NCBI RefSeq assembly: GCF_016481275.1
Contig: NZ_JAEMNW010000005.1
Coordinates: forward strand, 186,001 to 250,000
Reading direction: 5' to 3'
Length of the DNA stretch: 64,000 nt
From: Antrihabitans auranticaus
GTDB lineage: Bacteria; Actinomycetota; Actinomycetes; Mycobacteriales; Mycobacteriaceae
Positions 1 to 64,000 of this stretch are shown here, in pieces; position 1 is the stretch's first letter; each line of letters starts with the position of its first letter. The notes beneath the pieces were generated by a model, which ran no database searches, had not been told where the DNA came from, and saw only the letters and a list, made by a program, of their open reading frames with translations. Position numbers and translations under genes: made by a program.

Positions 1-1
1 T

Positions 2-214
2 TCGTCGGTGTTCTTTCACCCCGACGGCGAGCGCGGTCGCGCACGGTCCCAGCGCGAGATGCGCGCAAAAGAAATCTGCCGGCAGTGCCCCGTGCTCGCA
101 CAGTGCCGTTCGCACGCCCTGAACGTCGCCGAACCGTACGGAATCTGGGGCGGAATGTCGGAAACCGAGCGCGAACTGCACTCTCGCCGGGTTCGTAGGC
201 GCATCGCGGTCTGA
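2..214 (+). CDS. whiB3: WhiB-family Fe-S regulator, WhiB3-like (5' truncated by window edge)
   Basis: This is the C-terminal part of a WhiB protein, a small [4Fe-4S] redox-responsive transcription regulator that binds the primary sigma factor. Three of the four cluster cysteines are visible in a C-x2-C-x5-C arrangement (CRQCPVLAQC). The G-[IV]-W-G-G turn (GIWGGMSETER) and a basic C-terminus (RRVRRR) for DNA contact follow. The first cysteine and the true start lie outside the window; the frame is open to base 2. Identification as WhiB3 rests on the phrase FFHPDGERGRAR and on the neighbouring groEL1-groES-tsaD-rimI-tsaB-tsaE-alr order, which matches the M. tuberculosis whiB3 region. WhiB2 is the main alternative. 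Confidence 0.85.
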   Translation, partial: SSVFFHPDGERGRARSQREMRAKEICRQCPVLAQCRSHALNVAEPYGIWGGMSETERELHSRRVRRRIAV

Positions 215-306
215 CCGCGCTCGGCCCTGCGAATCGGGCCCCGCACCGGCTCCTGGTCGATCGACTGGCGATTGTTACAAAAACGCCATCGATCAGGGTT
301 AACGTT

Positions 307-960
307 GTGACCGATGATCTCGATCGGATACCTGTGACGGAACAACGCGCAACCGAGCCCGAAGATGCGCGATGCGCAACCGACATCGGTCGTGTGCGCG
401 CTGCGCGACGCGATGAAGCTGCCGCCCTCGACAAACTGCTGCAAAGAACCGCCGGGGGCGACAAGGGGGCTTTCGCTGCGCTCTACGACCTCACGAGCTC
501 CCGTGTCTTCGGAATGACCTTGCGGGTTCTTCGCGATCCCGGCTTCGCCGAGGAAACCTCGCAGGAGGTCTATCTGCAGGTCTGGCGAACGGCCGGCAGC
601 TTCGACCCAGCAAAAGGATCCGCGCAATCCTGGCTCATGACACTCGCGCACCGGCGCGCGGTCGACAGGGTTCGCTCGGAGCAGTCCAATACCGATCGCG
701 AGATCGTATACGAATCCAAGAACAACCCCGGCGAGTTCGATCAGGTGACAGAAGAGGTCTGGGATCGCATTGAGCGCCGCGCTGTATTAGAGTGCCTCGA
801 CACGCTTACGCCGACGCAGCGCGAATCTGTTGCGTTGGCGTATTACGGTGGACGTACATATCGCGAGGTAGCTGCCGACCTCGGGGTAGCCGTACCCACT
901 ATCAAGTCCAGGATTCGTGACGGACTTATACGACTCAGAGGATGTTTGGGGGTGGGCTGA
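307..960 (+). CDS. sigK: ECF sigma factor, SigK-like (copy 1)
   Basis: Extracytoplasmic-function sigma factor of 217 residues with a GTG start. Sigma region 2 lies at about residues 55-124 (core helix VLRDPGFAEETSQEVYLQVW, then the -10 recognition segment WLMTLAHRRAVDRVR). Region 4 is at about 158-210, with a helix-turn-helix around YREVAADLGVAVPTIKSRI. The C-terminus LRGCLG is shared with the second copy at 2621. The stop codon overlaps the start of an RskA-type anti-sigma factor, as expected for a SigK-RskA pair. In M. tuberculosis SigK controls mpt70 and mpt83, and an MPT70/83-like gene lies just downstream here. No convincing SigK promoter was seen in front of this copy. Confidence 0.9.
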   Translation: MTDDLDRIPVTEQRATEPEDARCATDIGRVRAARRDEAAALDKLLQRTAGGDKGAFAALYDLTSSRVFGMTLRVLRDPGFAEETSQEVYLQVWRTAGSFDPAKGSAQSWLMTLAHRRAVDRVRSEQSNTDREIVYESKNNPGEFDQVTEEVWDRIERRAVLECLDTLTPTQRESVALAYYGGRTYREVAADLGVAVPTIKSRIRDGLIRLRGCLGVG

Positions 961-1724
961 TGGACGACGAGGCAATCGACCTCGCACATGCCTACGCACT
1001 CGACACCCTCGATGAAGCTGAGCGACAGGCGGTCACCGCCTTTCTCGACGGCGCGGACGAGACGCTGCGCGGCGAGTTCGAGGCAACGGTTCGGCAAACC
1101 CGTGAGACGCTAGCCACCCTGAGTTCGACCGTTGCGGTCGACCCGCCTATCACGCTGCGCGCGCGGTTGCTCGAGCAGATCGTCGACACACCGCAGGATC
1201 GAGTCGAGCCCAAGCCTGTCACCAGCGAGTCGGCGGACGCCGTCGCGCCGCCTACCTCACTGGCCGAACGGCGTGCACGTCTGCGCCGTTGGCAGCTCGC
1301 GGTCGTCGCCGCTGCCGCAGCCGTCGTTTTACTGGTCGGCGGGGCAGTCGTCGGGTACAACATGCGCGACCAGGCCACTCAGTCCGTCACCGAAGCAGTG
1401 CTTGCCGCTCCCGACGCACGAACCATCCAGACGCCGCTCACCGTGGGCGGAGTCGCGACAGTCGTGTATTCCAAAGACGAGAACGCGGCCGTGCTCCTGA
1501 TCGACGACCTGTCCGGACCACCGGCCGATTCCGTGTACCAAATGTGGCTGATCGACAAGGAGCCGGTTTCCGCGGGCATCATCGCGCCCGACCAGGTGTC
1601 TGCGATAACGACCGCGGTCATCGAGGATGTCGGCAGCGCGTCTACGTTGGCCTTCAGCGTGGAGCCGCCCGGCGGCTCCCCCGCGCCAACCACCGATCCG
1701 TTCGCGGCGATCTCGCTGGCCTGA
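960..1724 (+). CDS. rskA: anti-sigma-K factor, RskA-like (copy 1)
   Basis: Membrane anti-sigma factor of 254 residues that should sequester the SigK encoded just upstream. The chosen ATG overlaps the sigma stop (TGATG), giving an N-terminus (MDDEAIDLAHAYALDTL) that aligns with the second copy. The cytoplasmic sigma-binding part is residues 1-110, one membrane helix lies at about 112-133 (WQLAVVAAAAAVVLLVGG), and the rest is the extracytoplasmic RskA domain with the family phrases VYQMWLID and AFSVEPPGGS. Release of the sigma factor in this family is by regulated intramembrane proteolysis, here inferred. The next gene is 236 bp away; the gap holds an imperfect inverted repeat at about 1724-1790 that may end this operon. 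Confidence 0.9.
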   Translation: MDDEAIDLAHAYALDTLDEAERQAVTAFLDGADETLRGEFEATVRQTRETLATLSSTVAVDPPITLRARLLEQIVDTPQDRVEPKPVTSESADAVAPPTSLAERRARLRRWQLAVVAAAAAVVLLVGGAVVGYNMRDQATQSVTEAVLAAPDARTIQTPLTVGGVATVVYSKDENAAVLLIDDLSGPPADSVYQMWLIDKEPVSAGIIAPDQVSAITTAVIEDVGSASTLAFSVEPPGGSPAPTTDPFAAISLA

Positions 1725-1895
1725 TCGGACACCGGATTCGGCGCTGACTCGCCCGTACGACCGGGTCGATTCGCGCCGGAAATCCGATCGGTGCCATCTA
1801 ATCAGCCTCGCGTGACGAATCGCTTGTGTGAGGAATTCGCGCGGCTGACTGCTCCACCAGATTCGTGCCTCCGCGAAAACTCGTCACAGTTCGTT

Positions 1896-1922
1896 CCATC
1901 CGGGTCGGGACATGCTCCGAAT
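1896..1922 (+). promoter_or_regulatory. candidate SigK promoter upstream of fasciclin lipoprotein
   Basis: CCATCC at 1896-1901 and CCGAAT at 1917-1922 match the -35 and -10 hexamers reported for M. tuberculosis SigK promoters, with a 15-base spacer (slightly short). It lies 38 bases ahead of the lipoprotein start, so this gene and the sigK2-rskA2 pair 12 bases behind it would be transcribed together. Confidence 0.6.
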
Positions 1923-1960
1923 TCCATGGGACATCGACACTTTCAGGGAAGGCACAACCA

Positions 1961-2608
1961 ATGCCACTCGGCACCTCGCGACTTGTCGTCGCAGCAGCAA
2001 CCATAGGCGTTGCGCTGCTTGGCTTGTCGGCGTGCTCGTCCGATGAGAGTGACTCGAACGAAGCGACCTCCAGCGCCACGGAAACAACGGCGGCGGTGAC
2101 GAGCGGAGCCGAACCGGCTGCCGCTCTGGTGGGTCCGGGCTGCGCAGCGTATGCGGCGGCGAATCCCGACGGCGCGGGCTCGGTAACCGGTATGGCGCAG
2201 GATCCGGTAGCCGTCGCAGCCGGTAACAACCCGCTGCTCACGACCCTGACAGCAGCCGTATCGGGCCAGCTGAACCCGAAGGTCAATCTGGTCGACACCC
2301 TCAACGGTAGCGAGTTCACCGTCTTCGCGCCCGTCGATGACGCGTTCGCGAAGATCGACCCCGCGACCATCGAGACGCTGAAGACCGACGATCCCCTGCT
2401 TACGAAGATCCTCACGTACCACGTGGTACCGGGCAGGCTGGCACCCAGCGAGATCGCGGGCGAGCTGACAACGGTCGAAGGCGGAAAGGTCTCGGTCAGC
2501 GGGTCCGGCGACACGCTGAAGGTCAACGACAGCAACGTCGTGTGCGGTGGAGTGAGCACCGCGAACGCGACTGTCTATCTCATCGATTCAGTACTGATGC
2601 CGCAGTGA
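1961..2608 (+). CDS. fasciclin-domain lipoprotein, MPT83/MPT70-like
   Basis: Secreted lipoprotein of 215 residues. The ATG at 1961 was chosen because a purine-rich site (AGGGAAGG, 1945-1952) precedes it and because it gives a clean lipoprotein signal peptide with lipobox LSAC (Cys25). After a Ser/Thr-rich linker, the remainder is one FAS1 domain (about residues 75-213) with the typical [14 protein letters not shown] and [13 protein letters not shown] stretches. FAS1 proteins act in cell adhesion or surface interaction; MPT83 and MPT70 are the SigK-controlled members in tubercle bacilli. Its position between two sigK-rskA pairs and the SigK-type promoter in front indicate the same regulatory link here. 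Confidence 0.9.
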
Positions 2609-2620
2609 CGCGGTAGCGCC

Positions 2621-3247
2621 ATGAACAGGACTGTAGTGACCGACGAATCCGAGCTCAGCTGCCCGACCGATATGGCCTATGTGGTAGCGGCGCGGACGGC
2701 CGAGACCGCCGAGCTGGGCGCGCTCTTGGAGGCTACCGCGACCGGCGATACAGGCGCCTTCTCGGAACTGTACAAACGCACGTCATCGCGGGTTTACGGG
2801 ATGGTCCTGCGGGTTCTGCGCGACCCCGGTTATGCGGAGGAGACCGCACAAGAAGTCTTTCTGCAGATCTGGAAGCAGGCCGGCACGTTCGACACTGCAA
2901 AGGGTTCCGCGATCGCGTGGATGATGACGCTCGCACATCGCCGCGCCATCGATCGGGTGCGATCGGAGCAGTCCAGCGCCGACCGCGAACACGTTTACGA
3001 AACCCGGAACTATCGGGACGAGTTCGATCAGGTGACAGAAGAGGTGTGGCGGCGTTTCGAACGCCAGGCCGTCCTCGACTGCCTCAACGCGCTCACGCCG
3101 ACGCAGCGTGAGTCGCTGACCATTGCGTACTACGGCGGACTGTCCTATCGCGAAGTAGCCGACGATCTCGGCGTCGCCGTACCCACAGTGAAATCGCGGA
3201 TCCGCGACGGACTGATCAAGCTCAGAGGATGTTTGGGAGTGATGTGA
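2621..3247 (+). CDS. sigK: ECF sigma factor, SigK-like (copy 2)
   Basis: Second SigK-type sigma factor, 208 residues. Region 2 (VLRDPGYAEETAQEVFLQIW, WMMTLAHRRAIDRVRSEQ) and region 4 (YREVADDLGVAVPTVKSRI) are almost the same as in the copy at 307, and the two genes share a 26-base identical block (733-758 and 3020-3045). The N-terminal 45 residues differ. It follows the fasciclin lipoprotein by 12 bases, so it is probably in the same transcript and may amplify its own expression through the SigK promoter at 1896. The RskA partner begins 2 bases after the stop. Confidence 0.9.
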   Translation: MNRTVVTDESELSCPTDMAYVVAARTAETAELGALLEATATGDTGAFSELYKRTSSRVYGMVLRVLRDPGYAEETAQEVFLQIWKQAGTFDTAKGSAIAWMMTLAHRRAIDRVRSEQSSADREHVYETRNYRDEFDQVTEEVWRRFERQAVLDCLNALTPTQRESLTIAYYGGLSYREVADDLGVAVPTVKSRIRDGLIKLRGCLGVM

Positions 3248-3248
3248 G

Positions 3249-3992
3249 ATGAACGAGGCCCATCTGGACCTGGCGAATGCCTACGCTCTCGGCATTCTGG
3301 AGGACGACGAGCAACGTGCCGTACGGGCGTTGCGAAACGGATCGGACACAAGCGCACGAGCAGAGTTCGAGAACGCTGTGCGGCAAGCGCGCGAAACTCT
3401 TGCAACTGTTTCGCTGCTGACGGTCGCCACACCGCCGCCCGGACTGCTCGAGCGGGTACTTGCCCAGATCCTCGACGAGGGAGCAGCAGGAGCGACGCTG
3501 TCGCCACTACAGGCCACTCCGGTCGACGACCTCGCCGAGCGACGCAACGCGAAGTCGCGCTGGCGCTGGGCCTTGGGCGCCGCAGCAGCAGTAGCGGTGC
3601 TGGCCGGCGGTACGGTGATCGGCAATCAGTTGCGCGAAACCAACCAGACCTCGGTTGCCGAGTCGATCGTTGCCGCACCCGACCTGCAAACCGTCCGGGT
3701 CACGTTGCCCGAGGGCGGTTCGGCGACCGCGCTGTACTCGAAGGACGCCGACGCAGCGATCGTGATGATGGTCGATGTTCCCCCGGCAGGCCCCGACTCG
3801 GTGTACCAGATGTGGCTCATCGCGGGAACTGAGCAACCGAAGTCGGCAGGCCTCCTGCCCGACCTCGCGCCGACGACCACGGCCGTGCTCACCGACTTGG
3901 ACAACGCGTCGACGCTGGCGTTCAGCGTCGAACCGACCGGCGGCTCCGAGCAGCCCACAACCACACCTTTCGCGGTCCTCACGCTTGCCTGA
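3249..3992 (+). CDS. rskA: anti-sigma-K factor, RskA-like (copy 2)
   Basis: Membrane anti-sigma factor of 247 residues, partner of the SigK copy just before it. The N-terminal sigma-binding domain (MNEAHLDLANAYALGILEDD) is followed by a membrane helix at about residues 105-125 and an extracytoplasmic RskA domain containing VYQMWLIAG and AFSVEPTGGS. Sequence and layout parallel the copy at 960, so the pair arose by duplication of the whole sigK-rskA unit. The gene is convergent with groEL1; two hairpins (3996-4068 and 4091-4125) separate them. Confidence 0.9.
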   Translation: MNEAHLDLANAYALGILEDDEQRAVRALRNGSDTSARAEFENAVRQARETLATVSLLTVATPPPGLLERVLAQILDEGAAGATLSPLQATPVDDLAERRNAKSRWRWALGAAAAVAVLAGGTVIGNQLRETNQTSVAESIVAAPDLQTVRVTLPEGGSATALYSKDADAAIVMMVDVPPAGPDSVYQMWLIAGTEQPKSAGLLPDLAPTTTAVLTDLDNASTLAFSVEPTGGSEQPTTTPFAVLTLA

Positions 3993-3995
3993 AGC

Positions 3996-4068
3996 GCCGC
4001 ACTCCTTTTCGGGATCCGCATCGACTTTCTGGCCGTCAACCGGTGCGGATCCCGAGGAGGAGTGCGGC
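3996..4068. repeat. long inverted repeat (25-base arms) after rskA2
   Basis: Arms 3996-4020 and 4044-4068 are complementary over 25 positions except two that can form G-U pairs in RNA, around a 23-base loop. It starts 3 bases after the rskA2 stop. There is no U-run behind it, so it may protect the 3' end of the mRNA or help termination. Confidence 0.7.
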
Positions 4069-4090
4069 CCTGAGGGTTTCGCAACAAACG

Positions 4091-4125
4091 ACGAAGGCTC
4101 CCGGACGATGTCCGGGAGCCTTCGT
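4091..4125. terminator. bidirectional terminator between rskA2 and groEL1
   Basis: Perfect 15-bp stem (4091-4105 with 4111-4125) and a 5-base loop, located between the convergent rskA2 and groEL1. The flanks are moderately T-rich on both strands. Confidence 0.75.
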
Positions 4126-4146
4126 GTGTTCGTGTCTGCAGAAAAC

Positions 4147-6228
<2,082 letters not shown>

Positions 6229-6328
6229 TCATCCCCGGACTAGTCGGTTTGGTGCTGTTCGATTCTCACGATGATGACCCTTCGCCGAATCCCGTCGTCG
6301 CGGGTGCCGGGATCAAGCTCGGTGTCAC

Positions 6329-6355
6329 CTAGCACTCTATACACGCGAGTGCCAG
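6329..6355. promoter_or_regulatory. CIRCE operator (HrcA binding site)
   Basis: The 9-9-9 inverted repeat CTAGCACTC - 9 bases - GAGTGCCAG differs from the CIRCE consensus (TTAGCACTC-N9-GAGTGCTAA) at three outer positions (the first base of the left arm and two positions of the right arm). HrcA represses groE operons from this site in most Gram-positive bacteria. Confidence 0.9.
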
Positions 6356-6362
6356 CGCTCAA
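6336..6362 (-). promoter_or_regulatory. groES-groEL1 promoter overlapping CIRCE
   Basis: Read on the minus strand, TTGAGC (6362-6357) and TATAGA (6341-6336) form a plausible -35/-10 pair with a short 15-base spacer. The -10 box sits inside the CIRCE repeat, so repressor binding would block polymerase directly. Confidence 0.55.
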
Positions 6363-6566
6363 GGGTGGAGTGTGCTGATTCGAGTCCGCTCTCCGCGAAA
6401 CGCTCCCATCGATTTCCAATGTGATCTTCGTTTCTGTAACGTTCAGATAACGGAGGAGACTGTATTGTCAGAGTTGAGACATTTCGCGTGCCGGAGCTTG
6501 GAGGAGCCCGCACATCGATCTGACTCACATCGAAACGAGGGGACCCCTGCCGGCAGGAGGTGAACT

Positions 6567-8081
6567 ATGCGTACCGCACTGGGTGTATCAGCTGGTAGCG
6601 AAGTAGTTGGTTCAGTTCTGCTGACTACTGCGCCGAACGGCGCGCAAACCACCGAGTACCGCGTCATCTCAGCTGACGAAGAGGCCAACACCGATCTCGG
6701 CGAGCTCATTGCGTCGTCGATCGAGCTGATGACGACACAACTTCCCAGCGAAACCATCCAGCCGGATGGCATCGCTGTCGCGTATCGAACGAAAGATCAG
6801 ACTCAGCACATCCGCTCGGCCGTCGGCAGCAGGCGGCACGACCTGCAATTGGTTCCGGAGACGGCCGCGGCGTTGACGTATCTGCGCAGTACCGGCGAGG
6901 TCGCGCAACACGAAACGATCGCGCTCTTCGATCTCGGGGCCACCGGGCTCACTGTCACCGTCATCGATCAGGTTGACGGAACTGTGCACGATTCGCGCCG
7001 CACAGACGCTGTCAGTGGGCGCAAGATCGACGACCTCGTCTGCGACTACCTGCTCGCGGAACATTTCGCGAACGACCGAACCGAACGACCGAGCAGTGAA
7101 CGACTCGGCGCAGGAACCCTGTTGCGGCGCGCCCGCGCGGCGAAAGAACATCTGTCCTCCAGCGATGCAGTCACGATCGATCACGTCGCGGGCCGCCCGC
7201 TGAAACTGACGCGCGAGGAGTTCGACGACCTGATCAGCGCGCAGTGCGCGACAGCGACCGCGTTCGCCAAGGACGTGTTCGACGCAGCGCCCCACCGTCC
7301 TGGAATCGTGGCGGTCATCGGCGGTGGCGGAAACATCCCGGCCATCCACACGGCACTGGTCGACGCGCTGGACCTGCCTGTGCTCACCGTCGACGAGCCC
7401 GAAGCGGTCATCGCCAAGGGCGCCGCACTACTCGCAGATTCGGCCGGTCCGCTGGCGTTTCCGATCGTCAGCATGGGCACCGACGCGCCGATCGGCACCT
7501 TCACAAAGGTCGCGGGAGCGCTCATCGGCGCGTTCGTGGTCGTCGGACTGGTCATCGGCTACGGCGTGCAGGCACTTTCACCGGCCACCGACGACACCGG
7601 CAGCGTGTCACCGGCTGGGACGAGCAGCCCGCAGACAACCGAACAGCTCGTGACGACCGAACCGACGACCGCTGCCCCCATCGTGAGCGAAACCGGGGCA
7701 TCGTTCCCGACCTACGAATCGCCCGGTGGTAGCGCGCCTACGACGACCATCCGGCACGAGGCACCCCGGGAGTCGTATTCGAGCGCCGAGGCTTCGTCGT
7801 CGACCTCGACCACCACGACGACCACCACGCGGACACCCGTACCGACTCTGCGTCCGGCGCCGGACCTGCCGATGATTCCGTGGCCGGAGATTCAGCGCTT
7901 CTTCCCGCGGCCGAACACACCGGCACCTTCTGCCACCGCCACGCCGACGGACGAGAGCCCGCAGAGCGAGGCGCCGCAGCCCGACGGGACCGAATCTCCG
8001 ACTCAGGACGAAACCAGCACGGAGACAACCGAACCCGCGACACCGCTGAACCGACCGGACACCGGTTCCAGCGGCGGCTAG
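6567..8081 (+). CDS. Hsp70/actin-fold protein with membrane anchor and Pro/Thr-rich tail
   Basis: Protein of 504 residues. Residues 1-305 resemble the nucleotide-binding half of Hsp70: a phosphate-2-like stretch LFDLGATGLTVTV, a late adenosine motif VAVIGGGGNIPAIHTAL, and the proline-flanked PETAAALTYL. The phosphate-1 strand at the N-terminus is degenerate and there is no substrate-binding domain. A single membrane helix (about 313-335, ALIGAFVVVGLVIGYGV) is followed by about 170 extracytoplasmic residues rich in Ser, Thr and Pro, including a run of threonines. The start is set by a strong AGGAGGTGA site. It is divergent from groES and ends 2 bases from tsaD. Its role is unknown; the layout suggests a membrane sensor or assembly protein rather than a chaperone. 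Confidence 0.75.
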   Translation: MRTALGVSAGSEVVGSVLLTTAPNGAQTTEYRVISADEEANTDLGELIASSIELMTTQLPSETIQPDGIAVAYRTKDQTQHIRSAVGSRRHDLQLVPETAAALTYLRSTGEVAQHETIALFDLGATGLTVTVIDQVDGTVHDSRRTDAVSGRKIDDLVCDYLLAEHFANDRTERPSSERLGAGTLLRRARAAKEHLSSSDAVTIDHVAGRPLKLTREEFDDLISAQCATATAFAKDVFDAAPHRPGIVAVIGGGGNIPAIHTALVDALDLPVLTVDEPEAVIAKGAALLADSAGPLAFPIVSMGTDAPIGTFTKVAGALIGAFVVVGLVIGYGVQALSPATDDTGSVSPAGTSSPQTTEQLVTTEPTTAAPIVSETGASFPTYESPGGSAPTTTIRHEAPRESYSSAEASSSTSTTTTTTTRTPVPTLRPAPDLPMIPWPEIQRFFPRPNTPAPSATATPTDESPQSEAPQPDGTESPTQDETSTETTEPATPLNRPDTGSSGG

Positions 8082-8083
8082 TT

Positions 8084-9121
8084 CTACGCGACGACCTGGC
8101 TGACGGCCACCGACAAGCCCGGATCCGTCGCCGCGGTGAGCTTCGACGGGGCCGCCCCACCGGCAACGATGTGTGCGCCCAGGGACGCGATCATCACGCC
8201 GTTGTCAGTGCAGAGCCGCGGCTTGGGCACCCGCAGCCTGATTCCCGCGTCCTCGCATCTTTCCTGCGCCATGGCACGGATTCGTGAGTTTGCAGTCGCG
8301 CCGCCGCCGAGCACGAGGGTGTCGACCCCGGAGTCGCGCGCCGCCCGGACGGCTTTCATCGTGAGAACGTCGGCAACTGCTTCCTGAAAACTCGCGGAGA
8401 TGTCCGCGATCGGAAGTTGTTCGCCCGCACGTTCCTTCGCCTCGACGAAGCGCGCGACGGCTGTCTTCAGACCTGAGAAGGAGAAGTCGTGCCGGGCGTC
8501 GCGCGGACCCGTCATCGCACGCGGGAACGCGATCGCAGATCGATCCCCTTCTTGCGCAGCAGCATCGAGCGCCGGACCGCCCGGGTATCCGAGGCCCAGC
8601 AGCCGCGCGACTTTGTCGAACGCTTCGCCGGCCGCATCGTCGACCGTGCTGCCCAATTCCACGATCGGTTGCCCCAGGTCCGTCACATGCAACAGGTGGG
8701 TATGGCCACCCGACACCAGCAGTGCAACGCACGCCGGCATCGGACCGTGCTCGAGGGTGTCGACGGCAACGTGGCCGCCGAGATGATTCACGGCGTAGAA
8801 CGGCACATCCCAAGCGGCTGCATATGCCTTGGCGGCAGCAACGCCGACCAGCAGCGCACCCGCCAGACCCGGACCGATCGTCACGGCCAAGGCGTCGGGT
8901 TTCGCGATTCCGGCCGCCGCCAGAGCCCGCCGCATCGTCGGAACGATCGCTTCGAGGTGCGCCCGCGACGCGATTTCGGGTACGACCCCGCCGAATCTCG
9001 CGTGCTGATCGACGCTCGACGCGACTTCGTCGGCGAGCAGTACGCAGGTTCCGTCCGACCGCCATTCGACGATCCCGACGCCGGTCTCGTCACACGAGCT
9101 CTCGATCCCCATCACGATCAT
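8084..9121 (-). CDS. tsaD: tRNA N6-threonylcarbamoyladenosine transferase TsaD
   Basis: Kae1/Qri7-family enzyme of 345 residues that transfers the threonylcarbamoyl group to A37 of ANN-decoding tRNAs together with TsaB and TsaE. Visible family features are the start [14 protein letters not shown], the metal-binding NHLGGH pair of histidines, the GGHTHL loop, and the C-terminal aspartate in CTDNGVMIA. The ATG at 9121 overlaps the rimI stop by four bases (ATGA) and replaces a longer, unconserved extension. It is the last gene of the tsaE - small ORF - tsaB - rimI - tsaD string. Confidence 0.97.
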
Positions 9122-9603
9122 TGGCTGTCCTTCTCGCGAGCCGGCATACACATCGTGTAAGCATCGGCACCGCTCGGTTGGTAGTACCGCGGCCGTGTTC
9201 CGACGATCTCGAATCCGAACTTGCGGTAGAGCGCTATAGCGGGTTCGTTGTCTGTCCGCACCTCGAGATAGACCGGGCCGCCGTGCTTTTCGGAGTGCCG
9301 CAGGAGCGCGGTCAACAGCTGGGCACCGACGCCGAGCCGGTGATAATCGGGATCGACACCGATGGTGTGGACCTCGGATTCCGGGCTGAACCTGTTGCCG
9401 AGCAACGCAACTCCCGCGTACCCGACAAGCGCGGTGCTCGCGGCGGCAGCGAATCGTGCTGCGTAGTAATGATTATGGCGCGCAGCGAGTTCGGAGCGGA
9501 ACGCGGCAGCACTCCAGGGATCGTCGCCCGGAAAGAGCACCTGCTCGAGCTCGGCGCACCGGTCGACGTCCGCGACGGTGAGCGGGTCGATCGTGATCGT
9601 CAT
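9118..9603 (-). CDS. rimI: ribosomal-protein-alanine N-acetyltransferase RimI
   Basis: GNAT acetyltransferase of 161 residues. The acetyl-CoA pyrophosphate loop is [10 protein letters not shown] and the C-terminal fold shows [18 protein letters not shown], as in RimI. RimI acetylates the N-terminus of ribosomal protein S18; actinobacterial forms may have wider targets. Start and stop both overlap neighbours by four bases (tsaB upstream, tsaD downstream), so translation is coupled. The tsaB-rimI-tsaD linkage is the conserved order. Confidence 0.93.
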
Positions 9604-10253
9604 TTCTTTCGGCCTGCAGCGGCGACTGCGTCCGGGCGTCGCAGGTAGAGCGGAACCAGCGGATCGGGGGTCGCACCGGCGGTGAGTTGCGCTGCGGCCG
9701 CGCCGACCAGGCCAACCGGCGACGGGCTTTCGGTCGGTTCGACCGGCAGGTCGAAGTAGTCGACGTGCTCGGCCGCACCGGCGATGATCTGCGCGGACCC
9801 GACGTCGAGGTCGGCAGGTTTACAGACCGCGGGGCCATCGACTCGGCGTCCCGCCTTGTAGCGCGCCCAGTACACCTCGCGACGCCGAGCGTCGGTGACC
9901 ACGAGCAGTTCCCGATCGGTCGCCACAGCTTGTGCGATCGCGTCGAGGCTGCAGACCCCGTAGACGGGAATCCCGAGGGCGTCACCGAACGCAGCCGCCG
10001 TCGCCATGCCGACGCGCAAACCGGTGAACGGACCGGGCCCGGTTCCGACGACGACACCGTCGAGATCGGTCGGCTTGTAGCCCGCCTCGGCGAGGCATTC
10101 CAGGATCTGGGGAGTCAGCACCTCTGCGTGCGCGCGCGAACTCACCGTCAACCGGCGAGCGAGTTCACGGATGGATGCGGGTTCGGTGCCCCCGAATTCG
10201 ACGACACCCGCAGTAACTGCGCTGGTAGAGGTGTCGACCGCAAGTAGCAGCAT
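9600..10253 (-). CDS. tsaB: tRNA t6A synthesis protein TsaB
   Basis: Protein of 217 residues of the TsaB (YeaZ) family, an inactive TsaD paralogue that dimerises with TsaD in the t6A complex. The ASKHA-type start MLLLAVDTSTSAVTAGVVE and the GTGPGPFTGLRVGMATA loop are typical. It overlaps rimI by four bases. A 61-codon small gene and tsaE lie upstream on the same strand. Confidence 0.95.
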   Translation of the reverse strand: MLLLAVDTSTSAVTAGVVEFGGTEPASIRELARRLTVSSRAHAEVLTPQILECLAEAGYKPTDLDGVVVGTGPGPFTGLRVGMATAAAFGDALGIPVYGVCSLDAIAQAVATDRELLVVTDARRREVYWARYKAGRRVDGPAVCKPADLDVGSAQIIAGAAEHVDYFDLPVEPTESPSPVGLVGAAAAQLTAGATPDPLVPLYLRRPDAVAAAGRKK

Positions 10254-10299
10254 GATGGATCAACGATACCCGGTGGCTCGGAGAGACCTGCGTCTCATG

Positions 10300-10485
10300 T
10301 CAGGGACGCTGCAGCCAACCCTGTGCGCGCCGTTCTTCGTACTCGGCGTCGGTCAACGGGCGCTTGTTCCTGGGCTTGCGCTCGGGCGCGTTCCCCGGTT
10401 CGGAGCCGATCGGGCCGCGATGTACCCATCCCTGTGCCCGGTGAAAGTCGAAGTATGTGTCGTCATCGTCGCGTTCTTCGGCCAT
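10300..10485 (-). CDS. small hypothetical protein with duplicated RAQGW motif
   Basis: A 61-residue reading frame fits between tsaE (10 bases upstream) and tsaB on the same strand. Codon third positions are strongly GC-rich as in neighbouring genes, which supports coding. The product is highly charged, with an acidic start (EERDDDDTY) and two copies of R-A-Q-G-W, one near residue 16 and one at the C-terminus. No signal peptide or membrane helix. A weak purine site (GGTGAAG) overlaps the tsaE stop. No family recognised; location suggests cotranscription with the t6A genes, but function is unknown. Confidence 0.55.
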   Translation of the reverse strand: MAEERDDDDTYFDFHRAQGWVHRGPIGSEPGNAPERKPRNKRPLTDAEYEERRAQGWLQRP

Positions 10486-10494
10486 CGATTCACT

Positions 10495-10962
10495 TCACCG
10501 CCGCTCTGCCGCGTCGCGCCATTCCCAGGAAACGGTTCGGACGTCGGATTCGGGTTCACGGCGCAGTGCAACGAACAGATGGCGTTGCGCAAGTTGCTCG
10601 ACGAGACCCGCACCCCATTCGACCACCACAACCGCACGGCGCAGGTCGGTGTCCAGATCCAACGCGTCCAGCTCGTCGAGTGCGTCGGGTCCGGTGCCGA
10701 GCCGGTAGGCGTCGACATGCACCATGCCGACCGGATCCGCCCCGGACCGCTCACCAGGCTTGTGCTGGCGGGCGATGATGAACGTCGGCGAACTCACCCG
10801 GCCAACAACCCCGAGGCCGGCACCGATTCCCCTGGTGAGAGCTGTTTTTCCGGCGCCGAGGGGACCGTCGAGAATCACGAGGTCACCGGCGGTCAGGCCC
10901 GCGGCGAGTTCGCGGCCGAACGCTTCGGTATCTGCCGCGGTCGGCAAGGTGCGCTCAGCCAA
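10495..10962 (-). CDS. tsaE: tRNA t6A synthesis ATPase TsaE
   Basis: P-loop ATPase of about 155 residues that supports turnover of the TsaB-TsaD complex. The Walker A motif is GPLGAGKTALTRG, followed by SPTF and the acidic VVVEWG strand of the family. The start is uncertain: no ATG fits, and the TTG at 10962 overlaps the end of the upstream hydrolase by eight bases; a second TTG lies five codons further in. No clear ribosome site, consistent with translational coupling to the hydrolase. Confidence 0.9.
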   Translation of the reverse strand: MAERTLPTAADTEAFGRELAAGLTAGDLVILDGPLGAGKTALTRGIGAGLGVVGRVSSPTFIIARQHKPGERSGADPVGMVHVDAYRLGTGPDALDELDALDLDTDLRRAVVVVEWGAGLVEQLAQRHLFVALRREPESDVRTVSWEWRDAAERR

Positions 10963-12019
10963 CGTGCGACGGGTTTCTGTGCCGGACGAATTCGGTTGCG
11001 CGGTCGACCAGGCGGTCGAGTGCGTCGTTGACCAACTCCGGGAACTCGAGGTGGACCATGTGGCCTGCGTGGTGCACCTGGACCAACTCGGCATTCGGCA
11101 ATGCCGCCGCGAGTCCGGTCGCCGAGGAGAACGGGATGACCGGATCTGCGTCGCCCGCGAGCACGAGCGCCGGGAGGTCCGCGAGCACCGCGACCGACTC
11201 GGTTTCGTCGTGCAATTCGAGCGCCCGCAAGAACTGCACGACCGTGACGACCGAGGTGCCGTCGATCATCGCGTACGTGAACTTGGCGATGCTCGGGCTG
11301 ACGTCGGTCCGGAACGATGCCGCGTGCAGGATCGGCCAGATCAGATTTCGCGCTGTTGCTCGCCCGAATTGCACGAGGGCTGGGGAGGTCCGGACGGCGA
11401 GCCGGAATCCGTCGACTGCCGGATGGGCAAGATTGCGCGCGATGCCGCGCCGCGCGATCCCCTCTGCCGCAGTCGACAGCAGGCCGACCCCGACCACCTT
11501 GGCAGCGAACAATTCCGGGAACTGCCTGGCCGCGGCGAGAATGCTCATCCCGCCCATCGAATGCCCCACCAGCACAACGGGACCGGTCGGCGCGACAACC
11601 CTGACGACTGTCTCGAGGTCCGCGGCGAGCTGGTCGATCGTGGCGTGATCGTCGGCCGGCATTCCCGAAAGTCCGTGGCCGCGCAAGTCGTGAAACACGA
11701 GGCGGACGTTGTCACCCCAGCGGTCGGCCAGCATTCTGCGCTGCAAGTGGAAGGACGTCATTCTGTTGCTGAAGCCGTGGGAGAAGATCACGGTCAGCGG
11801 CGCGTCTTCGGGTCCGCTTTCACGGACGGCAAGCTCGACGCCGTCGTCCGCCCGGACGACCCGCGCGCGGTCCTCGTCGATCAGCGCGAAGTTCTCGTCG
11901 GCAAAGTTGTCGGGTTTCTTCGGCCGCACCGAGCGCTGAACCGCGCGCGCCGCGCCCACGCCGACCAGTGCCACCGCGCTCGCCGTCCCGCCGATCATTC
12001 CTGCCCGCCGGATTCTCAC
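10955..12019 (-). CDS. alpha/beta-hydrolase with N-terminal membrane segment
   Basis: Protein of 354 residues. A hydrophobic N-terminal stretch ([18 protein letters not shown], about 7-25) suggests a membrane anchor or signal. The alpha/beta-hydrolase core follows, with oxyanion region FSHGFSNR, nucleophile elbow GHSMGG, acid in GDADPVIP and histidine in [13 protein letters not shown], so the catalytic triad is complete. The GTG at 12019 overlaps the alr stop by four bases (GTGA). The gene sits between alr and tsaE in several mycolata. Substrate is unknown; lipase or esterase activity is likely. Confidence 0.85.
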
Positions 12020-13185
12020 TGCGAACCATTCCCTCCGACATATCGCCGGACCGTTCTGCCCCGCATTCCGGTGACAACCTCGTAGTGGATCGTGCCGAGC
12101 GTATCGGCCCATTCCTGCGCTGTTGCTTCGCCATTCGCGCCGGTCCCGAACAGCACCGCGCGATCACCTTCTTGTACACCGGCGCCGTCGGGTCCGAGGT
12201 CGACGACCAGTTGATCCATACACACCCGACCGATGCTAGGTCGGCGTGCGCCACCGAGCAGCACGTCGAACCTGCCGCCGAGCGCCCGCGGTATCCCATC
12301 GGCGTAACCGACCGGCAGCAACGCAACTGTTGTATCGCGTGGTGCGATCCACTCGTGGCCGTACGACACACCCTCGCCGGCGGCCACCGCTTTCACGAGC
12401 GCAACTCGCGCGCTCACGGTCATCGCCGGTACCAGCCCGAACGTGCCCAGCTCAGGAATGGGTGACAACCCGTAGATCGCAATTCCCGGCCGAACCATGT
12501 CGAAATGCAGATCCTGACGTGTGACCGTCGCAGCAGAGTTCGCAAGATGGACGACCTCGGGCACGAGACCGTTCGCTTTCGCGGCAGCGACCGCGTCGAC
12601 GAACCGTTGCCGCTGCGTGTCGTTCATCGGGTGCTGCGGTGAGTCCGCCAGTGCGAGGTGGGAAAAGATGCCGCGCAGTCGCAATGAGCTCGACAAGTCC
12701 GCAAGCGCATCGAGTACCAGCGGATACTCCTGCTGCGATGCCCCGTTCCTGTTGAGTCCGGTATCGACTTTGACGGCAACCGTTGCGGGCGCACCGACCG
12801 CCTTGGCTGCGGCCGCAACTGCGGCAACGTGCTTGACGGACGAAACGCCGATCTCGACATCGGCGCGAATCGCAGCGGCAAAGTCGGCGTCGGCGGTGTT
12901 GAGCCAGCACAGAATCGGAACATCGATCCCGGCCTTTCGAAGCTCGAGGGCCTCGGCGACGGTGGTCACCCCGAGTTCCCGCGCGCCACCGGCGATCGCC
13001 GCGCGCGAGACCGCGACAGCGCCATGGTTGTATCCGTCCGCCTTCACCACGGCCATCAGTGCGCCATCACCCGCATAGCCGCGCAGCGTGCGGACATTCT
13101 GGGTAATGGCGTCGAGGTCCACGACGAATTCCGCTTGGGGCTCGGGAGCGGACGGGTCGGCGGTCACGGGAAACGATCCTGCCAT
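12016..13185 (-). CDS. alr: alanine racemase
   Basis: PLP enzyme of 389 residues that makes D-alanine for peptidoglycan. The PLP lysine is Lys48 in [11 protein letters not shown], and the second catalytic base is the tyrosine in [10 protein letters not shown] near residue 275. The fold-type III barrel and C-terminal beta domain ([13 protein letters not shown]) are intact. The ATG at 13185 gives a family-like length; a GTG at 13218 overlapping the nnrD stop in a GTGA would add 11 residues and is a real alternative. Confidence 0.96.
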
Positions 13186-13214
13186 CGATCGTCCGACCGG
13201 ATGCAGGATGGGGA

Positions 13215-14654
13215 TCACATCCCCACTTCGCCGTAGCTTCGCAGAAGTCGAATCGCAGGTCGCACGTGGTCGAGCAGCGGACCGGCCGAGATCGGTGCCG
13301 CCGCGGGCCCCCCGTCCGCAGCTGCCAAATTCGCGGCCAGCGAATGCGCTCGTGCGGCGCACGCCGCAGCCTCGGCAGCACCCATACCGGTTGCGAGCAG
13401 AGCGCCGATGAGGCCCGACAAGACGTCGCCCGATCCAGCCGTCGCGGCCCACGACCCGCCCGCCTCGTTGACGAACACGGTCTGGTCGGGTGCAGCCACC
13501 AGTGTCGCGCGCCCCTTGAGCAACACTGTGGCACCCCAGTCGCGTGCGAGTTCGCGGACCGCGCCGACCCGGTCGGAATGCGGATCCCTGCCGGTCAGGC
13601 GGGCGAACTCACCGGCGTGCGGGGTCAGAACCGTCGGTGCTCGACGGCCGCGCACGAGGGCGGGGTGCTTCGCGACGATCGTCAGGCCGTCCGCGTCGAT
13701 GACTACGGGCAGGTTGGACGCCAGCACGGCTGCCAGCACATCGCGGGCGGCATCGTCGGTGCCCGACCCGGGTCCGGCGACCCATGCCTGTACCCGACCT
13801 GCTTCCGAAACAGATTGGGCTGCAACCACTTCTGGCCAGCGCGCAAGAACGGCGGTAGCGGCGGACCCGACGAAACGCACCATTCCGGAGGTTGCCGCAA
13901 CGGCCGCGCCCGCGCAGAGCACGGCAGCTCCCGGATAGCGCTCGCTGCCTGCGGACACACCGACGACGCCCTGGCTGTACTTGTCGTCGAACGCTTCCGG
14001 TATCGGCCAGGACTGCCCGACCGCGTGTGGTTCGAGCGCACGTAGATGCGGTTCCGGCAGGCGTAACCCGATGGGTACCAGTTCGATTCGGCCACAACGT
14101 GCCGCCGCCAGTGCGTGCACGGGCTTGAGCGCACCGAAACTCACTGTCACCGCGGCAGCAACCGCGGGGCCGTCGGCGACGCCGGTATCGGGATCCACTC
14201 CGCTCGGCAGGTCGGCGGACACGATCGGCGCGGTAATGCCGGCGACGGTCTCGGCCGCGTCCGGCCGCAGCGAACCCTTGCCCGAGATGCCGACGATCCC
14301 ATCGACGACCAAGTCGGGCTCGCCACTCTCGGTGACGATCCGACCGCCCGATTTGCGCAGCGCTGCAAGGCCTTCGGCGTGTGCACGATCAGGACGAAGG
14401 AGCAGCGCATCAACCGCGACTCCCCTGCGCCGCAACATCGAACCGGCCCAGAGAACATCGCCGCCGTTGTCGCCCGACCCCACGAGCAGCAATATCCGCC
14501 GACCCGTTACAGCACCCGTACGACGGCGGAGTTCGGTTGCTACCACCCGCGCGAGACCGTACGCCGCACGCTGCATCGGCACGCCGGAAGGCACCCGTGT
14601 GAAAAGCTCCGCCTCAGCGGTCCGTACCTGGTCGGATGTGTAGTAGCCGCGCAT
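13215..14654 (-). CDS. nnrD: bifunctional NAD(P)H-hydrate epimerase / ADP-dependent dehydratase
   Basis: Repair enzyme of 479 residues for hydrated NADH and NADPH. The N-terminal YjeF-N epimerase domain (about 1-215) shows [19 protein letters not shown]. The C-terminal ribokinase-like dehydratase domain (about 230-479) shows [16 protein letters not shown] and the anion-hole motif [17 protein letters not shown]. The ATG at 14654 was preferred over 14669 because GGGAG precedes it closely. Just downstream on the same strand is alr; upstream the gene is divergent from a cupredoxin. Confidence 0.94.
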
Positions 14655-14736
14655 GTCTCCCGATCCCATGGTCGTTCACGTCAACCCGTCCTGTGCGCGA
14701 CCTTACGCCGCTGTCCGCGCGAATAAGCTGTGCCAC

Positions 14737-15114
14737 GTGACCCCTTTACGCCGTCGCCCGGCACTGTCTCTGCGACGATTCGCCGTTGCACTCGCGCTCG
14801 CAGCCACCCTGACGGCCTGCGGCGCCGAGAAATCGGACGATCAGCCCGCGCAGGCCGAGCCAGGTGTGGTGCTCGTCAAAGATATGCAGTTCACGCCGGC
14901 AACGATCACTGTGCAGGCAGGCGAATCGGTCACCTGGCGATTCGACGACGGCGGGGTGCCACACAATGTCCAGGGCGCGAAGCCCGCAGACACGTTGATT
15001 CACAGCCCGATCCTGCGCGACAACAGCTACACGGTGACCTTCGATACTCCGGGGACCTACCAGTACGGCTGCACGCTGCATCCGCAGATGACGGGATCGG
15101 TCGTCGTCACGTAG
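14737..15114 (+). CDS. cupredoxin-domain lipoprotein (type 1 copper)
   Basis: Lipoprotein of 125 residues, GTG start. The signal peptide ends in lipobox LTAC. The mature part is one plastocyanin/azurin-like domain: the first copper histidine in GVPHNV and the C-terminal ligand loop C-T-L-H-P-Q-M, that is Cys, His and Met in the type 1 spacing. It would carry electrons or copper at the outer face of the membrane. A second cupredoxin follows 50 bases later. Electron partners are not evident nearby. Confidence 0.85.
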   Translation: MTPLRRRPALSLRRFAVALALAATLTACGAEKSDDQPAQAEPGVVLVKDMQFTPATITVQAGESVTWRFDDGGVPHNVQGAKPADTLIHSPILRDNSYTVTFDTPGTYQYGCTLHPQMTGSVVVT

Positions 15115-15164
15115 GCACGTTAGGCTCGACCGCGATCGTGGCACACGGATGAGGGAGAAGCGCG

Positions 15165-15719
15165 TTGGATGAGACCCCCGACGGTGGTCACCGCCTGCGC
15201 AAGCTGACGGGCGGCGGCAAACGACGCAAAGCGGCGCAGACCGAGGCAGTCGAGACATCCCCCCGTGCGAAAGCACCCGAGCAGGGTTCCGACGACGACA
15301 GTGTCTGGTTGCCGCTCGCGGTGATGCTCGCCATCGCCGCGCTCGTCGGCGGCATGGCGTATTGGAAACTCGCAGTCACCCCGAACCACGACGACGTCGT
15401 GCTACCGGCGGCCGTTGCAGTGGGCGACCGGCCCGCCGCTCCGGAAGCCCCACCGACGGACACCGAAGAGATCGTCGTCGTGAAGGACATGAAGTTCTCG
15501 CCAAGTTCTGTCACCGTGAAAGTCGGCGACTCGGTGACCTGGCAGTTCGAGGACGGTGGAAAGCTGCACGCGGTGTCCGGTCTCGGCGACTTCGCCATGA
15601 TCATCAACAGCGGCTATCTGAAATCAGGCGTGTACACCGTGACGTTCGACAGGCCGGGCGTCTACCGGTATGTCGACGGCGTGCACGGTGAGATGACCGG
15701 CTCGATCACCGTCGAGTAG
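15165..15719 (+). CDS. membrane-anchored cupredoxin-like protein lacking the copper cysteine
   Basis: Protein of 184 residues. A TTG start was accepted because GAGGGAGAAG lies just ahead. A basic cytoplasmic part (about 1-45) is followed by one membrane helix (about 47-67, WLPLAVMLAIAALVGGMAYW) and a cupredoxin domain clearly related to the previous gene (VKDMKFSPSSVTVKVGDSVTW against VKDMQFTPATITVQAGESVTW). In the C-terminal loop the ligand cysteine is replaced by aspartate (YVDGVHGEM against YGCTLHPQM) while both histidines and the methionine position remain. It therefore should not make a normal type 1 centre; type 2 copper or a structural role is possible. Confidence 0.8.
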   Translation: MDETPDGGHRLRKLTGGGKRRKAAQTEAVETSPRAKAPEQGSDDDSVWLPLAVMLAIAALVGGMAYWKLAVTPNHDDVVLPAAVAVGDRPAAPEAPPTDTEEIVVVKDMKFSPSSVTVKVGDSVTWQFEDGGKLHAVSGLGDFAMIINSGYLKSGVYTVTFDRPGVYRYVDGVHGEMTGSITVE

Positions 15720-15723
15720 CGAA

Positions 15724-17589
15724 CTACTCGACGGTCACCGATTTGGCCAGGTTGCGCGGCTTGTCGACGTCGTAGCCGCGCGCCTGAGCGACCTCGGCCG
15801 CGAACACCTGTAGCGGCACCGTCGACAGCAACGGTTGCAGCAGCGTCGGAGCCGCTGGAATCTCGATGAGATTGTCAGCGAACGGCCTGACTGTCTCGTC
15901 GCCTTCCTCCGCGATGACGATCGTTCGAGCACCACGCGCCTGGATCTCGCGAATGTTGCTGAGCAACTTCGAATGCAGAACAGCGCGGCCCTTCGGGGAC
16001 GGCATCACGACGATGACCGGAAGACCCTCTTCGATCAGCGCGATCGGTCCGTGCTTGAGCTCACCCGCCGCGAACCCCTCCGCGTGCATGTACGCGAGCT
16101 CCTTGAGCTTGAGCGCACCTTCGAGGGCGACCGGATATCCGACGTGGCGCCCGAGGAACAGCACCGTCGGGCTGTGCGCCAACTCGCGCGCGATGGCGCG
16201 GACCGGCTCCATGGTCTCGAGCACCCGCGACACCAGCGCCGGCATGGCCTCCAGGTCCGCGAATTCGCGGGCGACCTCGTCCGGATACTTCGTCCCGCGG
16301 GCCTGCGCAAGCGCCAGTCCGACGAGGTAGTTCGCGGTCACCTGCGCAAGGAATGCCTTTGTCGACGCGACGCCGATCTCCGGTCCCGCCCGGGTATAGA
16401 GGACCGCGTCGGCCTCACGAGGAATCTGGGCTCCGTTGGTGTTGCAGACGGCGAGCACGCGCGCCTTCTGGTCCTTCGCGTGCCTGACGGCTTCGAGCGT
16501 GTCCGCTGTCTCGCCCGATTGCGAGATGGCGACAACCAGCGTCGACCGGTCCAGCACCGGGTCGCGGTAGCGGAACTCGCTCGCCAGCTCGACCTCGACG
16601 GGAAGTCGGGTCCAGTGCTCGATTGCATACTTCGCAACCAGACCCGAGTGGTAGGCGCTGCCGCACGCAACAACGAAGACCTTGTCGATCTCGCGCAGCT
16701 CCTGATCGGACAGGCGCTGCTCGTCGAGGACGATTCGGCCCTTTTCGAAGTGGCCGATCAACGTGTCGGCGACGGCGTCGGGCTGCTCCTCGATCTCCTT
16801 CAGCATGAAGTAGTCGTGGCCACCCTTTTCGGCTGCCGCAAGGTCCCAGTCGATCCGGAAGGGCCTGCTCGCGACATCGGTGTTCCCGTCGAAGTCGCTG
16901 ATCGTGTAGGAGTCTGCGGTGATGACGACGACCTGATCCTGGCCCAGCTCGACCGCGTTGCGCGTGTGCTCGATGAACGCCGCGACGTCGGAGCCCACGA
17001 ACATCTCACCCTCGCCGACGCCCACGACCAGCGGCGTCGAGCGGCGTGCCGCCACGATCTGGTCGGGGTGATCGGCGTGCGTGAAGACCAGCGTGAAATG
17101 TCCTTCGAGCCTGCGCAGGACCGAAAGCGCACTCGCGACGAAATCGCCCGCAGTCTCGCCTTCGGCATAGGCGCGCCCGACGAGGTGAACGGCGACTTCG
17201 GTGTCGGTATCGCTGAGGAACTCGACGCCCTCGGCCTCGAGCTCCGCCCGCAGCGGCGAGAAGTTCTCGATGATGCCGTTGTGGACGACCGCGACCTTCC
17301 CGCTCACGTCCTTGTGCGGGTGCGCATTCCGGTCGGTGGGGCCGCCGTGAGTCGCCCAGCGCGTATGCCCGATACCGGTCGAACCCGCGAACGCGGCCGT
17401 ACCGACCTCGGCAAGCTCCGCCTCCAGATTCGCCAGCCGACCGGCCTTGCGCTCGGTTGCGAGCTTCCCGTTGCCATCCGCAATCGCAATGCCGGCAGAG
17501 TCGTACCCGCGGTACTCCATTCGGCGCAGGGCCTCGACCACAACGTCGAGCGCATTGCGATGGCCGACGTATCCAACGATTCCGCACAT
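15724..17589 (-). CDS. glmS: glutamine-fructose-6-phosphate aminotransferase GlmS
   Basis: First enzyme of UDP-GlcNAc synthesis, 621 residues: glutamine plus fructose-6-phosphate to glucosamine-6-phosphate. The N-terminal Ntn glutaminase domain starts MCGIVGYVG with the nucleophilic cysteine exposed after Met removal. Two SIS sugar-isomerase domains follow (SQSGETADT in the first), and the C-terminus DKPRNLAKSVTVE is the canonical one. No glmS ribozyme or long leader is present. GlmM lies 1 kb downstream on the same strand, beyond a divergent gene. Confidence 0.98.
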   Translation of the reverse strand: MCGIVGYVGHRNALDVVVEALRRMEYRGYDSAGIAIADGNGKLATERKAGRLANLEAELAEVGTAAFAGSTGIGHTRWATHGGPTDRNAHPHKDVSGKVAVVHNGIIENFSPLRAELEAEGVEFLSDTDTEVAVHLVGRAYAEGETAGDFVASALSVLRRLEGHFTLVFTHADHPDQIVAARRSTPLVVGVGEGEMFVGSDVAAFIEHTRNAVELGQDQVVVITADSYTISDFDGNTDVASRPFRIDWDLAAAEKGGHDYFMLKEIEEQPDAVADTLIGHFEKGRIVLDEQRLSDQELREIDKVFVVACGSAYHSGLVAKYAIEHWTRLPVEVELASEFRYRDPVLDRSTLVVAISQSGETADTLEAVRHAKDQKARVLAVCNTNGAQIPREADAVLYTRAGPEIGVASTKAFLAQVTANYLVGLALAQARGTKYPDEVAREFADLEAMPALVSRVLETMEPVRAIARELAHSPTVLFLGRHVGYPVALEGALKLKELAYMHAEGFAAGELKHGPIALIEEGLPVIVVMPSPKGRAVLHSKLLSNIREIQARGARTIVIAEEGDETVRPFADNLIEIPAAPTLLQPLLSTVPLQVFAAEVAQARGYDVDKPRNLAKSVTVE

Positions 17590-17708
17590 GGTTCATCAGG
17601 GTACTTGGGCCCGAGGCCTCGCCGAACACAGATCGCCACGGCCCAGGTTTGGCACCAGTGCGCCCTGTCCCTGCCCGACGTTGCTTTACATCGGATAACG
17701 TTTCGCGT

Positions 17709-18563
17709 GTGGCGGCGTCTGTGAAATCACTGGTATCCGAACTTGCCAACCGTGGACCGCATCGTGTGCAGCGCGGAAATATGGCTATCGCAGGCCAGCC
17801 GGGTGTTGTGTTCACCCCGGCCGAGGGTCTCGGCCTGCCGGCGGTTGCATTCGGGCACGGCTGGATCACCAACGTCGACAATTATCGGAGCCTGCTCGAA
17901 CATCTCGCCTCGTGGGGAATCGTGGTGGCCGCCCCAAGTAGTGAACGCGGACCGTTTCCGTCACATCTAGGCCTGGCGACCGATCTGCGGACGACTCTCG
18001 ACATCTGCGTCGGCGTTCGGCTGGGCTCGGGATCGATCAGCGTTCACCCGGACAAGCTGGCGTTCGCCGGCCACGGAATGGGCGCGGGCGCGGCGGTTCT
18101 CGCCGCCGCCAAGTACCCCGGAGTTGCTGCGGTCGCGGCGCTGTTTCCCGCGCCCACATCGCCACCTTCGGAGGCGATCGCACCCGAGATCACGGTGCCC
18201 GGCCTGATTCTGGCGGGCGGCAAGGACATGAAGGCAGTCGATTCGAATGCGACGACGCTGGCGGCGGCGTGGGGCGGCGACTCGATCCTGCGTTCCGTCG
18301 ACAAGGCGACCGGAAACGGATTGCTCGAAGGGCGCCGCGTGCTCGGCAATCTCGGGTACGGCAAGGCCGAGAAGAAGACCCAGAAAACCGCTCGGGCACT
18401 GCTGACGGGCTTCCTCTTGTACACACTCGCAGGCGAAAAGAAGTACGAGAAGTTCGCCGAGCCGGACATCGACATCCCGAAGACTCAACTCGTCGACCCG
18501 CTCGCGGAAGACGAACCGGAGCAGAAGAAGTCCCCGCTCGCCCTGCTGACCGGAAGGTTCTAG
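17709..18563 (+). CDS. alpha/beta-hydrolase-fold protein without nucleophile serine (Rv3438-like position)
   Basis: Protein of 284 residues with a dienelactone-hydrolase-like fold ([33 protein letters not shown]). The strand-5 elbow reads GHGMGAG, so the usual Ser, Cys or Asp nucleophile is glycine, and no catalytic histidine is obvious in the C-terminal third. It is probably a non-catalytic member of the fold. It lies between glmS and glmM, as Rv3438 does in M. tuberculosis. The GTG at 17709 was chosen; a second GTG at 17721 is possible. The stop codon shares the palindrome CTAG with the convergent glmM stop. Confidence 0.75.
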
Positions 18564-19894
18564 ATCGCGCCGACGTGCTCGGCGAGCCGGTCTGCCAAGC
18601 GCTGCGCGTGGCCTAGGTCGGCCGCCTCGACCATGACGCGAACGAGCTCCTCGGTACCGCTCGGCCGCAGCAACACTCGGCCGTTCTCGCCGAGCTCGCG
18701 TTCGGCCTCGGCGACCGCGTCCGCAACGGTCGGTGCGGCGGCAACGGCCGCCTTGTCACTGACCCGGACATTGACCAGAACCTGCGGCAGGACGGTCAGC
18801 ACACCGGCGAGTTCCGCCAGTGTCTTTCCGGTGCTCGCGACCTGACCGAGGAGCCGCAGCGCGGTGAGCAAGCCGTCACCGGTCGTCGAAAATCGTGGCA
18901 GCACAACGTGTCCCGATTGCTCGCCGCCGAGCGCGAACGCGCCGCTGCGCAACTCCTCCAGAACATAGCGATCACCGACCGCCGTCGTGCGTAACTCGAT
19001 GCCGGCCGCTCGCATCGCGATGTGCAGGCCGAGGTTGCTCATGACGGTCGCGACGAGCGTGTCGTCGGTCAGTTCGCCCGATTCTTTCATCGCCAGCGCA
19101 AGGACCGCCATGATCGCGTCGCCGTCGACCAGCGTGCCCGTCGCGTCGACCGCGAGACAGCGATCGGCGTCGCCGTCGTGCGCGATCCCCGCGTGCGCGC
19201 CGTGTGCGACGACTGCTTTCTGCAGGTCCGACATGTGCGTCGAACCGCAGTCTTCGTTGATGTTGAGGCCGTTGGGGTCCGCGTTGATCGCAATGACCTC
19301 GGCGCCCGCGGCACGGTAGGCGGCCGGTCCGAGCGTGGATGCCGCGCCATTGGCACAGTCGACGACGACCTTGATCCCAGCAAGACTCTGCGGACTCGCA
19401 ACCGCGAGATGTTCGAGGTACTTCGCACCGGCGTCGGCGACGAACCGTGCCCGGCCGATGTGCTCGCCCGTCGGGCGCCGCACGGCGGCGCTCTCGATGA
19501 CAGCCTCGATCCGGTCTTCGGCGTCGTCGTCCAGCTTGTGTCCACCGGCCGCGAATATCTTGATCCCGTTGTCCGGCATCGGGTTATGAGACGCAGAGAT
19601 CATCACACCGAGGTTCGCGGCATACGCATCGGTCAGGTACGCGACAGCGGGCGTAGGCACAACCCCGATATCGAGGACATCCACCCCTGCTGCCGTGAGT
19701 CCGGCGGTGACGGCTGCCGACAGCATCTCGCCGCTGGCGCGCGGGTCGCGGCCGAGGACAGCCGTCGGCCGAACCTGACCGTCGGACTCCGCGAGAACCT
19801 GCGCGGCGGCGCCGGCTATGCGCAACGCCAACTCGGCGGTCAACGTCTCGTTCGCAAGCCCGCGAACACCATCAGTACCGAACAACCGACCCAT
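18560..19894 (-). CDS. glmM: phosphoglucosamine mutase GlmM
   Basis: Converts glucosamine-6-phosphate to glucosamine-1-phosphate, second step of UDP-GlcNAc synthesis after GlmS. The 444-residue protein has the start [12 protein letters not shown], the phosphoserine loop [11 protein letters not shown] (Ser102), the metal loop DGDADR and the sugar-binding [13 protein letters not shown] end. It follows rpsI on the same strand behind a terminator-like hairpin, and converges with the hydrolase-fold gene with a four-base overlap. Confidence 0.97.
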
Positions 19895-19924
19895 TCGGAC
19901 AACCCCTCAGAGATATAGATACGA

Positions 19925-19968
19925 CCGTGCGCGGTCAGGGAGTCCAGGGACTCCCCAACCGCGCACGG
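19925..19968 (-). terminator. hairpin after rpsI
   Basis: Outer arms 19925-19935 and 19958-19968 (11 bp, GC-rich) enclose an inner perfect inverted repeat (19938-19945 with 19948-19955). It lies 9 bases after the rpsI stop and would end the rplM-rpsI transcript or reduce readthrough into glmM. Confidence 0.75.
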
Positions 19969-19977
19969 GGGTTGACA

Positions 19978-20478
19978 TCAGCGCTTCGAGTACTGAGGCG
20001 CCTTACGGGCCTTCTTCAGGCCGTACTTCTTACGCTCGGTTGCACGCGGGTCACGCGTGAGGAAGCCGGCCTTCTTGAGTGCCGGACGGTCCTCGATCGT
20101 GACCTCGATCAGCGCGCGGGCGATAGCCAGACGCAACGCGCCTGCCTGACCGGACGGACCGCCGCCGTGCAGCAGGGCAACGATGTCGAACGACTCGGTG
20201 CGATCGACAGTGACCAGCGGCGCCTTGATGAGCTGCTGGTGCACCTTGTTCGGGAAGTAATCCTCGAGGGTGCGGCCGTTGAGCTTGAAGCCACCGGTGC
20301 CGGGGGTGAGGCGGACGCGAACGACCGCTTCCTTACGGCGACCGACGGTCTGCACCGGACGATCGATCACGATCGGCGCATGCGCTGCGCGCGCGGGCTC
20401 CTCGGTGTGCTCGACGTCTGCGTAGTCGTCGGACGCAACCTCGTAAGCGGCCTCGTCGACCACGTCGTTCTCGGTCAC
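19978..20478 (-). CDS. rpsI: 30S ribosomal protein S9
   Basis: Ribosomal protein S9, 166 residues. The conserved core begins at [19 protein letters not shown] and ends in the canonical [12 protein letters not shown], whose tail reaches the P-site tRNA. The GTG at 20478 was chosen because AGAGGAG stands seven bases in front; a GTG at 20502 overlapping the rplM stop would add eight residues without a ribosome site. The first 45 residues are an acidic, poorly conserved extension, as in other actinobacteria. Second gene of the rplM-rpsI operon. Confidence 0.97.
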
Positions 20479-20498
20479 GTTCTGCTCCTCTGGCGCCG

Positions 20499-20942
20499 TC
20501 ACTGGGCCACCTGCTTGATCTCGAAGGGAACTGGCTTCTGTGCGGCGTGCGGGTGGTTCGGGCCTGCGTAGACCTTCAGCTTGCTGCCGATGACGGCACC
20601 CAGCTTGTTCTTCGGAAGCATCCCGAGGACTGCCTTCTCGACGAGGCGATCAGGCGTCTTCGACAAAACCTCGCCGACAGAGCGTGAACGCAACCCGCCC
20701 GGAAAGCCGGAGTGATTGTGGATGAACTTGCCGGTCAGCTTGTTTCCGCTGATGGAAACCTTTTCGGCATTGATGATGACGACGAAATCGCCGCCGTCGA
20801 CGTTCGCGGCGTAGGTCGGCTTGTGCTTACCGCGCAGCAAGTTCGCTGCTTGAACGGCAAGGCGGCCGAGCACTACGTCAGTGGCATCGATGACGTGCCA
20901 CTCGTGGGTCACATCACCGGCCTTGGGGCTGTACGTAGACAC
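20499..20942 (-). CDS. rplM: 50S ribosomal protein L13
   Basis: Ribosomal protein L13, 147 residues. The GTG at 20942 gives the actinobacterial start (M)[19 protein letters not shown] and is preceded by AGGGAAG. The body ([42 protein letters not shown]) is fully typical. It heads the rplM-rpsI operon with a leader of about 130 bases. In M. tuberculosis the next genes upstream are esxT-esxU; here a 15-kb island intervenes. Confidence 0.97.
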
Positions 20943-21075
20943 AGAACTTCCCTGTCTAATCGAAGGTTTGCCAGCCAGGTGAACGGTCGAGGTGATCCCG
21001 GCGGCCAGAGGAGACCCGGGACTCGCTTTACTTACAGCACCGGAAGGCACCGCACGTACCGCACGCCAACCGGCA

Positions 21076-21105
21076 ACGATACCGGTCCGACGAGGTACGG
21101 GTCAA
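21076..21105 (-). promoter_or_regulatory. candidate rplM-rpsI promoter
   Basis: On the minus strand TTGACC (21105-21100) and TATCGT (21081-21076) are 18 bases apart, about 135 bases ahead of rplM and just downstream of the preceding gene's stop. Confidence 0.5.
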
Positions 21106-21115
21106 AACGGTCGAG

Positions 21116-21343
21116 TCAGACGAGCCAGGTCTTCGGCCGGTAGTAGGACTCGTCGTCGTCCTGGGCGGTCTTTTCGACGGTCTGCGTCGGTGTCTTCTGC
21201 TCGGCACGCTGCCGGAATCGCTCCGCTATCTGCGCCACGGCTTCCGCGTTCCGGTTCCTGAGATCTTCCAGCTCGGTACGAATCCGGGCGGCCCGGGTGC
21301 GATGTTCCTCCCCCAGCCGGACTATCTCGTCTGCGTAGCTCAC
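21116..21343 (-). CDS. small charged, helical protein of the ESX-associated island
   Basis: Protein of 75 residues, almost entirely predicted helix with heptad-like charge pattern (residues 8-48), then an acidic stretch and a tyrosine-containing end (SYYRPKTWLV). No signal peptide or membrane helix. The ATG overlaps the stop of the 564-residue gene by four bases, so it is the last gene of the 24860-21116 minus-strand string. No family recognised. Small charged helical proteins beside type VII substrates can be partners or chaperones, but that is speculation here. Confidence 0.7.
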   Translation of the reverse strand: MSYADEIVRLGEEHRTRAARIRTELEDLRNRNAEAVAQIAERFRQRAEQKTPTQTVEKTAQDDDESYYRPKTWLV

Positions 21344-23034
21344 ATCGAACCAGCTTCCGCGACCTGCGCACCGGACTCTGCGGGAGGCCCGGAGTCGTCA
21401 GTCTGCGTCGATTGCCGGACCGCGCCTTCCTGCTCCGGCCGCACGGTGACCGGCGGCAGCACAGGTTGCGCCATCGGCTCCTGCAGCAGGTCGGCTGGAG
21501 CTTCGGGTTGCCACGACTCGACGGACTGATCCGGCTCGATCGCGATCGCCTCGTCCGCCGGTTCGGGCGGCACGCCTTCCTCGACGACGGGAGCGATCGG
21601 TTCCTCCTCCTGCCCGACCGGCGCGACGACTGGGACGCCGTTTTCGTCGATCGTCAACGTGAACTGCTTTGGTTCGCCGTCAGGTCCGGTCGTCGTCAGC
21701 ACGAGAGCACCGCCCGCCCCGGTCGTGCACCCGAGTTGCTGACCTGCCACGTCGAATACGGCCTCGGTCATATCGCCTTCGGGCACCGGCAGCGACACTT
21801 CGGCCCCATCGGTGCCGCCCTGGATCATCTGGACCGCGCCGTCGACGACACCGATTGCGACGCCCGCCACGAGTTCGGCCGCTTTCGCTGCGACGTCGGC
21901 AAGTCCGCCAAGTCCGCCAAGTCCGCCAAGTCCGTTGGACGTTTGCGCCGGCACGCTCACGTCGGCGGGTGTCCGGGTAGACAGTGCCTGCGGCGCGACA
22001 TCCACGCCGTGCGGGGAGGCGGGTACCGCGGAAGACAGTCCCGCACCGCTGCCCACAGAGCCGACCATGCCGCCGACCCCGGACCCGCCCGCGCTGCCGG
22101 ACAGGAGACTGCCGGTATCGACAAGTGCGCCACCGCCTGGCTCGACAGCGGCGCCGAGGATGGGTCGACCCGACTCGCTCGGCACACCTGCACCCGACGG
22201 CAGCGGAAACTGCTTGTCGCTCACGTCGCCGAGCGCTTCGATCAGCGTCGCGTACTGCGCCTTGATCGTGGTGTCGGTGCTGTCACACACGGCAAGAAAC
22301 GCATTGAGTTTGGTTTCGAAGTCGGTCCGAAAGATGAGTGCCCAGTACTCGCAGTCGCGTTCGACGATCGCCATGAACCGCTGGTCTCCAGCCAGCCGAT
22401 CTCCGACCGACGAGGTCTGCGGATAGTCGTCGTTGCGATACATGATCGCCGCAGCATCATTGAGCTCACCGTAAGACGGGGTGCCTTGCCAGACGTCGAT
22501 CAATTTGCCCAGTTCAGCACTCGATCTTCCTTGGATGAGCAGCCGCGAGTGAACTCCGGTGGAGTCCTGCTCGCGGAATCCGACGCACACCTCGGCCTTG
22601 ACCTCGACGGCGTCACGAAAAGCTTCCCGAGCAGCGCGCAACGCGTCGCGTGCAACCGACGCCTGCTCGTGCACCTCTTTGGCCTGCTGGATCTGCCCGT
22701 CGATCATCGCCCGGGCGTTGACGGAAGCAGCACCCGTCCACGCGCCGGGAATCGATCGAGCCTGCGTGGTCTGTTCGTCGATCTGCGATGTGGCTTCGGT
22801 GAGTACGGCGTCGACCGCATCGATGCAATCCTGCATACGCGCGAGGTCCATGCCCGATTGTTCGGACAACCGTGTCTCCAGCCCAGCGGACACGTCCCCG
22901 ACCGGTTCGAGCTTTTGATATAGCGCAGTGAACTCACGAAAGTAGGCGAGCCCGTACTTGCCGCGCTCGAGATATTGCGCGACCGAATACTTGTCCGTTA
23001 CTTCGGGCGGACCGCCGAGGGAAGCGCCGCTCAT
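21340..23034 (-). CDS. large WXG-like candidate type VII secreted protein with Gly-rich and acidic C-terminal regions
   Basis: Protein of 564 residues. The N-terminal 270 residues are helical and include a W-x-G turn (AWTGAASVNAR, about residue 98-108) flanked by long helices, as in WXG100/LXG-type substrates. A glycine-rich middle follows with LGG repeats (GLGGLGGLGGL, encoded by a 9-base tandem repeat). A short beta-type segment (FTLTIDENGVPVVAP) precedes an acidic, proline-rich C-terminus of about 100 residues. No signal peptide. It overlaps the genes on either side by four bases, and the gene before it encodes an EspC-like protein. I infer an ESX substrate or surface component; no enzyme domain was recognised. 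Confidence 0.7.
   Translation of the reverse strand: MSGASLGGPPEVTDKYSVAQYLERGKYGLAYFREFTALYQKLEPVGDVSAGLETRLSEQSGMDLARMQDCIDAVDAVLTEATSQIDEQTTQARSIPGAWTGAASVNARAMIDGQIQQAKEVHEQASVARDALRAAREAFRDAVEVKAEVCVGFREQDSTGVHSRLLIQGRSSAELGKLIDVWQGTPSYGELNDAAAIMYRNDDYPQTSSVGDRLAGDQRFMAIVERDCEYWALIFRTDFETKLNAFLAVCDSTDTTIKAQYATLIEALGDVSDKQFPLPSGAGVPSESGRPILGAAVEPGGGALVDTGSLLSGSAGGSGVGGMVGSVGSGAGLSSAVPASPHGVDVAPQALSTRTPADVSVPAQTSNGLGGLGGLGGLADVAAKAAELVAGVAIGVVDGAVQMIQGGTDGAEVSLPVPEGDMTEAVFDVAGQQLGCTTGAGGALVLTTTGPDGEPKQFTLTIDENGVPVVAPVGQEEEPIAPVVEEGVPPEPADEAIAIEPDQSVESWQPEAPADLLQEPMAQPVLPPVTVRPEQEGAVRQSTQTDDSGPPAESGAQVAEAGSM
21901..21936. repeat. 9-base tandem repeat, four units
   Basis: Three copies of AAGTCCGCC and a fourth ending in GTT. 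It lies inside the 564-residue gene and encodes the L-G-G repeats; slippage would change the linker length in frame. Confidence 0.85.
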
Positions 23035-23366
23035 CCCGGAATGCCCTGTCCGACACTCCGCAACGCCTGCGTCGTAGCTGCGTCGGTCGTCGCGTAAGAC
23101 ATCGCGTCACCGCCGAGTTGCTGCGCACTCGCGTTGGTGGCGGTTTGCCAATTCGTCAGCCACGCAAGGATATTGGCGAGCCCTTCGGCAACCTCGTCGC
23201 CCTGGTGAGAGTAGTTCGCACCGGCGTGCTGCGGCCCGAAGTCATTCTTCTGCAGTTCGGCGCCGGCAATAGCGACAGCCTGCGCAGACTTTTGCAACTC
23301 GGTTGCTATCCGAGCCAGCGCGTCGCGGTCGACGCTGATCTCTTCCGAACCGTTTTCACCAGCCAC
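23031..23366 (-). CDS. EspC/DUF2580-like type VII secretion-associated protein
   Basis: Protein of 111 residues. It shows the N-terminal V-D-x-x-A-L phrase (ISVDRDALARIATELQKSA) and the C-terminal pattern L-G-G-x-A-x2-Y-x2-T-D-A-A-T-T that characterise the EspC (Excreted virulence factor EspC-like) family. EspC members are small helical proteins secreted by or associated with ESX systems. The GTG at 23366 has a strong poly-G site (AAGGGGGG) in front. Stop and next start overlap by four bases, coupling it to the 564-residue protein, its likely partner. Confidence 0.8.
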   Translation of the reverse strand: MAGENGSEEISVDRDALARIATELQKSAQAVAIAGAELQKNDFGPQHAGANYSHQGDEVAEGLANILAWLTNWQTATNASAQQLGGDAMSYATTDAATTQALRSVGQGIPG

Positions 23367-23403
23367 CGTGCCCCCCTTCGCCGGTCGAATCTTCCTACAT
23401 GCC

Positions 23404-23799
23404 CTACGCGAGGATCGACCCGCGGCTACCGAAGTATTCGTCATCGTCATCGTCGTCGCCCGAGTCGGCATCGACTTCCGAACCGTCCACCGACAGCGTG
23501 CGTACGTACTCGTCGAGCAACGCGTCTGCCGAAGCGGCAAGGCGTGCGAATTCCTCGGGTGAGGTCTCGTTCAGGAGGTCGATGCCTGTTTGCTTCGACG
23601 TTTCGACGAGCGCGTCGAACGCGACTGTCGATACCGCTTCTCTCGGGTCCAGCGCACCATTCAGGATGGCATCCGCGAATTCCTTGGTCGCACAATCCGG
23701 AGCGAGTCGCGACAGTGCCTGTAGCGACATTTCGAGTTGGCGCTGCACACAGGTGTCCCCGCCTGCGAAGTCACCCCAGCCGGTTATCGACATTGTCAT
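23404..23799 (-). CDS. hypothetical acidic-tail protein of the ESX-associated island
   Basis: Protein of 131 residues, all-helical in appearance, with a low-complexity acidic tail (DSGDDDDDDEYFGSR). No signal peptide or membrane segment. The ATG at 23799 overlaps the stop of the preceding 354-residue gene by four bases; a second ATG two codons later is possible. No family recognised. Placement between two candidate ESX substrates suggests a chaperone or binding partner, which is inference only. Confidence 0.7.
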   Translation of the reverse strand: MTMSITGWGDFAGGDTCVQRQLEMSLQALSRLAPDCATKEFADAILNGALDPREAVSTVAFDALVETSKQTGIDLLNETSPEEFARLAASADALLDEYVRTLSVDGSEVDADSGDDDDDDEYFGSRGSILA

Positions 23800-24860
23800 A
23801 CCCCGGGATGGTCGTAGGACGAGGTGGGCAGGCCAGGCAGCGAAACGAACTCCGCGCCGCCCAGGAGTGCATACCCGCGGGCGAGTGCCTCGCGAACCAG
23901 CAGGAGCACCCTCCCGTACCAATCGACCACAGGAGCTGCGGTTGCCACCATCCGCGCAAACGTTGCAGCGAACGCCGCACCGAACACCGGCCCTGTCGGC
24001 ACAGGCGCCATCGACATGCTGAGCTGAACGGCCGCGATTATCGCCATGTCGAAGACGGATTGGAAGATGTCACCGATAAGGGTGCCGAACTCGGAGATCG
24101 CCGTCGCAAGCTGTTCGAGATTCCGGCCCATCTCGACGAGCGGGTCTTGCTGAGCAGCAACGGCATTCGCAAAACCCGCGAAGTACTCGCTCGCGCCGGT
24201 CGCGGCGTTTCCCTGCCATGTCTGGGTGCCGTCAGCTGCGGTACGGAGGATCACCGCAGCGAGTTCGGAGTTGTAGTCACCGAGCGTCGCGAGCGCCTTT
24301 CCGGCTTGTTGAATGTCTTCCCAGTTTCCGGCGATCCGCTCCGTCCAGCTCATAGGGTCTTCCCCCGTCGCGGCCTCCCACGCCTTGCAGACGAGCCACG
24401 TGGGCGACAGGAACTGCAAGCTGCCGATCGTGTTCCACATATCCGCCAACAGCGGTCGTAGTGCATCCGGCGCGGCCAATACAGCACTCGGAGCGCCGGT
24501 CACGGTGCGCACCGACGAGCGCACGGACCCGTCGGCATCCGGCTGACTCGCGCCAACGTATGTTCGATCCAACTCGCGCGCGACCTCCAGGTCCGTGTCC
24601 CGGTACATTCCGGCTGCCTTCTCCAGCTCGATCGACGACGCGTCCGCGATACGGCCGAGTTGCTCGTAGTTCACCTTCAGCCGATCGCGAATGTCGTGCA
24701 CACTGCGCGCCGTGTCCGTGAACAGGCCGCCGGCGGTCCCAGGCAGACTCAACCATTCGTCCAGGTATCGCAGCGCCGGACCGGTCTCCTCTTCGATACC
24801 CCGAACCGCTCCCGAGAACGCGAGTACATCCGCCGGAACGACGCGCAGCGATTCCCCCAT
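23796..24860 (-). CDS. EspC/WXG100-like candidate type VII secreted protein
   Basis: Protein of 354 residues. Residues 1-95 match the EspC-type layout (LRVVPADVLAFSGAVRGIEE, then EKAAGMYRDTD, the Y-x2-T-D signature). Residues about 165-265 form a second helical hairpin with a W-x-G turn (TWQGNAATGASEYF). A hydrophobic Ala/Met-rich C-terminal region follows (about 270-345). No signal peptide. The ATG at 24860 is preceded by AAGGGGGAAG. This two-module design resembles longer WXG100-type substrates of mycolata; no toxin or enzyme domain is visible. It is probably first gene of the string ending at 21116. Confidence 0.72.
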   Translation of the reverse strand: MGESLRVVPADVLAFSGAVRGIEEETGPALRYLDEWLSLPGTAGGLFTDTARSVHDIRDRLKVNYEQLGRIADASSIELEKAAGMYRDTDLEVARELDRTYVGASQPDADGSVRSSVRTVTGAPSAVLAAPDALRPLLADMWNTIGSLQFLSPTWLVCKAWEAATGEDPMSWTERIAGNWEDIQQAGKALATLGDYNSELAAVILRTAADGTQTWQGNAATGASEYFAGFANAVAAQQDPLVEMGRNLEQLATAISEFGTLIGDIFQSVFDMAIIAAVQLSMSMAPVPTGPVFGAAFAATFARMVATAAPVVDWYGRVLLLVREALARGYALLGGAEFVSLPGLPTSSYDHPGV

Positions 24861-24958
24861 CACTTCCCCCTTTGCAGACGCACTGGCACCCCTCGAGCCA
24901 GTGCTACAAGGTTTGACGCCACTTCGCCGGGATCGGTTCCGTCGTTCTGCGAGAAAAT

Positions 24959-26665
24959 TCAGTCGACCTGATCCTGGCGGGAATGCAGCTTCCGCATACC
25001 GAGCGCGGCAAGCTTGTCGGCACCGCTCGATTCGACACTCATCCCGCAGGCTCGCAGGAACACCTCCCCCGAACTGTCGAGCAGACACGTCACATGCTCG
25101 ACCTCCTTGGTCGGCGATGCGTTGCGCGCCGACAATCCGCGCCACACGAGCCGCCCCCTGGCGTGCACGTCGAATGCCGTCGTACCGACCGGACTCGTCG
25201 ACCCGACCTGACGTGGCGGACCTGGATCCGCACCGCTGGTCGGGACGGGCACGACGTAGCGAACGTCGTTCGCTTCACCGTTGGGACAGATCTGGAGCTG
25301 CTTGACGATGTCGTACTGGATGTCGTCGTGCGCGTCGGCGGCGGCGGAGACCACTCGGGTCTCGATCGCATCTCCGGGCCGATACTTCTCGGCGAGTCCT
25401 CGCCCGGTCGTCGGCGCGACGAACCTTCGCGCGGCCGACACGCGTGCCGCGCCTGCCTCGGCAGCGGTGAGCGGAATCGATCCGCAGGCCAGCGAGGTCA
25501 TTTCACCGCCCGTCGTCACCGATGCCGCGGTCGCCGGAATCATCCCGTCGATCGCGTCCTCGGGAAGCAGCAACGCGGTAACCACGCCCCTGGCCTCATC
25601 GTCCGTGAGTGCGACCGCTGTGCTCGACGTTCCCGAAAGCACCACCAGCGCGATGATGACGAGGAGCAGGACGACGGCCACCGCCGCCGCGACCTTCCAA
25701 CCGATACCCCGAGGCGGCGCGGCAACGTGCGGGCGCCGGATGACTTCGGTCGGCAGCTCGTCGTGCGGACGACGTTGGGCAACAGTGGGTCTCACGTCTG
25801 CCGGTGACGGTGCGCCGAACGTCCGCGGCGGCACGGGGGCAGCGATGACATCGGGATCCTCGATGACCAGCCGCACTGCGCCGAGAGCGATCGCGTGGAC
25901 GGGCTGTTCGGCGAGCTCGAGCCGACGGCCGAACTGGTTCTTGAAAGCGAGTCGCAGAACCTCGTTGTAGACCACGTTTCCTGCAAGGACCACCGCACCG
26001 GTATCTGCACCGATCGATCGCGCTGCGCCGAGAACGTCGAAGACCAGGCGGTCGGCGACGCGGGGGTCGCTTGCGGCGTCTGGCAGCATCGCCACTCCGA
26101 CCGATTCGGTCGGCGTGTTCTCATCGACGCCAACCGCGACGACGAGGACCGAACGCCCGTCGCAGTAGACGACGGTCGCACCATGCCCTGCGACGGCGCC
26201 CGCGCCGCGAACGTACCCGGCGAGGGCCACCGATTCCGGTATCGGCTCCACCGCGACGCCGAGACCGCCGACGAGAGCAGCGAAGCGCTCCACGGTCGCG
26301 TCGGGCCAGGCGTCGGGATAGGGCAACGCGAGAACATCGATCGGTCCACCGAGGTGGGCGGCGATCGCATCCAGGGCGTTGTGCAGCCGCGCGCGAAAGA
26401 CCGCTTGGGTCGGCCACGTCGCGCCCGCGACCACTATTTCGTTGTGGCCGACGATGTCTCGTACGTCGGCGATCGCCGTCCCGAGGTCGGTGCGACGCGG
26501 ATCGGCACGCCGCGTATGGAGTTGCCCCCTACGATCGGCGAGCAGCGCTGCCGGCGGCGTCGGGTCGCCTTCGATCGGCAAGAACACCGGGGCACGCGCA
26601 CCGTGCCCAGCCGCCACCGTCAGCACGTCCCACCCGAGGTGGACCGCCCCTACCCGCTCCGACAT
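24959..26665 (-). CDS. Hsp70/actin-like membrane protein with extracytoplasmic domain
   Basis: Protein of 568 residues. Residues 1-270 resemble a degenerate Hsp70 nucleotide-binding domain (VDVLALPYPDAWPDATVERF then PIPESVALAGY; VVYCDGRSVLVVAVG; GAVVLAGNVVYNEVLRLAF). A linker rich in Pro and Arg is followed by one membrane helix (about 325-347, AAAVAVVLLLVIIALVVLSG) and about 215 extracytoplasmic residues with paired cysteines, no recognised family. The layout parallels the Rv3446c-like protein at 37291 and the protein at 6567. The start has a G-rich site (GGGGGGAGGGG) right ahead. It is probably cotranscribed with the substrate genes 98 bases downstream. Role unknown; a sensor or assembly factor for type VII secretion is plausible. 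Confidence 0.72.
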   Translation of the reverse strand: MSERVGAVHLGWDVLTVAAGHGARAPVFLPIEGDPTPPAALLADRRGQLHTRRADPRRTDLGTAIADVRDIVGHNEIVVAGATWPTQAVFRARLHNALDAIAAHLGGPIDVLALPYPDAWPDATVERFAALVGGLGVAVEPIPESVALAGYVRGAGAVAGHGATVVYCDGRSVLVVAVGVDENTPTESVGVAMLPDAASDPRVADRLVFDVLGAARSIGADTGAVVLAGNVVYNEVLRLAFKNQFGRRLELAEQPVHAIALGAVRLVIEDPDVIAAPVPPRTFGAPSPADVRPTVAQRRPHDELPTEVIRRPHVAAPPRGIGWKVAAAVAVVLLLVIIALVVLSGTSSTAVALTDDEARGVVTALLLPEDAIDGMIPATAASVTTGGEMTSLACGSIPLTAAEAGAARVSAARRFVAPTTGRGLAEKYRPGDAIETRVVSAAADAHDDIQYDIVKQLQICPNGEANDVRYVVPVPTSGADPGPPRQVGSTSPVGTTAFDVHARGRLVWRGLSARNASPTKEVEHVTCLLDSSGEVFLRACGMSVESSGADKLAALGMRKLHSRQDQVD

Positions 26666-26694
26666 GTACCCCTCCCCCCGTTCGCACAGAATAT

Positions 26695-26720
26695 CCCGCT
26701 CCCGAGCGGGACCCTATAGT
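26695..26720 (+). promoter_or_regulatory. candidate promoter and inverted repeat between divergent genes
   Basis: CCCGCT (26695-26700) and AGCGGG (26705-26710) form an inverted repeat with a 4-base spacer, immediately followed by TATAGT (26715-26720), a good -10 box 39 bases ahead of the lipoprotein start. The repeat occupies the -35 area and could be an operator serving both directions. Confidence 0.4.
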
Positions 26721-26759
26721 TGGCTCGACCGTCCCCCCTGATCGGAATCGAGGCGCCCA

Positions 26760-27446
26760 GTGCACCGGATCACTCCGGCAGTGAGCACGCTCGTCGTCGC
26801 GGCGACGCTCGCCGGTTGCGCGGCGGATCCGGTTGCCGAACAACCTGTTTCGCAGGACTCCGACCGGTATCGCACGCAGCTGATCGACCAGCTCGACCTC
26901 CGATTACCCATGTTCGCGAACTGGGAGGTCACAGACGCCGAGCGACGACCTGATGCTGCGGCGAGGTACGAAGGCCTGTCTGCCGCACAGCCCGCGGCGT
27001 GTGGACTCGACGGCGCGGCGACGAAGGCCGCACATACCGCGACATACGGTGGCTCCGACTGGACCGGTGCACATGGCGTGGGACCGGAGGGCCAGCTGTT
27101 CGATGTGTCGATCCTGTTCGGCAACAAAGGAACTCGATCCGATGTCTCGTCGTTCGTCGAGAAGTGTGCGTCGACCGAATTCATGGTCGAGGGCGGCACC
27201 GCAACCGTCGAGGTCGCCGTTGCCCCAGAATTCGCTGACGACGCATTCGAAGACGTGTACGGCTACACGTCGAAGACGACCGAGCGGCGCGGCCAAGAGG
27301 TCGCTGCCCGGTCGTCGATACTCGTTGTGGGCAAGTCGAACTCACTCACGCTGGTGCTGACGTTCAGCAACTCCGGCGACCTACAGACTCACTACGCCGA
27401 AGCCGTCTGGGAAGCCGCTGCCCAGCGGCTCGAGCGCGCTCGCTGA
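26760..27446 (+). CDS. putative lipoprotein of unknown function
   Basis: Protein of 228 residues, GTG start, with signal peptide and lipobox LAGC (Cys at about 21). The mature domain contains two well-spaced cysteines (near residues 81 and 138) that could form a disulfide, and mixed alpha-beta character. No family recognised with confidence. It is divergent from the Hsp70-like gene and ends one base from the convergent FHA-ABC transporter, so it has its own promoter (TATAGT at 26715). Confidence 0.75.
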   Translation: MHRITPAVSTLVVAATLAGCAADPVAEQPVSQDSDRYRTQLIDQLDLRLPMFANWEVTDAERRPDAAARYEGLSAAQPAACGLDGAATKAAHTATYGGSDWTGAHGVGPEGQLFDVSILFGNKGTRSDVSSFVEKCASTEFMVEGGTATVEVAVAPEFADDAFEDVYGYTSKTTERRGQEVAARSSILVVGKSNSLTLVLTFSNSGDLQTHYAEAVWEAAAQRLERAR

Positions 27447-27447
27447 G

Positions 27448-29886
27448 CTAGTTCGACGACCGCGTCCGCAACCTGTTCAGCGTGAAGAACGCGAACACCG
27501 CACCGAGAACGACCAGCATCCACACATCGAGCAGCCATATCCCGGCGCTGTGCTCCCACAACGTGTCCGGCTGCGCTCGCAAGAACAGTTCCCGCAGATC
27601 GACAGTCGATGCGCCCGCCGCGTAGCCCCACCGCGACGGGAAGAGCCACGACAGTTGGGACAACACCGGCCGGCCGGTCACCTCGATGAGGCCGCCGCAC
27701 ATCACGAGCTGCGCCATGATTGTCACGACGAGAAGCGGCATCACCTGCTCGCTCGACTTCGCCAGCGCGGACAGCAGCAACCCGACCATGACGCACGAAC
27801 ACGTCGTGACGGCGATGCCGATCAGCAATTCGAGGCTTCCCGAAGGGAGCAGGGCACCAGCGCCAGGAGCTTTCTTGCCGACGAGCACGATCGCGACGAG
27901 CACGATCGATTGCAGAATTGCGGCGGCACAGAAGACCACGATCTTCGCGAACAGGTACGCCGACGGCAGCAGACCGACTGCCTTCTCCCGCTGATAAATC
28001 GGCCGTTCACCGATCAGATCACGCACCGACAGCGACGACCCCATGAAGCACGCCCCGAGCACGACGAGCACGAGCAGTTGCTGCGCCTCCGACGCCGCGT
28101 CGCACCGCTCGGGCGTTGCCACACTCGGATCGGGCTGCAACGGGCACGGCGGGAAGTCTGTGATCGGCGCGAAGCCCGCCTTTCCCGGCACTACCAGCGA
28201 CAGCACGCCGAGCAAGAAGGGCATTACGACGAGGAAGATCAAGTAGCCGCGGTCGGCGAGAATCAGCCTGACCTGTCTGCGCGCAACAGTGGAGATCTGC
28301 TTGCTCGTACTCGTGTGTGCCGGTTGGCCGGGCGGACCGTACCTCGGCGCGGGCGGCGGACCCGCGAGCGGGTGCCGCGCGCGGTACGCGGCGAAGACGC
28401 CGTCTGGATCGAGGGTGACCTTCGTGAAGATCTCCGCCCAGTCGGCGCTGCCGAGAGCGGAGCCGACGCCCTTCGGATGGCCGCAGTACGCGGTCTTGCC
28501 ACCGGGCGCGAGCAACAGCACCTGGTCGCACATGTCGAGGTGGGTCAGCGAGTGCGTCACGACCAGGACCACGCGGCCCGCGTCGGCCAGCTGCCGCAAC
28601 ATCACCATGACCTGCCGGTCCAGCGCCGGATCGAGTCCCGAGGTCGGCTCGTCGAGAATCAGCAACGACGGACTTGTGAGCAGTTCCAGCGCCACCGAAG
28701 CGCGCTTTCGCTGGCCACCTGACAGGCGGTCGACCCGCGTGTCGGCGTGTTCGGTGAGCGACAGCTCAGCGAGCACGCCGTCGATCACGCGCGCGCGGTC
28801 GTCGGCCGTGGTGTCAGGGGGCAGCCGCAGCTCAGCGGCGTACCGCAGGGCCTGCCGCACGGTGAGCTGGCGGTGCAGCACGTCGTCCTGCGGAACCATG
28901 CCGATTCGGCTTCGAACCACTTCGTACTCGGCGTGGAGGTTGCGGCCCTCGAAGTTCACGACGCCCATCGACGGGCGATTCACGCCGGCAATGATCTTCG
29001 CGAGCGTTGACTTCCCGGCGCCCGACGGTCCGATCATCGCCGTCAGCGAGCCCGGCGCAGCTGCCATCGACACGTCCACCAGCAACTGTTTATTGCCCTC
29101 GACCGTGAAGCCGAGGCCGTGCAGATTCAACCCGATCTCGGCGGTGCCCCGTTGCCGCTGCCGCAGAGTCCCCTCGGCAACGACGAAATCGACGTTGCCG
29201 ACCGTGACGATGTCACCTTCGCGCAGCACCGATCGCTGGGTTCGGGCACCGTTGACGAACGTGCCGTTCACGCTGCCGACGTCTTCGATGACGAGGCCCT
29301 CACGGCTCGGCACCAACCTGGCATGGCGCCGCGACGCGAGGACATCGTTGACGACTATCGAATTCTCGGACGTGCGACCGATCGTGAGACCACCCGGTGG
29401 GACACCGGTCGGCATGCTCACCCGCGCCTCGGACGAGCGCTGCCGGACCGGCGGCAGGGAGGCAGTGCTCGCGTGCACCGTCATATTGATGCTTTGCTCG
29501 CGCGACGGCCCGGGATCCGGGCGCCGCGGTGCGTTCGCCGGATGCGGGATCAGCATCAGGAGGGCGCCGGTCGCCGGATCGCCGAGCCGGACCTGCAGTG
29601 GGCGATCGACCCGGATCGGCTGGCCGATTCGTTGCATGTCTACGAACACCCCGTTGGTGCTGCCCCGGTCGGTGAGCATCCAGCCGCCCTGCCACGACAG
29701 CACCGCATGTACGCGCGAGACGAGCGGATTGTCGACGAAGAGACCGACGTCAGGCGCGCGTCCGATCGTCACGGGCTTGCGCGAGTCGAATACCCGGTCC
29801 ACACCGTCGACGCGGACCGTGATGGTCTGGACACCGGGAGCATTCATATCTGCGGATACTATTCGATGCGGTCGCGGAGTCTGCAT
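27448..29886 (-). CDS. ABC exporter with two FHA domains, Rv1747-like
   Basis: Single-chain ABC half-transporter of about 812 residues. Two forkhead-associated (phosphothreonine-binding) domains come first (about 20-95 and 150-235; GRAPDVGLFVDNPLVSRVHA and GRTSENSIVVND...SRRHARLV). The ATPase follows (about 245-470: Walker A GPSGAGKST, signature LSGGQRKR, Walker B LLILDEPTSGLDP), and then an ABC2-type membrane domain with six helices (about 530-805). M. tuberculosis Rv1747 has this architecture and is controlled by the kinase PknF through its FHA domains. A Ser/Thr kinase gene lies 144 bases upstream here. Start uncertain: ATG 29886 has an AAGG in front, ATG 29847 is the alternative. Substrate unknown. 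Confidence 0.9.
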   Translation of the reverse strand: MQTPRPHRIVSADMNAPGVQTITVRVDGVDRVFDSRKPVTIGRAPDVGLFVDNPLVSRVHAVLSWQGGWMLTDRGSTNGVFVDMQRIGQPIRVDRPLQVRLGDPATGALLMLIPHPANAPRRPDPGPSREQSINMTVHASTASLPPVRQRSSEARVSMPTGVPPGGLTIGRTSENSIVVNDVLASRRHARLVPSREGLVIEDVGSVNGTFVNGARTQRSVLREGDIVTVGNVDFVVAEGTLRQRQRGTAEIGLNLHGLGFTVEGNKQLLVDVSMAAAPGSLTAMIGPSGAGKSTLAKIIAGVNRPSMGVVNFEGRNLHAEYEVVRSRIGMVPQDDVLHRQLTVRQALRYAAELRLPPDTTADDRARVIDGVLAELSLTEHADTRVDRLSGGQRKRASVALELLTSPSLLILDEPTSGLDPALDRQVMVMLRQLADAGRVVLVVTHSLTHLDMCDQVLLLAPGGKTAYCGHPKGVGSALGSADWAEIFTKVTLDPDGVFAAYRARHPLAGPPPAPRYGPPGQPAHTSTSKQISTVARRQVRLILADRGYLIFLVVMPFLLGVLSLVVPGKAGFAPITDFPPCPLQPDPSVATPERCDAASEAQQLLVLVVLGACFMGSSLSVRDLIGERPIYQREKAVGLLPSAYLFAKIVVFCAAAILQSIVLVAIVLVGKKAPGAGALLPSGSLELLIGIAVTTCSCVMVGLLLSALAKSSEQVMPLLVVTIMAQLVMCGGLIEVTGRPVLSQLSWLFPSRWGYAAGASTVDLRELFLRAQPDTLWEHSAGIWLLDVWMLVVLGAVFAFFTLNRLRTRSSN

Positions 29887-30029
29887 TACTGGCAAACCTT
29901 CGAAAAAGACTGCCGCGAGTGGTGGCGTTCGTACCGCCTACGCTCCTCACCCAGCGCATGAATTGTCAAGTAGTTCACTGCTTTCCCCTCCCCCAAGGGT
30001 TGTATCGACCGAACGGGCGGTCGCGGCGC

Positions 30030-30848
30030 TCAGCTCGACCGAAGATCGGAGATCCGGTCGGCAACGGCTGCCGCTGTCGCCGGTCGATTCTCGACCGGCG
30101 CAATGCACGCATCGACGAGCGATCGCTCGGCCTTGCTGAGCGCTCCCGACGCCCGTGCCCTGCCGGAAACGACGGCACGGATGGCGAGCATAGGCTGCCC
30201 GACCGGCAGCTCGCCGTACAGCCCCTCACCGGTGAGCGCCCGATTGATAGTGGCGCCGAGTGCCCAGATATCGCTTGCGCGAGAGGGCATTTCGCCCTGT
30301 AGCAGGTCGGGGTCGAGATACTCGACCGAGGTTGCGGGCGCAAAACTCGTCACGCTGCTCTGCGAGCTGAGCACTCGAACGAGGCCGAGATCGGACAACT
30401 TGCCGCCCGTGTCGGAGACCATGATGTTTGCGGGTTTCACGTCGCCGTGCACCATGCCGTGCTCGTGCAGTTCGTGCACGGCGCGCGCTGCATCCTCGAG
30501 CGCGCGCAGGACATCAGCGCGCGAGAGCTTGCGCGTCGGAGCCGCGAGCGACCCCAGCGGAAAGTACTCCATGGCGTAGAGAAAGTTGTCTTCGAGCACC
30601 GCGTCGTAGATTTGGACCAGCCGCGGCGACCGGACCGCCGCGAACGCACGCAGTTCGCGGACACCGCGCCGGTAGTCGTCTTTGCTGATGTGATCGCTGA
30701 AGACCTTCAACGCGACGCGGTCGGTCGAGAGCCCCAGCCGCGCAGGGGGTTCGGCGAGGTAGAACCGGCCATTGTTACCTTCGCCCAGGACACCCAGAAT
30801 CCGGTAGTCCGCGATGGCCGCTGGGATGGGTTTCGCTTCGACGGGCAT
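30030..30848 (-). CDS. soluble Ser/Thr protein kinase
   Basis: Protein of 272 residues consisting of one Hanks-type kinase domain with no membrane helix or sensor domain. The Gly-rich loop is GEGNNG (22-27), the ATP lysine Lys48 in VALKVF, the catalytic loop HGDVKPAN (Asp136), and the metal motif is DLG (153-155) instead of DFG. The DIWALG helix is present. All catalytic residues remain, so activity is likely. Neighbours with FHA domains (the ABC exporter downstream, the zinc-ribbon protein at 33032) are natural substrates or readers. Divergent from the proton antiporter 83 bases away. Confidence 0.88.
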   Translation of the reverse strand: MPVEAKPIPAAIADYRILGVLGEGNNGRFYLAEPPARLGLSTDRVALKVFSDHISKDDYRRGVRELRAFAAVRSPRLVQIYDAVLEDNFLYAMEYFPLGSLAAPTRKLSRADVLRALEDAARAVHELHEHGMVHGDVKPANIMVSDTGGKLSDLGLVRVLSSQSSVTSFAPATSVEYLDPDLLQGEMPSRASDIWALGATINRALTGEGLYGELPVGQPMLAIRAVVSGRARASGALSKAERSLVDACIAPVENRPATAAAVADRISDLRSS

Positions 30849-30931
30849 GTGGACCTCTGCTTCTCGGGGCGATCGGCTGTTTGTCGTGCGCTATGTGGAG
30901 TTGGCGTACCAATCATGGTGAACTCTTGGGC

Positions 30932-33028
30932 GTGGGACACATCTTCGCGTTCGTTCTTCTCGACATCGCCGTGATCATCGTCGTTGCCCGGCTGTTCGGC
31001 CGGATAGCGCGATACTTCCGCCAACCCGCGGTGGTCGGCGAAATCGTTGCCGGAATCGCACTCGGACCAAGTCTCCTCGGACTGATCTCCGTGCAAATCG
31101 GCGACCACATGCGACCGCTGAATGAACACCTGTTTCCCGTCGACGTCGTTCCCTATCTCAAGATACTTGCCCAGCTGGGCTTGGTCCTCTTCATGTTCAT
31201 CGTGGGTCTCGAATTGGATGTCGCTCTGATTCGCGGACGGGAACGCCGAGCCGGGACGATCTCGCTCGCGTCGATCGTCCTGCCGTTCGCCCTGGGCGCA
31301 GCGGCCACGCTGATCCTGCATCCGTTGCACGACGAGGTCGACGGAAAGCCGGTCACCTTGCTCGCGCTGATGCTGTTCATGGGCGTCGCTATGTCGATTA
31401 CGGCGTTTCCCGTACTTGCCCGAATATTGGCCGAACGAAAGATGAATCGGACAACCGTCGGCGTTCTCGCCCTCGCCGCGGCAGCAGTGGACGACATCCT
31501 GGCGTGGACCCTGCTCGCGTTCGTGATCGCAGTCGTGGCAGGCGACAGCCCGTGGGCAGTCCTGCGGATCGTCGCACTCTCGGCCCTGTTCGCCGCCGTC
31601 ATGTTCGGCGTCGTCAAACCACAACTCGCACGGCTGCTCGACTGGTACAAGCGCGCGGGACGCGTCACACCCGACATGCTGGCAATCATTCTCGTAGGAA
31701 TCCTGTTGTCCGCGTTGATTACCGAACGGATCGGCATCCACGAGATCTTCGGCGCCTTCCTCTTCGGTGCGATCATGCCGCGCAAGGGTGCCCAGGAGTT
31801 CACCCGGGAAATTCTCGACCGGCTGGAGCAGATGAGCGTCCTGCTCCTGCTGCCGATCTTCTTCGTCGTCGCGGGATTCGGCGTCAATCTCCGCGCGTTC
31901 AAGGACCCCGGCCTGCTGTGGCAACTTGCGCTGATCCTGGCTGCCGCGATCGTCGGCAAGTTCGTCGGTGCGTTCGTGGGCGCACGGATGCAGCGCATGC
32001 CGGTGCAGCAGAGTGCAGCGATTGCCGTCTTGATGAACACCCGCGGCCTTACCGAGCTCGTCATCCTTCTGGTCGGCAAGCAACTCGGGGTGCTCGATAC
32101 CGCGATGTTCACGATGATGGTCGTGATGGCCCTCGTCACCACCGCGATCACGGAGCCGCTGCTGCGAATCGTGTACCCCGACAAAGCCGTCCAGCGCGAC
32201 ATCGACGCGACGACCAAGGCAGCGCTCGGATCCGAGCAAACCTATCGCGCGCTCGTCGTCGTCGACGGCCCGCCCGGCGTCACGACCGATCGCATGCTCC
32301 GACTTGCCGCCGCGGCCGCAGCGGGGCGGGAACCCCGCGAGATTCTGCTTTCGCGGTTCCTCGTCACCGAAGACAGCGACCTCCCGGAAATCGGCGCCGG
32401 CGCGTTGCCCGACCTCGCCGGCATGGCCGAGGCCGTCGAGGCGCTCGAAGCGTTCGCCGACCGAACCGAGATCACCACCGTTCCGATCAGAGTCCTCTGC
32501 CGCTTCAGTTCGGACCCGGGCGGTGACCTCGTCCGCCAGATTGCCGCCTCGGGCGCGGAAGTCGTACTGGTCAGTGAGGATTGGGTGCGCCGCAACCCGG
32601 AGGGCTTCGAACGACTCGACGCCGTCGTCGTGCTCATCGTGCCGGCAGAGCTTCCCGACGTGTGGCTGGCCGCGGGAACCGAGGCCGCCCTCGCGCTGTC
32701 GGCCGGCAAGGTCCTCGTGCGCGACGATGGCAGCAGCGACGGCACCCGCGGAGTCCTCGTCGCGGCCCGCGCAGCGGCGTACGGTCGAATTCCGCTGAGC
32801 GCGATCATTTCCGGTTCCGACGGAAAGACTCGGCGCAAACTCAACTACTCGCTGGAACCGCTGCACACGTCCGGTACGGCATTCGAGATCGATTCGGTTG
32901 TGCCGACGGGAGATTCGATCGGTGTGGTGGCACGAATCGTGGATCGTACCGGTGGCTCAGGCCTCAACTTGCGCGATGAGATAGCCGCCATCGTCGACGG
33001 CCTGGACGCGGCCAGCGGATCGCGCTGA
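30932..33028 (+). CDS. CPA2 cation:proton antiporter with C-terminal USP-like domain
   Basis: Membrane protein of 698 residues. About 12 helices cover residues 1-410 and include the transport motif A-V-D-D-I (Asp187-Asp188) of electrogenic CPA2 exchangers and the sequence MNTRGLTELVIL typical of the family. The C-terminal 260 residues are cytoplasmic and resemble a universal-stress-protein module (ALVVVDGPPG, then LVREDGSSDGT-like loops). GTG start at 30932; TTG two codons earlier is possible. It would exchange Na+ or K+ for protons. Divergent from the Ser/Thr kinase and convergent (3-base gap) with the FHA protein, which suggests shared regulation. Confidence 0.88.
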   Translation: MGHIFAFVLLDIAVIIVVARLFGRIARYFRQPAVVGEIVAGIALGPSLLGLISVQIGDHMRPLNEHLFPVDVVPYLKILAQLGLVLFMFIVGLELDVALIRGRERRAGTISLASIVLPFALGAAATLILHPLHDEVDGKPVTLLALMLFMGVAMSITAFPVLARILAERKMNRTTVGVLALAAAAVDDILAWTLLAFVIAVVAGDSPWAVLRIVALSALFAAVMFGVVKPQLARLLDWYKRAGRVTPDMLAIILVGILLSALITERIGIHEIFGAFLFGAIMPRKGAQEFTREILDRLEQMSVLLLLPIFFVVAGFGVNLRAFKDPGLLWQLALILAAAIVGKFVGAFVGARMQRMPVQQSAAIAVLMNTRGLTELVILLVGKQLGVLDTAMFTMMVVMALVTTAITEPLLRIVYPDKAVQRDIDATTKAALGSEQTYRALVVVDGPPGVTTDRMLRLAAAAAAGREPREILLSRFLVTEDSDLPEIGAGALPDLAGMAEAVEALEAFADRTEITTVPIRVLCRFSSDPGGDLVRQIAASGAEVVLVSEDWVRRNPEGFERLDAVVVLIVPAELPDVWLAAGTEAALALSAGKVLVRDDGSSDGTRGVLVAARAAAYGRIPLSAIISGSDGKTRRKLNYSLEPLHTSGTAFEIDSVVPTGDSIGVVARIVDRTGGSGLNLRDEIAAIVDGLDAASGSR

Positions 33029-33031
33029 CGC

Positions 33032-34321
33032 CTACAGGTGCGCGTGCGGTGAATCGAAGGTGATGGTCCTGCCGCCGATGGAAATTTCGGCGCCGGGGGC
33101 CAGCATGAAAGGCTGACGCGGCTGCAAGGTCCGCCAGTCGCGGTAGCCGGGCATCCTGACATGCGTGCCGTTGGTGGACCCGAGGTCGACGACTGCCACA
33201 TCCCACTCGATGAGGCGAATCTCTGCATGCGCGCGTGACATGCCACCCGCACGGTCCGCCAGCCGGATCGGAGTCAATCCCGCGCGCACCGAGTCGGACG
33301 TTTCCGGCTCGCGGCCGATGACGCAATCGCCGTGCAGGATGAACGTCTGGCCGTCGTCGACGACAAGGAAGCCCAACGGGGGGCGCTGACCTTCGGAGAT
33401 GATCTGGGTTTCGTTCATCCGCAGACCGCAGAGCCTGCAGAAGGCGACGCGCGGGTCGTTCAGATGCCCGCGGGCGCACTTGATGCCACGAACGCGAATG
33501 TCGCCTGCGAGTTTGCTCGGAACCTCCGTGTCCACGGTCGGTTTGAGGTCCGCAATCGAATTCGCGATCGGCAACGGTTTACGTGCCGGTGGCGGCTTTT
33601 CGTCGAGTGTGAACTGATGAAAGTTCTCGGGCTCGACGAGCACGACATCCTTCGCCGGGGGCGGGACGAATTCTTCGCTGAAGACATCCGCCTTTCGCGT
33701 TTGCTCCTCGACCGGTGCCCTCTTGCGATCCGGTTTCTTCAGCTCCGGAGTTTTCTCGACCGGCGCCTTCTTTTCCTGCGCTGTAGCAGCGGCCGGCGCC
33801 GCAGGGGCAGTTCCGAGCCAGACCATGGCACCGGCACCCTTGGCGACACCTTCGACGAGCGATCCGATGCCGCGCTGAGACAACAACTTCGGCGCGCCTC
33901 GACCTTCGACGACGAAGAGACCCGCTGCACCCGTTGTGTCGACGATCCGGTCGACGGAAAATGCGGCATCTCGGCCGCGGATCGGTTCCGGGCGCCCCGA
34001 CTCGTTCCCGATGAGCGCAGTCACGTCACCGTGCAGAAAAACCGCAAGCCCGGACTCGACGGGCGACAGCACACCGAATTCGACATTGTCGTCCTGTTCG
34101 CCGACCCACCGGGCGGCCAACCGGGCGAACGCACGACCGAACAGATCGCCGTCGATATCGAAGGCTTGCGTGATGAGCTCGTTCAGTTCCAGCCAGGTCT
34201 TGGCGGCCCGCGAATCGGTCGTCAGGTCCGATGAATCGCGATGCGGGACAACAACGACGGCACCTGCCCTGGTCGCGACAAGGTGACCTCCTGCAACCAC
34301 CTCGACCTGGCGTGGTGTCAC
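33032..34321 (-). CDS. FHA-domain protein with zinc-ribbon-like cysteines
   Basis: Protein of 429 residues, cytoplasmic. Residues 1-190 form an uncharacterised N-terminal domain; residues 190-270 are Lys/Pro/Glu-rich. A C-A-R-G-H ... C-x2-C pattern at about 281-296 looks like a small metal-binding ribbon. The C-terminus (about 325-425) is an FHA domain with VIGREPETSDSV, SRAHAEI and STNGTHV, which contact phosphothreonine. The GTG at 34321 overlaps the stop of the upstream membrane gene (GTGA). Third gene of the 36343-33032 operon. It may read phosphorylation by the kinase at 30030. Confidence 0.8.
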   Translation of the reverse strand: MTPRQVEVVAGGHLVATRAGAVVVVPHRDSSDLTTDSRAAKTWLELNELITQAFDIDGDLFGRAFARLAARWVGEQDDNVEFGVLSPVESGLAVFLHGDVTALIGNESGRPEPIRGRDAAFSVDRIVDTTGAAGLFVVEGRGAPKLLSQRGIGSLVEGVAKGAGAMVWLGTAPAAPAAATAQEKKAPVEKTPELKKPDRKRAPVEEQTRKADVFSEEFVPPPAKDVVLVEPENFHQFTLDEKPPPARKPLPIANSIADLKPTVDTEVPSKLAGDIRVRGIKCARGHLNDPRVAFCRLCGLRMNETQIISEGQRPPLGFLVVDDGQTFILHGDCVIGREPETSDSVRAGLTPIRLADRAGGMSRAHAEIRLIEWDVAVVDLGSTNGTHVRMPGYRDWRTLQPRQPFMLAPGAEISIGGRTITFDSPHAHL

Positions 34322-34761
34322 ATGAACCGCCCTCCCGCAAAGCGCCAGCGGTGGAACACCAACCGCATTGGTCCGTTGACGATTAGCCAGAATACCAACC
34401 ACGTGATGATGAACTGGATCAAGAATGCGGTGAGTGTCGGCCGAATGTCCTCGTGTACGACGATCGTCGTGTGCCGCACCAGCAGCCAGACGACTATCCC
34501 TTCGTTGACGATCGTCAGCAACCCGAACAGGGTCGGCCAGTCCTTCTCCCAGCGAAATTGCTGCAAGCCGTGATAGACGAACTCCCACAGCACCCCGACC
34601 AGCACGGTGGTCAGAAGGACCGTCAGCGTGACGCGGTAGCTCTGCGCAATCGAGAGATCACCGGTGGGCAAGAACGGCGTGATGACCAGCGCGACAAAGA
34701 AACCGATCAGGCCCAGCCCGAGGATTCGGGTCTGTAATCGCCCGTTCAGCGTTGGCAGCAT
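34318..34761 (-). CDS. four-helix integral membrane protein
   Basis: Protein of 147 residues with four predicted membrane helices (about 13-33, 45-65, 76-96, 108-130) and short loops. No family recognised. It starts 7 bases after the oxidoreductase stop and overlaps the FHA protein start by four bases, so the three are one operon. Confidence 0.75.
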   Translation of the reverse strand: MLPTLNGRLQTRILGLGLIGFFVALVITPFLPTGDLSIAQSYRVTLTVLLTTVLVGVLWEFVYHGLQQFRWEKDWPTLFGLLTIVNEGIVVWLLVRHTTIVVHEDIRPTLTAFLIQFIITWLVFWLIVNGPMRLVFHRWRFAGGRFM

Positions 34762-34768
34762 CAGCCCC

Positions 34769-36343
34769 TCAGATCCTCTTGTTTCTTACCCACGACCACC
34801 ATTGACTCGTCGATCGCAATGGTCCCATACGGCGCACGAAGCCGTTCGCGGCAAGATCGTCGGCAATCTCCTGGGCGGCGATCTGCAGGCCGAGGAACGT
34901 ATCGACGCCAGGAAAATACCCGCCGAGCGTCGCCGTTCCCGACGCATAGATTCGCCCGGTGCCACTGCGCGTGCCGATGAGTTCGAAGGTGCGATCGACG
35001 TCGAGGCGGCCGACCGGGTTGCGCCCCGCCCCGGTGTGATCGAGGAGGTCGGCGAGTAGGCGATGCTCGCGGATGTCTGCTTCCAGGCCGGTGCAGTCGA
35101 CGACGTAGTCGCTCGGAATATCGAACGGCTGAGTGGGCGGCGGATACGGGAGCGGTGCAGTGGGGTCGGGCACGATCGTCGAGATCACACCCTGACCGTT
35201 CGGTGCGGGCCGCAGATTCTTCGCGGTGCCGGCCATCACCTGATACCAGCCCTCGGCGCGACCGCGGCGCAACTGCTCCTGCCAGTTTTTGCGGACCGGG
35301 GTGTTCGTGCCGCCCATTTCTTTGTAGGCAGCTGCCCGCTCCTGCCCCTCGAGCTTTCGCACCTTTGCCTTGAGCTGACCGCCCCACACCGACTTCGGAT
35401 AGTTGAAGCCCTGATACGCCCAACCATCGCCGCCTTTGCGGCGCTTGAAAACACTTTCGCCGTGCGAGCCGGCCACGTAGGTGCGGAACAGATGCAGGAT
35501 CCGGGTTTGCAGACCTAACCGGTCACGGTCATCGATCAGCCGCTGGAGCACGCGGGACGCGACGATTCCACTGCCCCGGATCATCACCGTTCCCGGACGC
35601 CGTTGCAGCGATTGGTACATGTGCTCGTGCGGTTCGTAGGCGTTGACCACCTTCGAAGGGTCCTGATACTTCTCGCGGTACTCCTGGAGGTCGTCGAGCA
35701 TTTTCAGACCCGGGTACCCGACGGCAACGTGGACATAGGTACTGCGGAAGGCGACCCGTTTGGTCGGTGCCGTTCCTGGTGCCGGGGTGAGAATCGTGAA
35801 GTACCCGCCACCAGCGCGACGGCGGATCATCCGCACAGCGCCGTTACGCAACGACTCCGCGTATCCGACGCGGTGGTACTCCTTCTCCATCGACTCGAAG
35901 GCATGGCCTGCCCGCGGCGTGTAGAAATCGGCGAAGACCGGTTCGACGAGAACCTGCCACAGGGGCGCGACGAATCCGCCGAGCGATTTGGCGGAGAACG
36001 CTTCTCGCACCGCGTAGGACGGGAACCCCCAGATGTTGTCCGGCGTCGACGCGGAATCAGAGCGCAACCGCTCCTGGCGCGGGATCTGCGAAACACGCGT
36101 CAGATACTCGTAACTCGACCACGGCACCGTCTGCGGCCCGAGAACGGCCATCGCCGAAGCCGGCACGCCGTAGATGCGGAGCGTATCGAAGGTGACGAAC
36201 GAACCGATGCCACTACCGACCGTCACGAACGGCACGTCGACGATCGGGATTCCGGCCTGGCCGACCATGTCGTCGGTCCAGACATCGGTGTCGATCAACG
36301 CCTGGTTGAGATCGCCTCGCATTTTCGCGATGCTACCCGGCAC
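34769..36343 (-). CDS. putative FAD/NAD(P)-binding oxidoreductase
   Basis: Protein of 524 residues with an N-terminal dinucleotide-binding turn (VTVGSGIGSF), a second turn in the middle (VMIRGSGIVASRVLQRL) and a late VVDCTGLEADIR plus RIYASGTATLGGYFPG stretch, an arrangement seen in two-dinucleotide flavoproteins. The first motif is placed unusually far in (about residue 41) and lacks the full GxGxxG charge pattern, so the cofactor is uncertain. GTG start at 36343; an ATG seven codons in is the alternative; no strong ribosome site for either. Upstream gene of an operon with a membrane protein and an FHA protein. Substrate unknown. Confidence 0.65.
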   Translation of the reverse strand: MPGSIAKMRGDLNQALIDTDVWTDDMVGQAGIPIVDVPFVTVGSGIGSFVTFDTLRIYGVPASAMAVLGPQTVPWSSYEYLTRVSQIPRQERLRSDSASTPDNIWGFPSYAVREAFSAKSLGGFVAPLWQVLVEPVFADFYTPRAGHAFESMEKEYHRVGYAESLRNGAVRMIRRRAGGGYFTILTPAPGTAPTKRVAFRSTYVHVAVGYPGLKMLDDLQEYREKYQDPSKVVNAYEPHEHMYQSLQRRPGTVMIRGSGIVASRVLQRLIDDRDRLGLQTRILHLFRTYVAGSHGESVFKRRKGGDGWAYQGFNYPKSVWGGQLKAKVRKLEGQERAAAYKEMGGTNTPVRKNWQEQLRRGRAEGWYQVMAGTAKNLRPAPNGQGVISTIVPDPTAPLPYPPPTQPFDIPSDYVVDCTGLEADIREHRLLADLLDHTGAGRNPVGRLDVDRTFELIGTRSGTGRIYASGTATLGGYFPGVDTFLGLQIAAQEIADDLAANGFVRRMGPLRSTSQWWSWVRNKRI

Positions 36344-36413
36344 GAACAGCGCCTGGGTGCGCGCGGGAGAAACATCACGGGTACGTTATTTTCTCCGGCC
36401 GACTCGTTGCAAA

Positions 36414-36449
36414 CGAAATGCCCCCGGCATTGCTACCGAAGGCATTTCG
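36414..36449 (-). terminator. hairpin after esxT
   Basis: CGAAATGCC (36414-36422) and GGCATTTCG (36441-36449) make a perfect 9-bp stem 13 bases after the esxT stop; on the minus strand it is followed by TTTGC. It would end the ESX transcript before the island operon. Confidence 0.65.
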
Positions 36450-36462
36450 CGTGTGCGACAGG

Positions 36463-36768
36463 TCAGCCGAGGTTCAGCCACGACGTGGCGTTGCGGTCCT
36501 CGGTCGTCTGCATGTCCGCGGTGCCGTCACGAACGACACGGGCGATCGTGGCCAGAACGGTGTTCAACTCCATGCGCGCCTTGTCCCAGTCGGCCTGCAC
36601 CTGGTCATAGGCGATCGCCGCGTTCTCACTGGTCCAACTCGCACGAAGCGTATTCACGTGCCCCCGAAGCTCAGTCTGGGTGTCGTCCAAGACCTTTGAG
36701 GTGCGATCGATGGACTCCGCTAGCGCGTGCAGCTCGGGAAACTTGTATGTTGTCTGTCCTGATGCCAT
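36463..36768 (-). CDS. esxT: WXG100 protein, EsxT-like
   Basis: Protein of 101 residues with the helix-turn-helix of ESAT-6-type secreted proteins. The turn reads S-W-T-S-E-N-A, that is W-x-S in place of W-x-G, as the EsxT branch also lacks the glycine. The C-terminal helix carries an R/D-rich end. AGGAG precedes the ATG. It forms the presumed heterodimer with the EsxU-like protein encoded 68 bases upstream, and the order EccC - Rv3446c-like - EsxU - EsxT equals M. tuberculosis ESX-4. Confidence 0.88.
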   Translation of the reverse strand: MASGQTTYKFPELHALAESIDRTSKVLDDTQTELRGHVNTLRASWTSENAAIAYDQVQADWDKARMELNTVLATIARVVRDGTADMQTTEDRNATSWLNLG

Positions 36769-36836
36769 GGGGCTACTCCTATTGGGCTTTGCAAGAATGG
36801 AACGTGCTGGTTCGAACGCGGACTACGGGTGTGCAG

Positions 36837-37151
36837 TCAGGCGTTCATGTCGAGCGCGCCGCCGACACTGGCGATCTGCTGCGAATGATCTTCTTCCGCG
36901 GCCTTGTATCCCGTGTCGCACGCACGCAGCTGCTCGGCGATGATGCCCAGCTTTTCGTGAATCTTGCTCGTCGCGTCGTCGTAGCGCGCCATGAGAGCGG
37001 TGAATGCGCCGTGCGCATTTCCCTCCCACATCGACTGGCTGCCGGCGACCTCGCCGCGAAGAGCCTTGGCAATTCCGTCCAGAGTGTGGTTGACGTTGTC
37101 GACCTGCGTTGCCGAAGCGCGCATGATCTCGTCGGTAACCTGCAAAGACAT
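36837..37151 (-). CDS. esxU: WXG100 protein, EsxU-like
   Basis: Protein of 104 residues of the WXG100 family with the turn M-W-E-G-N. The ATG at 37151 follows CAGGAG and gives a standard length. It is the upstream member of the Esx pair; the downstream partner is EsxT-like. Secretion by the EccC-containing apparatus encoded further upstream is expected. The name is by position and turn motif. Confidence 0.87.
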   Translation of the reverse strand: MSLQVTDEIMRASATQVDNVNHTLDGIAKALRGEVAGSQSMWEGNAHGAFTALMARYDDATSKIHEKLGIIAEQLRACDTGYKAAEEDHSQQIASVGGALDMNA

Positions 37152-37290
37152 CGTGACTCCTGTTCCAGTGCCTCGGTGTGGCCGCCCCCCAGAGGAATGC
37201 GTCACATCACCCCTACATTCGATTGGACGCCGAAGGAGCCCAACCGGTTCCACCAATCCGGAAGTTTCTCGAGAACTCTTTTGCGGCTGA

Positions 37291-38628
37291 TCAACGCACG
37301 ACAATCATCGCCGCGACCAATTCTTCGCACTCCCCCGCCAGAGCTTCCCAGTCCCCCACCAACGACTGACAGCCGACACTTATCTGTGTGTCGCGGTCGA
37401 CAATAACATGCCACCTCACCTGCGAGTAGACGTCTGGAGACTCCCTATATGCGATGCCCCGACGGCCTCCGAAAACGACGTCGGGCTCGAGCGCACCGAG
37501 CTTCGAGGAGTGGCCACCGTCGGCGATTTGCTTCGCCAGATCCGTTACCACCCGGTCGTATCCCGACCCAGCATTCAGCACGGTCTGGATGACGATAATC
37601 CGCCGATCCGGCTCGTCCGTCGCAACGATTTCCAGACGCGAGGACCCCGAGGCATCCGCCGGATCAGACCGCCGCATCCGCCAACCCTCCGGCAGCTCGA
37701 CTCGCACCCTACCCAGCGCGATCTGCTGACCGACAGCCTTGGCCTGCGGTGCACCCTCGGGCGAATCATGTTGCAGTGCAACGACCGCGACAACCGTCGC
37801 CACCACGAGTCCGATCGCGCCCGCAGCGAGAAACGCCACGCGTGGCCTGTTTCGAGGCGGCTCCTCGATGGCCCACGAACTCGCGCGCACAGCCGGTACC
37901 GCTTCTGGAACGGCCGCAGGCTGACGCTCCGACCTGGCGAGACGGCGAGCGATCGACTGTGCGGGCACAAGATGGACCTTGTCGCGCCACGCAGTCTGCA
38001 GCTTCGCTACCAACTCGTCGTTGTCGCCGTCGTCGGCGACCAACACGGCGTCGATCGGGTCGGTTCCGGCAAGCCCCGCGATTTCGGCCGCGACATCGCC
38101 CGCCCGATCCGAGAGCTCCGAGCTACCGAGATCCAAAGACCTTTCGCACGAGAGTGATTCGAGCTCACCGGCGACTTGCCGAAGGCGAGTGACGGTTGTC
38201 CCGAGCAAACCACATTCGACGACGACCCAGTGGTCTCGGCCCGGGCCACGACCCCGCTGTTCTGCGAACGCCATCCCAGTGGCCAACGCCGTCGAAACGA
38301 GTTCGACTTCGTCGGCGTGCGGACGTGCAGCCGCGGCGATCACGCGCTGTCGCACCGAACCCCAGTAACTCGGGAACGTCAAAACGGCAATGTCCGGAGT
38401 GCCGGCGGCGTGCACTTCCCGAACGGCCTGCCGGACGAGCCTGGACAACGCATCGACCACTGCGATCATCTGCCCGTCGACGGCACAGTTACCGCTGTCG
38501 ACAAACCAGGTCGGCGGCGCGTCGACGAGAACGGCCTCGTCGACCCCGACCTTGCCGTCCCACTCGTGGTCTGCACTGCACGCCCAGACTCGCGCTTCGG
38601 TTAGGTGCACCGCGACCACCGCTGTCAC
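37291..38628 (-). CDS. type VII secretion-associated protein, Rv3446c-like
   Basis: Protein of 445 residues. The N-terminal 240 residues have a degenerate Hsp70/actin-like pattern (IAVLTFPSYWGSVRQRVI followed by VSTALATGMAFAEQ). One membrane helix lies at about 265-287 (AFLAAGAIGLVVATVVAVVAL), then a 155-residue extracytoplasmic domain. Rv3446c occupies the same place between eccC4 and esxU and has this layout. The GTG at 38628 overlaps the eccC stop (GTGA), so the two are translationally coupled. Function is not established; its conservation in ESX-4 loci suggests a structural or regulatory part of the machine. Confidence 0.83.
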   Translation of the reverse strand: MTAVVAVHLTEARVWACSADHEWDGKVGVDEAVLVDAPPTWFVDSGNCAVDGQMIAVVDALSRLVRQAVREVHAAGTPDIAVLTFPSYWGSVRQRVIAAAARPHADEVELVSTALATGMAFAEQRGRGPGRDHWVVVECGLLGTTVTRLRQVAGELESLSCERSLDLGSSELSDRAGDVAAEIAGLAGTDPIDAVLVADDGDNDELVAKLQTAWRDKVHLVPAQSIARRLARSERQPAAVPEAVPAVRASSWAIEEPPRNRPRVAFLAAGAIGLVVATVVAVVALQHDSPEGAPQAKAVGQQIALGRVRVELPEGWRMRRSDPADASGSSRLEIVATDEPDRRIIVIQTVLNAGSGYDRVVTDLAKQIADGGHSSKLGALEPDVVFGGRRGIAYRESPDVYSQVRWHVIVDRDTQISVGCQSLVGDWEALAGECEELVAAMIVVR

Positions 38629-41600
38629 AGCGGCGGCATCCACGCCGTCTGGATCAGGCCAGTTCCGGAGCGGGACACGAGAATTCCCCGACCCGCCGGC
38701 ATCGGACTCGGCCGAGCTGTACCGATCAGGTTGCCTTCGTCGCGACTTCCGCTCATCACGAGCCCGCCCGGCGAGGTGTCACGCATCCGCGCGATCACGG
38801 GTTCGTACATCGCCCGCGCTGCACCACCGGACCGACGCGCAACGATCACATGGAATCCGAGATCTTTACCGAGCGGCAGGTACTCGATGAGCGGTGCCAA
38901 CGGATTGACACCCGCGGACGACACCAGGTCGTAGTCGTCGATCACGACGTAGATGTCCGGACCCGTCCACCACGACCGCTCGCGCAACTGCTGCTGCGTG
39001 ACATCGGCCGGCGGTACACGGCTCGCGAGGATCCCCGCGAGCTCGCCCATCATCGTCGAGAGCGAAGATGCAACCGGCGCATAGCCTCCCATGTGCCGCG
39101 TGTCGAACGCGCCGAGCATCGTCCGGCGGAGGTCGCCCATGATGATCTTCACCTGATGCGAGCCGTTGGAGGCGATCAGGCCGGCACAGATCGTGCGCAG
39201 CAATGAGGTCTTGCCGCACTCGACGTCGCCGATGATCAAGAAATGGGTCTGTTCGGCGAAGTCGATGTACGCGGGAGCCAGTCCTGCTTCGTCGAGTCCG
39301 ATCGGAATTCGGAAGTTTTTCTGAGCGCGGTCGAGCTGAGCAGGCCAGCCACCGGCGTTGTGTAGCAGTTCTTCTCGCGTCAAACGCTGTGGCAGCATCC
39401 GGACCGGCGGTGCAGGCCTGCCCCTGGTGGCGGCGGAAATCGCGGCAACGGCGTGCGCAACGCCGTCGCGAAGATCTTCGACGGTCGACCGCCCGTCCAC
39501 ACGCGGAACCGCCGTCAGCAGGTGGAGCGACTCGCGCGTGATGCCGCGCCCCGGCCTGCCCTCCGGTACAAGCATCCCCACTCTGCGGCCCAAGTCCGAG
39601 TCCGAGGGATCGCCGAGGCGAAGCTCGATCCGGGTGCCCAACTGGTCCTTGAGTGCGGGGCGTACCTCACCCCAACGTGCACAGGCGATGACGACGTGCA
39701 CGCCGTAGGACAAACCTTGGACGCCGAGGTTCGTGATGTCCTGCTCGAGCAGGTCGAAGTCCTGGCGGATGCTGCCGAAACCGTCGATGACCAGGAACGC
39801 GTCGCCGAACAGGTCCTCGGCAACGCCCGCGGCAGCTGTGCCCGGCGCGGGGTCTTGCGCTCGTAGGCGACGGAAGTCGGCCATCGACTCGACCCCGAGT
39901 TGGCGGAAGCGCTCCTCTCGGCGCCGGATGATCGTCGTCATCTCGGCAACGGTCCGCCGCACACGATCTGCGTCGAGCCGGTTCGCAACCGACCCCACAT
40001 GCGGAAGCGCTTCCAGCCCAGCCAAAGTGCCACCACCGAAGTCGAGGCAATAGAACTGCACCTGCTCGGGCGAATGGGTCATCGCCATCGACAGCACGAG
40101 TGTGCGCAACGCGGTCGACTTACCCGACTGCGGACCGCCGACGATCGCAACGTTTCCCTTGGACCCGGACAGGTCGACGACCAACGGATCTCGCCGCTGA
40201 TCGAAGGGCCGGTCGATGATCCCGATCGGAGTGCGCAGCGTGGACATTCGCGGAGTCGGCTCGACCAGGACCGACCGCGGTAGCAGCTGATCGAGTGTTT
40301 CCGGCTCGTCCAGCGGCGGCAGCCAGATCTCGTGAGCGGGGTTGCCGCGGCCGCGGATCCGGTCGACGACGACCTGCATCGTGGTCGGGCCGTCGGCACT
40401 GTCGTCGGCAGGAGCGGAGTCGACCTCGGCCGGTGCCGGATCGTCTGTCCGGTCGATTGCCACGAGCGCGGCCGTGAACATCCGCGACGTGATGTCGACC
40501 TGCGTTCCCCCGACACCGGTGCTCTCGCGTGCAACGCGTCCGACATACGCGCCGGACACGTAGGCACCCCGGAACCGCTGGATCTCGGACGCGTCGGAGC
40601 GCAGATATCCGGCACCGGGGTTCGCGGGCAGGTGATACGCGTCAGGCACACCCAGAACTGTTCGAGATTCGTTGGCGGAGAACGTCTTCAGGCCGATTCG
40701 GTAGGACAGGTGACTGTCGAGCCCGCGCAGCCGACCCTCGTCGAGTCGCTGACTGGCGAGGAGCAGGTGCATGTGCAGCGACCGGCCCAAGCGCCCGATC
40801 GCGACGAAGAGATCAGCGAATTCCGGCTGTTGACTGAGCAATTCGGAGAACTCGTCGATAACGACGAACAGCGCGGGCAGCGGGTCCAGATCCGCGCCGG
40901 CCGCGCGGGCCTTCTCGTAGTCCGACACATTCGCGAAGTTCCCGGCCGCGCGCAGCAGTTCCTGCCTGCGGTTCATTTCGCCGGCCAGCGCGTCTTTCAT
41001 GCGGTCGACGAGCGCAGATTCTTCTTCGAGGTTGGTGATCACGGCCGCCACGTGCGGGGCGGCGTCGAGCCCCAAAAACGTTGCGCCACCCTTGAAGTCG
41101 ACGAGCACAAGGTTGAGTTGGTCCGGCGAATGCGTCGCGAGGAGCCCGAGTACGAGGGTTCGCAGAAACTCCGACTTGCCCGATCCGGTCGCGCCGATGC
41201 AGAGCCCATGCGGACCCATACCGTTCTCGGCAGCCTCTTTAAGGTCGATCTCGACGGGCGTGCCGTCTGCTGCGAGGCCGATCGGTACGCGCAGCCGCTC
41301 TCTACCTACTCGGGTCCGCCAGGCGTGGTCCGGGTTGAGCAGACCGACGTCTCCGAGCCCGAGCAACTGCCCCCACGACGAGATCGAATCACCCTCGTCG
41401 ACCACCTCTGCACCCCGGCGCGGCGCCGCCCGGTACGGCGCGAGCCGCCGCGCCGCGGTCTGCGCTTGGTGAATCGTCAGCGAATCGACCGCCGCGAAGG
41501 ACTCGACGCCCATCCCGCTACGAGCACCCAGCTCGCCGCCCTCGACGACCAGTTGCAGGCCGCGTGTCGTCGCCAGGCGCCGCGCGTAACCACACAGGTC

Positions 41601-42641
41601 GATCACCGTCACCGAATCGACACCGCCGTCGTTGACCACGTCGGTATCCGGAGTCTCCAGAATTCCGCCGTCGACGACGATGACGATCTGCGCGACACCG
41701 GCCTGCGGTGGGGCGCTGCGCGAGTATTTGCTTCGCATGAGCAGAGCGGAGCCCAGCGCAGCGTTCAGTTCGGTGATTGAGCCGTACAGCATGCGCTGCG
41801 TGCCCACTCCGTCGACGGCCTCCGGATGCTGGGAGTGCGGCAACCATTTCGCCCAGTCCCATTCCCGCGCCGTATCGGGCCCGCACACGATCGCGACCTG
41901 CAATTGATCGGGACCGTGAAACGTCGCGAGCGCAATCAGCATGGCGCGCACCATCCCCCGGGCACTCTCGCGGTCCCCGTCGAGGGCGATCGCGGCAAAC
42001 CCGCGCAGCGACACTGCGGTCGGCAGATCGGGAAGCACCGAATGGGCCCTGACGAAGCGCCGCAAAGACACCGCCGCAACGGGCTCCAGCTCCTCGACCG
42101 GGCCTGTTTCCGGCGCGACCAAACGGGTTGCGAGCCGCTGACTGCCGCGCCCGACGCGCACATGGCAGTAGTCCACGTCGGTGACCCGGCGTTCCCACAT
42201 CCGGGCCGTGCCGGCGAGCGTCCAGAGCAGCTGCGGATCGGGATGGCTCCACGCCAACGCTTTTCGCTGCTGCTCGCCCACGCTGTAGACATCGCGCCGC
42301 AATTGATCGAGGTAGCGCAGATAGTCTTTGCGGTCCTCGTTCGCCTCGGCGGTCTTGGCACCACCCCCACCACGGCCCTGGCCGGCGAACATACCGACCA
42401 TCGAGAAAAGCATCATCACCGGAAACATCAGGGAATACGGATTCGAACCGATACCGCCGGAGGTGAACATGAACGCGACCATGCCGATCATCGCCACCAC
42501 CATGACAAGCGGCAGCAGCTTCGCCAGCAGGTTGCCCGGCGTCGCGCGCGGTATTTCCGGCGGTGCCTGCAGCGTGACCTCGCCGCCCGGCGACCTCGGT
42601 ACCTCCCGACGCGCTCTGCGCGGAAATCTGACTGTGCTCAT
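38625..42641 (-). CDS. eccC: type VII secretion ATPase EccC (single-chain)
   Basis: Motor ATPase of 1338 residues. Two membrane helices near the N-terminus (about 38-60 and 68-88) are followed by three FtsK/SpoIIIE-type ATPase domains. Their Walker A motifs are GATGSGKSE (about 482), GGPQSGKST (about 836) and GDVECGKTS (about 1137). EccCa and EccCb are fused, as in ESX-4 of M. tuberculosis. The third domain normally binds the substrate's C-terminal signal. The ATG is preceded by a G-rich site (GGGGGAG). Divergent from eccD across 208 bases that must hold both promoters. Confidence 0.97.
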   Translation of the reverse strand: MSTVRFPRRARREVPRSPGGEVTLQAPPEIPRATPGNLLAKLLPLVMVVAMIGMVAFMFTSGGIGSNPYSLMFPVMMLFSMVGMFAGQGRGGGGAKTAEANEDRKDYLRYLDQLRRDVYSVGEQQRKALAWSHPDPQLLWTLAGTARMWERRVTDVDYCHVRVGRGSQRLATRLVAPETGPVEELEPVAAVSLRRFVRAHSVLPDLPTAVSLRGFAAIALDGDRESARGMVRAMLIALATFHGPDQLQVAIVCGPDTAREWDWAKWLPHSQHPEAVDGVGTQRMLYGSITELNAALGSALLMRSKYSRSAPPQAGVAQIVIVVDGGILETPDTDVVNDGGVDSVTVIDLCGYARRLATTRGLQLVVEGGELGARSGMGVESFAAVDSLTIHQAQTAARRLAPYRAAPRRGAEVVDEGDSISSWGQLLGLGDVGLLNPDHAWRTRVGRERLRVPIGLAADGTPVEIDLKEAAENGMGPHGLCIGATGSGKSEFLRTLVLGLLATHSPDQLNLVLVDFKGGATFLGLDAAPHVAAVITNLEEESALVDRMKDALAGEMNRRQELLRAAGNFANVSDYEKARAAGADLDPLPALFVVIDEFSELLSQQPEFADLFVAIGRLGRSLHMHLLLASQRLDEGRLRGLDSHLSYRIGLKTFSANESRTVLGVPDAYHLPANPGAGYLRSDASEIQRFRGAYVSGAYVGRVARESTGVGGTQVDITSRMFTAALVAIDRTDDPAPAEVDSAPADDSADGPTTMQVVVDRIRGRGNPAHEIWLPPLDEPETLDQLLPRSVLVEPTPRMSTLRTPIGIIDRPFDQRRDPLVVDLSGSKGNVAIVGGPQSGKSTALRTLVLSMAMTHSPEQVQFYCLDFGGGTLAGLEALPHVGSVANRLDADRVRRTVAEMTTIIRRREERFRQLGVESMADFRRLRAQDPAPGTAAAGVAEDLFGDAFLVIDGFGSIRQDFDLLEQDITNLGVQGLSYGVHVVIACARWGEVRPALKDQLGTRIELRLGDPSDSDLGRRVGMLVPEGRPGRGITRESLHLLTAVPRVDGRSTVEDLRDGVAHAVAAISAATRGRPAPPVRMLPQRLTREELLHNAGGWPAQLDRAQKNFRIPIGLDEAGLAPAYIDFAEQTHFLIIGDVECGKTSLLRTICAGLIASNGSHQVKIIMGDLRRTMLGAFDTRHMGGYAPVASSLSTMMGELAGILASRVPPADVTQQQLRERSWWTGPDIYVVIDDYDLVSSAGVNPLAPLIEYLPLGKDLGFHVIVARRSGGAARAMYEPVIARMRDTSPGGLVMSGSRDEGNLIGTARPSPMPAGRGILVSRSGTGLIQTAWMPPL

Positions 42642-42849
42642 GTCGAACTCTCCCCCGAAATCGTGCCCATCTCCCGGCCCTGACCAGGACCCCCGCCGTG
42701 CGTGACCGCCCCCGACCTCTGCAAATCCCCTCGCGTCACGCTACCGGCCTCATAGTAGGGGGAAGGTCGGACATGTCGTACAGTTCGTCGAGCAGTATCG
42801 ACTCGGTGCGGGTGGGGCCCCGGACCGACCCGAGTTGGGGGGAACCTTC

Positions 42850-44319
42850 ATGACGCATGCCCGCTTGCAAGACCTGCTGACCGATTCGAGTCCGGGCCGA
42901 GTGCGTGCGCCGGATCTTTGCCGGCTGACGATCCTGGCCGACAAAACCCAGGTCGACCTCGCAGTGCCGGCCGCGGTCCCGGTCGCGCTCTTGATCCCGG
43001 GGATCGTCGACATGATCCGCGGACACGGCAACACCAACGAGTTCGACGACGAACCCGAACAGCAGGAACCCAGCGAATGGGTGCTCGCCAGGGTGGGCCA
43101 GCCACCGTTGTCGTCCACGCTCAGCCTCGGCGAACACGGTGTTCGCGACGGCGAACTGCTACTGCTGGAGACGGCCGACGCGACGGCACCGCCGCCGCTC
43201 TACGACGACATCATGTACAACGTCGCGACCTCGGATATCGCGACGTACCGCCGGTGGACACCAGGCAGCGCGCGGGTGCTCGGCTCGATCCTCGCGGTGC
43301 TCTCGACAGTCGTCGGCTGTTTTGCACTGCTGGGGTCGGGGGCCGGCGACGGCGACATCATCGGCGGCGTGTGCGCGTTGTTCGTCGCACTGCTGTTCCT
43401 GATCGCGGGGACGGTGATCAGCCGCGTCTACGGCGACGCCCGGAGCGCACTCGTGCTGACCGGATGCTCGTTGCCGACCGCCTTCGCAGCGGGTGTGCTG
43501 TTCGTTCCGGAAGACCTGTCGGCCGCGCACCTGCTGCTCGGTACCGTCCTCGCGGGTGCAACAGCGGTCCTTGCGATGCGCGTGAGCGGTGTCGGCCTGA
43601 CCTTGTTCACGGGCGCCGCTCTGATCGCAGCGCTCACCGCCCCCGCTGCGCTCGCCGCACTTCTCACCGATCAGCCGGTTCGCTCGATCTGTGCCGTGCT
43701 GGCCGCAGCAGGGTTGGTCGTTCTCGCACTGGCACCACGCATCTCGATGATGCTCGCCAAGCTGCCCCTGCCGAATGTTCCCGCGCCCGGGACGTCGGTC
43801 GATCCGATGGAGGACGATCCGGCCGACCGCCAGACCATGCCGTCCTTCGTCGAACTGGCCGCGAAATCCGAGCGCGCACGCCAGTACATGACCGGACTCG
43901 TTGCCGCCGCGACGGCAGTGACGGTCGGCAGCTCGCTCGCGACTGCCGATACCGCGATGATCGACGGAATCTATTGGCAGGGAACTGCTCTGGCGGTAGT
44001 GTGCGCTGCCGTCCTGATGTTTCGCGGCCGGACGTATGCGAGTGCGGAGCAGGCAATCACCCTCATGGGGGGCGGCGCCGCGGTTCTCGTCGCACTGCTC
44101 ATCGGTGCTGCGTTCACCGCCGGGCAGTCACTCGCCGTGTTCGGACTGACGATGGTGCTTGCCCTCGCCGGCCTCGTGCTCGGAATTCTCGCCCCGCAGC
44201 GAACCTTCTCACCGCCGCTGCGGCGCGCGGTCGAACTGCTCGAGTACGCGTTCGTCGCGGCTGTGCTGCCGCTGGTGTGCTGGGTCGCGGACCTGTACAC
44301 AGTGGTTCGCGGGCTGTGA
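42850..44319 (+). CDS. eccD: type VII secretion membrane channel protein EccD
   Basis: Protein of 489 residues. A ubiquitin-like YukD domain (about 15-105, CRLTILADKTQVDLAVP) precedes 11 predicted membrane helices (about 125-489). EccD forms the bulk of the membrane pore complex with EccB, EccC and EccE. The ATG at 42850 is set by GGGGGGAA just ahead; an upstream in-frame ATG would overlap this site. The stop overlaps the mycP start in a GTGA. Confidence 0.95.
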   Translation: MTHARLQDLLTDSSPGRVRAPDLCRLTILADKTQVDLAVPAAVPVALLIPGIVDMIRGHGNTNEFDDEPEQQEPSEWVLARVGQPPLSSTLSLGEHGVRDGELLLLETADATAPPPLYDDIMYNVATSDIATYRRWTPGSARVLGSILAVLSTVVGCFALLGSGAGDGDIIGGVCALFVALLFLIAGTVISRVYGDARSALVLTGCSLPTAFAAGVLFVPEDLSAAHLLLGTVLAGATAVLAMRVSGVGLTLFTGAALIAALTAPAALAALLTDQPVRSICAVLAAAGLVVLALAPRISMMLAKLPLPNVPAPGTSVDPMEDDPADRQTMPSFVELAAKSERARQYMTGLVAAATAVTVGSSLATADTAMIDGIYWQGTALAVVCAAVLMFRGRTYASAEQAITLMGGGAAVLVALLIGAAFTAGQSLAVFGLTMVLALAGLVLGILAPQRTFSPPLRRAVELLEYAFVAAVLPLVCWVADLYTVVRGL

Positions 44320-45746
44320 AATCGCTGTCACGCAAGGCAGTTTCGACGTGCGCGGCGGGCATCGTGCTCGTGTCGAGCGCCGCACTCGGGACCGGACCGG
44401 CCCACGCTGACAGGCCACCACCGATCGACGACGGTCGCCGACCTGTGAGTGCACCACCGGCGCCGCCGGAAAAGACCGAACTCAAGCCGCCCTGCAACGA
44501 GAGCACGCCGACCGACGCTGGGCCGACGGTCCCTGTCGCACAACGTGATCTCGATTTTCAGGATGCCTGGCAATTCACGCGCGGCCAGGGCCAACTCGTC
44601 GCGGTGATCGACACCGGTGTCGCCCGGCACACCCGGCTCCCCGGCCTAATCGCGGGCGGCGATTACGTCGGCACTTCGGACGGTACCGAGGACTGCGATA
44701 TTCACGGCACCATCGTTGCCGGCATCATCGGCGCCAGTGCCGTTGCCGATCAGGGCTTTTCGGGTGTCGCACCCGACGCCCAAATCATGTCGATCCGGCA
44801 GTCCAGCGACAAGTATCAGGTCGCGGGCCGGTCCAGCCAGCAGAAGGAAGGCGAGACCGCAGACGGCTACGGAGACATCAATACCCTTGCGTCGGCAATC
44901 GTCTGGGCGGCCGACAGGAATGCGAGCGTGGTCAACATCTCGCTCGTGTCCTGCAAAGCCGGTCCGATCGACGACCGCGGCCTCGGCGCAGCACTTCGCT
45001 ACGCCGTCGAAGAAAAGAACGTCGTCGTCGTGGCGGCAGCCGGAAACAGCGACCGCTGCGAAGCCGGCAATCCCGACCTGGTCGATCCGCTCCAGCCGGA
45101 CGCGGATCCGTGGGACCGCGTCACCACCGTCGTTTCGCCGGCCCGCTACGACAGCTTGGTTCTGACAGTCGGTTCGGTGGATCCGAACGGTTCGCCCTCG
45201 AAGTTCACCGTCCCAGGCCCGTGGGTCGACGTTGCCGCGCCGGGTGAGGCAATCGTCTCGCTGGACCCGAGCAGCCAGGGGCTCGCGAACCGCCGCCGGA
45301 CCACCCAGGCGGAAACTCCGTTCGACGGCACAAGCTTTGCGGCACCGTATGTTTCGGGCACGGTCGCCCTCGTCCGCGCACGGTACCCGCAGCTGACCGC
45401 TAAGCAGGTCATGGACCGCATCGAGGCGACGGCACACGCTCCTGCCGAGGGCTGGAACCCGTACGTCGGCCACGGGATCATCGATCCCTATGCCGCGGTG
45501 ACCGCCGACGTTTCACCCAATGGATTCGTCCAGGCGACGCCGCGGGCGACCCCGTTGCCGCTGCCTGCCGAGGCCGCGGCAGCGCAGCACGGACCGCGCA
45601 ACGTGGCGCTGATCGGCACCGGCATCATCGCGGGACTGCTCGCGCTCGGCGTGCTCGCATCGTTCCCGATCCGGCGCCGCCTTCAGTTCCCGGCCGGAAC
45701 GACTCCGTCGACCGCTGCCGGAGACTCAGGAATCGCACCGTCGTAG
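44316..45746 (+). CDS. mycP: mycosin, membrane-anchored subtilisin-like protease MycP
   Basis: Protein of 476 residues. A signal peptide (about 1-32) leads into a subtilase domain with Asp99 (AVIDTGVARH), His130 (DCDIHGTIVAG), Asn244 (AAAGNSDRC) and Ser340 (DGTSFAAPYVSG), so the catalytic set is complete. The usual glycine before the His is isoleucine. Cys60/Cys127 and Cys213/Cys248 are likely disulfides. A C-terminal helix (about 440-462) anchors it, followed by a basic tail. Mycosins are needed for stability of the ESX membrane complex. GTG start overlapping eccD; the 3' end overlaps convergent eccB by 64 bases. Confidence 0.95.
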   Translation: MKSLSRKAVSTCAAGIVLVSSAALGTGPAHADRPPPIDDGRRPVSAPPAPPEKTELKPPCNESTPTDAGPTVPVAQRDLDFQDAWQFTRGQGQLVAVIDTGVARHTRLPGLIAGGDYVGTSDGTEDCDIHGTIVAGIIGASAVADQGFSGVAPDAQIMSIRQSSDKYQVAGRSSQQKEGETADGYGDINTLASAIVWAADRNASVVNISLVSCKAGPIDDRGLGAALRYAVEEKNVVVVAAAGNSDRCEAGNPDLVDPLQPDADPWDRVTTVVSPARYDSLVLTVGSVDPNGSPSKFTVPGPWVDVAAPGEAIVSLDPSSQGLANRRRTTQAETPFDGTSFAAPYVSGTVALVRARYPQLTAKQVMDRIEATAHAPAEGWNPYVGHGIIDPYAAVTADVSPNGFVQATPRATPLPLPAEAAAAQHGPRNVALIGTGIIAGLLALGVLASFPIRRRLQFPAGTTPSTAAGDSGIAPS

Positions 45747-47164
45747 GCGACGAGTGCCTCACGGCGGCCGAGCGGGCTGCCTGGCGCGAGTAGGGACACG
45801 ATCTGCCACGGCGCCGGTTCGGCAGCGCCCTCGAACCCGAGGGCCTTCGCCGCGTCGGCGTCGACGATGCCGTACCGCACACCGGTGTCCGCGACGAAGA
45901 ACGAGCTGTCCTTGCGCTGGCTGTCGGGCTGGATCCCGGTTGTCTGCACGTACGCCCCGGTGCCCGGATGCAGGTAGACGGCATCGGCCTTGTCCCCCGA
46001 CCCGTCGGCCTGCGCGAGCCTGACCTCTTTCGCCGAACCCGAAATGGGCAACGCGCGCCCTGCCGTCACCGTGACGTCCGCGAGGGCAGCCGACCGGTTC
46101 GATTCGGCACCGCTCACAGGCTGCCAGGTCAGGCAACTCACCGGATTGTCCCCGGTTTCCAGCGGTGCGGGAACGGTTTCCGGATAGGTCGCCACCGGGA
46201 GGGTGTTCACGTGGGGGGCGTCGGCGACGAGATCCGGTGGTACGCGGGCGATTTCGGCAGAGACCGAGTCGTCGAACCGAATCAGTTCCATCGTTGCCGA
46301 ACTGACGCGCTGGATACCGTCGGTAAGCAGGACGTAATACTCGGCCGATTCGCCGCGTGTCGATTGCACGACCGAGCCGACCAGCTGGCCCTGCATGTCG
46401 TAGCTCGGCCGGGTTCGCGCTCCTGCGATGGCGGGTGGCGTGATCGCCGGAGCAGCAGGGATCGCATTCAGCAAGCCCGCGCTGATCGGTCGTGGCGTCC
46501 GGCCCTCCAGGGCGAGCGCCGCAACCAGCGCACGATTGTTCGTGTCGATCTGCGCGCGCTTGCCGTCGTAGACCAAATAGGTGGTCCCGTCCCCGCTGCG
46601 CACCAAAAGCGCACGACCGGCTCCGAGTTCGGAGATTCCCTCGCCGCGTTCCGGCTCGCCCACGATCACCGACGTGGTGATTGCGAGGCTGCCGTCGATC
46701 GCAATGGAATCGCACACGGTCCACGCCCTGCCGCTGCCGGCACTGTCGTACGGGAGCGCGGACGGTGCGCCGGGAATCCCGACGAGCGAACCGCGCGAAC
46801 GCTTCTCGATCTCCGATTCCTTGACTATTGCGGGCTTGGCCGCGGCACCCGTGATCAGCCGCGCCGATGCGAGGTTCATGACCGGATGCAGGGTGTCGCC
46901 GATGACGACGAACATCGCACCGGAGTCCTTGCCGACCACGATCTTGTTGTCGCCGATTTTGTCCTGCGGCCGGATGAGGGCCAAGATCCCGCATGCGGCG
47001 AGCGCCAGAATCGCAATGATCGCGCCAACCATCAGCGCACGCGACTGCGACCGCATCGGGTCGTGCAACATGCGGACGTCCCTGCGCACAAGCGCGTGTT
47101 CCATCCGCCGAACCAAGAACCGATAGCCGCTCACTTGCCATTTCGTCGTCGGCTGTGCAGGCAT
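45683..47164 (-). CDS. eccB: type VII secretion protein EccB
   Basis: Protein of 493 residues. The cytoplasmic N-terminus has the family phrase TTKWQVSGYRFLVRRMEHALVRRD split over residues 6-29; one membrane helix lies at about 42-64; the rest is the large periplasmic domain with repeated beta modules. EccB with EccC, EccD and EccE builds the membrane complex. It is transcribed away from eccE and toward mycP, and its last 64 bases lie on the opposite strand of the mycP 3' end. The leader contains 20-base tandem repeats (47171-47220). Confidence 0.95.
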   Translation of the reverse strand: MPAQPTTKWQVSGYRFLVRRMEHALVRRDVRMLHDPMRSQSRALMVGAIIAILALAACGILALIRPQDKIGDNKIVVGKDSGAMFVVIGDTLHPVMNLASARLITGAAAKPAIVKESEIEKRSRGSLVGIPGAPSALPYDSAGSGRAWTVCDSIAIDGSLAITTSVIVGEPERGEGISELGAGRALLVRSGDGTTYLVYDGKRAQIDTNNRALVAALALEGRTPRPISAGLLNAIPAAPAITPPAIAGARTRPSYDMQGQLVGSVVQSTRGESAEYYVLLTDGIQRVSSATMELIRFDDSVSAEIARVPPDLVADAPHVNTLPVATYPETVPAPLETGDNPVSCLTWQPVSGAESNRSAALADVTVTAGRALPISGSAKEVRLAQADGSGDKADAVYLHPGTGAYVQTTGIQPDSQRKDSSFFVADTGVRYGIVDADAAKALGFEGAAEPAPWQIVSLLAPGSPLGRREALVAYDGAIPESPAAVDGVVPAGN

Positions 47165-47170
47165 AATCCC

Positions 47171-47220
47171 TCCCCCGAGCCTTGCTCATCTCCCCCGAGC
47201 CGCGCTCATCTCCCCCGGTC
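47171..47220 (-). repeat. tandem 20-base repeats in the eccB leader
   Basis: Units 47171-47190 and 47191-47210 are identical at 18 of 20 bases, and a third partial unit follows (47211-47220). On the eccB strand each unit carries GGGGGA followed by GATGAGC, so the true ribosome site of eccB (GGGGGAGGGATT before ATG) is the last of three copies. The first extra ATG would encode only MSAARGR. Confidence 0.85.
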
Positions 47221-47328
47221 ACAGTACAGTTCGGGCAGCGTGTGCTGCGCAGGCCATGGTTTGCGGGGGACGACAGCTGCGCCGCAACGGAGAAGAACGT
47301 ACCGATCGGAAAGTACCTCGGGGGAGCA

Positions 47329-48972
47329 ATGTCGGAGCGATCGAAAACTGTGCCGAGCCCATTTCTCGGCAAGGTCTCGCTTGGAAATCTGCTGCTGGCG
47401 CAAGGCGTCGGTGCAGTCGTCTGGATCGTCTGCCTCGGGTTCGGCGTCGCTAGGTGGCCTGCACTCGGCGCCGCGATCCTGACCGGTCTCGTCCTGTTGA
47501 TCCGCATCGCCAAGCAGTCGTCGATCGACTGGCTCGCGACGGCTCGGCGGTACGCGACGGCGCGGGCGTACGACATCGGCCGGACCGTCGATTTTCAGGG
47601 ACCTTCGGGACGGTCGCTCGGGTTGTACTGGGATGGCACCCGGGTGGTCGCGGTCATCGAAGTACTGCCACCGCGTGGCGGCCTGACCAAGATCACCCGC
47701 GAGGCATTCGACTCCTCACATCGCTTGCCGATCACCGCGATAGCCCGCTGTCTCGAGCAGCACGACATCACGCTGAGCGGCATCGACGTGATCAGCCACG
47801 GTCATCGCAGCCGGTCCGGTACACCCGCGGGCGGCGTCTACGAACAGCTCATCGGACCACTGCCCGCCGTCGCGGTTCGCAAGGTCTGGCTGGCAGTCGC
47901 TCTCGACACCGCGGTCGCGGCAGAAGCTGTGCAGCGCCGCGGCGGCGGCACCGAAGGCGCGTCTCGGGCAGTGACGGTCGCCTCGCAGCGCATCGTCCGG
48001 GCGCTCGACGACGCCGGATGCCGGTCGCGAATCCTTACCGCTCCTGAGATCCGGGAGGCGGTTCTGCAGGTCAGTGGCGGTGCCGACCCCCGCGAGCTGA
48101 GACACCGCTGGAACCATGCGAACGTTGGCGAGAACGTGAACATCGGAGCGTCGATCCATCCGAACCGGCTCGGCTCGGACTTGCTCGCCAAAATCTGGGT
48201 CGCACCGTCGCGGGGTACCACCGTTGCCGTCCGGCTCCGGCCCGGCACGTCGCCGGAAACCGTCGCGGTGGGCGCTGCCTGGCGATTGACGGCCCGCGTA
48301 CTGCCGGACAGAGTTCGCATCCCCGGCCTCGTCTCGGTGAACGGGCGCCACCGGGAGGCCCTCCTCGCACACCTTCCGGTCGGGGTCGCGGGGTTGGAGG
48401 CGAACATTCCCGTCCACGAGTTTCCGATCGAAGACGTCGACCGGCTGCACCTACCCTCATCCGGTTGCGGCCAGCTCATCGGCGCCGATGACCAGAGCCA
48501 GGGCATCGCGACTCGCATCGTCGGGTCCGGTATCTCGACGGTGTACATCGCCGGCGAGCTCTACATCGCCCAGCAGGTCGTCTTCCGCGCGCTCGCGGTG
48601 GGCGCCCGCGTGCTGATCCGGACCGACCGCCCGCAGGCATGGGAGAACCTGGTTTCGACAATCGCGAGCCCTGACCGCCTGCGAATCGCCGGTGCATCGA
48701 ACCACTCGAATGCGGGGTTCGACACGACCATGGTCGACGGCCGTGCGGCACCTGCACCGCACGCCGGCGTGACGACGATCTATCTGGCGACCGACCGAAG
48801 TCGGCTGCCGGCGGGCACACCCGATGTGGCGCTGTATCAGCCGGGCGCGATCGGTAACAGGGTCACCCTGTCGACCGGTACCGCGACGAGCGAGCTGTCG
48901 ATCGTGACGATTCCGCGCGAGACCGCATACATCGGCCGACCGCGAGCAGTGCGGCCTGTTCCGGTCGGCTGA
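47329..48972 (+). CDS. eccE: type VII secretion protein EccE
   Basis: Protein of 547 residues. Two N-terminal membrane helices (about 18-40 and 43-61) are followed by a large soluble domain with the EccE-type stretch GLYWDGTRVVAVIEVLPP. The ATG at 47329 was chosen for its GGGGGAG site and because the helices then start at a normal distance. EccE occupies the periphery of the EccBCDE complex. The ESX-4 locus of M. tuberculosis has no eccE; other mycolata keep one. Divergent from eccB, convergent with an FMN reductase gene (4-base gap). Confidence 0.88.
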   Translation: MSERSKTVPSPFLGKVSLGNLLLAQGVGAVVWIVCLGFGVARWPALGAAILTGLVLLIRIAKQSSIDWLATARRYATARAYDIGRTVDFQGPSGRSLGLYWDGTRVVAVIEVLPPRGGLTKITREAFDSSHRLPITAIARCLEQHDITLSGIDVISHGHRSRSGTPAGGVYEQLIGPLPAVAVRKVWLAVALDTAVAAEAVQRRGGGTEGASRAVTVASQRIVRALDDAGCRSRILTAPEIREAVLQVSGGADPRELRHRWNHANVGENVNIGASIHPNRLGSDLLAKIWVAPSRGTTVAVRLRPGTSPETVAVGAAWRLTARVLPDRVRIPGLVSVNGRHREALLAHLPVGVAGLEANIPVHEFPIEDVDRLHLPSSGCGQLIGADDQSQGIATRIVGSGISTVYIAGELYIAQQVVFRALAVGARVLIRTDRPQAWENLVSTIASPDRLRIAGASNHSNAGFDTTMVDGRAAPAPHAGVTTIYLATDRSRLPAGTPDVALYQPGAIGNRVTLSTGTATSELSIVTIPRETAYIGRPRAVRPVPVG

Positions 48973-48976
48973 GGAC

Positions 48977-49540
48977 TCAGCCCGGGTAGGGATCAGCGGC
49001 ACGCGCAGACCGCAAAGCCCGCCCCCACCAAGCCAATTGCTGCAACAGACGCGGCGCGGCGTCGATCGTTGCACCGTCGTTGACTTCACCTTGGTCGTCG
49101 AAGGCTTTGCGCACCTGATGAAAACTGACCGTCTGGCGAATCGAGACCATGTGCAATTCGGCGACGACCTGACGCAGCTGCTCGGTCGCCCGCAAACCGC
49201 CTGACAGACCGCCGTAGGAAACGAAACCTATTGGCTTGGCGCGCCACTCGTGCTTTGCACTGTCGAAGGCATTCTTGAGCGCACCACTGTAACCGTGGTT
49301 GTACTCGGGCGTGATCGCGACGAATGCGTCGGCCGCGGCCAGGCGCGAACGAAAGTCGGCGGCATCGGTGTGCAAGGCGAGGTCGAGCGCCAGCGGAGTA
49401 TCGGCGAGGTCGATGACGCCCGTATCGAACGCAGGGTCGGCTCGCGCGCGGCGCAGGAACCAGTCCGCGACAACCACGCCGATCCGGCCCTCCCGGACAC
49501 TGCCGATCAACACCTCCAGCCGAAGCGGTACCTGATCCAC
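48977..49540 (-). CDS. NAD(P)H-dependent FMN reductase family protein
   Basis: Flavodoxin-fold protein of 187 residues. The phosphate-binding motif is GSVREGRIG and the flavin loop is PEYNHGYSGALKNAFD, both typical of the chromate/azo/FMN reductase family. It probably transfers electrons from NAD(P)H to FMN or quinones. GTG start at 49540. It belongs to the accessory part to the right of the ESX locus; no operon partner is obvious apart from the methyltransferase gene 55 bases upstream on the same strand. Confidence 0.88.
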   Translation of the reverse strand: MDQVPLRLEVLIGSVREGRIGVVVADWFLRRARADPAFDTGVIDLADTPLALDLALHTDAADFRSRLAAADAFVAITPEYNHGYSGALKNAFDSAKHEWRAKPIGFVSYGGLSGGLRATEQLRQVVAELHMVSIRQTVSFHQVRKAFDDQGEVNDGATIDAAPRLLQQLAWWGRALRSARAADPYPG

Positions 49541-49595
49541 CGGCTAGGTCCTCCGCGTAACTGTCATGCGGTCGATCATACGATCGGGTTCGTCG

Positions 49596-50216
49596 TCACT
49601 GTGCTGCCAGCCGAACGATATGTCTGCCTGCGACTTCGGATTCGGCGAGAACGCGCAGTCCCGCCGACGCCCCCAGCTCGGCTGCCATCTCGACTCCGGC
49701 CTGCGCCCACGGAATCCATGGCCCACGTTCGGTGCCCGTCTCCAACCGGATCGCCATCGTATTGAAACCCGTTCCGCGAACACCGAATTCCACGATGGCA
49801 ACACCGCCCGGACCCAGCAGGTCACGCGTTCGCGCGAGCATCCGGACAGGATCACCACCGATCCCGAGATTGCCGTCGGCCAAGATGGCGTAGTCCCACC
49901 GGCCGGCACCCGGGAGTCGCCCGAACACATCACGCTGGATCGCAGGTGCACCACCGAGCCGGGTCGCAGCGACAGCGACCGGCGACACGTCGACGCCGAG
50001 CGCGCACACTCCACGGCGAACCAGTTGGCTCACCAATCGCCCTCGCCCACAAGCGAGGTCGATCGTCGGACCATCGCAGCCGCCGATCAGTTCCTCGTCG
50101 CCGCGGCGCTCGTCGACCGTGATGTCGCTTGCGCCGAACCACCGCCGCACCGGAAGCCGTTGTCGCAGACCGTCAGCGCGACGCGCGTAGAGATCAACCA
50201 CACGCCCTCGCCTCAT
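49596..50216 (-). CDS. SAM-dependent class I methyltransferase
   Basis: Protein of 206 residues with a Rossmann-type methyltransferase core: motif I IDLACGRGRLVSQL, acidic strand LGVDVSP, and LLGPGGVAIVEFG. The substrate cannot be predicted. The ATG at 50216 was preferred to 50246, giving the start MRRGRVVDLYARRADGL. It is divergent from the response regulator. Confidence 0.85.
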   Translation of the reverse strand: MRRGRVVDLYARRADGLRQRLPVRRWFGASDITVDERRGDEELIGGCDGPTIDLACGRGRLVSQLVRRGVCALGVDVSPVAVAATRLGGAPAIQRDVFGRLPGAGRWDYAILADGNLGIGGDPVRMLARTRDLLGPGGVAIVEFGVRGTGFNTMAIRLETGTERGPWIPWAQAGVEMAAELGASAGLRVLAESEVAGRHIVRLAAQ

Positions 50217-50338
50217 GGCTTCGACGCTAGTGCGCGAACATGCCACCGGACCGGTCGACCGGTGACGAAACCATGACGTGGTGCCTGCCCGACATCGCGA
50301 AGCTGGTCGCCGGGCCGCGCAGTTTGGGACACTGAGCC

Positions 50339-51064
50339 ATGGTCGCGCGAAGGCAGAACATCCTGGTGGCCGACGACGACCCCGTCGTCCGCGAAGTGGT
50401 CCGGCGCTATCTCGAACACGACGGTATGACGGTGACCGAAGCCGCGGACGGAAATGTCGCGATGGCAGCGCTGCAGAATCGCGGCGCGGGTATCGACCTC
50501 GCAGTACTGGACGTGATGATGCCGCGGCCCGACGGCATCCAGATCTGCCGCACGCTCCGCAGCGAATGGCGCAGCGACATCCCGATCATTCTGCTCACCG
50601 CGCTGGCCGAAGAGGACGACCGCGTCCTCGGCCTGGAAGCGGGCGCCGACGACTACGTCACCAAGCCGTTCAGTCCGCGCGAGCTGGCGTTGCGGGTTGC
50701 GTCGGTGTTGCGACGATCGGGTGGCAGGTCGGCCGAGGACACGAGCACGCTCCGGGACGGCGTGCTCGAAGTACGGCTGGATTCCCAAGCCGTGTACGTC
50801 GACCACGTTCCGCTCGAGCTCACGGCCCGCGAATTCGACCTCCTCGCCTTCTTTCTCGCGCACACGCAGCGCGTCTACTCACGCGAGGAGCTGCTCGAGC
50901 AGGTCTGGGGGTGGTCCTTCGGTGACTTGTCGACGGTGACCGTGCACATCAAGCGACTCCGCGCCAAGCTCGGTGACAGGCACCGGATCGAAACGGTGTG
51001 GGGTCGCGGATACGCCTGGGGCCGAACCGATTCCCCGAACGAGGTCGCGCAGAATGCCGACTGA
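50339..51064 (+). CDS. OmpR-family response regulator
   Basis: Two-component response regulator of 241 residues. The receiver domain (about 8-122) has the acidic pair ADDDP, the phosphoacceptor Asp in [13 protein letters not shown] (about residue 59), and the Lys in TKPFSPRE. The C-terminal winged helix (about 135-230) shows [15 protein letters not shown] and [12 protein letters not shown]. It is followed by its histidine kinase with an 11-base overlap. Signal and regulon unknown. Confidence 0.95.
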
Positions 51065-52082
51065 CATGCCGGACATCGTCGCCTACGCGCTCGGTTTCTC
51101 GATTCCGATCGTTCTGCTCGGTGCACTCGTGATGCACTACGCGCGCAAGATGTCGCTGACGACGAGCATGGCGGTTCTCGTGCTGATCCCGACGCTTGCG
51201 ACGTTCGCGGGGGTCATCGGCGTCTCCGGCCTGATGTTCACCGCTGAACTCGAACGCACGGCGATCGTTCTCATCGTCGTCGCGGCGGTGACCGTTCCCG
51301 CGGCGGTCGCTCTCGGGCGTTTCCAGGCGAAGCGGACGGTGTGGGAGAAGGAGATCAGAGACCAGGAGCGGGCGGCGGAGCAGTCTCGGCGCGAACTGGT
51401 CGCCTGGGTGAGCCACGACCTCCGCACTCCGCTGGCGGGAATCCGCGCGATGTCGGAGGCTTTGACCGACGGCGTGGTCAGCGACCATGAGGACGTCGTG
51501 CGCTATGCGAAACAGATAGTGCAGGAAACGAATCGACTCGGATCGATGGTCGACGACCTGTTCGAGATGTCGAAGATCAACTCCGGTGCACTGAATTTGA
51601 CTCTGGAACCCCTCGATCTGCATGAGGTGATCGACGAGGTCGTCGCGGCCTCGCAGCCGACGGCGAATCGGTCCAAGGTGACATTGCGCGCCGAGCAGCC
51701 CGATGCGCCGATCATGGTGTGCGGCAGCGATCGCGCCCTGGGCCGGGTGCTGGCGAATCTCGTCTCGAACGCCATCGCCCACACGCCGCCCGGTGGTGCG
51801 ATCGACATCTCCGCGGGCGTCGACGGCAAGCATGCGTGGACCCGCGTCGACGACTCGGGCCCCGGCATCCCGGAGGACGACCTGCCCCGAATCTTCGAGG
51901 TCGCCTACCGCGGAACGAGTGCGCGCTCGCCGGTTGCCGACGATGGTCTGCCCGCGGGAAGCGGCATGGGCCTCGCGATCGCGGCGGGTCTCGTCGAGGC
52001 ACACCACGGCCGGATCAGCGCGGCGAACCGCGACCGCGGGTCCCGTTTCGAAGTTCGACTGCCGCTCGTCGACAATCTCTGA
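51054..52082 (+). CDS. membrane sensor histidine kinase
   Basis: Histidine kinase of 342 residues, partner of the response regulator before it. Three hydrophobic N-terminal segments (about 8-28, 38-60 and 70-90) leave almost no extracytoplasmic loop, so it may sense within the membrane or the cytoplasm; no HAMP domain is evident. The dimerisation domain has [13 protein letters not shown] with phospho-His near residue 121, and the ATPase domain has N (VSNAIAHT), DSGPGIP and GSGMGLAI. The ATG at 51054 has GAGG ten bases ahead; ATG 51066 is possible. Confidence 0.93.
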
Positions 52083-52134
52083 CCGATCTGTCCGATTCCC
52101 GATCTTGATCCACTCAACTCGGCCCGGGAACGGG

Positions 52135-52150
52135 TGTGACCTGGATTACA
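52135..52150. promoter_or_regulatory. candidate Crp-type site upstream of dioxygenase-P450 pair
   Basis: TGTGA - 6 bases - TTACA, one mismatch from the actinobacterial Crp consensus TGTGA-N6-TCACA, 103 bases before the dioxygenase start in the 170-base gap after the histidine kinase. Confidence 0.4.
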
Positions 52151-52252
52151 CTGTGGGCGGTCTCGCCGCCAACTCAGCCCCCTCAGTCCGCGGTGTGGCG
52201 AGTCCGAACAACCGACCGCCGCCGGACGCCCCGCTCGCGGAGGAGCTTGGTG

Positions 52253-54064
52253 ATGTTTGGCCGGCAATGGTACGAATTCCCGTCGCTGACGCTACAACTG
52301 GCGAACTTGTCCAAATTGCGCGACGAACTGCGCAACGAAAATCTCTTCGAGGCGCCAGGAATCAGGCCCGAAGCAACGAAGACCGAGCCGCCGCCCGAGG
52401 CACTCCGGGCACGCACCGCGGACGGCAGCTGGAACGACCTCGAGAACCCGATGGCGGGCGCGCAGGGCACCGGCTTCGGACGCAACGTCCCACTTTCGCG
52501 AACCAAGCCCGATCTGGCGCGTCTGCTCGATCCGAATCCGCGCGATATCAGCCGGAAGCTCATGGCACGCGACACGTTCAAGCCCGCCGGAATCATCAAT
52601 TCGCTGGCAGCCGCGTGGCTGCAGTTCGAGAACCACAACTGGTTCTTCCACGGCACCGGGGTGCCGGAGGGTTCGATCGAGATTCCGTTGCGCGACGACG
52701 ACGATTGGCCCGAGAAGACGATGCGGATCCGAAAGACGCCGCTGCTGCCCGGGCAGAACCCGACGAACGGCAACGCGCCGCTCTACATGAACGAAGAGAC
52801 GCATTGGTGGGACGCGTCGCAGATCTATGGCAGCGGACCGGACCGGCAAGCCGAGATCCGGACCTTCACAGACGGCAAGATCAAGCTCGGCGACGATCTT
52901 CGCCTGCCCAAGAGCGACGAACCGGGTATCGACCTGACCGGCATGCGGGAGAACTGGTGGGCCGGTGTCGGGCTGCTGCACACGCTGTTCGCGCGTGAGC
53001 ACAACGCGATCTGCGACGAGCTGAAGAAGGCATACCCCGAACTCGACGATCAGAGACTCTTCGAGATCGCGTGGCTCGTCAACGCGGCCCTCATCGCGAA
53101 GATCCACACCGTCGAGTGGACGACGTGCGTCCTTCGCCATCCGGCGCTGCAAATCGGTATGAACGCGAACTGGTACGGCGCACTGGGCGAGACGTTCAAG
53201 GACAAGATCGGCCGGATCGGCGACAGTGAGGTGCTGAGCGGAATCCTCGGTTCGTCCACGGACAGTCATGCGGCGCCGTTCTCGCTCACCGAGGAGTTCA
53301 CCTCGGTGTACCGGATGCATCCCCTGATCCCCGACGACTGGGACTTCTATTCGCTGGCAAGTGGCGAACTGCGAGAAAGCCTGTACTTCACCGATATTCA
53401 AGGTAAGTACACCCGCGATCTCATGGACCGCTACGAGATGAGCGACATGTGGTACTCGTTCGGCATCGCCAGTGCGGGCGCGGTGTGCCTGCACAATTAT
53501 CCGAATTCGCTGCGTACCCTGACCCGCGTCGACGGCCAGATCACCGACCTCGCAACGCTCGACATCGTCCGGGATCGCGAGCGTGGAGTGCCGCGCTACA
53601 ACGATTTCCGCGAAGCGCTCCACATGCCGCGGCGCAAGAAGTTCAGCGAACTGACGCCGAACAAGCAGTGGGCAGCCGAGATCGCCGACCTGTACCAGGG
53701 TGACATCGATCGCGTAGACGTGCAGGTCGGGATGTATGCCGAGAAGCCGCCCAAGGGATTCGGCTTCTCGGACACCGCATTTCGCATCTTCATCCTGATG
53801 GCGTCGCGTCGCCTCAAGAGCGACCGGTTCTTCACCAAGGACTTCCGGCCCGAGATCTACACCCAGGTCGGCTTCGACTGGGTCAACAACACGGGCATGA
53901 AAGATGTTCTGCTGCGCCACTATCCCGAGCTCACGCCGGTGATCAAGGACGTGGAACGGGTGTTCGCGCCGTGGCCGAAGCTCGGCGAAGCCGTGCCAGG
54001 ACAGAAGAACCCGATCAGCCGGCTTGCCGACACGGTCAAGGGCTACATGCCCTTCGGGGACTGA
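52253..54064 (+). CDS. heme-dependent fatty-acid dioxygenase (alpha-DOX / cyclooxygenase family)
   Basis: Protein of 603 residues of the animal-type heme peroxidase superfamily. The distal histidine motif QFENHNWFFH (His128) matches the Q-F-x-x-H-D-W-x-x-H of plant alpha-dioxygenases. Y-R-M-H-P-L-I-P-D gives the radical tyrosine Tyr353 three residues before the proximal histidine His356, the same spacing as in alpha-DOX and cyclooxygenases. It should oxygenate fatty acids to hydroperoxides rather than act as a simple peroxidase. No signal peptide or membrane helix. The ATG at 52253 follows GGAGGAG; a longer frame from 52136 lacks support. A P450 gene follows after 2 bases. Confidence 0.88.
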   Translation: MFGRQWYEFPSLTLQLANLSKLRDELRNENLFEAPGIRPEATKTEPPPEALRARTADGSWNDLENPMAGAQGTGFGRNVPLSRTKPDLARLLDPNPRDISRKLMARDTFKPAGIINSLAAAWLQFENHNWFFHGTGVPEGSIEIPLRDDDDWPEKTMRIRKTPLLPGQNPTNGNAPLYMNEETHWWDASQIYGSGPDRQAEIRTFTDGKIKLGDDLRLPKSDEPGIDLTGMRENWWAGVGLLHTLFAREHNAICDELKKAYPELDDQRLFEIAWLVNAALIAKIHTVEWTTCVLRHPALQIGMNANWYGALGETFKDKIGRIGDSEVLSGILGSSTDSHAAPFSLTEEFTSVYRMHPLIPDDWDFYSLASGELRESLYFTDIQGKYTRDLMDRYEMSDMWYSFGIASAGAVCLHNYPNSLRTLTRVDGQITDLATLDIVRDRERGVPRYNDFREALHMPRRKKFSELTPNKQWAAEIADLYQGDIDRVDVQVGMYAEKPPKGFGFSDTAFRIFILMASRRLKSDRFFTKDFRPEIYTQVGFDWVNNTGMKDVLLRHYPELTPVIKDVERVFAPWPKLGEAVPGQKNPISRLADTVKGYMPFGD

Positions 54065-54066
54065 CG

Positions 54067-55383
54067 ATGACAGAGTCGACTATCGGTGAGGCCTCGACGC
54101 TGGACGGCGTCCGCTTCACCGCTCAGGTTGCGGTGCCCAACGTCGTCCAGGGCCTGTTCCGGCGGCGCAAGACCGTGACGGGCGCGGCCAAGCTGGTCGA
54201 CGCCGACAAGCAGGCGGTCCGGTTCTACGAGGGGCTGGTCAGAAAGTTCGCGGACGAACCGTTCTTCATCCGCGTGGGCAAGGACAAGTCGGTCCTCGTG
54301 CACCGTCCCGAAGATATTCGGGCGGTGCTCGACGCCTCGCCGCACCCGTTCGCGTCCGACCCGGACACGAAACGCAAAGGCATGTCCCATTTTCAGCCCG
54401 AGGCACTGACGTTGTCGCGTGGTTCGCTGTGGGAAAGCCGGCGGCGGTTCGCCGAAGCGGTGCTGGAGACGGACAACCCGCTGCACAGCCTGGCACAGAA
54501 CTTTCTCGGCGTTGCATACGAAGCAGCGGACGGGCTCGCTGTCGGTGAAGTCACCTGGGACGCGATCAATGCGGCCTACCAGCGGCTGACCCGTCGAGTC
54601 GTCTTCGGTGACCCAGCCGCCGACGACGACGAGCTCTCGAGCTTGCTGGAGACGTTGATGGACGAGGCCAACAACGCGCCGGGAAAGGAGTCCGACAGCT
54701 TCGCACCGTTCATGGCGAAGCTGCGCGGCTACGTCGATTCGGCCGCCCCTGGCAGCTTGTCCGCACTCATCGCCGAAACGCCGCGCGACGACGATGTCGA
54801 GCCAGCGGGCCAAGTCATCCATTGGCTGTTCGCAATGGGAGACACATTGCCGGCCAACGTGTTTCGCGCACTTGCCGTACTGGCCAGCGACGCTGCCGCC
54901 TTCGCAGCGGCACGCTCGGAACTTGCGGACGCGGACCTCGATACTGCCAAAGGCGTTGCTGGGCTCTCCTACATCGCGGCCTGCCTGCAGGAGGCGATGC
55001 GCCTGTGGCCGACCACGCCCTTGTTCGGCCGCGTCACGACGACCGAAACGACGTTGCGCGGCGCGACGATTCCCGAGGGCACGCAGGTTTTCATCTATAA
55101 CACGGGCAATCACCGCAACCGGGACCGGATTCCGTATGCCGACCGGTTCGCGCCCGAGGAGTGGGTCACCGGCAATGCGGCCGACGACTGGTCGTTCAAC
55201 TTCTTCAGTCACGGCACCCAAGGCTGCCCCGGCGCAGGCCTGGCCGTCTTCCTCGGTGTGGCGGTCCTCGCCCGACTCGTCGGCACGGGCACACCGCGGA
55301 TTGTTGCAGGCGCGAACCTGCGCTCCGACGAACCACTCCCCCACACCGTGGACGTATTCGGCGTGCGGATCGCGATCGAGTAG
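54067..55383 (+). CDS. cytochrome P450 paired with the dioxygenase
   Basis: P450-like protein of 438 residues. The heme loop is FFSHGTQGCPGAG with the cysteine ligand near residue 386, and the K-helix E-x-x-R is in QEAMRLWP (about 307). The I-helix region reads FAMGDTLPANVFRALA. It retains acid-Thr but is otherwise unlike common bacterial P450s. Fungal oxylipin enzymes (PpoA type) fuse a heme dioxygenase to a P450 that isomerises the hydroperoxide. Here the two are separate genes two bases apart, so a hydroperoxide-rearranging role is the best inference. A monooxygenase needing ferredoxin is the alternative; none is encoded nearby. Confidence 0.88.
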   Translation: MTESTIGEASTLDGVRFTAQVAVPNVVQGLFRRRKTVTGAAKLVDADKQAVRFYEGLVRKFADEPFFIRVGKDKSVLVHRPEDIRAVLDASPHPFASDPDTKRKGMSHFQPEALTLSRGSLWESRRRFAEAVLETDNPLHSLAQNFLGVAYEAADGLAVGEVTWDAINAAYQRLTRRVVFGDPAADDDELSSLLETLMDEANNAPGKESDSFAPFMAKLRGYVDSAAPGSLSALIAETPRDDDVEPAGQVIHWLFAMGDTLPANVFRALAVLASDAAAFAAARSELADADLDTAKGVAGLSYIAACLQEAMRLWPTTPLFGRVTTTETTLRGATIPEGTQVFIYNTGNHRNRDRIPYADRFAPEEWVTGNAADDWSFNFFSHGTQGCPGAGLAVFLGVAVLARLVGTGTPRIVAGANLRSDEPLPHTVDVFGVRIAIE

Positions 55384-55415
55384 CTGTCGCAGTTGAAAAC
55401 AGTCGCAGTGATTAC

Positions 55416-56207
55416 CTAGGGCAACACGATCGGCAGTGGGCCGTCGTGCTTCGGGCACGACGGGCAGTCGGCGCTGACCGGTAGGGCCGAGATCGCTTCC
55501 CGGACATGCGCCTTGAACTGGGCGATGTTGCGGGAGAACTCTTCGAACACGTCCGCGGCACGCACGCCGTCACCGACCTCGACGCCAGCATCGAGGTCGG
55601 TGACGAGTGCAATCGCGGCGTAGCAGAGTTCCAGCTCACGGGCGAGAACCGCCTCGGGATGACCCGTCATATTGACAAGTTGCCAGCCCTGGGCGGCGTA
55701 CCAGCGACTCTCGGCGCGTGTGGAGAATCGCGGACCTTCGATCACCACCATGGTCGCGCCGTCAACAGCGGCCCCACGGACTGCGGCACTGCGCAATTCA
55801 GGGCAGTACGGGTCGGCGAAAGAAACGTGTACGCCGCCGCCGTCGAAGTATGTCTGCGCGCGGCCCGAGGTCCGGTCGACCAACTGGTCGGGCACGACGA
55901 CCGCACCCGGGCCGTGCGTCGCGGCCAGGCTGCCGACCGCGCACGGGCCGAAAACCTTTCGCACACCAAGGGATCGGAGTGCCCACAGATTGGCCCGGTA
56001 CGGGACGGTGTGCGGCGCGAACTCATGTTTGCGCCCATGGCGCGGGAGAAAAGCGACGACGTGGTCGCCCACCGTCCCGATCGTGATCGGGCCGCTCGGA
56101 TCGCCGTACGGTGTCGGCACGACGACCTCGTGCGCATCCGAATCGAAGAAGTCGTAGAACCCACTGCCGCCGATCACGGCGACGGTCGGCTGCGCACTCA
56201 CTGACAT
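55416..56207 (-). CDS. mtnP: 5'-methylthioadenosine phosphorylase
   Basis: Purine-nucleoside phosphorylase family II, 263 residues, which splits methylthioadenosine to adenine and methylthioribose-1-phosphate in methionine salvage. Visible motifs: IGGSGFYDFF at the start, RHGRKHEFAPHTVPYRANLW (phosphate site), EGPRFSTRAES and NMTGHPEAVLARE (base and ribose site). The C-terminal CPSCPKHD cysteines could bind metal or form a disulfide. Runs opposite to the P450 (convergent, 32-base gap) and 21 bases downstream of the CGNR gene on the same strand. Confidence 0.93.
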   Translation of the reverse strand: MSVSAQPTVAVIGGSGFYDFFDSDAHEVVVPTPYGDPSGPITIGTVGDHVVAFLPRHGRKHEFAPHTVPYRANLWALRSLGVRKVFGPCAVGSLAATHGPGAVVVPDQLVDRTSGRAQTYFDGGGVHVSFADPYCPELRSAAVRGAAVDGATMVVIEGPRFSTRAESRWYAAQGWQLVNMTGHPEAVLARELELCYAAIALVTDLDAGVEVGDGVRAADVFEEFSRNIAQFKAHVREAISALPVSADCPSCPKHDGPLPIVLP

Positions 56208-56228
56208 ACGACGATTGTGCCTGCTGCG

Positions 56229-56783
56229 CTATCGGCGCTCGCCCGCAGCCTTGCGTGCCCGATAGGCAGCGACGTTCATACGGTTGCCGCAGTTTCCGGT
56301 GTCGCAGAACAGCCGCGACCGGTTTCGGGACAGGTCGATCAACACGGCGTCACAGTCCGGTGCCGCACACCTCTTCAGCCGGTCCAGATCCCCGTTTCTG
56401 ATCAGGTCGACGAACGCCATCGCGCCTTCGGCGCCCACCCTGTGGCGGACGGAGTCATCGTCGCGGGTGACGTGCAGGTGCCAGTCCCAATCTCCGTGGC
56501 GGGTCAGGCGTGGCATCGCGTCGGCTTCCCGCAACAGGGAGTTGACGATGTCGACCGCCGCGAGATCGCCGTCTGCTTCCCACACCGCGCGTAAGCGGGG
56601 GCGCAAGGACCGCACGTCGTCGAGTTCGGCGACCGTTCCGTCACGAACCCCCGTGAACTCGAATTCGTCGAGGAAGCCGGCGAGGTCCGCGACGGTCGCC
56701 AGCGTGTCCTCGCCATTGCGAAGCGTATTGACCAGCGCAGTCGTCATGCGCAGCGCAAACTCCGTGTCATGGGCAAAATGCAT
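56229..56783 (-). CDS. CGNR zinc-finger transcriptional regulator
   Basis: Protein of 184 residues. The C-terminal zinc finger has C-A-A-P-D-C ... C-D-T-G-N-C-G-N-R-M-N, with the CGNR signature and a basic tail for DNA binding. The N-terminal helical domain (about 1-130, ABATE type) is the presumed stress-sensing or ligand part. The ATG at 56783 was chosen because AGGAG stands directly ahead; an upstream ATG at 56816 would place coding sequence over the palindrome. It is divergent from an EamA-type exporter across that palindrome and probably represses both. Confidence 0.88.
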   Translation of the reverse strand: MHFAHDTEFALRMTTALVNTLRNGEDTLATVADLAGFLDEFEFTGVRDGTVAELDDVRSLRPRLRAVWEADGDLAAVDIVNSLLREADAMPRLTRHGDWDWHLHVTRDDDSVRHRVGAEGAMAFVDLIRNGDLDRLKRCAAPDCDAVLIDLSRNRSRLFCDTGNCGNRMNVAAYRARKAAGERR

Positions 56784-56791
56784 TTGACTCC

Positions 56792-56815
56792 TGACGGTAG
56801 CAAGTTCTACCGTCA
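56792..56815. promoter_or_regulatory. palindromic operator between CGNR regulator and DMT exporter
   Basis: TGACGGTAG - 6 bases - CTACCGTCA, a perfect 9-bp inverted repeat in the 68-base gap of the divergent pair, 9 bases ahead of the regulator start. It is the natural binding site for the CGNR protein. Confidence 0.65.
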
Positions 56816-56851
56816 TGAGTGTAATCAGTTTCGATCCTGACAGGGGGCGAC

Positions 56852-57865
56852 GTGCGCGCCACAGCAGCTGCCTTCGCCACCTCGGGCGTCACCCTCGCAC
56901 TCCTCAGCGCCATGACCTTCGGACTGTCGGGACCGTTCATCAAATCGCTGCTCGATTCCGGGTGGTCGCCGGGCGGTACGGTTCTCGTGCGAATCTCGGC
57001 TGCCGCCGTGGCGATGGTGTTCCTGGCTGTGCTCGCCGAGCGCCGCAGGCCGACCTTCACACGGCACACGCTGCGGGCGGTCGTGCTCTACGGGATCATC
57101 GCGGTCGCACTCGTGCAGGCCGCGTTCGTCTTCGCGCTGCAGACCGTTTCGGTCGGCGTCACGCTGATGATCCAATTCCTCGCGCCGATCCTGGTGATCG
57201 CCTGGGAATGGCTGGTGCACGGCCGACGGCCGAGCACGCGGACCGTCGTCGGCTCCGGCTTTGCGCTGGTCGGCGCCGCACTCGTCGTCGACCCGTTCAG
57301 CGGTGTCCACGTCAGCGCAGGCGGGCTCGGCTGGGCGTTCTTGTCGACGCTGGGACTCGCCGGATTCTTCGTCATTTCCCGCAGCCAGCAGGGCGGCGTG
57401 AGCAATCTCGTCTTCGGCGCGGCCGGTATGACGGTCGGCGCGGTGGCCGTCGGGACGGTCGGCGCATTCGGGCTGATGCCGATCGAGCTGACCACCGGCA
57501 GCGTGACACTGGGTGGTGCACAGCTCTCGTGGTGGGCACCGCTGATCGCACTCGTCGCCGCGAGCACGGTCTTGCCCTACCTCGCAGGAATCGCGGCCGT
57601 GGCACGAGTAGGACCGACGCTCTCGTCACTGGTGCTGCTCAACGAAGTCCTGTTCGGGACCGCTTTCGCCTGGATCCTGCTCGATCAGGCGATATCACCG
57701 ACCCAGGTGTGCGGCGGACTCTGCATCGTCAGCGGAGTCGCGCTCGCCCACCTCGGCGGTGCCGGCAAATCGGTTAGCGGATCAGCTTCGCACGCGCCGC
57801 AACGAACCGAGCCGCACCCGGCAGCAGTCGCGCAAAGTGATACTGCGCATGCGCCTCGGGCGTGA
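56852..57865 (+). CDS. EamA/DMT-family transporter
   Basis: Membrane protein of 337 residues with ten predicted helices in two EamA repeats (about 10-145 and 160-305), as in the drug/metabolite exporters RhtA and YddG. The first repeat begins LALLSAMTFGLSGPFIKSLL; the C-terminal 35 residues are polar and cytoplasmic. GTG start with CAGGGGGC ahead. Divergent from the CGNR regulator. The last 92 bases overlap the 3' end of the convergent EphD-like gene. Substrate unknown; amino acids, nucleosides or toxic compounds are typical. Confidence 0.9.
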   Translation: MRATAAAFATSGVTLALLSAMTFGLSGPFIKSLLDSGWSPGGTVLVRISAAAVAMVFLAVLAERRRPTFTRHTLRAVVLYGIIAVALVQAAFVFALQTVSVGVTLMIQFLAPILVIAWEWLVHGRRPSTRTVVGSGFALVGAALVVDPFSGVHVSAGGLGWAFLSTLGLAGFFVISRSQQGGVSNLVFGAAGMTVGAVAVGTVGAFGLMPIELTTGSVTLGGAQLSWWAPLIALVAASTVLPYLAGIAAVARVGPTLSSLVLLNEVLFGTAFAWILLDQAISPTQVCGGLCIVSGVALAHLGGAGKSVSGSASHAPQRTEPHPAAVAQSDTAHAPRA

Positions 57866-59555
57866 CCGGGACGATCGATTTGTTCTTCTGCACGGCCGCC
57901 ACGATTTCCGCGGCAACCTTTTCCGGGCCGTACCCGCGCTTCTCGTAGAGCTTGTCGTAGCGCTTCTGCTTCGCTGCCTCTTCGTCCGCGCTGACGCCCG
58001 AGAATCGAGTCGACGCAACGATATTGGTGTGGACGATGCCCGGGCAGATCGTGCTTACGCCGATACCCGATCCGGACAGCTCCGCACGAAGGCAGTCGGA
58101 GAACATGAAGACCGCGGACTTGCTCGTCGCGTAGGCCGTGAAGCCCTGCTGCGGGGAGAACGCCGCCATGCTCGACAGGTTGACGATGTGCCCACCGTCT
58201 CCGCGTTCGACCATCTTGCCCAGGAAGGCGCGGCAACCGTTGGCGACGCCGAAGAGATTGACCTCGAGGACCTTCCGGAACTCCTCCTCGGAGGTATCCA
58301 GGAAGTCACCGGCCTGGCCGATGCCGGCGTTGTTGATCAGCACATCCGGTACCCCATGCTGGGCGATCACTTCGTCGGCGTGCGCTTGCACAGCCTGCGC
58401 GTCCGACACGTCGAGCTGATATGCATGCGCGATGCCGTCTTCGTCGGCAATGAGGTTCGCCGTTTCCTTCGCCGCGGCGATGTTGACGTCCGAGAGAACG
58501 ATCTCTGCGCCCTTGCGAGCGAACGCCAGCGCGGTCTGCCTACCGATGCCGCTGCCACCGCCGGTGATCACCACAAGCTTGTCTTCGAATTCGCCCGGCT
58601 TCGCACCGAGAGTCGCGCGACGCAGGCCTCGTGCAGGTTCGGCGCCACCGACGGTATCGATCAACTCGATCGCCGAGGACGCGACCAGCTCAGGGTGGCT
58701 GTACGGCAGCCAGTGGCCGCCCTTGACGACGCGCAACCAGACCTTGTCGACCCACTTGTCCTCGTCGGCATATCCCGACTGCCGAACTGCGGGATCGCGC
58801 GTACCGATGAGCACCTGAACGGGCACATCGGTGTGCCGCTCGCGAGGCTTCGAGAACGGCTTGGCAAGGATCGATTTGTAGATCCGCAGTCCGCTCACGA
58901 TGTCGTGGTCGAAGGTCGGTGCCAGTTCGACGCGGTCGGCGGGAATGCCCTCGGTCACCGACAGGAACGTCTTCCAGCGGTTCGCCTTCATCTGCCCGAA
59001 CACAGCCGAGCCGACGGGCGACGCGAACGCAACCATGTACGCGAGCGAACCCACCTGACCGAGGGGTAGCGCGATATTGCGCGGGGTCGGGCGCGACAAT
59101 CGCGAGCGCAGCCAGGTGAAGAGGTGATCGACGCTCGGACCCGACAACGACGTGAACGACTTGATGCGTTCCTCGGCACCGGGCTCGCAGACAACTTCCC
59201 AGCTCGCGACGCTGCCCCAGTCGTGGGCGATCAGGTGGACCGGTGCGTCGGGGCTCACCGCGTCGATCACGGCGCGGAAATCCGAAGCCAGTTCCTCGAC
59301 CGAAATGGTTTGTTCACCCTCGGGGTTGGACGACGCGCCGTGACCACGGCTGTCGACAGTGATGACACGGAATCGGTCGGTGAGATGCGGTACGACGTTC
59401 GACCACAGGTGGTGGCTGTCGGGCCAACCGTGGAAGAGGACGACGGTCTCGCCCTCAGGGTTCCCCTGCTCGTAGACAGCGATTTGCAGATCGCCGCTCT
59501 GTACGAATCTGGGCATGACTTTGGCATCGACATCGATGTCGGACAAAACATCCAC
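57774..59555 (-). CDS. ephD: alpha/beta (epoxide) hydrolase - short-chain dehydrogenase fusion, EphD-like
   Basis: Bifunctional protein of 593 residues. The first 290 residues are an epoxide-hydrolase-like alpha/beta domain with HGWPDSHHLW and the Asp nucleophile in IAHDWGS (Asp112), and a His in KGGHWLPYSHP. Residues about 325-593 are a classical SDR: TGGGSGIGRQ for NAD(P), NNAGIG, and the Tyr-Lys pair in YATSK (about 476-480). M. tuberculosis EphD has the same architecture and length and acts on epoxides of mycolic acids. The ATG at 59555 follows AAGG. Divergent from the TetR gene with palindromes between them. Confidence 0.88.
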   Translation of the reverse strand: MDVLSDIDVDAKVMPRFVQSGDLQIAVYEQGNPEGETVVLFHGWPDSHHLWSNVVPHLTDRFRVITVDSRGHGASSNPEGEQTISVEELASDFRAVIDAVSPDAPVHLIAHDWGSVASWEVVCEPGAEERIKSFTSLSGPSVDHLFTWLRSRLSRPTPRNIALPLGQVGSLAYMVAFASPVGSAVFGQMKANRWKTFLSVTEGIPADRVELAPTFDHDIVSGLRIYKSILAKPFSKPRERHTDVPVQVLIGTRDPAVRQSGYADEDKWVDKVWLRVVKGGHWLPYSHPELVASSAIELIDTVGGAEPARGLRRATLGAKPGEFEDKLVVITGGGSGIGRQTALAFARKGAEIVLSDVNIAAAKETANLIADEDGIAHAYQLDVSDAQAVQAHADEVIAQHGVPDVLINNAGIGQAGDFLDTSEEEFRKVLEVNLFGVANGCRAFLGKMVERGDGGHIVNLSSMAAFSPQQGFTAYATSKSAVFMFSDCLRAELSGSGIGVSTICPGIVHTNIVASTRFSGVSADEEAAKQKRYDKLYEKRGYGPEKVAAEIVAAVQKNKSIVPVTPEAHAQYHFARLLPGAARFVAARAKLIR

Positions 59556-59668
59556 CGCCTTGTGGTTCGCGGACCGTTAATTTGGTACCGGGAGTACCAC
59601 ATACCGCTCTACGACAGTAGAAACCTGGTGCTGCGGTGTCAAGCTGGGCAAAATTCGTCGGCCAATTT

Positions 59669-59689
59669 TCAATCAGTGATTGAATCAAT
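59669..59689. promoter_or_regulatory. overlapping palindromes upstream of tetR
   Basis: TCAATCA-G-TGATTGA (59669-59683) is a 15-base palindrome, and ATTGA-A-TCAAT (59679-59689) overlaps it. Located 25 bases before the TetR start in the divergent gap with ephD, typical of a TetR operator. Confidence 0.6.
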
Positions 59690-59714
59690 GTTTCAACTAT
59701 GGTTCTATCGGCAT

Positions 59715-60290
59715 ATGCCCATGAAAACAGCCAAGGACGCCGATACCCGCGCCCGTCTGTTCGCGGCGACGGAGATGCTGCTTCTCGAACGTGGCGACGA
59801 CGTCTCGATACGTTCGATCTGCGCCGCAGCGGATGCGAACGTCGCCGCCGTCCACTATCACTTCGGCTCGCGCGAAGCGCTGCTGACAGCGCTGCTCGAG
59901 GACCGACTCGCCCCCGTGTGGCGGCAACCTCTCACTGGTTTGGCCGAAACCGACGCGCCCGTATCCGCATACGTCGATGCGATCGTCGAGCCGTTCAGCG
60001 CGCTGGCGGCGGACCCGATAGGGCGCTGCCACCTCCGCCTGCTGGGCAAGATCGCCCTCGACCGGGACAACATCGAATGGAGCTCGCACTGGTTCCAACT
60101 CCACTCGTGGGTCGCGGTGCTGTGCGCGAACCAACCCGATCTCGATGCCAAGGAAGCCGGTCGGCGCTGGATGTTCGCATTCGAGTTGGTACTACTGCAT
60201 TTCGGCACCGACCGGGTCCCCTCGGCTGCGTCGACAAATTCGCTGAGGACGTTCGTCATCGCTGGTCTCACCGCACCGGTGCAGCCATGA
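59715..60290 (+). CDS. TetR-family transcriptional regulator
   Basis: Protein of 191 residues. The N-terminal helix-turn-helix is at about 25-50 (VSIRSICAAADANVAAVHYHFGS, Y-H-F-G as usual), with a helical ligand-binding domain behind it. The ATG at 59715 was preferred over 59688 because the palindrome would otherwise run into the coding region; no clear ribosome site for either. The stop overlaps the next start by four bases, so regulator, old yellow enzyme and SDR are one operon, likely autoregulated and controlling the divergent ephD. Confidence 0.87.
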   Translation: MPMKTAKDADTRARLFAATEMLLLERGDDVSIRSICAAADANVAAVHYHFGSREALLTALLEDRLAPVWRQPLTGLAETDAPVSAYVDAIVEPFSALAADPIGRCHLRLLGKIALDRDNIEWSSHWFQLHSWVAVLCANQPDLDAKEAGRRWMFAFELVLLHFGTDRVPSAASTNSLRTFVIAGLTAPVQP

Positions 60291-61450
60291 CCGACGTCTT
60301 CGCCCCCGCTCAGCTAGGCCCGATCACGTTGCGCAACAGGGTGATCAAGGCCGCGACCTTCGAGGGCCGCACACCCGACGCACTCGTCACCGACGATCTG
60401 ATCGAGTTTCATCGCCGCGTCGCAGCGGGCGGGGTGGGCATGACGACGGTCGCGTATTGCGCGGTCGCACCCGAAGGACGGACGGACCGGCATCAGATCT
60501 GGATGCGTCCGGACGCAGTCCCGGGCCTACGCCGACTCACGGCCGCCGTCCACGCCGAAGGTGCCGCCGTCAGCGCCCAGATCGGGCACGCCGGCCCGGT
60601 CGCGAATGCGGCATCGAACCGGTTGCCCGCCCTCTCCCCAAGCCGCCTCTTCAGTCCACTGGGGATGCGTCTGACCAAGCGACCCGACGCGTCCGACCTG
60701 GATCGAATCGTCGAGGTGCATGCAAACGCCGCGCGGATCGCCGAGCAGTCGGGCTTCGATGCCGTCGAGATCCATTTCGGCCACAACTACCTGGTCAGCT
60801 CGTTTCTGAGCCCCCTCCTCAACCGCCGTCGAGACGACTATGGCCGCTCGCTCGAGAACCGGGCACGGCTTGCGCGCCGGATCGCTCGTGCGGTCCACGA
60901 CGCGGTCGGCGGGCGGCTCGCCGTCACGGCGAAGCTCAATATGGACGACGGGGTTCCCGGCGGGCTGCGCGTCGAAGAATCGCTGCAGGTTGCGCGGTGG
61001 CTCGAGGCCGACGGCGGACTCGATGCCCTCGAACTCACCGCGGGGAGCTCACTGCTCAATCCCATGTACCTCTTCACGGGCAACGCGCCGCGACGTGAGT
61101 TCGCCAATGCGTTCCCCGCACCGCTGAAATGGGGTCTACGCCTCGGCGGCCGTGCGTTCCTGCGCGAATATCCCTACCGCCCGGCATATCTGCTCGACAG
61201 CGCTCGGCACTTCCGGCACGCGCTGTCGATGCCGCTGATCCTGCTCGGCGGAATTGCCGACAAGCCCACCATGGACCTCGCCATGACCGAAGGCTTCGAG
61301 TTCGTCGCCATGGGGCGCGCATTACTTGCCGAACCCGAGCTGCTGGAACGTATGCGGGAACCGATAGTTCACCAATCGCTGTGCACGCACTGCAACAAGT
61401 GCATGCCGACCATCTACGAAGGAACCCGATGCGTCCTCGTTCGATCGTAA
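60287..61450 (+). CDS. old-yellow-enzyme family NADH:flavin oxidoreductase with terminal Cys cluster
   Basis: FMN-dependent oxidoreductase of 387 residues. The barrel carries LRNRVIKAATFEGRT at the start, the active-site region HFGHNYLVSSFLSPLLNRR with DDYGRSLENR, and IGHAG for the substrate pocket. The end C-T-H-C-N-K-C-x11-C matches the 4Fe-4S motif of 2,4-dienoyl-CoA reductase-type members, but those continue with FAD/NAD domains that are absent here. It may receive electrons from a separate reductase. ATGA overlap with tetR; 22-base overlap with the following SDR. Confidence 0.88.
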   Translation: MTDVFAPAQLGPITLRNRVIKAATFEGRTPDALVTDDLIEFHRRVAAGGVGMTTVAYCAVAPEGRTDRHQIWMRPDAVPGLRRLTAAVHAEGAAVSAQIGHAGPVANAASNRLPALSPSRLFSPLGMRLTKRPDASDLDRIVEVHANAARIAEQSGFDAVEIHFGHNYLVSSFLSPLLNRRRDDYGRSLENRARLARRIARAVHDAVGGRLAVTAKLNMDDGVPGGLRVEESLQVARWLEADGGLDALELTAGSSLLNPMYLFTGNAPRREFANAFPAPLKWGLRLGGRAFLREYPYRPAYLLDSARHFRHALSMPLILLGGIADKPTMDLAMTEGFEFVAMGRALLAEPELLERMREPIVHQSLCTHCNKCMPTIYEGTRCVLVRS

Positions 61451-62256
61451 TCACCGGTGCCGCTTCAGGAATCGGCGCGGCCACCGCGGCGCAGCTCACC
61501 GCGTCCGGCCACAGGGTCGTCGGAATCGACCTACGAAACTCCGACATCACCGCAGATCTATCGACAACCGACGGTCGCAGCGACGCGGTTGCCGCCGCAG
61601 CGGATGCGTGCGACGGCGTCGTCGACGGCCTGGTCTGCTGCGCAGGCTTGGGACCCTTGTCAGGTCATTCGGGAGAGCTTCTCGTATCGGTGAACTACTT
61701 CGGCGCGACCGCGGTACTCCGCGGTCTTCGGCCTGCACTCGAACGCTCCGAAAGTGCTTCCGCCGTTGCCATTTCGTCCAGCAGCACCACGACACAACCG
61801 ATGATTCCCGACGACGTCGTCGCGGCGTGCCTCGACGACCGCGAAGAAGACGCGCGCTCGCTCGCGCAGAACGCCGGGGCAATCGCCGCCTATCCGGCCT
61901 CCAAACTCGCTCTCGCACACTGGGTGCGGCGAGAAGCGGTCCAGCCGCAGTGGGTGCGCGCGGGCATCAGACTCAACGCTGTCGCGCCGGGCATGATCGA
62001 CACGCCCATGACAACGGGAGCGGAGGTCGATCCGCAACTCGCACAGGCACTGAGCCACTACCCGATTCCGATGAAGCGGGCGGGCCGAGCGGAGGAGGTT
62101 GCGGCGCTGATCGAATTCCTGCTCGGAAGCGGCGCGTCACTGCTCTGCGGCAGCGTGATCTTTGCCGACGGCGGTACCGATGCACAGCTGCGCGGATCGG
62201 ACTGGCCCGCAGCGTGGGCCCCGACCCCGGAGCGCCTCGCAGAACTCTTCCGCTAA
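61429..62256 (+). CDS. short-chain dehydrogenase, 3-alpha-HSD/carbonyl-reductase-like
   Basis: SDR of 275 residues. The NAD(P) turn is [11 protein letters not shown] with Asp35-type acidic residue in GIDLRN (NAD preference), then [26 protein letters not shown]-like catalytic Ser region and Y-P-A-S-K. This set, especially CAGLGP and VNYFGAT, matches bacterial 3-alpha-hydroxysteroid dehydrogenase/carbonyl reductases. The ATG lies 22 bases inside the preceding gene with AAGGA ahead. Probably acts in the same pathway as the flavin reductase, on steroid-like or other cyclic ketones. Convergent with truA (four-base overlap). Confidence 0.88.
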
Positions 62257-63062
62257 CTGCCGCAACAACCTTCGGTCAGCGGTGCGCGCGTATCGCGGGT
62301 CGCCCGGTTACGCGCAGCCAAGTCAGCGTCCTCGGGATAGTCCACCCGGACAAGGCTGAGTCCGTGGGCCGGCGCAACGAGTACCGCACTGGATCGCGCA
62401 CGCTCGTCGAGCAGCGAAGCCACCCAGTCCGGCGTGCGCCGCCCCTCCCCGACCGCCAGCACGGCACCGACGAGACTGCGCACCATCGACCAGCAGAAGG
62501 CATCGGCGCTCACGTGCGCGTCGAGCCGATCACCCGAACGTTCCCACTCGAAACGTTGCAGCTCACGAACGGTAGTAGAACCCTCGCGACGCTTGCAGAA
62601 CGCCGCAAAGTCGTGCAGACCGAGCAATCGATTCGACGCGGTCTGCATAGCGTCGACATCGAGGTCGCGCCGCCAGCCGACCACACTGCGCGCGGCCAAC
62701 GGGTCCGCACCGTAGTTCGCAGTCGTCAGCCGGTAGCAGTAGTGCCGTCGGATCGCAGAAAAGCGGGCATCGAAATCGTTGTGCGCGAGGGACACTCGCG
62801 TGATCCGAACATCCGCGGGCAGAAACTTTGCCATGCGATGCACGAGCTTGTCGAGGTCGTCGGGAGCGCGCGTCGTATCGAAGTGTGCGACCTGACCCTC
62901 GGCGTGGACCCCCGCGTCGGTTCTGCCGGCGACTGTCAACTGCACTTCTTCGCGCAACACCTTGCTCAGGCGCTCTTCCAGGACGCCGCACACCGTGCGT
63001 AACCCGGGCTGCCGGGCCCAGCCGGAGAAATCCGTCCCGTCATAGGACACGCCCAGACGCAA
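62253..63062 (-). CDS. truA: tRNA pseudouridine synthase A
   Basis: Isomerises uridines 38-40 of tRNA anticodon arms, 269 residues as called. The catalytic aspartate is in [16 protein letters not shown]; the second half has [15 protein letters not shown] and [15 protein letters not shown]. The start is uncertain: no ATG or GTG is available between the rplQ stop and the conserved [11 protein letters not shown]; the TTG at 63062 is the only usable codon and lies 8 bases after the rplQ terminator stem. The cysteine-containing end TEGCCGS is not conserved. Confidence 0.93.
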
Positions 63063-63069
63063 ACGAACA

Positions 63070-63100
63070 AGCCCGCTGCCCCCGGAGGGGACAGCGGGCT
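63070..63100 (-). terminator. terminator between rplQ and truA
   Basis: AGCCCGCTG (63070-63078) with CAGCGGGCT (63092-63100), plus inner C/G pairs; on the minus strand TTGTTCGTTTG follows. It ends the rpoA-rplQ transcript or limits flow into truA. Confidence 0.8.
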
Positions 63101-63117
63101 CGTCGAATGCGATCGAC

Positions 63118-63873
63118 TCAGGCGTCGTCGTCAGCCTTCTCGCGCTGCGACGGGGGCAGCTGGTAACCAGCGGCCTCCGCGGCCTCGGCAGTTGCGAACC
63201 AGATCTCGGCAACGATCGAGTTGTAGAAGCGAGTGTCAGGCACGTGGTACAGCATCGAGTCGGCGTTGCCCTTGATCGGGAAACCCTCTGGCTGCGAACC
63301 GTCTTCGAGCGGTGCGTGGCTGCCTTCGGGCGCGGCAGTCTCGGCGGCAGACAGCGCCGACGATTCGTCCGTGACACCTTCGGCGACGGCGTCCGCGTTG
63401 GCGACCTCGGCGTCCGTGGCGGACGCAGCGACCTGTGCAACTACGTTGTCAGGCGTTTCGGTCGTCTTCTTCGACGCAGCAACACGAGTTGCGCGGCTGG
63501 CCTCCGAAGAAACGGTCTTCTCCTGGACGAGCTCGATGATCGCCATCGGAGCGTTGTCGCCCTTGCGCGGGATCGTCTTGATGATCCGCGTGTAGCCACC
63601 GTTGCGGTCCGCGAAAGACGGGCCGATCTCGGCGAACAACTTATGGACGACATCCTTGTTGCGGATGTCCTTCAGGACCTCGCGACGGTGCGCGAGGGTG
63701 CCTGCCTTGGCGTGGGTCACAAGCTTCTCGGCGTACGGGCGCAGCCGCTTCGCCTTCGACTCGGTCGTCGTGATCCGGTCGTGCTCGAACAGCGCGGTGG
63801 CCAGGTTGGCGAGGATCGCCTTCTGGTGCGACGCCGACCCGCCGAGACGGCGACCCTTTGTGGGCTTGGGCAT
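63118..63873 (-). CDS. rplQ: 50S ribosomal protein L17 with C-terminal sunset domain
   Basis: L17 of 251 residues, about twice the bacterial minimum. Residues 1-120 are the canonical protein ([38 protein letters not shown]). An Ala/Glu/Thr-rich linker (about 120-195) leads to a C-terminal module [18 protein letters not shown] ... [14 protein letters not shown], which is the sunset domain known from ArfC-type proteins and from a named L17 variant of mycolata. The domain's role on the ribosome is not known to me. Stands 30 bases after rpoA. Confidence 0.95.
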
Positions 63874-63903
63874 TTGTCTTTTCTCCCTATTAGGGCTGTA
63901 TCC

Positions 63904-64000
63904 CTACAGCTGTTCTGTCTCGGCGTAGTCCTGGTCGCTGCTGTCGGTGTCGTGGAACGAGCCCGAATCGGCGTCGTTCCAAGTACCGGTCGCGGCGTCG
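63904..64000 (-). CDS. rpoA: RNA polymerase alpha subunit RpoA, C-terminal end (partial)
   Basis: Only the last 31 codons and stop lie in the window; the 5' part is beyond the right edge. The translation ends in S-S-D-Q-D-Y-A-E-T-E-Q-L, and the DYAETEQL end is that of actinobacterial RpoA. The rpoA-rplQ-truA order supports it. Confidence 0.9.
   Translation of the reverse strand, partial: DAATGTWNDADSGSFHDTDSSDQDYAETEQL

Follow-up and report, generated by a model that had tools for sequence, protein, structure and literature searches.

A probable mosaic of three gene units between rplM and esxT, beside the ESX-4 genes of Antrihabitans auranticaus

Introduction

ESX-4, a type VII secretion system (T7SS) of the T7SSa subtype, comprises EccB, EccC, EccD, EccE and a MycP-type protease, with a Rv3446c-family gene beside esxT and esxU. 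In M. tuberculosis esxT presumably follows rplM directly. PknF of the same organism is a membrane-bound kinase, and in KefC/KefF a redox protein accompanies an antiporter.

Rv1747 is presented in PMC5549992 as a possible PIM lipid exporter, bound through FHA I, and its gene shares an operon with that of the kinase PknF (PMC3908365). According to PMC11217815, further T7SS subtypes also include kinases and FHA proteins: T7SSd, T7SSe and T7SSf have kinase, phosphatase or FHA parts, and T7SSd and T7SSe carry FHA domains on the T7 ATPase. EsxB, EsxC and EsxD, small partners of the T7SSb toxin EsaD, act as export factors (PMC10653861).

The window, the whole 64-kb stretch analysed here, carries ESX-4 genes and, between rplM and esxT, an interval that the initial annotation read as a single phospho-regulated module attached to ESX-4. 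We put at about 0.7 the probability that the interval is instead a mosaic of three units with separate distributions, located at an insertion-tolerant junction beside ESX-4.

Results

The interval and its ESX-4 neighbour

The borders and the ESX-4 genes are:
20499..20942, minus strand, rplM, left border of the interval (PF00572)
36463..36768, minus strand, esxT-like WXG100 gene, right border (PF06013)
36837..37304, minus strand, esxU-like WXG100 gene, likely start near 37151
37291..38643, minus strand, Rv3446c family (TIGR03931)
38625..42641, minus strand, EccC of ESX-4 (PF01580)
42835..44319, plus strand, EccD (PF19053, PF08817)
44319..45746, plus strand, MycP-type S8 protease (PF00082)
45683..47164, minus strand, EccB (PF05108)
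47182..48972, plus strand, EccE (PF11203)

Thirteen genes over about 15 kb separate rplM from esxT, all of them located inside the interval, as had been claimed. Gene calls were made from G+C frame plots and homology, and counts of flanking genes depend on contig ends. Two samples were compared, one of 161 genomes for the family and one of 296 for the phylum; genomes with no rplM row among the matches listed drop out of the rplM comparison. So long an interval is unusual: among the 95 family genomes with rplM linked to the Rv3446c-family gene, 82 have no more than 5 kb between the two, and 12 have over 9 kb. One of the long gaps, 10.8 kb in G045, overstates the rplM–esxT distance since the Rv3446c gene there lies beyond eccC.

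The set of ESX-4 genes matches that of the T7SSa system, and differs in that two additional cassettes of EspC-like, WXG100-type and partner genes adjoin it. The genome scan detected ESX-4 as the sole T7SS, with one EccB, and four of the five WXG100 matches of the genome fall in the window. The interval resembles T7SSd, T7SSe and T7SSf in that genes for a kinase and for FHA proteins lie close to a T7SS; however, the EccC of the window gave no FHA match, and in this it departs from the T7SSd and T7SSe pattern of FHA on the ATPase.

Other genomes carry different genes at this junction: condensation-domain and glycosyltransferase genes in G016, eccB, eccC and eccD genes in genus g30 (a second T7SS or a rearranged ESX-4), a second T7SS in A. 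stalagmiti, and other cargo in G045. Because different cargo is found there in other genera, the junction beside ESX-4 looks insertion-tolerant. The cargo of G016, G045 and g30 would also suit a permissive site that gathered genes by chance, with no functional link among neighbours; but overlaps and gene order are conserved within the units, and two genes of the third unit co-occur strictly, so that we consider such an accumulation improbable. The idea of a recent insertion, recognisable by a tRNA or by base composition, was rejected, the 64-kb window containing no tRNA and having a G+C content of 0.63–0.69 throughout. Antiphage defence was likewise rejected, the PADLOC matches to the kinase and the ABC protein resembling generic kinase and ATPase matches.

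Strand switches cut the interval into several transcription units, and genomes of the same genus carry different subsets of its genes. G015, a member of the genus, has ABC, kin, anti, fhaz, mem4 and flav (gene names as listed below) between rplM and esxT; there is no match to hsp, A or the lipoprotein gene between those two borders, and C and D are kept beside glmM.

Unit 1: tandem type VII cassettes

The unit next to rplM consists of five genes:
23796..24860, minus strand, A, 354 aa, EspC-like and WXG100-type parts in a single protein
23404..23799, minus strand, B, 131-aa partner of A with the acidic tail DDDDDDEYFGSRGSILA
23031..23366, minus strand, C, 111 aa, EspC-like partner, overlapping D by 4 bp
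21340..23034, minus strand, D, 564 aa, a near-N-terminal WXG100 domain and a long Gly/Pro-rich tail
21116..21343, minus strand, E, 75-aa partner of D with the tail DDDESYYRPKTWLV

With intergenic gaps of -4, 37, -4 and -4 bp from A to E, unit 1 forms a tight operon in which two cassettes follow each other in tandem, each made of an EspC-like protein, a WXG100-type protein and a small partner whose C-terminal tail is acidic and aromatic; the first two are fused in A. In many relatives, each part of A finds its match in a stretch or gene of its own, the two lying next to each other.

Three of the genes had been proposed as type VII substrates, and they are reasonable cargo, although their family matches are near or below the thresholds. 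Against PF06013 (cut-off 27.3) A scores 25.1 and 26.3 bits, and D scores 24 bits on the ORF and 27.8 bits in the genome scan. Against PF10824 (EspC) A reaches 21.4 bits, just under the cut-off of 23.5, and a relative of its first half in a Nocardia genome (G048) scores 31.4 bits, above it. C is barely recognisable as weakly EspC-like (PF10824, E 0.15). The two small companions of the substrates are present as B and E, and neither has a family match in the Pfam profile search.

The C profile recovers relatives that are paired with D near glmM. Of 20 fetched genomes, 14 have C or D no further than about 3.3 kb downstream of glmM; neither was found near glmM in five, and D is 6.8 kb away in one more. 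Rv3440c and Rv3439c are, we assume, the M. tuberculosis counterparts of C and D. For the first cassette, B-like genes stand directly 3' of A-like genes in the fetched loci L202–L215, and no ESX genes accompany cassette A–B in 14 fetched loci. Among the 36 Nocardia and Antrihabitans loci that reach past D, 33 have a tail like that of E on the gene that follows D, and a gene of locus L165 in genus g27 has one too. The strict DNA pattern for the YY..WL tail, which would miss looser tails, recovers gene E alone in the genome studied here and has no hit in three further genomes of the genus.

Because four of the five WXG100 matches lie in the window and no T7SS other than ESX-4 was detected, A–E are plausible ESX-4 cargo. 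In each cassette the EspC-like and WXG100-type proteins would pair as a helical export unit, joined in A and separate in C and D, and the tailed partner (B or E) may escort or target the pair to ESX-4. EsxB, EsxC and EsxD are likewise small genes beside a T7 substrate and serve as export factors; they belong to a different phylum and are likened to B and E by description, the partner role of B and E being putative.

Unit 2: a probable envelope pair at rplM

The second unit, hsp and ABC, and the lipoprotein gene lying between them are:
24959..26665, minus strand, hsp, Hsp70-related protein with one predicted membrane segment
26760..27446, plus strand, lipoprotein with a LAGC lipobox, convergent with ABC
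27448..29895, minus strand, ABC, double-FHA ABC-2 exporter of the Rv1747 type (PF00498 twice, PF00005, PF01061)

Two FHA domains, an ABC ATPase and an ABC-2 membrane domain identify ABC as the double-FHA exporter that had been described, and the visible LAGC lipobox upholds the lipoprotein, which belongs to no Pfam family. The description of hsp as an Hsp70-like membrane protein fared less evenly. It has one predicted membrane segment, and its residues 82–137 match a PF00012 protein, L022 (E 2e-6 in a single, distant pairwise comparison); however, hsp itself gave no Pfam hit at E 5, the Hsp70 profile PF00012 included, and no convincing PDB match. A plain Rv3446c-family paralogue was also considered for hsp and rejected: there is no NCBIfam hit to TIGR03931, and hhalign gives a probability of 2.5% and E 0.019 over similar positions.

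The surroundings of the ABC–hsp pair were compared in the best 80 of 124 loci, which include several strains of some species. ABC is directly upstream of hsp in all 80. Downstream, rplM follows in 73, and the remaining 7 are cut by contig ends. No match to esxT, esxU, eccB, eccC or eccD occurs within at most 10 kb of the pair in this set; 8 loci have a Rv3446c-like match some 8 kb upstream, on the opposite strand, and the lipoprotein is found at A. stalagmiti and A. cavernicola only. By genome, the distance from hsp to rplM does not exceed 4.1 kb in any of 14, whereas the Rv3446c gene lies no more than 30 kb from hsp in 7 of the 14. The ABC/Hsp70-like pair tracks rplM more closely than ESX-4. 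One genome (G031) has hsp alone between esxT and rplM, an arrangement that favours an ancient ESX-4 link of hsp. In the tree, the ABC of the interval clusters with the Nocardia form that is linked to rplM, and the second copy of its own genome (contig 19) falls elsewhere; the deep fork is weak (67/89 support), and one origin appears in only 27% of bootstrap trees.

Unit 2 would be an envelope pair of Nocardia and Antrihabitans located at rplM, in which ABC may export a lipid or glycolipid, as an Rv1747-type protein gated via phosphothreonine binding, and hsp may act as its Hsp70-related membrane partner. The double-FHA ABC-2 architecture is common to ABC and the exporter of the Rv1747/PknF system, whereas the kinase nearby in the window is soluble.

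Unit 3: flav, mem4 and their neighbours

The third unit contains:
30030..30848, minus strand, kin, soluble Ser/Thr kinase (PF00069), K/D/D motifs intact in the alignment
30923..33028, plus strand, anti, cation/proton antiporter (PF00999), alternative start 30881
33032..34318, minus strand, fhaz, FHA domain (PF00498) and zinc-type motif, start deduced from where mem4 ends
34318..34761, minus strand, mem4, four-helix membrane protein
34769..36343, minus strand, flav, flavoprotein-like, no known family

Most of the initial assignments held. The kinase matches PF00069 over a protein of 272 aa with no membrane segment, the antiporter matches PF00999, fhaz combines PF00498 with a C-x(3)-H...CxxC zinc-type motif, and mem4 has four hydrophobic segments. 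The flavoprotein-like enzyme was not confirmed. No Pfam match to flav is better than E 0.07, and a search of PDB with a 16-sequence set gave nothing significant (hits at E 1.1 or worse). The kin of the window keeps the catalytic Lys, the HxD Asp and the DLG Asp; of the 14 copies aligned, 8 have another residue in place of the HxD Asp, a copy from genus g9 being one that lacks it. The FHA pocket motif, G-R ... S-R-x-H ... N-G, is present in fhaz of the window and in 10 others among 15 sequences, and differs in 4.

A co-occurrence check proposed earlier found flav and mem4 strictly paired in the sample, in the identical 9 of 296 phylum genomes (p = 2e-17 if the genomes were independent, which they are not). 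In the family sample of 161, flav occurs in 10 genomes, and in six of them (G006, G038, G103, G116, G128, G140) on a contig other than that of rplM and the Rv3446c gene. The contexts examined leave out G116 and G140. No ESX-4 core gene was detected in those of other family genera (L142–L147) or of distant relatives (L134–L141). Among 17 flav–mem4 contexts, 2 are without kin, fhaz and anti (G375, Nonomuraea), and the antiporter is present in 11 only. Carriage of flav by viruses or plasmids was rejected: it was confirmed on none of the viral contigs, and the single match in the plasmid collection is an 11.85-Mb Nonomuraea record.

Unit 3 may be a separate signalling module. In this proposal flav would be a cytosolic dinucleotide-binding protein docked on mem4, the pair would sense the redox state, and kin (a kinase or pseudokinase) with fhaz as a phosphothreonine-reading FHA adaptor would relay the signal to the antiporter. 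KefC/KefF likewise sets an antiporter beside a redox protein, the putative role of flav here, but flav has no Pfam family and therefore no KefF-type domain was detected.

Discussion

The single-system claim is not supported: occurrence apart from ESX-4, which was to refute it, is seen for the set of kinase, FHA, antiporter and flavoprotein-like genes and for cassette A–B. As one integrated module, the kinase would phosphorylate substrates or ESX parts, FHA proteins would read the phosphothreonine, and ABC and the antiporter would give lipid or ion support. The adjacency of all genes in the window, ESX-4 as the only T7SS detected, the intact kinase motifs and FHA pocket, and the kinases and FHA proteins of other T7SS subtypes speak for such a module. 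Yet the unit 3 contexts fetched from outside Antrihabitans show no ESX-4 core gene, no FHA domain was matched in EccC, there are several transcription units, gene subsets differ among genomes of the genus, and the catalytic Asp is replaced in more than half of the aligned kinase copies. We regard the integrated module as very unlikely.

The fhaz gene lies upstream of ABC–hsp in 73 of the best 80 of 124 loci, mostly without the rest of unit 3, so that fhaz is likely to be linked to the ABC exporter. This arrangement, the joint presence of the six genes in G015 and the Rv1747–pknF operon would fit an ancestor of Antrihabitans and Nocardia in which units 2 and 3 formed one envelope-stress system of kinase, FHA adaptor, ABC exporter and antiporter, and only A–E and hsp belonged to ESX-4. 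However, the same best 80 loci contain flav in none and the antiporter and kin in one each, and outside Antrihabitans the unit 3 contexts hold only weak generic ABC matches (at 59 and 66 bits in L140 and at 17 bits in L139). We judge this ancestral system unlikely, and prefer the mosaic of three units.

More tentatively, and with the odds somewhat against it, flav–mem4–fhaz–kin(–anti) may be an undescribed actinobacterial module and, separately, the third, tailed partner of the cassettes an EccC docking tag. In this joint reading flav would represent a new family of redox proteins bound to a dedicated four-helix partner, and its signal would reach the antiporter via the FHA adaptor and a kinase turned pseudokinase in several lineages. 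Literature searches found no publication naming unit 1 or unit 3, which does not imply absence from print.

What was claimed as a single system becomes three units open to testing. A concrete handle on how ESX-4 might choose its cargo is offered by the tailed partner, together with the fusion of EspC and WXG parts that occurs naturally in A. Two genes of unit 3 have no family name, and they co-occur strictly in the sample; the module is therefore a good target for a new actinobacterial route of redox or ion signalling.

Content of the rplM–esxT interval

In the window (contig C20:186001–250000 of the 6.5-Mb genome), rplM and esxT are separated by thirteen genes, and the gene positions bear out the initial annotation in this respect. 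Family matches confirm the double-FHA ABC-2 exporter (ABC), the soluble Ser/Thr kinase (kin), the cation/proton antiporter (anti) and the FHA protein with a zinc-type motif (fhaz). The candidate type VII substrates gave WXG100- and EspC-type matches, with scores near the cut-offs. The Hsp70-like label of the membrane protein hsp comes from pairwise similarity to a protein with PF00012; Pfam, NCBIfam and PDB searches returned no direct match. For flav, flavoprotein is a putative label.

The adjoining ESX-4 possesses the full core gene set, EccE included, and is the only T7SS detected in the genome, judged by EccB. The genome's fifth WXG100 match lies on a different contig, away from ESX-4 (G000:C18:568752–568961).

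The interval had been read as one phospho-regulated module attached to ESX-4. The genes fall into three units with separate distributions: the small cassette genes A to E (unit 1), hsp with ABC (unit 2), and flav, the four-helix membrane protein mem4, fhaz, anti and kin (unit 3). The combined module therefore does not appear to have evolved as a unit.

The flav set

Counting the own genome in both samples, flav is present in 10 of 161 family genomes and 9 of 296 phylum genomes, and the mem4 profile matches exactly the same nine. Seventeen flav contexts were examined, from the own genome, G015, G042 (A. stalagmiti, two pieces), G019 (two contigs), Nonomuraea and a further 12 genomes. Every one has mem4 next to flav; kin and fhaz are found in 15 (missing in G375 and Nonomuraea), and the antiporter in 11, two of the six contexts without it being short contigs. 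A. cavernicola (G061) harbors fhaz and lacks flav. Outside Antrihabitans no ESX-4 core genes were detected around flav in contexts of 4–25 kb, so there the set occurs apart from ESX-4. Six family genomes have flav on a different contig from rplM and the Rv3446c-family gene, which stands next to esxT/esxU in the window.

Of 14 aligned kinases, six keep the HxD aspartate, that of the window among them, and eight have N, H or E at this position; in the L135 sequence the DLG Asp and the catalytic lysine are missing as well. Among 15 fhaz sequences checked, the FHA pocket pattern occurs in 11 and the zinc motif in six.

The A–B and C–D–E cassettes

Genes A to E are spaced by 4-bp overlaps and a single 37-bp gap, which suggests one operon. 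Protein A has an EspC match in its first hundred residues and a WXG100 match further on, both just below cut-off. It was matched in 25 of 161 family genomes; the other three of Antrihabitans gave no match in that search. In many relatives each part matches a stretch of its own, the two lying side by side; L213 (G007) has both in a single frame, as in the window. No ESX genes were detected in the 14 A-type loci L202–L215, of 8–9 kb each, so in these loci the cassette occurs apart from ESX-4. Scored by eye, 12 of the loci (exceptions L212 and L214) have a downstream gene whose product carries an acidic stretch at or near its end; in eight of the 12 the tail also contains a Y/F-Y/F pair.

C and D repeat the architecture of A, unfused. 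In 14 of 20 genomes examined, C or D gives a profile match no more than about 3.3 kb downstream of glmM; D is 6.8 kb from glmM in one, and five have no match. The profile search found neither between glmM and glmS in the window, so the operon appears to have been relocated across rpsI–rplM. Of 36 loci reaching past D, 33 have the tail [acidic]-Y/F-Y-x-R-x-S/T-W-L at the end of the gene that follows D. Comparison of the tails shows that both partner types end acidic and aromatic; B and E are otherwise unlike. In Staphylococcus, small partner proteins are described as T7 export factors (PMC10653861).

Two loci carry a second minus-strand ORF of 231–245 aa near glmS with the same tail at its end, EYYRRKSWL, which suggests that the family of tailed partners may be larger:
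L077:18968–19702, minus strand, tailed ORF
L104:19001–19693, minus strand, tailed ORF

The hsp–ABC pair

We examined the best 80 of 124 loci found in the named genome collection. ABC is directly upstream of hsp in all 80, and rplM follows hsp in 73, the other seven being interrupted by contig ends. EsxT, esxU, eccB, eccC and eccD had no match in the 80 loci, with up to 10 kb upstream covered and at least 9 kb in 73.

Eight of the 80 loci, all from Nocardia, show an Rv3446c-like match about 8 kb upstream, with no other ESX genes in the stretch covered:
near 1.5–1.9 kb of L061, L064, L066, L072, L076, L088, L099 and L100, strand opposite hsp, Rv3446c-like match

Hsp matches were obtained in 18 of 161 family genomes: 15 strong ones, among them the tail-only G014, and three weak ones. 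In 14 of the strong cases hsp is at most 4.1 kb from rplM; in G014 no rplM was found. Of these 14, seven have the Rv3446c gene within 30 kb of hsp (on the opposite strand in G153), and G042 has it at a distance of 54 kb. It lies on a different contig in three, is millions of bases distant in G081 and was not found in two. The arrangement that most favours an ESX link for hsp is that of G031, in which hsp alone stands between esxT and rplM.

In the ABC tree, in which deep support is weak, the rplM-linked Antrihabitans and Nocardia proteins fall into one group, which also includes a single long-branch intruder (L180); the own genome's second copy groups with genera g10, g21 and g23.

A putative zinc peptidase (PF04228) adjoins ABC in two genomes, and none of this type was seen in the window:
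L105:6027–7514, G015
L111:8313–9872, N. cyriacigeorgica, weak match

The rplM–ESX-4 junction

The interval comparison across genera was run on the family sample. An Rv3446c-family match was present in 110 genomes and linked to rplM (same strand, within 100 kb) in 95; the other 15 have it on another contig, far off or in opposite orientation, or have no rplM listed. Among the linked genomes the gap does not exceed 5 kb in 82, measures 7.8 kb in one and is longer than 9 kb in 12; these 12 are spread over five genera (the own genus, Nocardia, g16, g19 and g30). A long gap is thus uncommon. Its contents differ from case to case. G016 holds condensation-domain and glycosyltransferase genes. The cargo of G045 (g19) includes a haem-oxygenase-like iron enzyme; because its Rv3446c gene is on the far side of eccC, the measured gap overestimates the interval. 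The g30 interval holds eccB, eccC and eccD (L122, G124 C1:2176001–2196000), either a second set or a rearranged one. That of A. stalagmiti spans 56 kb and includes an additional T7SS (EccA, B, C, D and an S8 protease). Such different cargo fits an insertion-tolerant junction. Species that lack mycolic acids are reported to have ESX-4 insertions and rearrangements, and some Nocardia an ESX-4EVOL cluster (PMC4791881).

The second T7SS of A. stalagmiti sits between the antiporter and fhaz (L106, L150; G042 C12:500001–540000). N. cyriacigeorgica has three consecutive DUF7373 proteins between fhaz and esxT (L111:11435–15270).

Possible phospho-signalling to the exporter

Several described T7SS subtypes include kinases and FHA proteins; most belong to Bacillota, and T7SSd to Actinomycetota (PMC11217815). 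Among the titles and abstract openings that literature searches listed, none presented unit 1 or unit 3 as a system. No result of this analysis supports a phospho-signal to ESX-4. The tie between units that survives is that of fhaz with ABC–hsp: fhaz is upstream of the pair in 73 of 80 loci, six of the others start too close to hsp, and A. stalagmiti has fhaz elsewhere. In M. tuberculosis, a phosphorylated stress protein is reported to bind an FHA domain of Rv1747 (PMC5549992), the exporter type to which ABC belongs. The linkage of fhaz with ABC–hsp makes it plausible that a phospho-signal reaches the ABC exporter.
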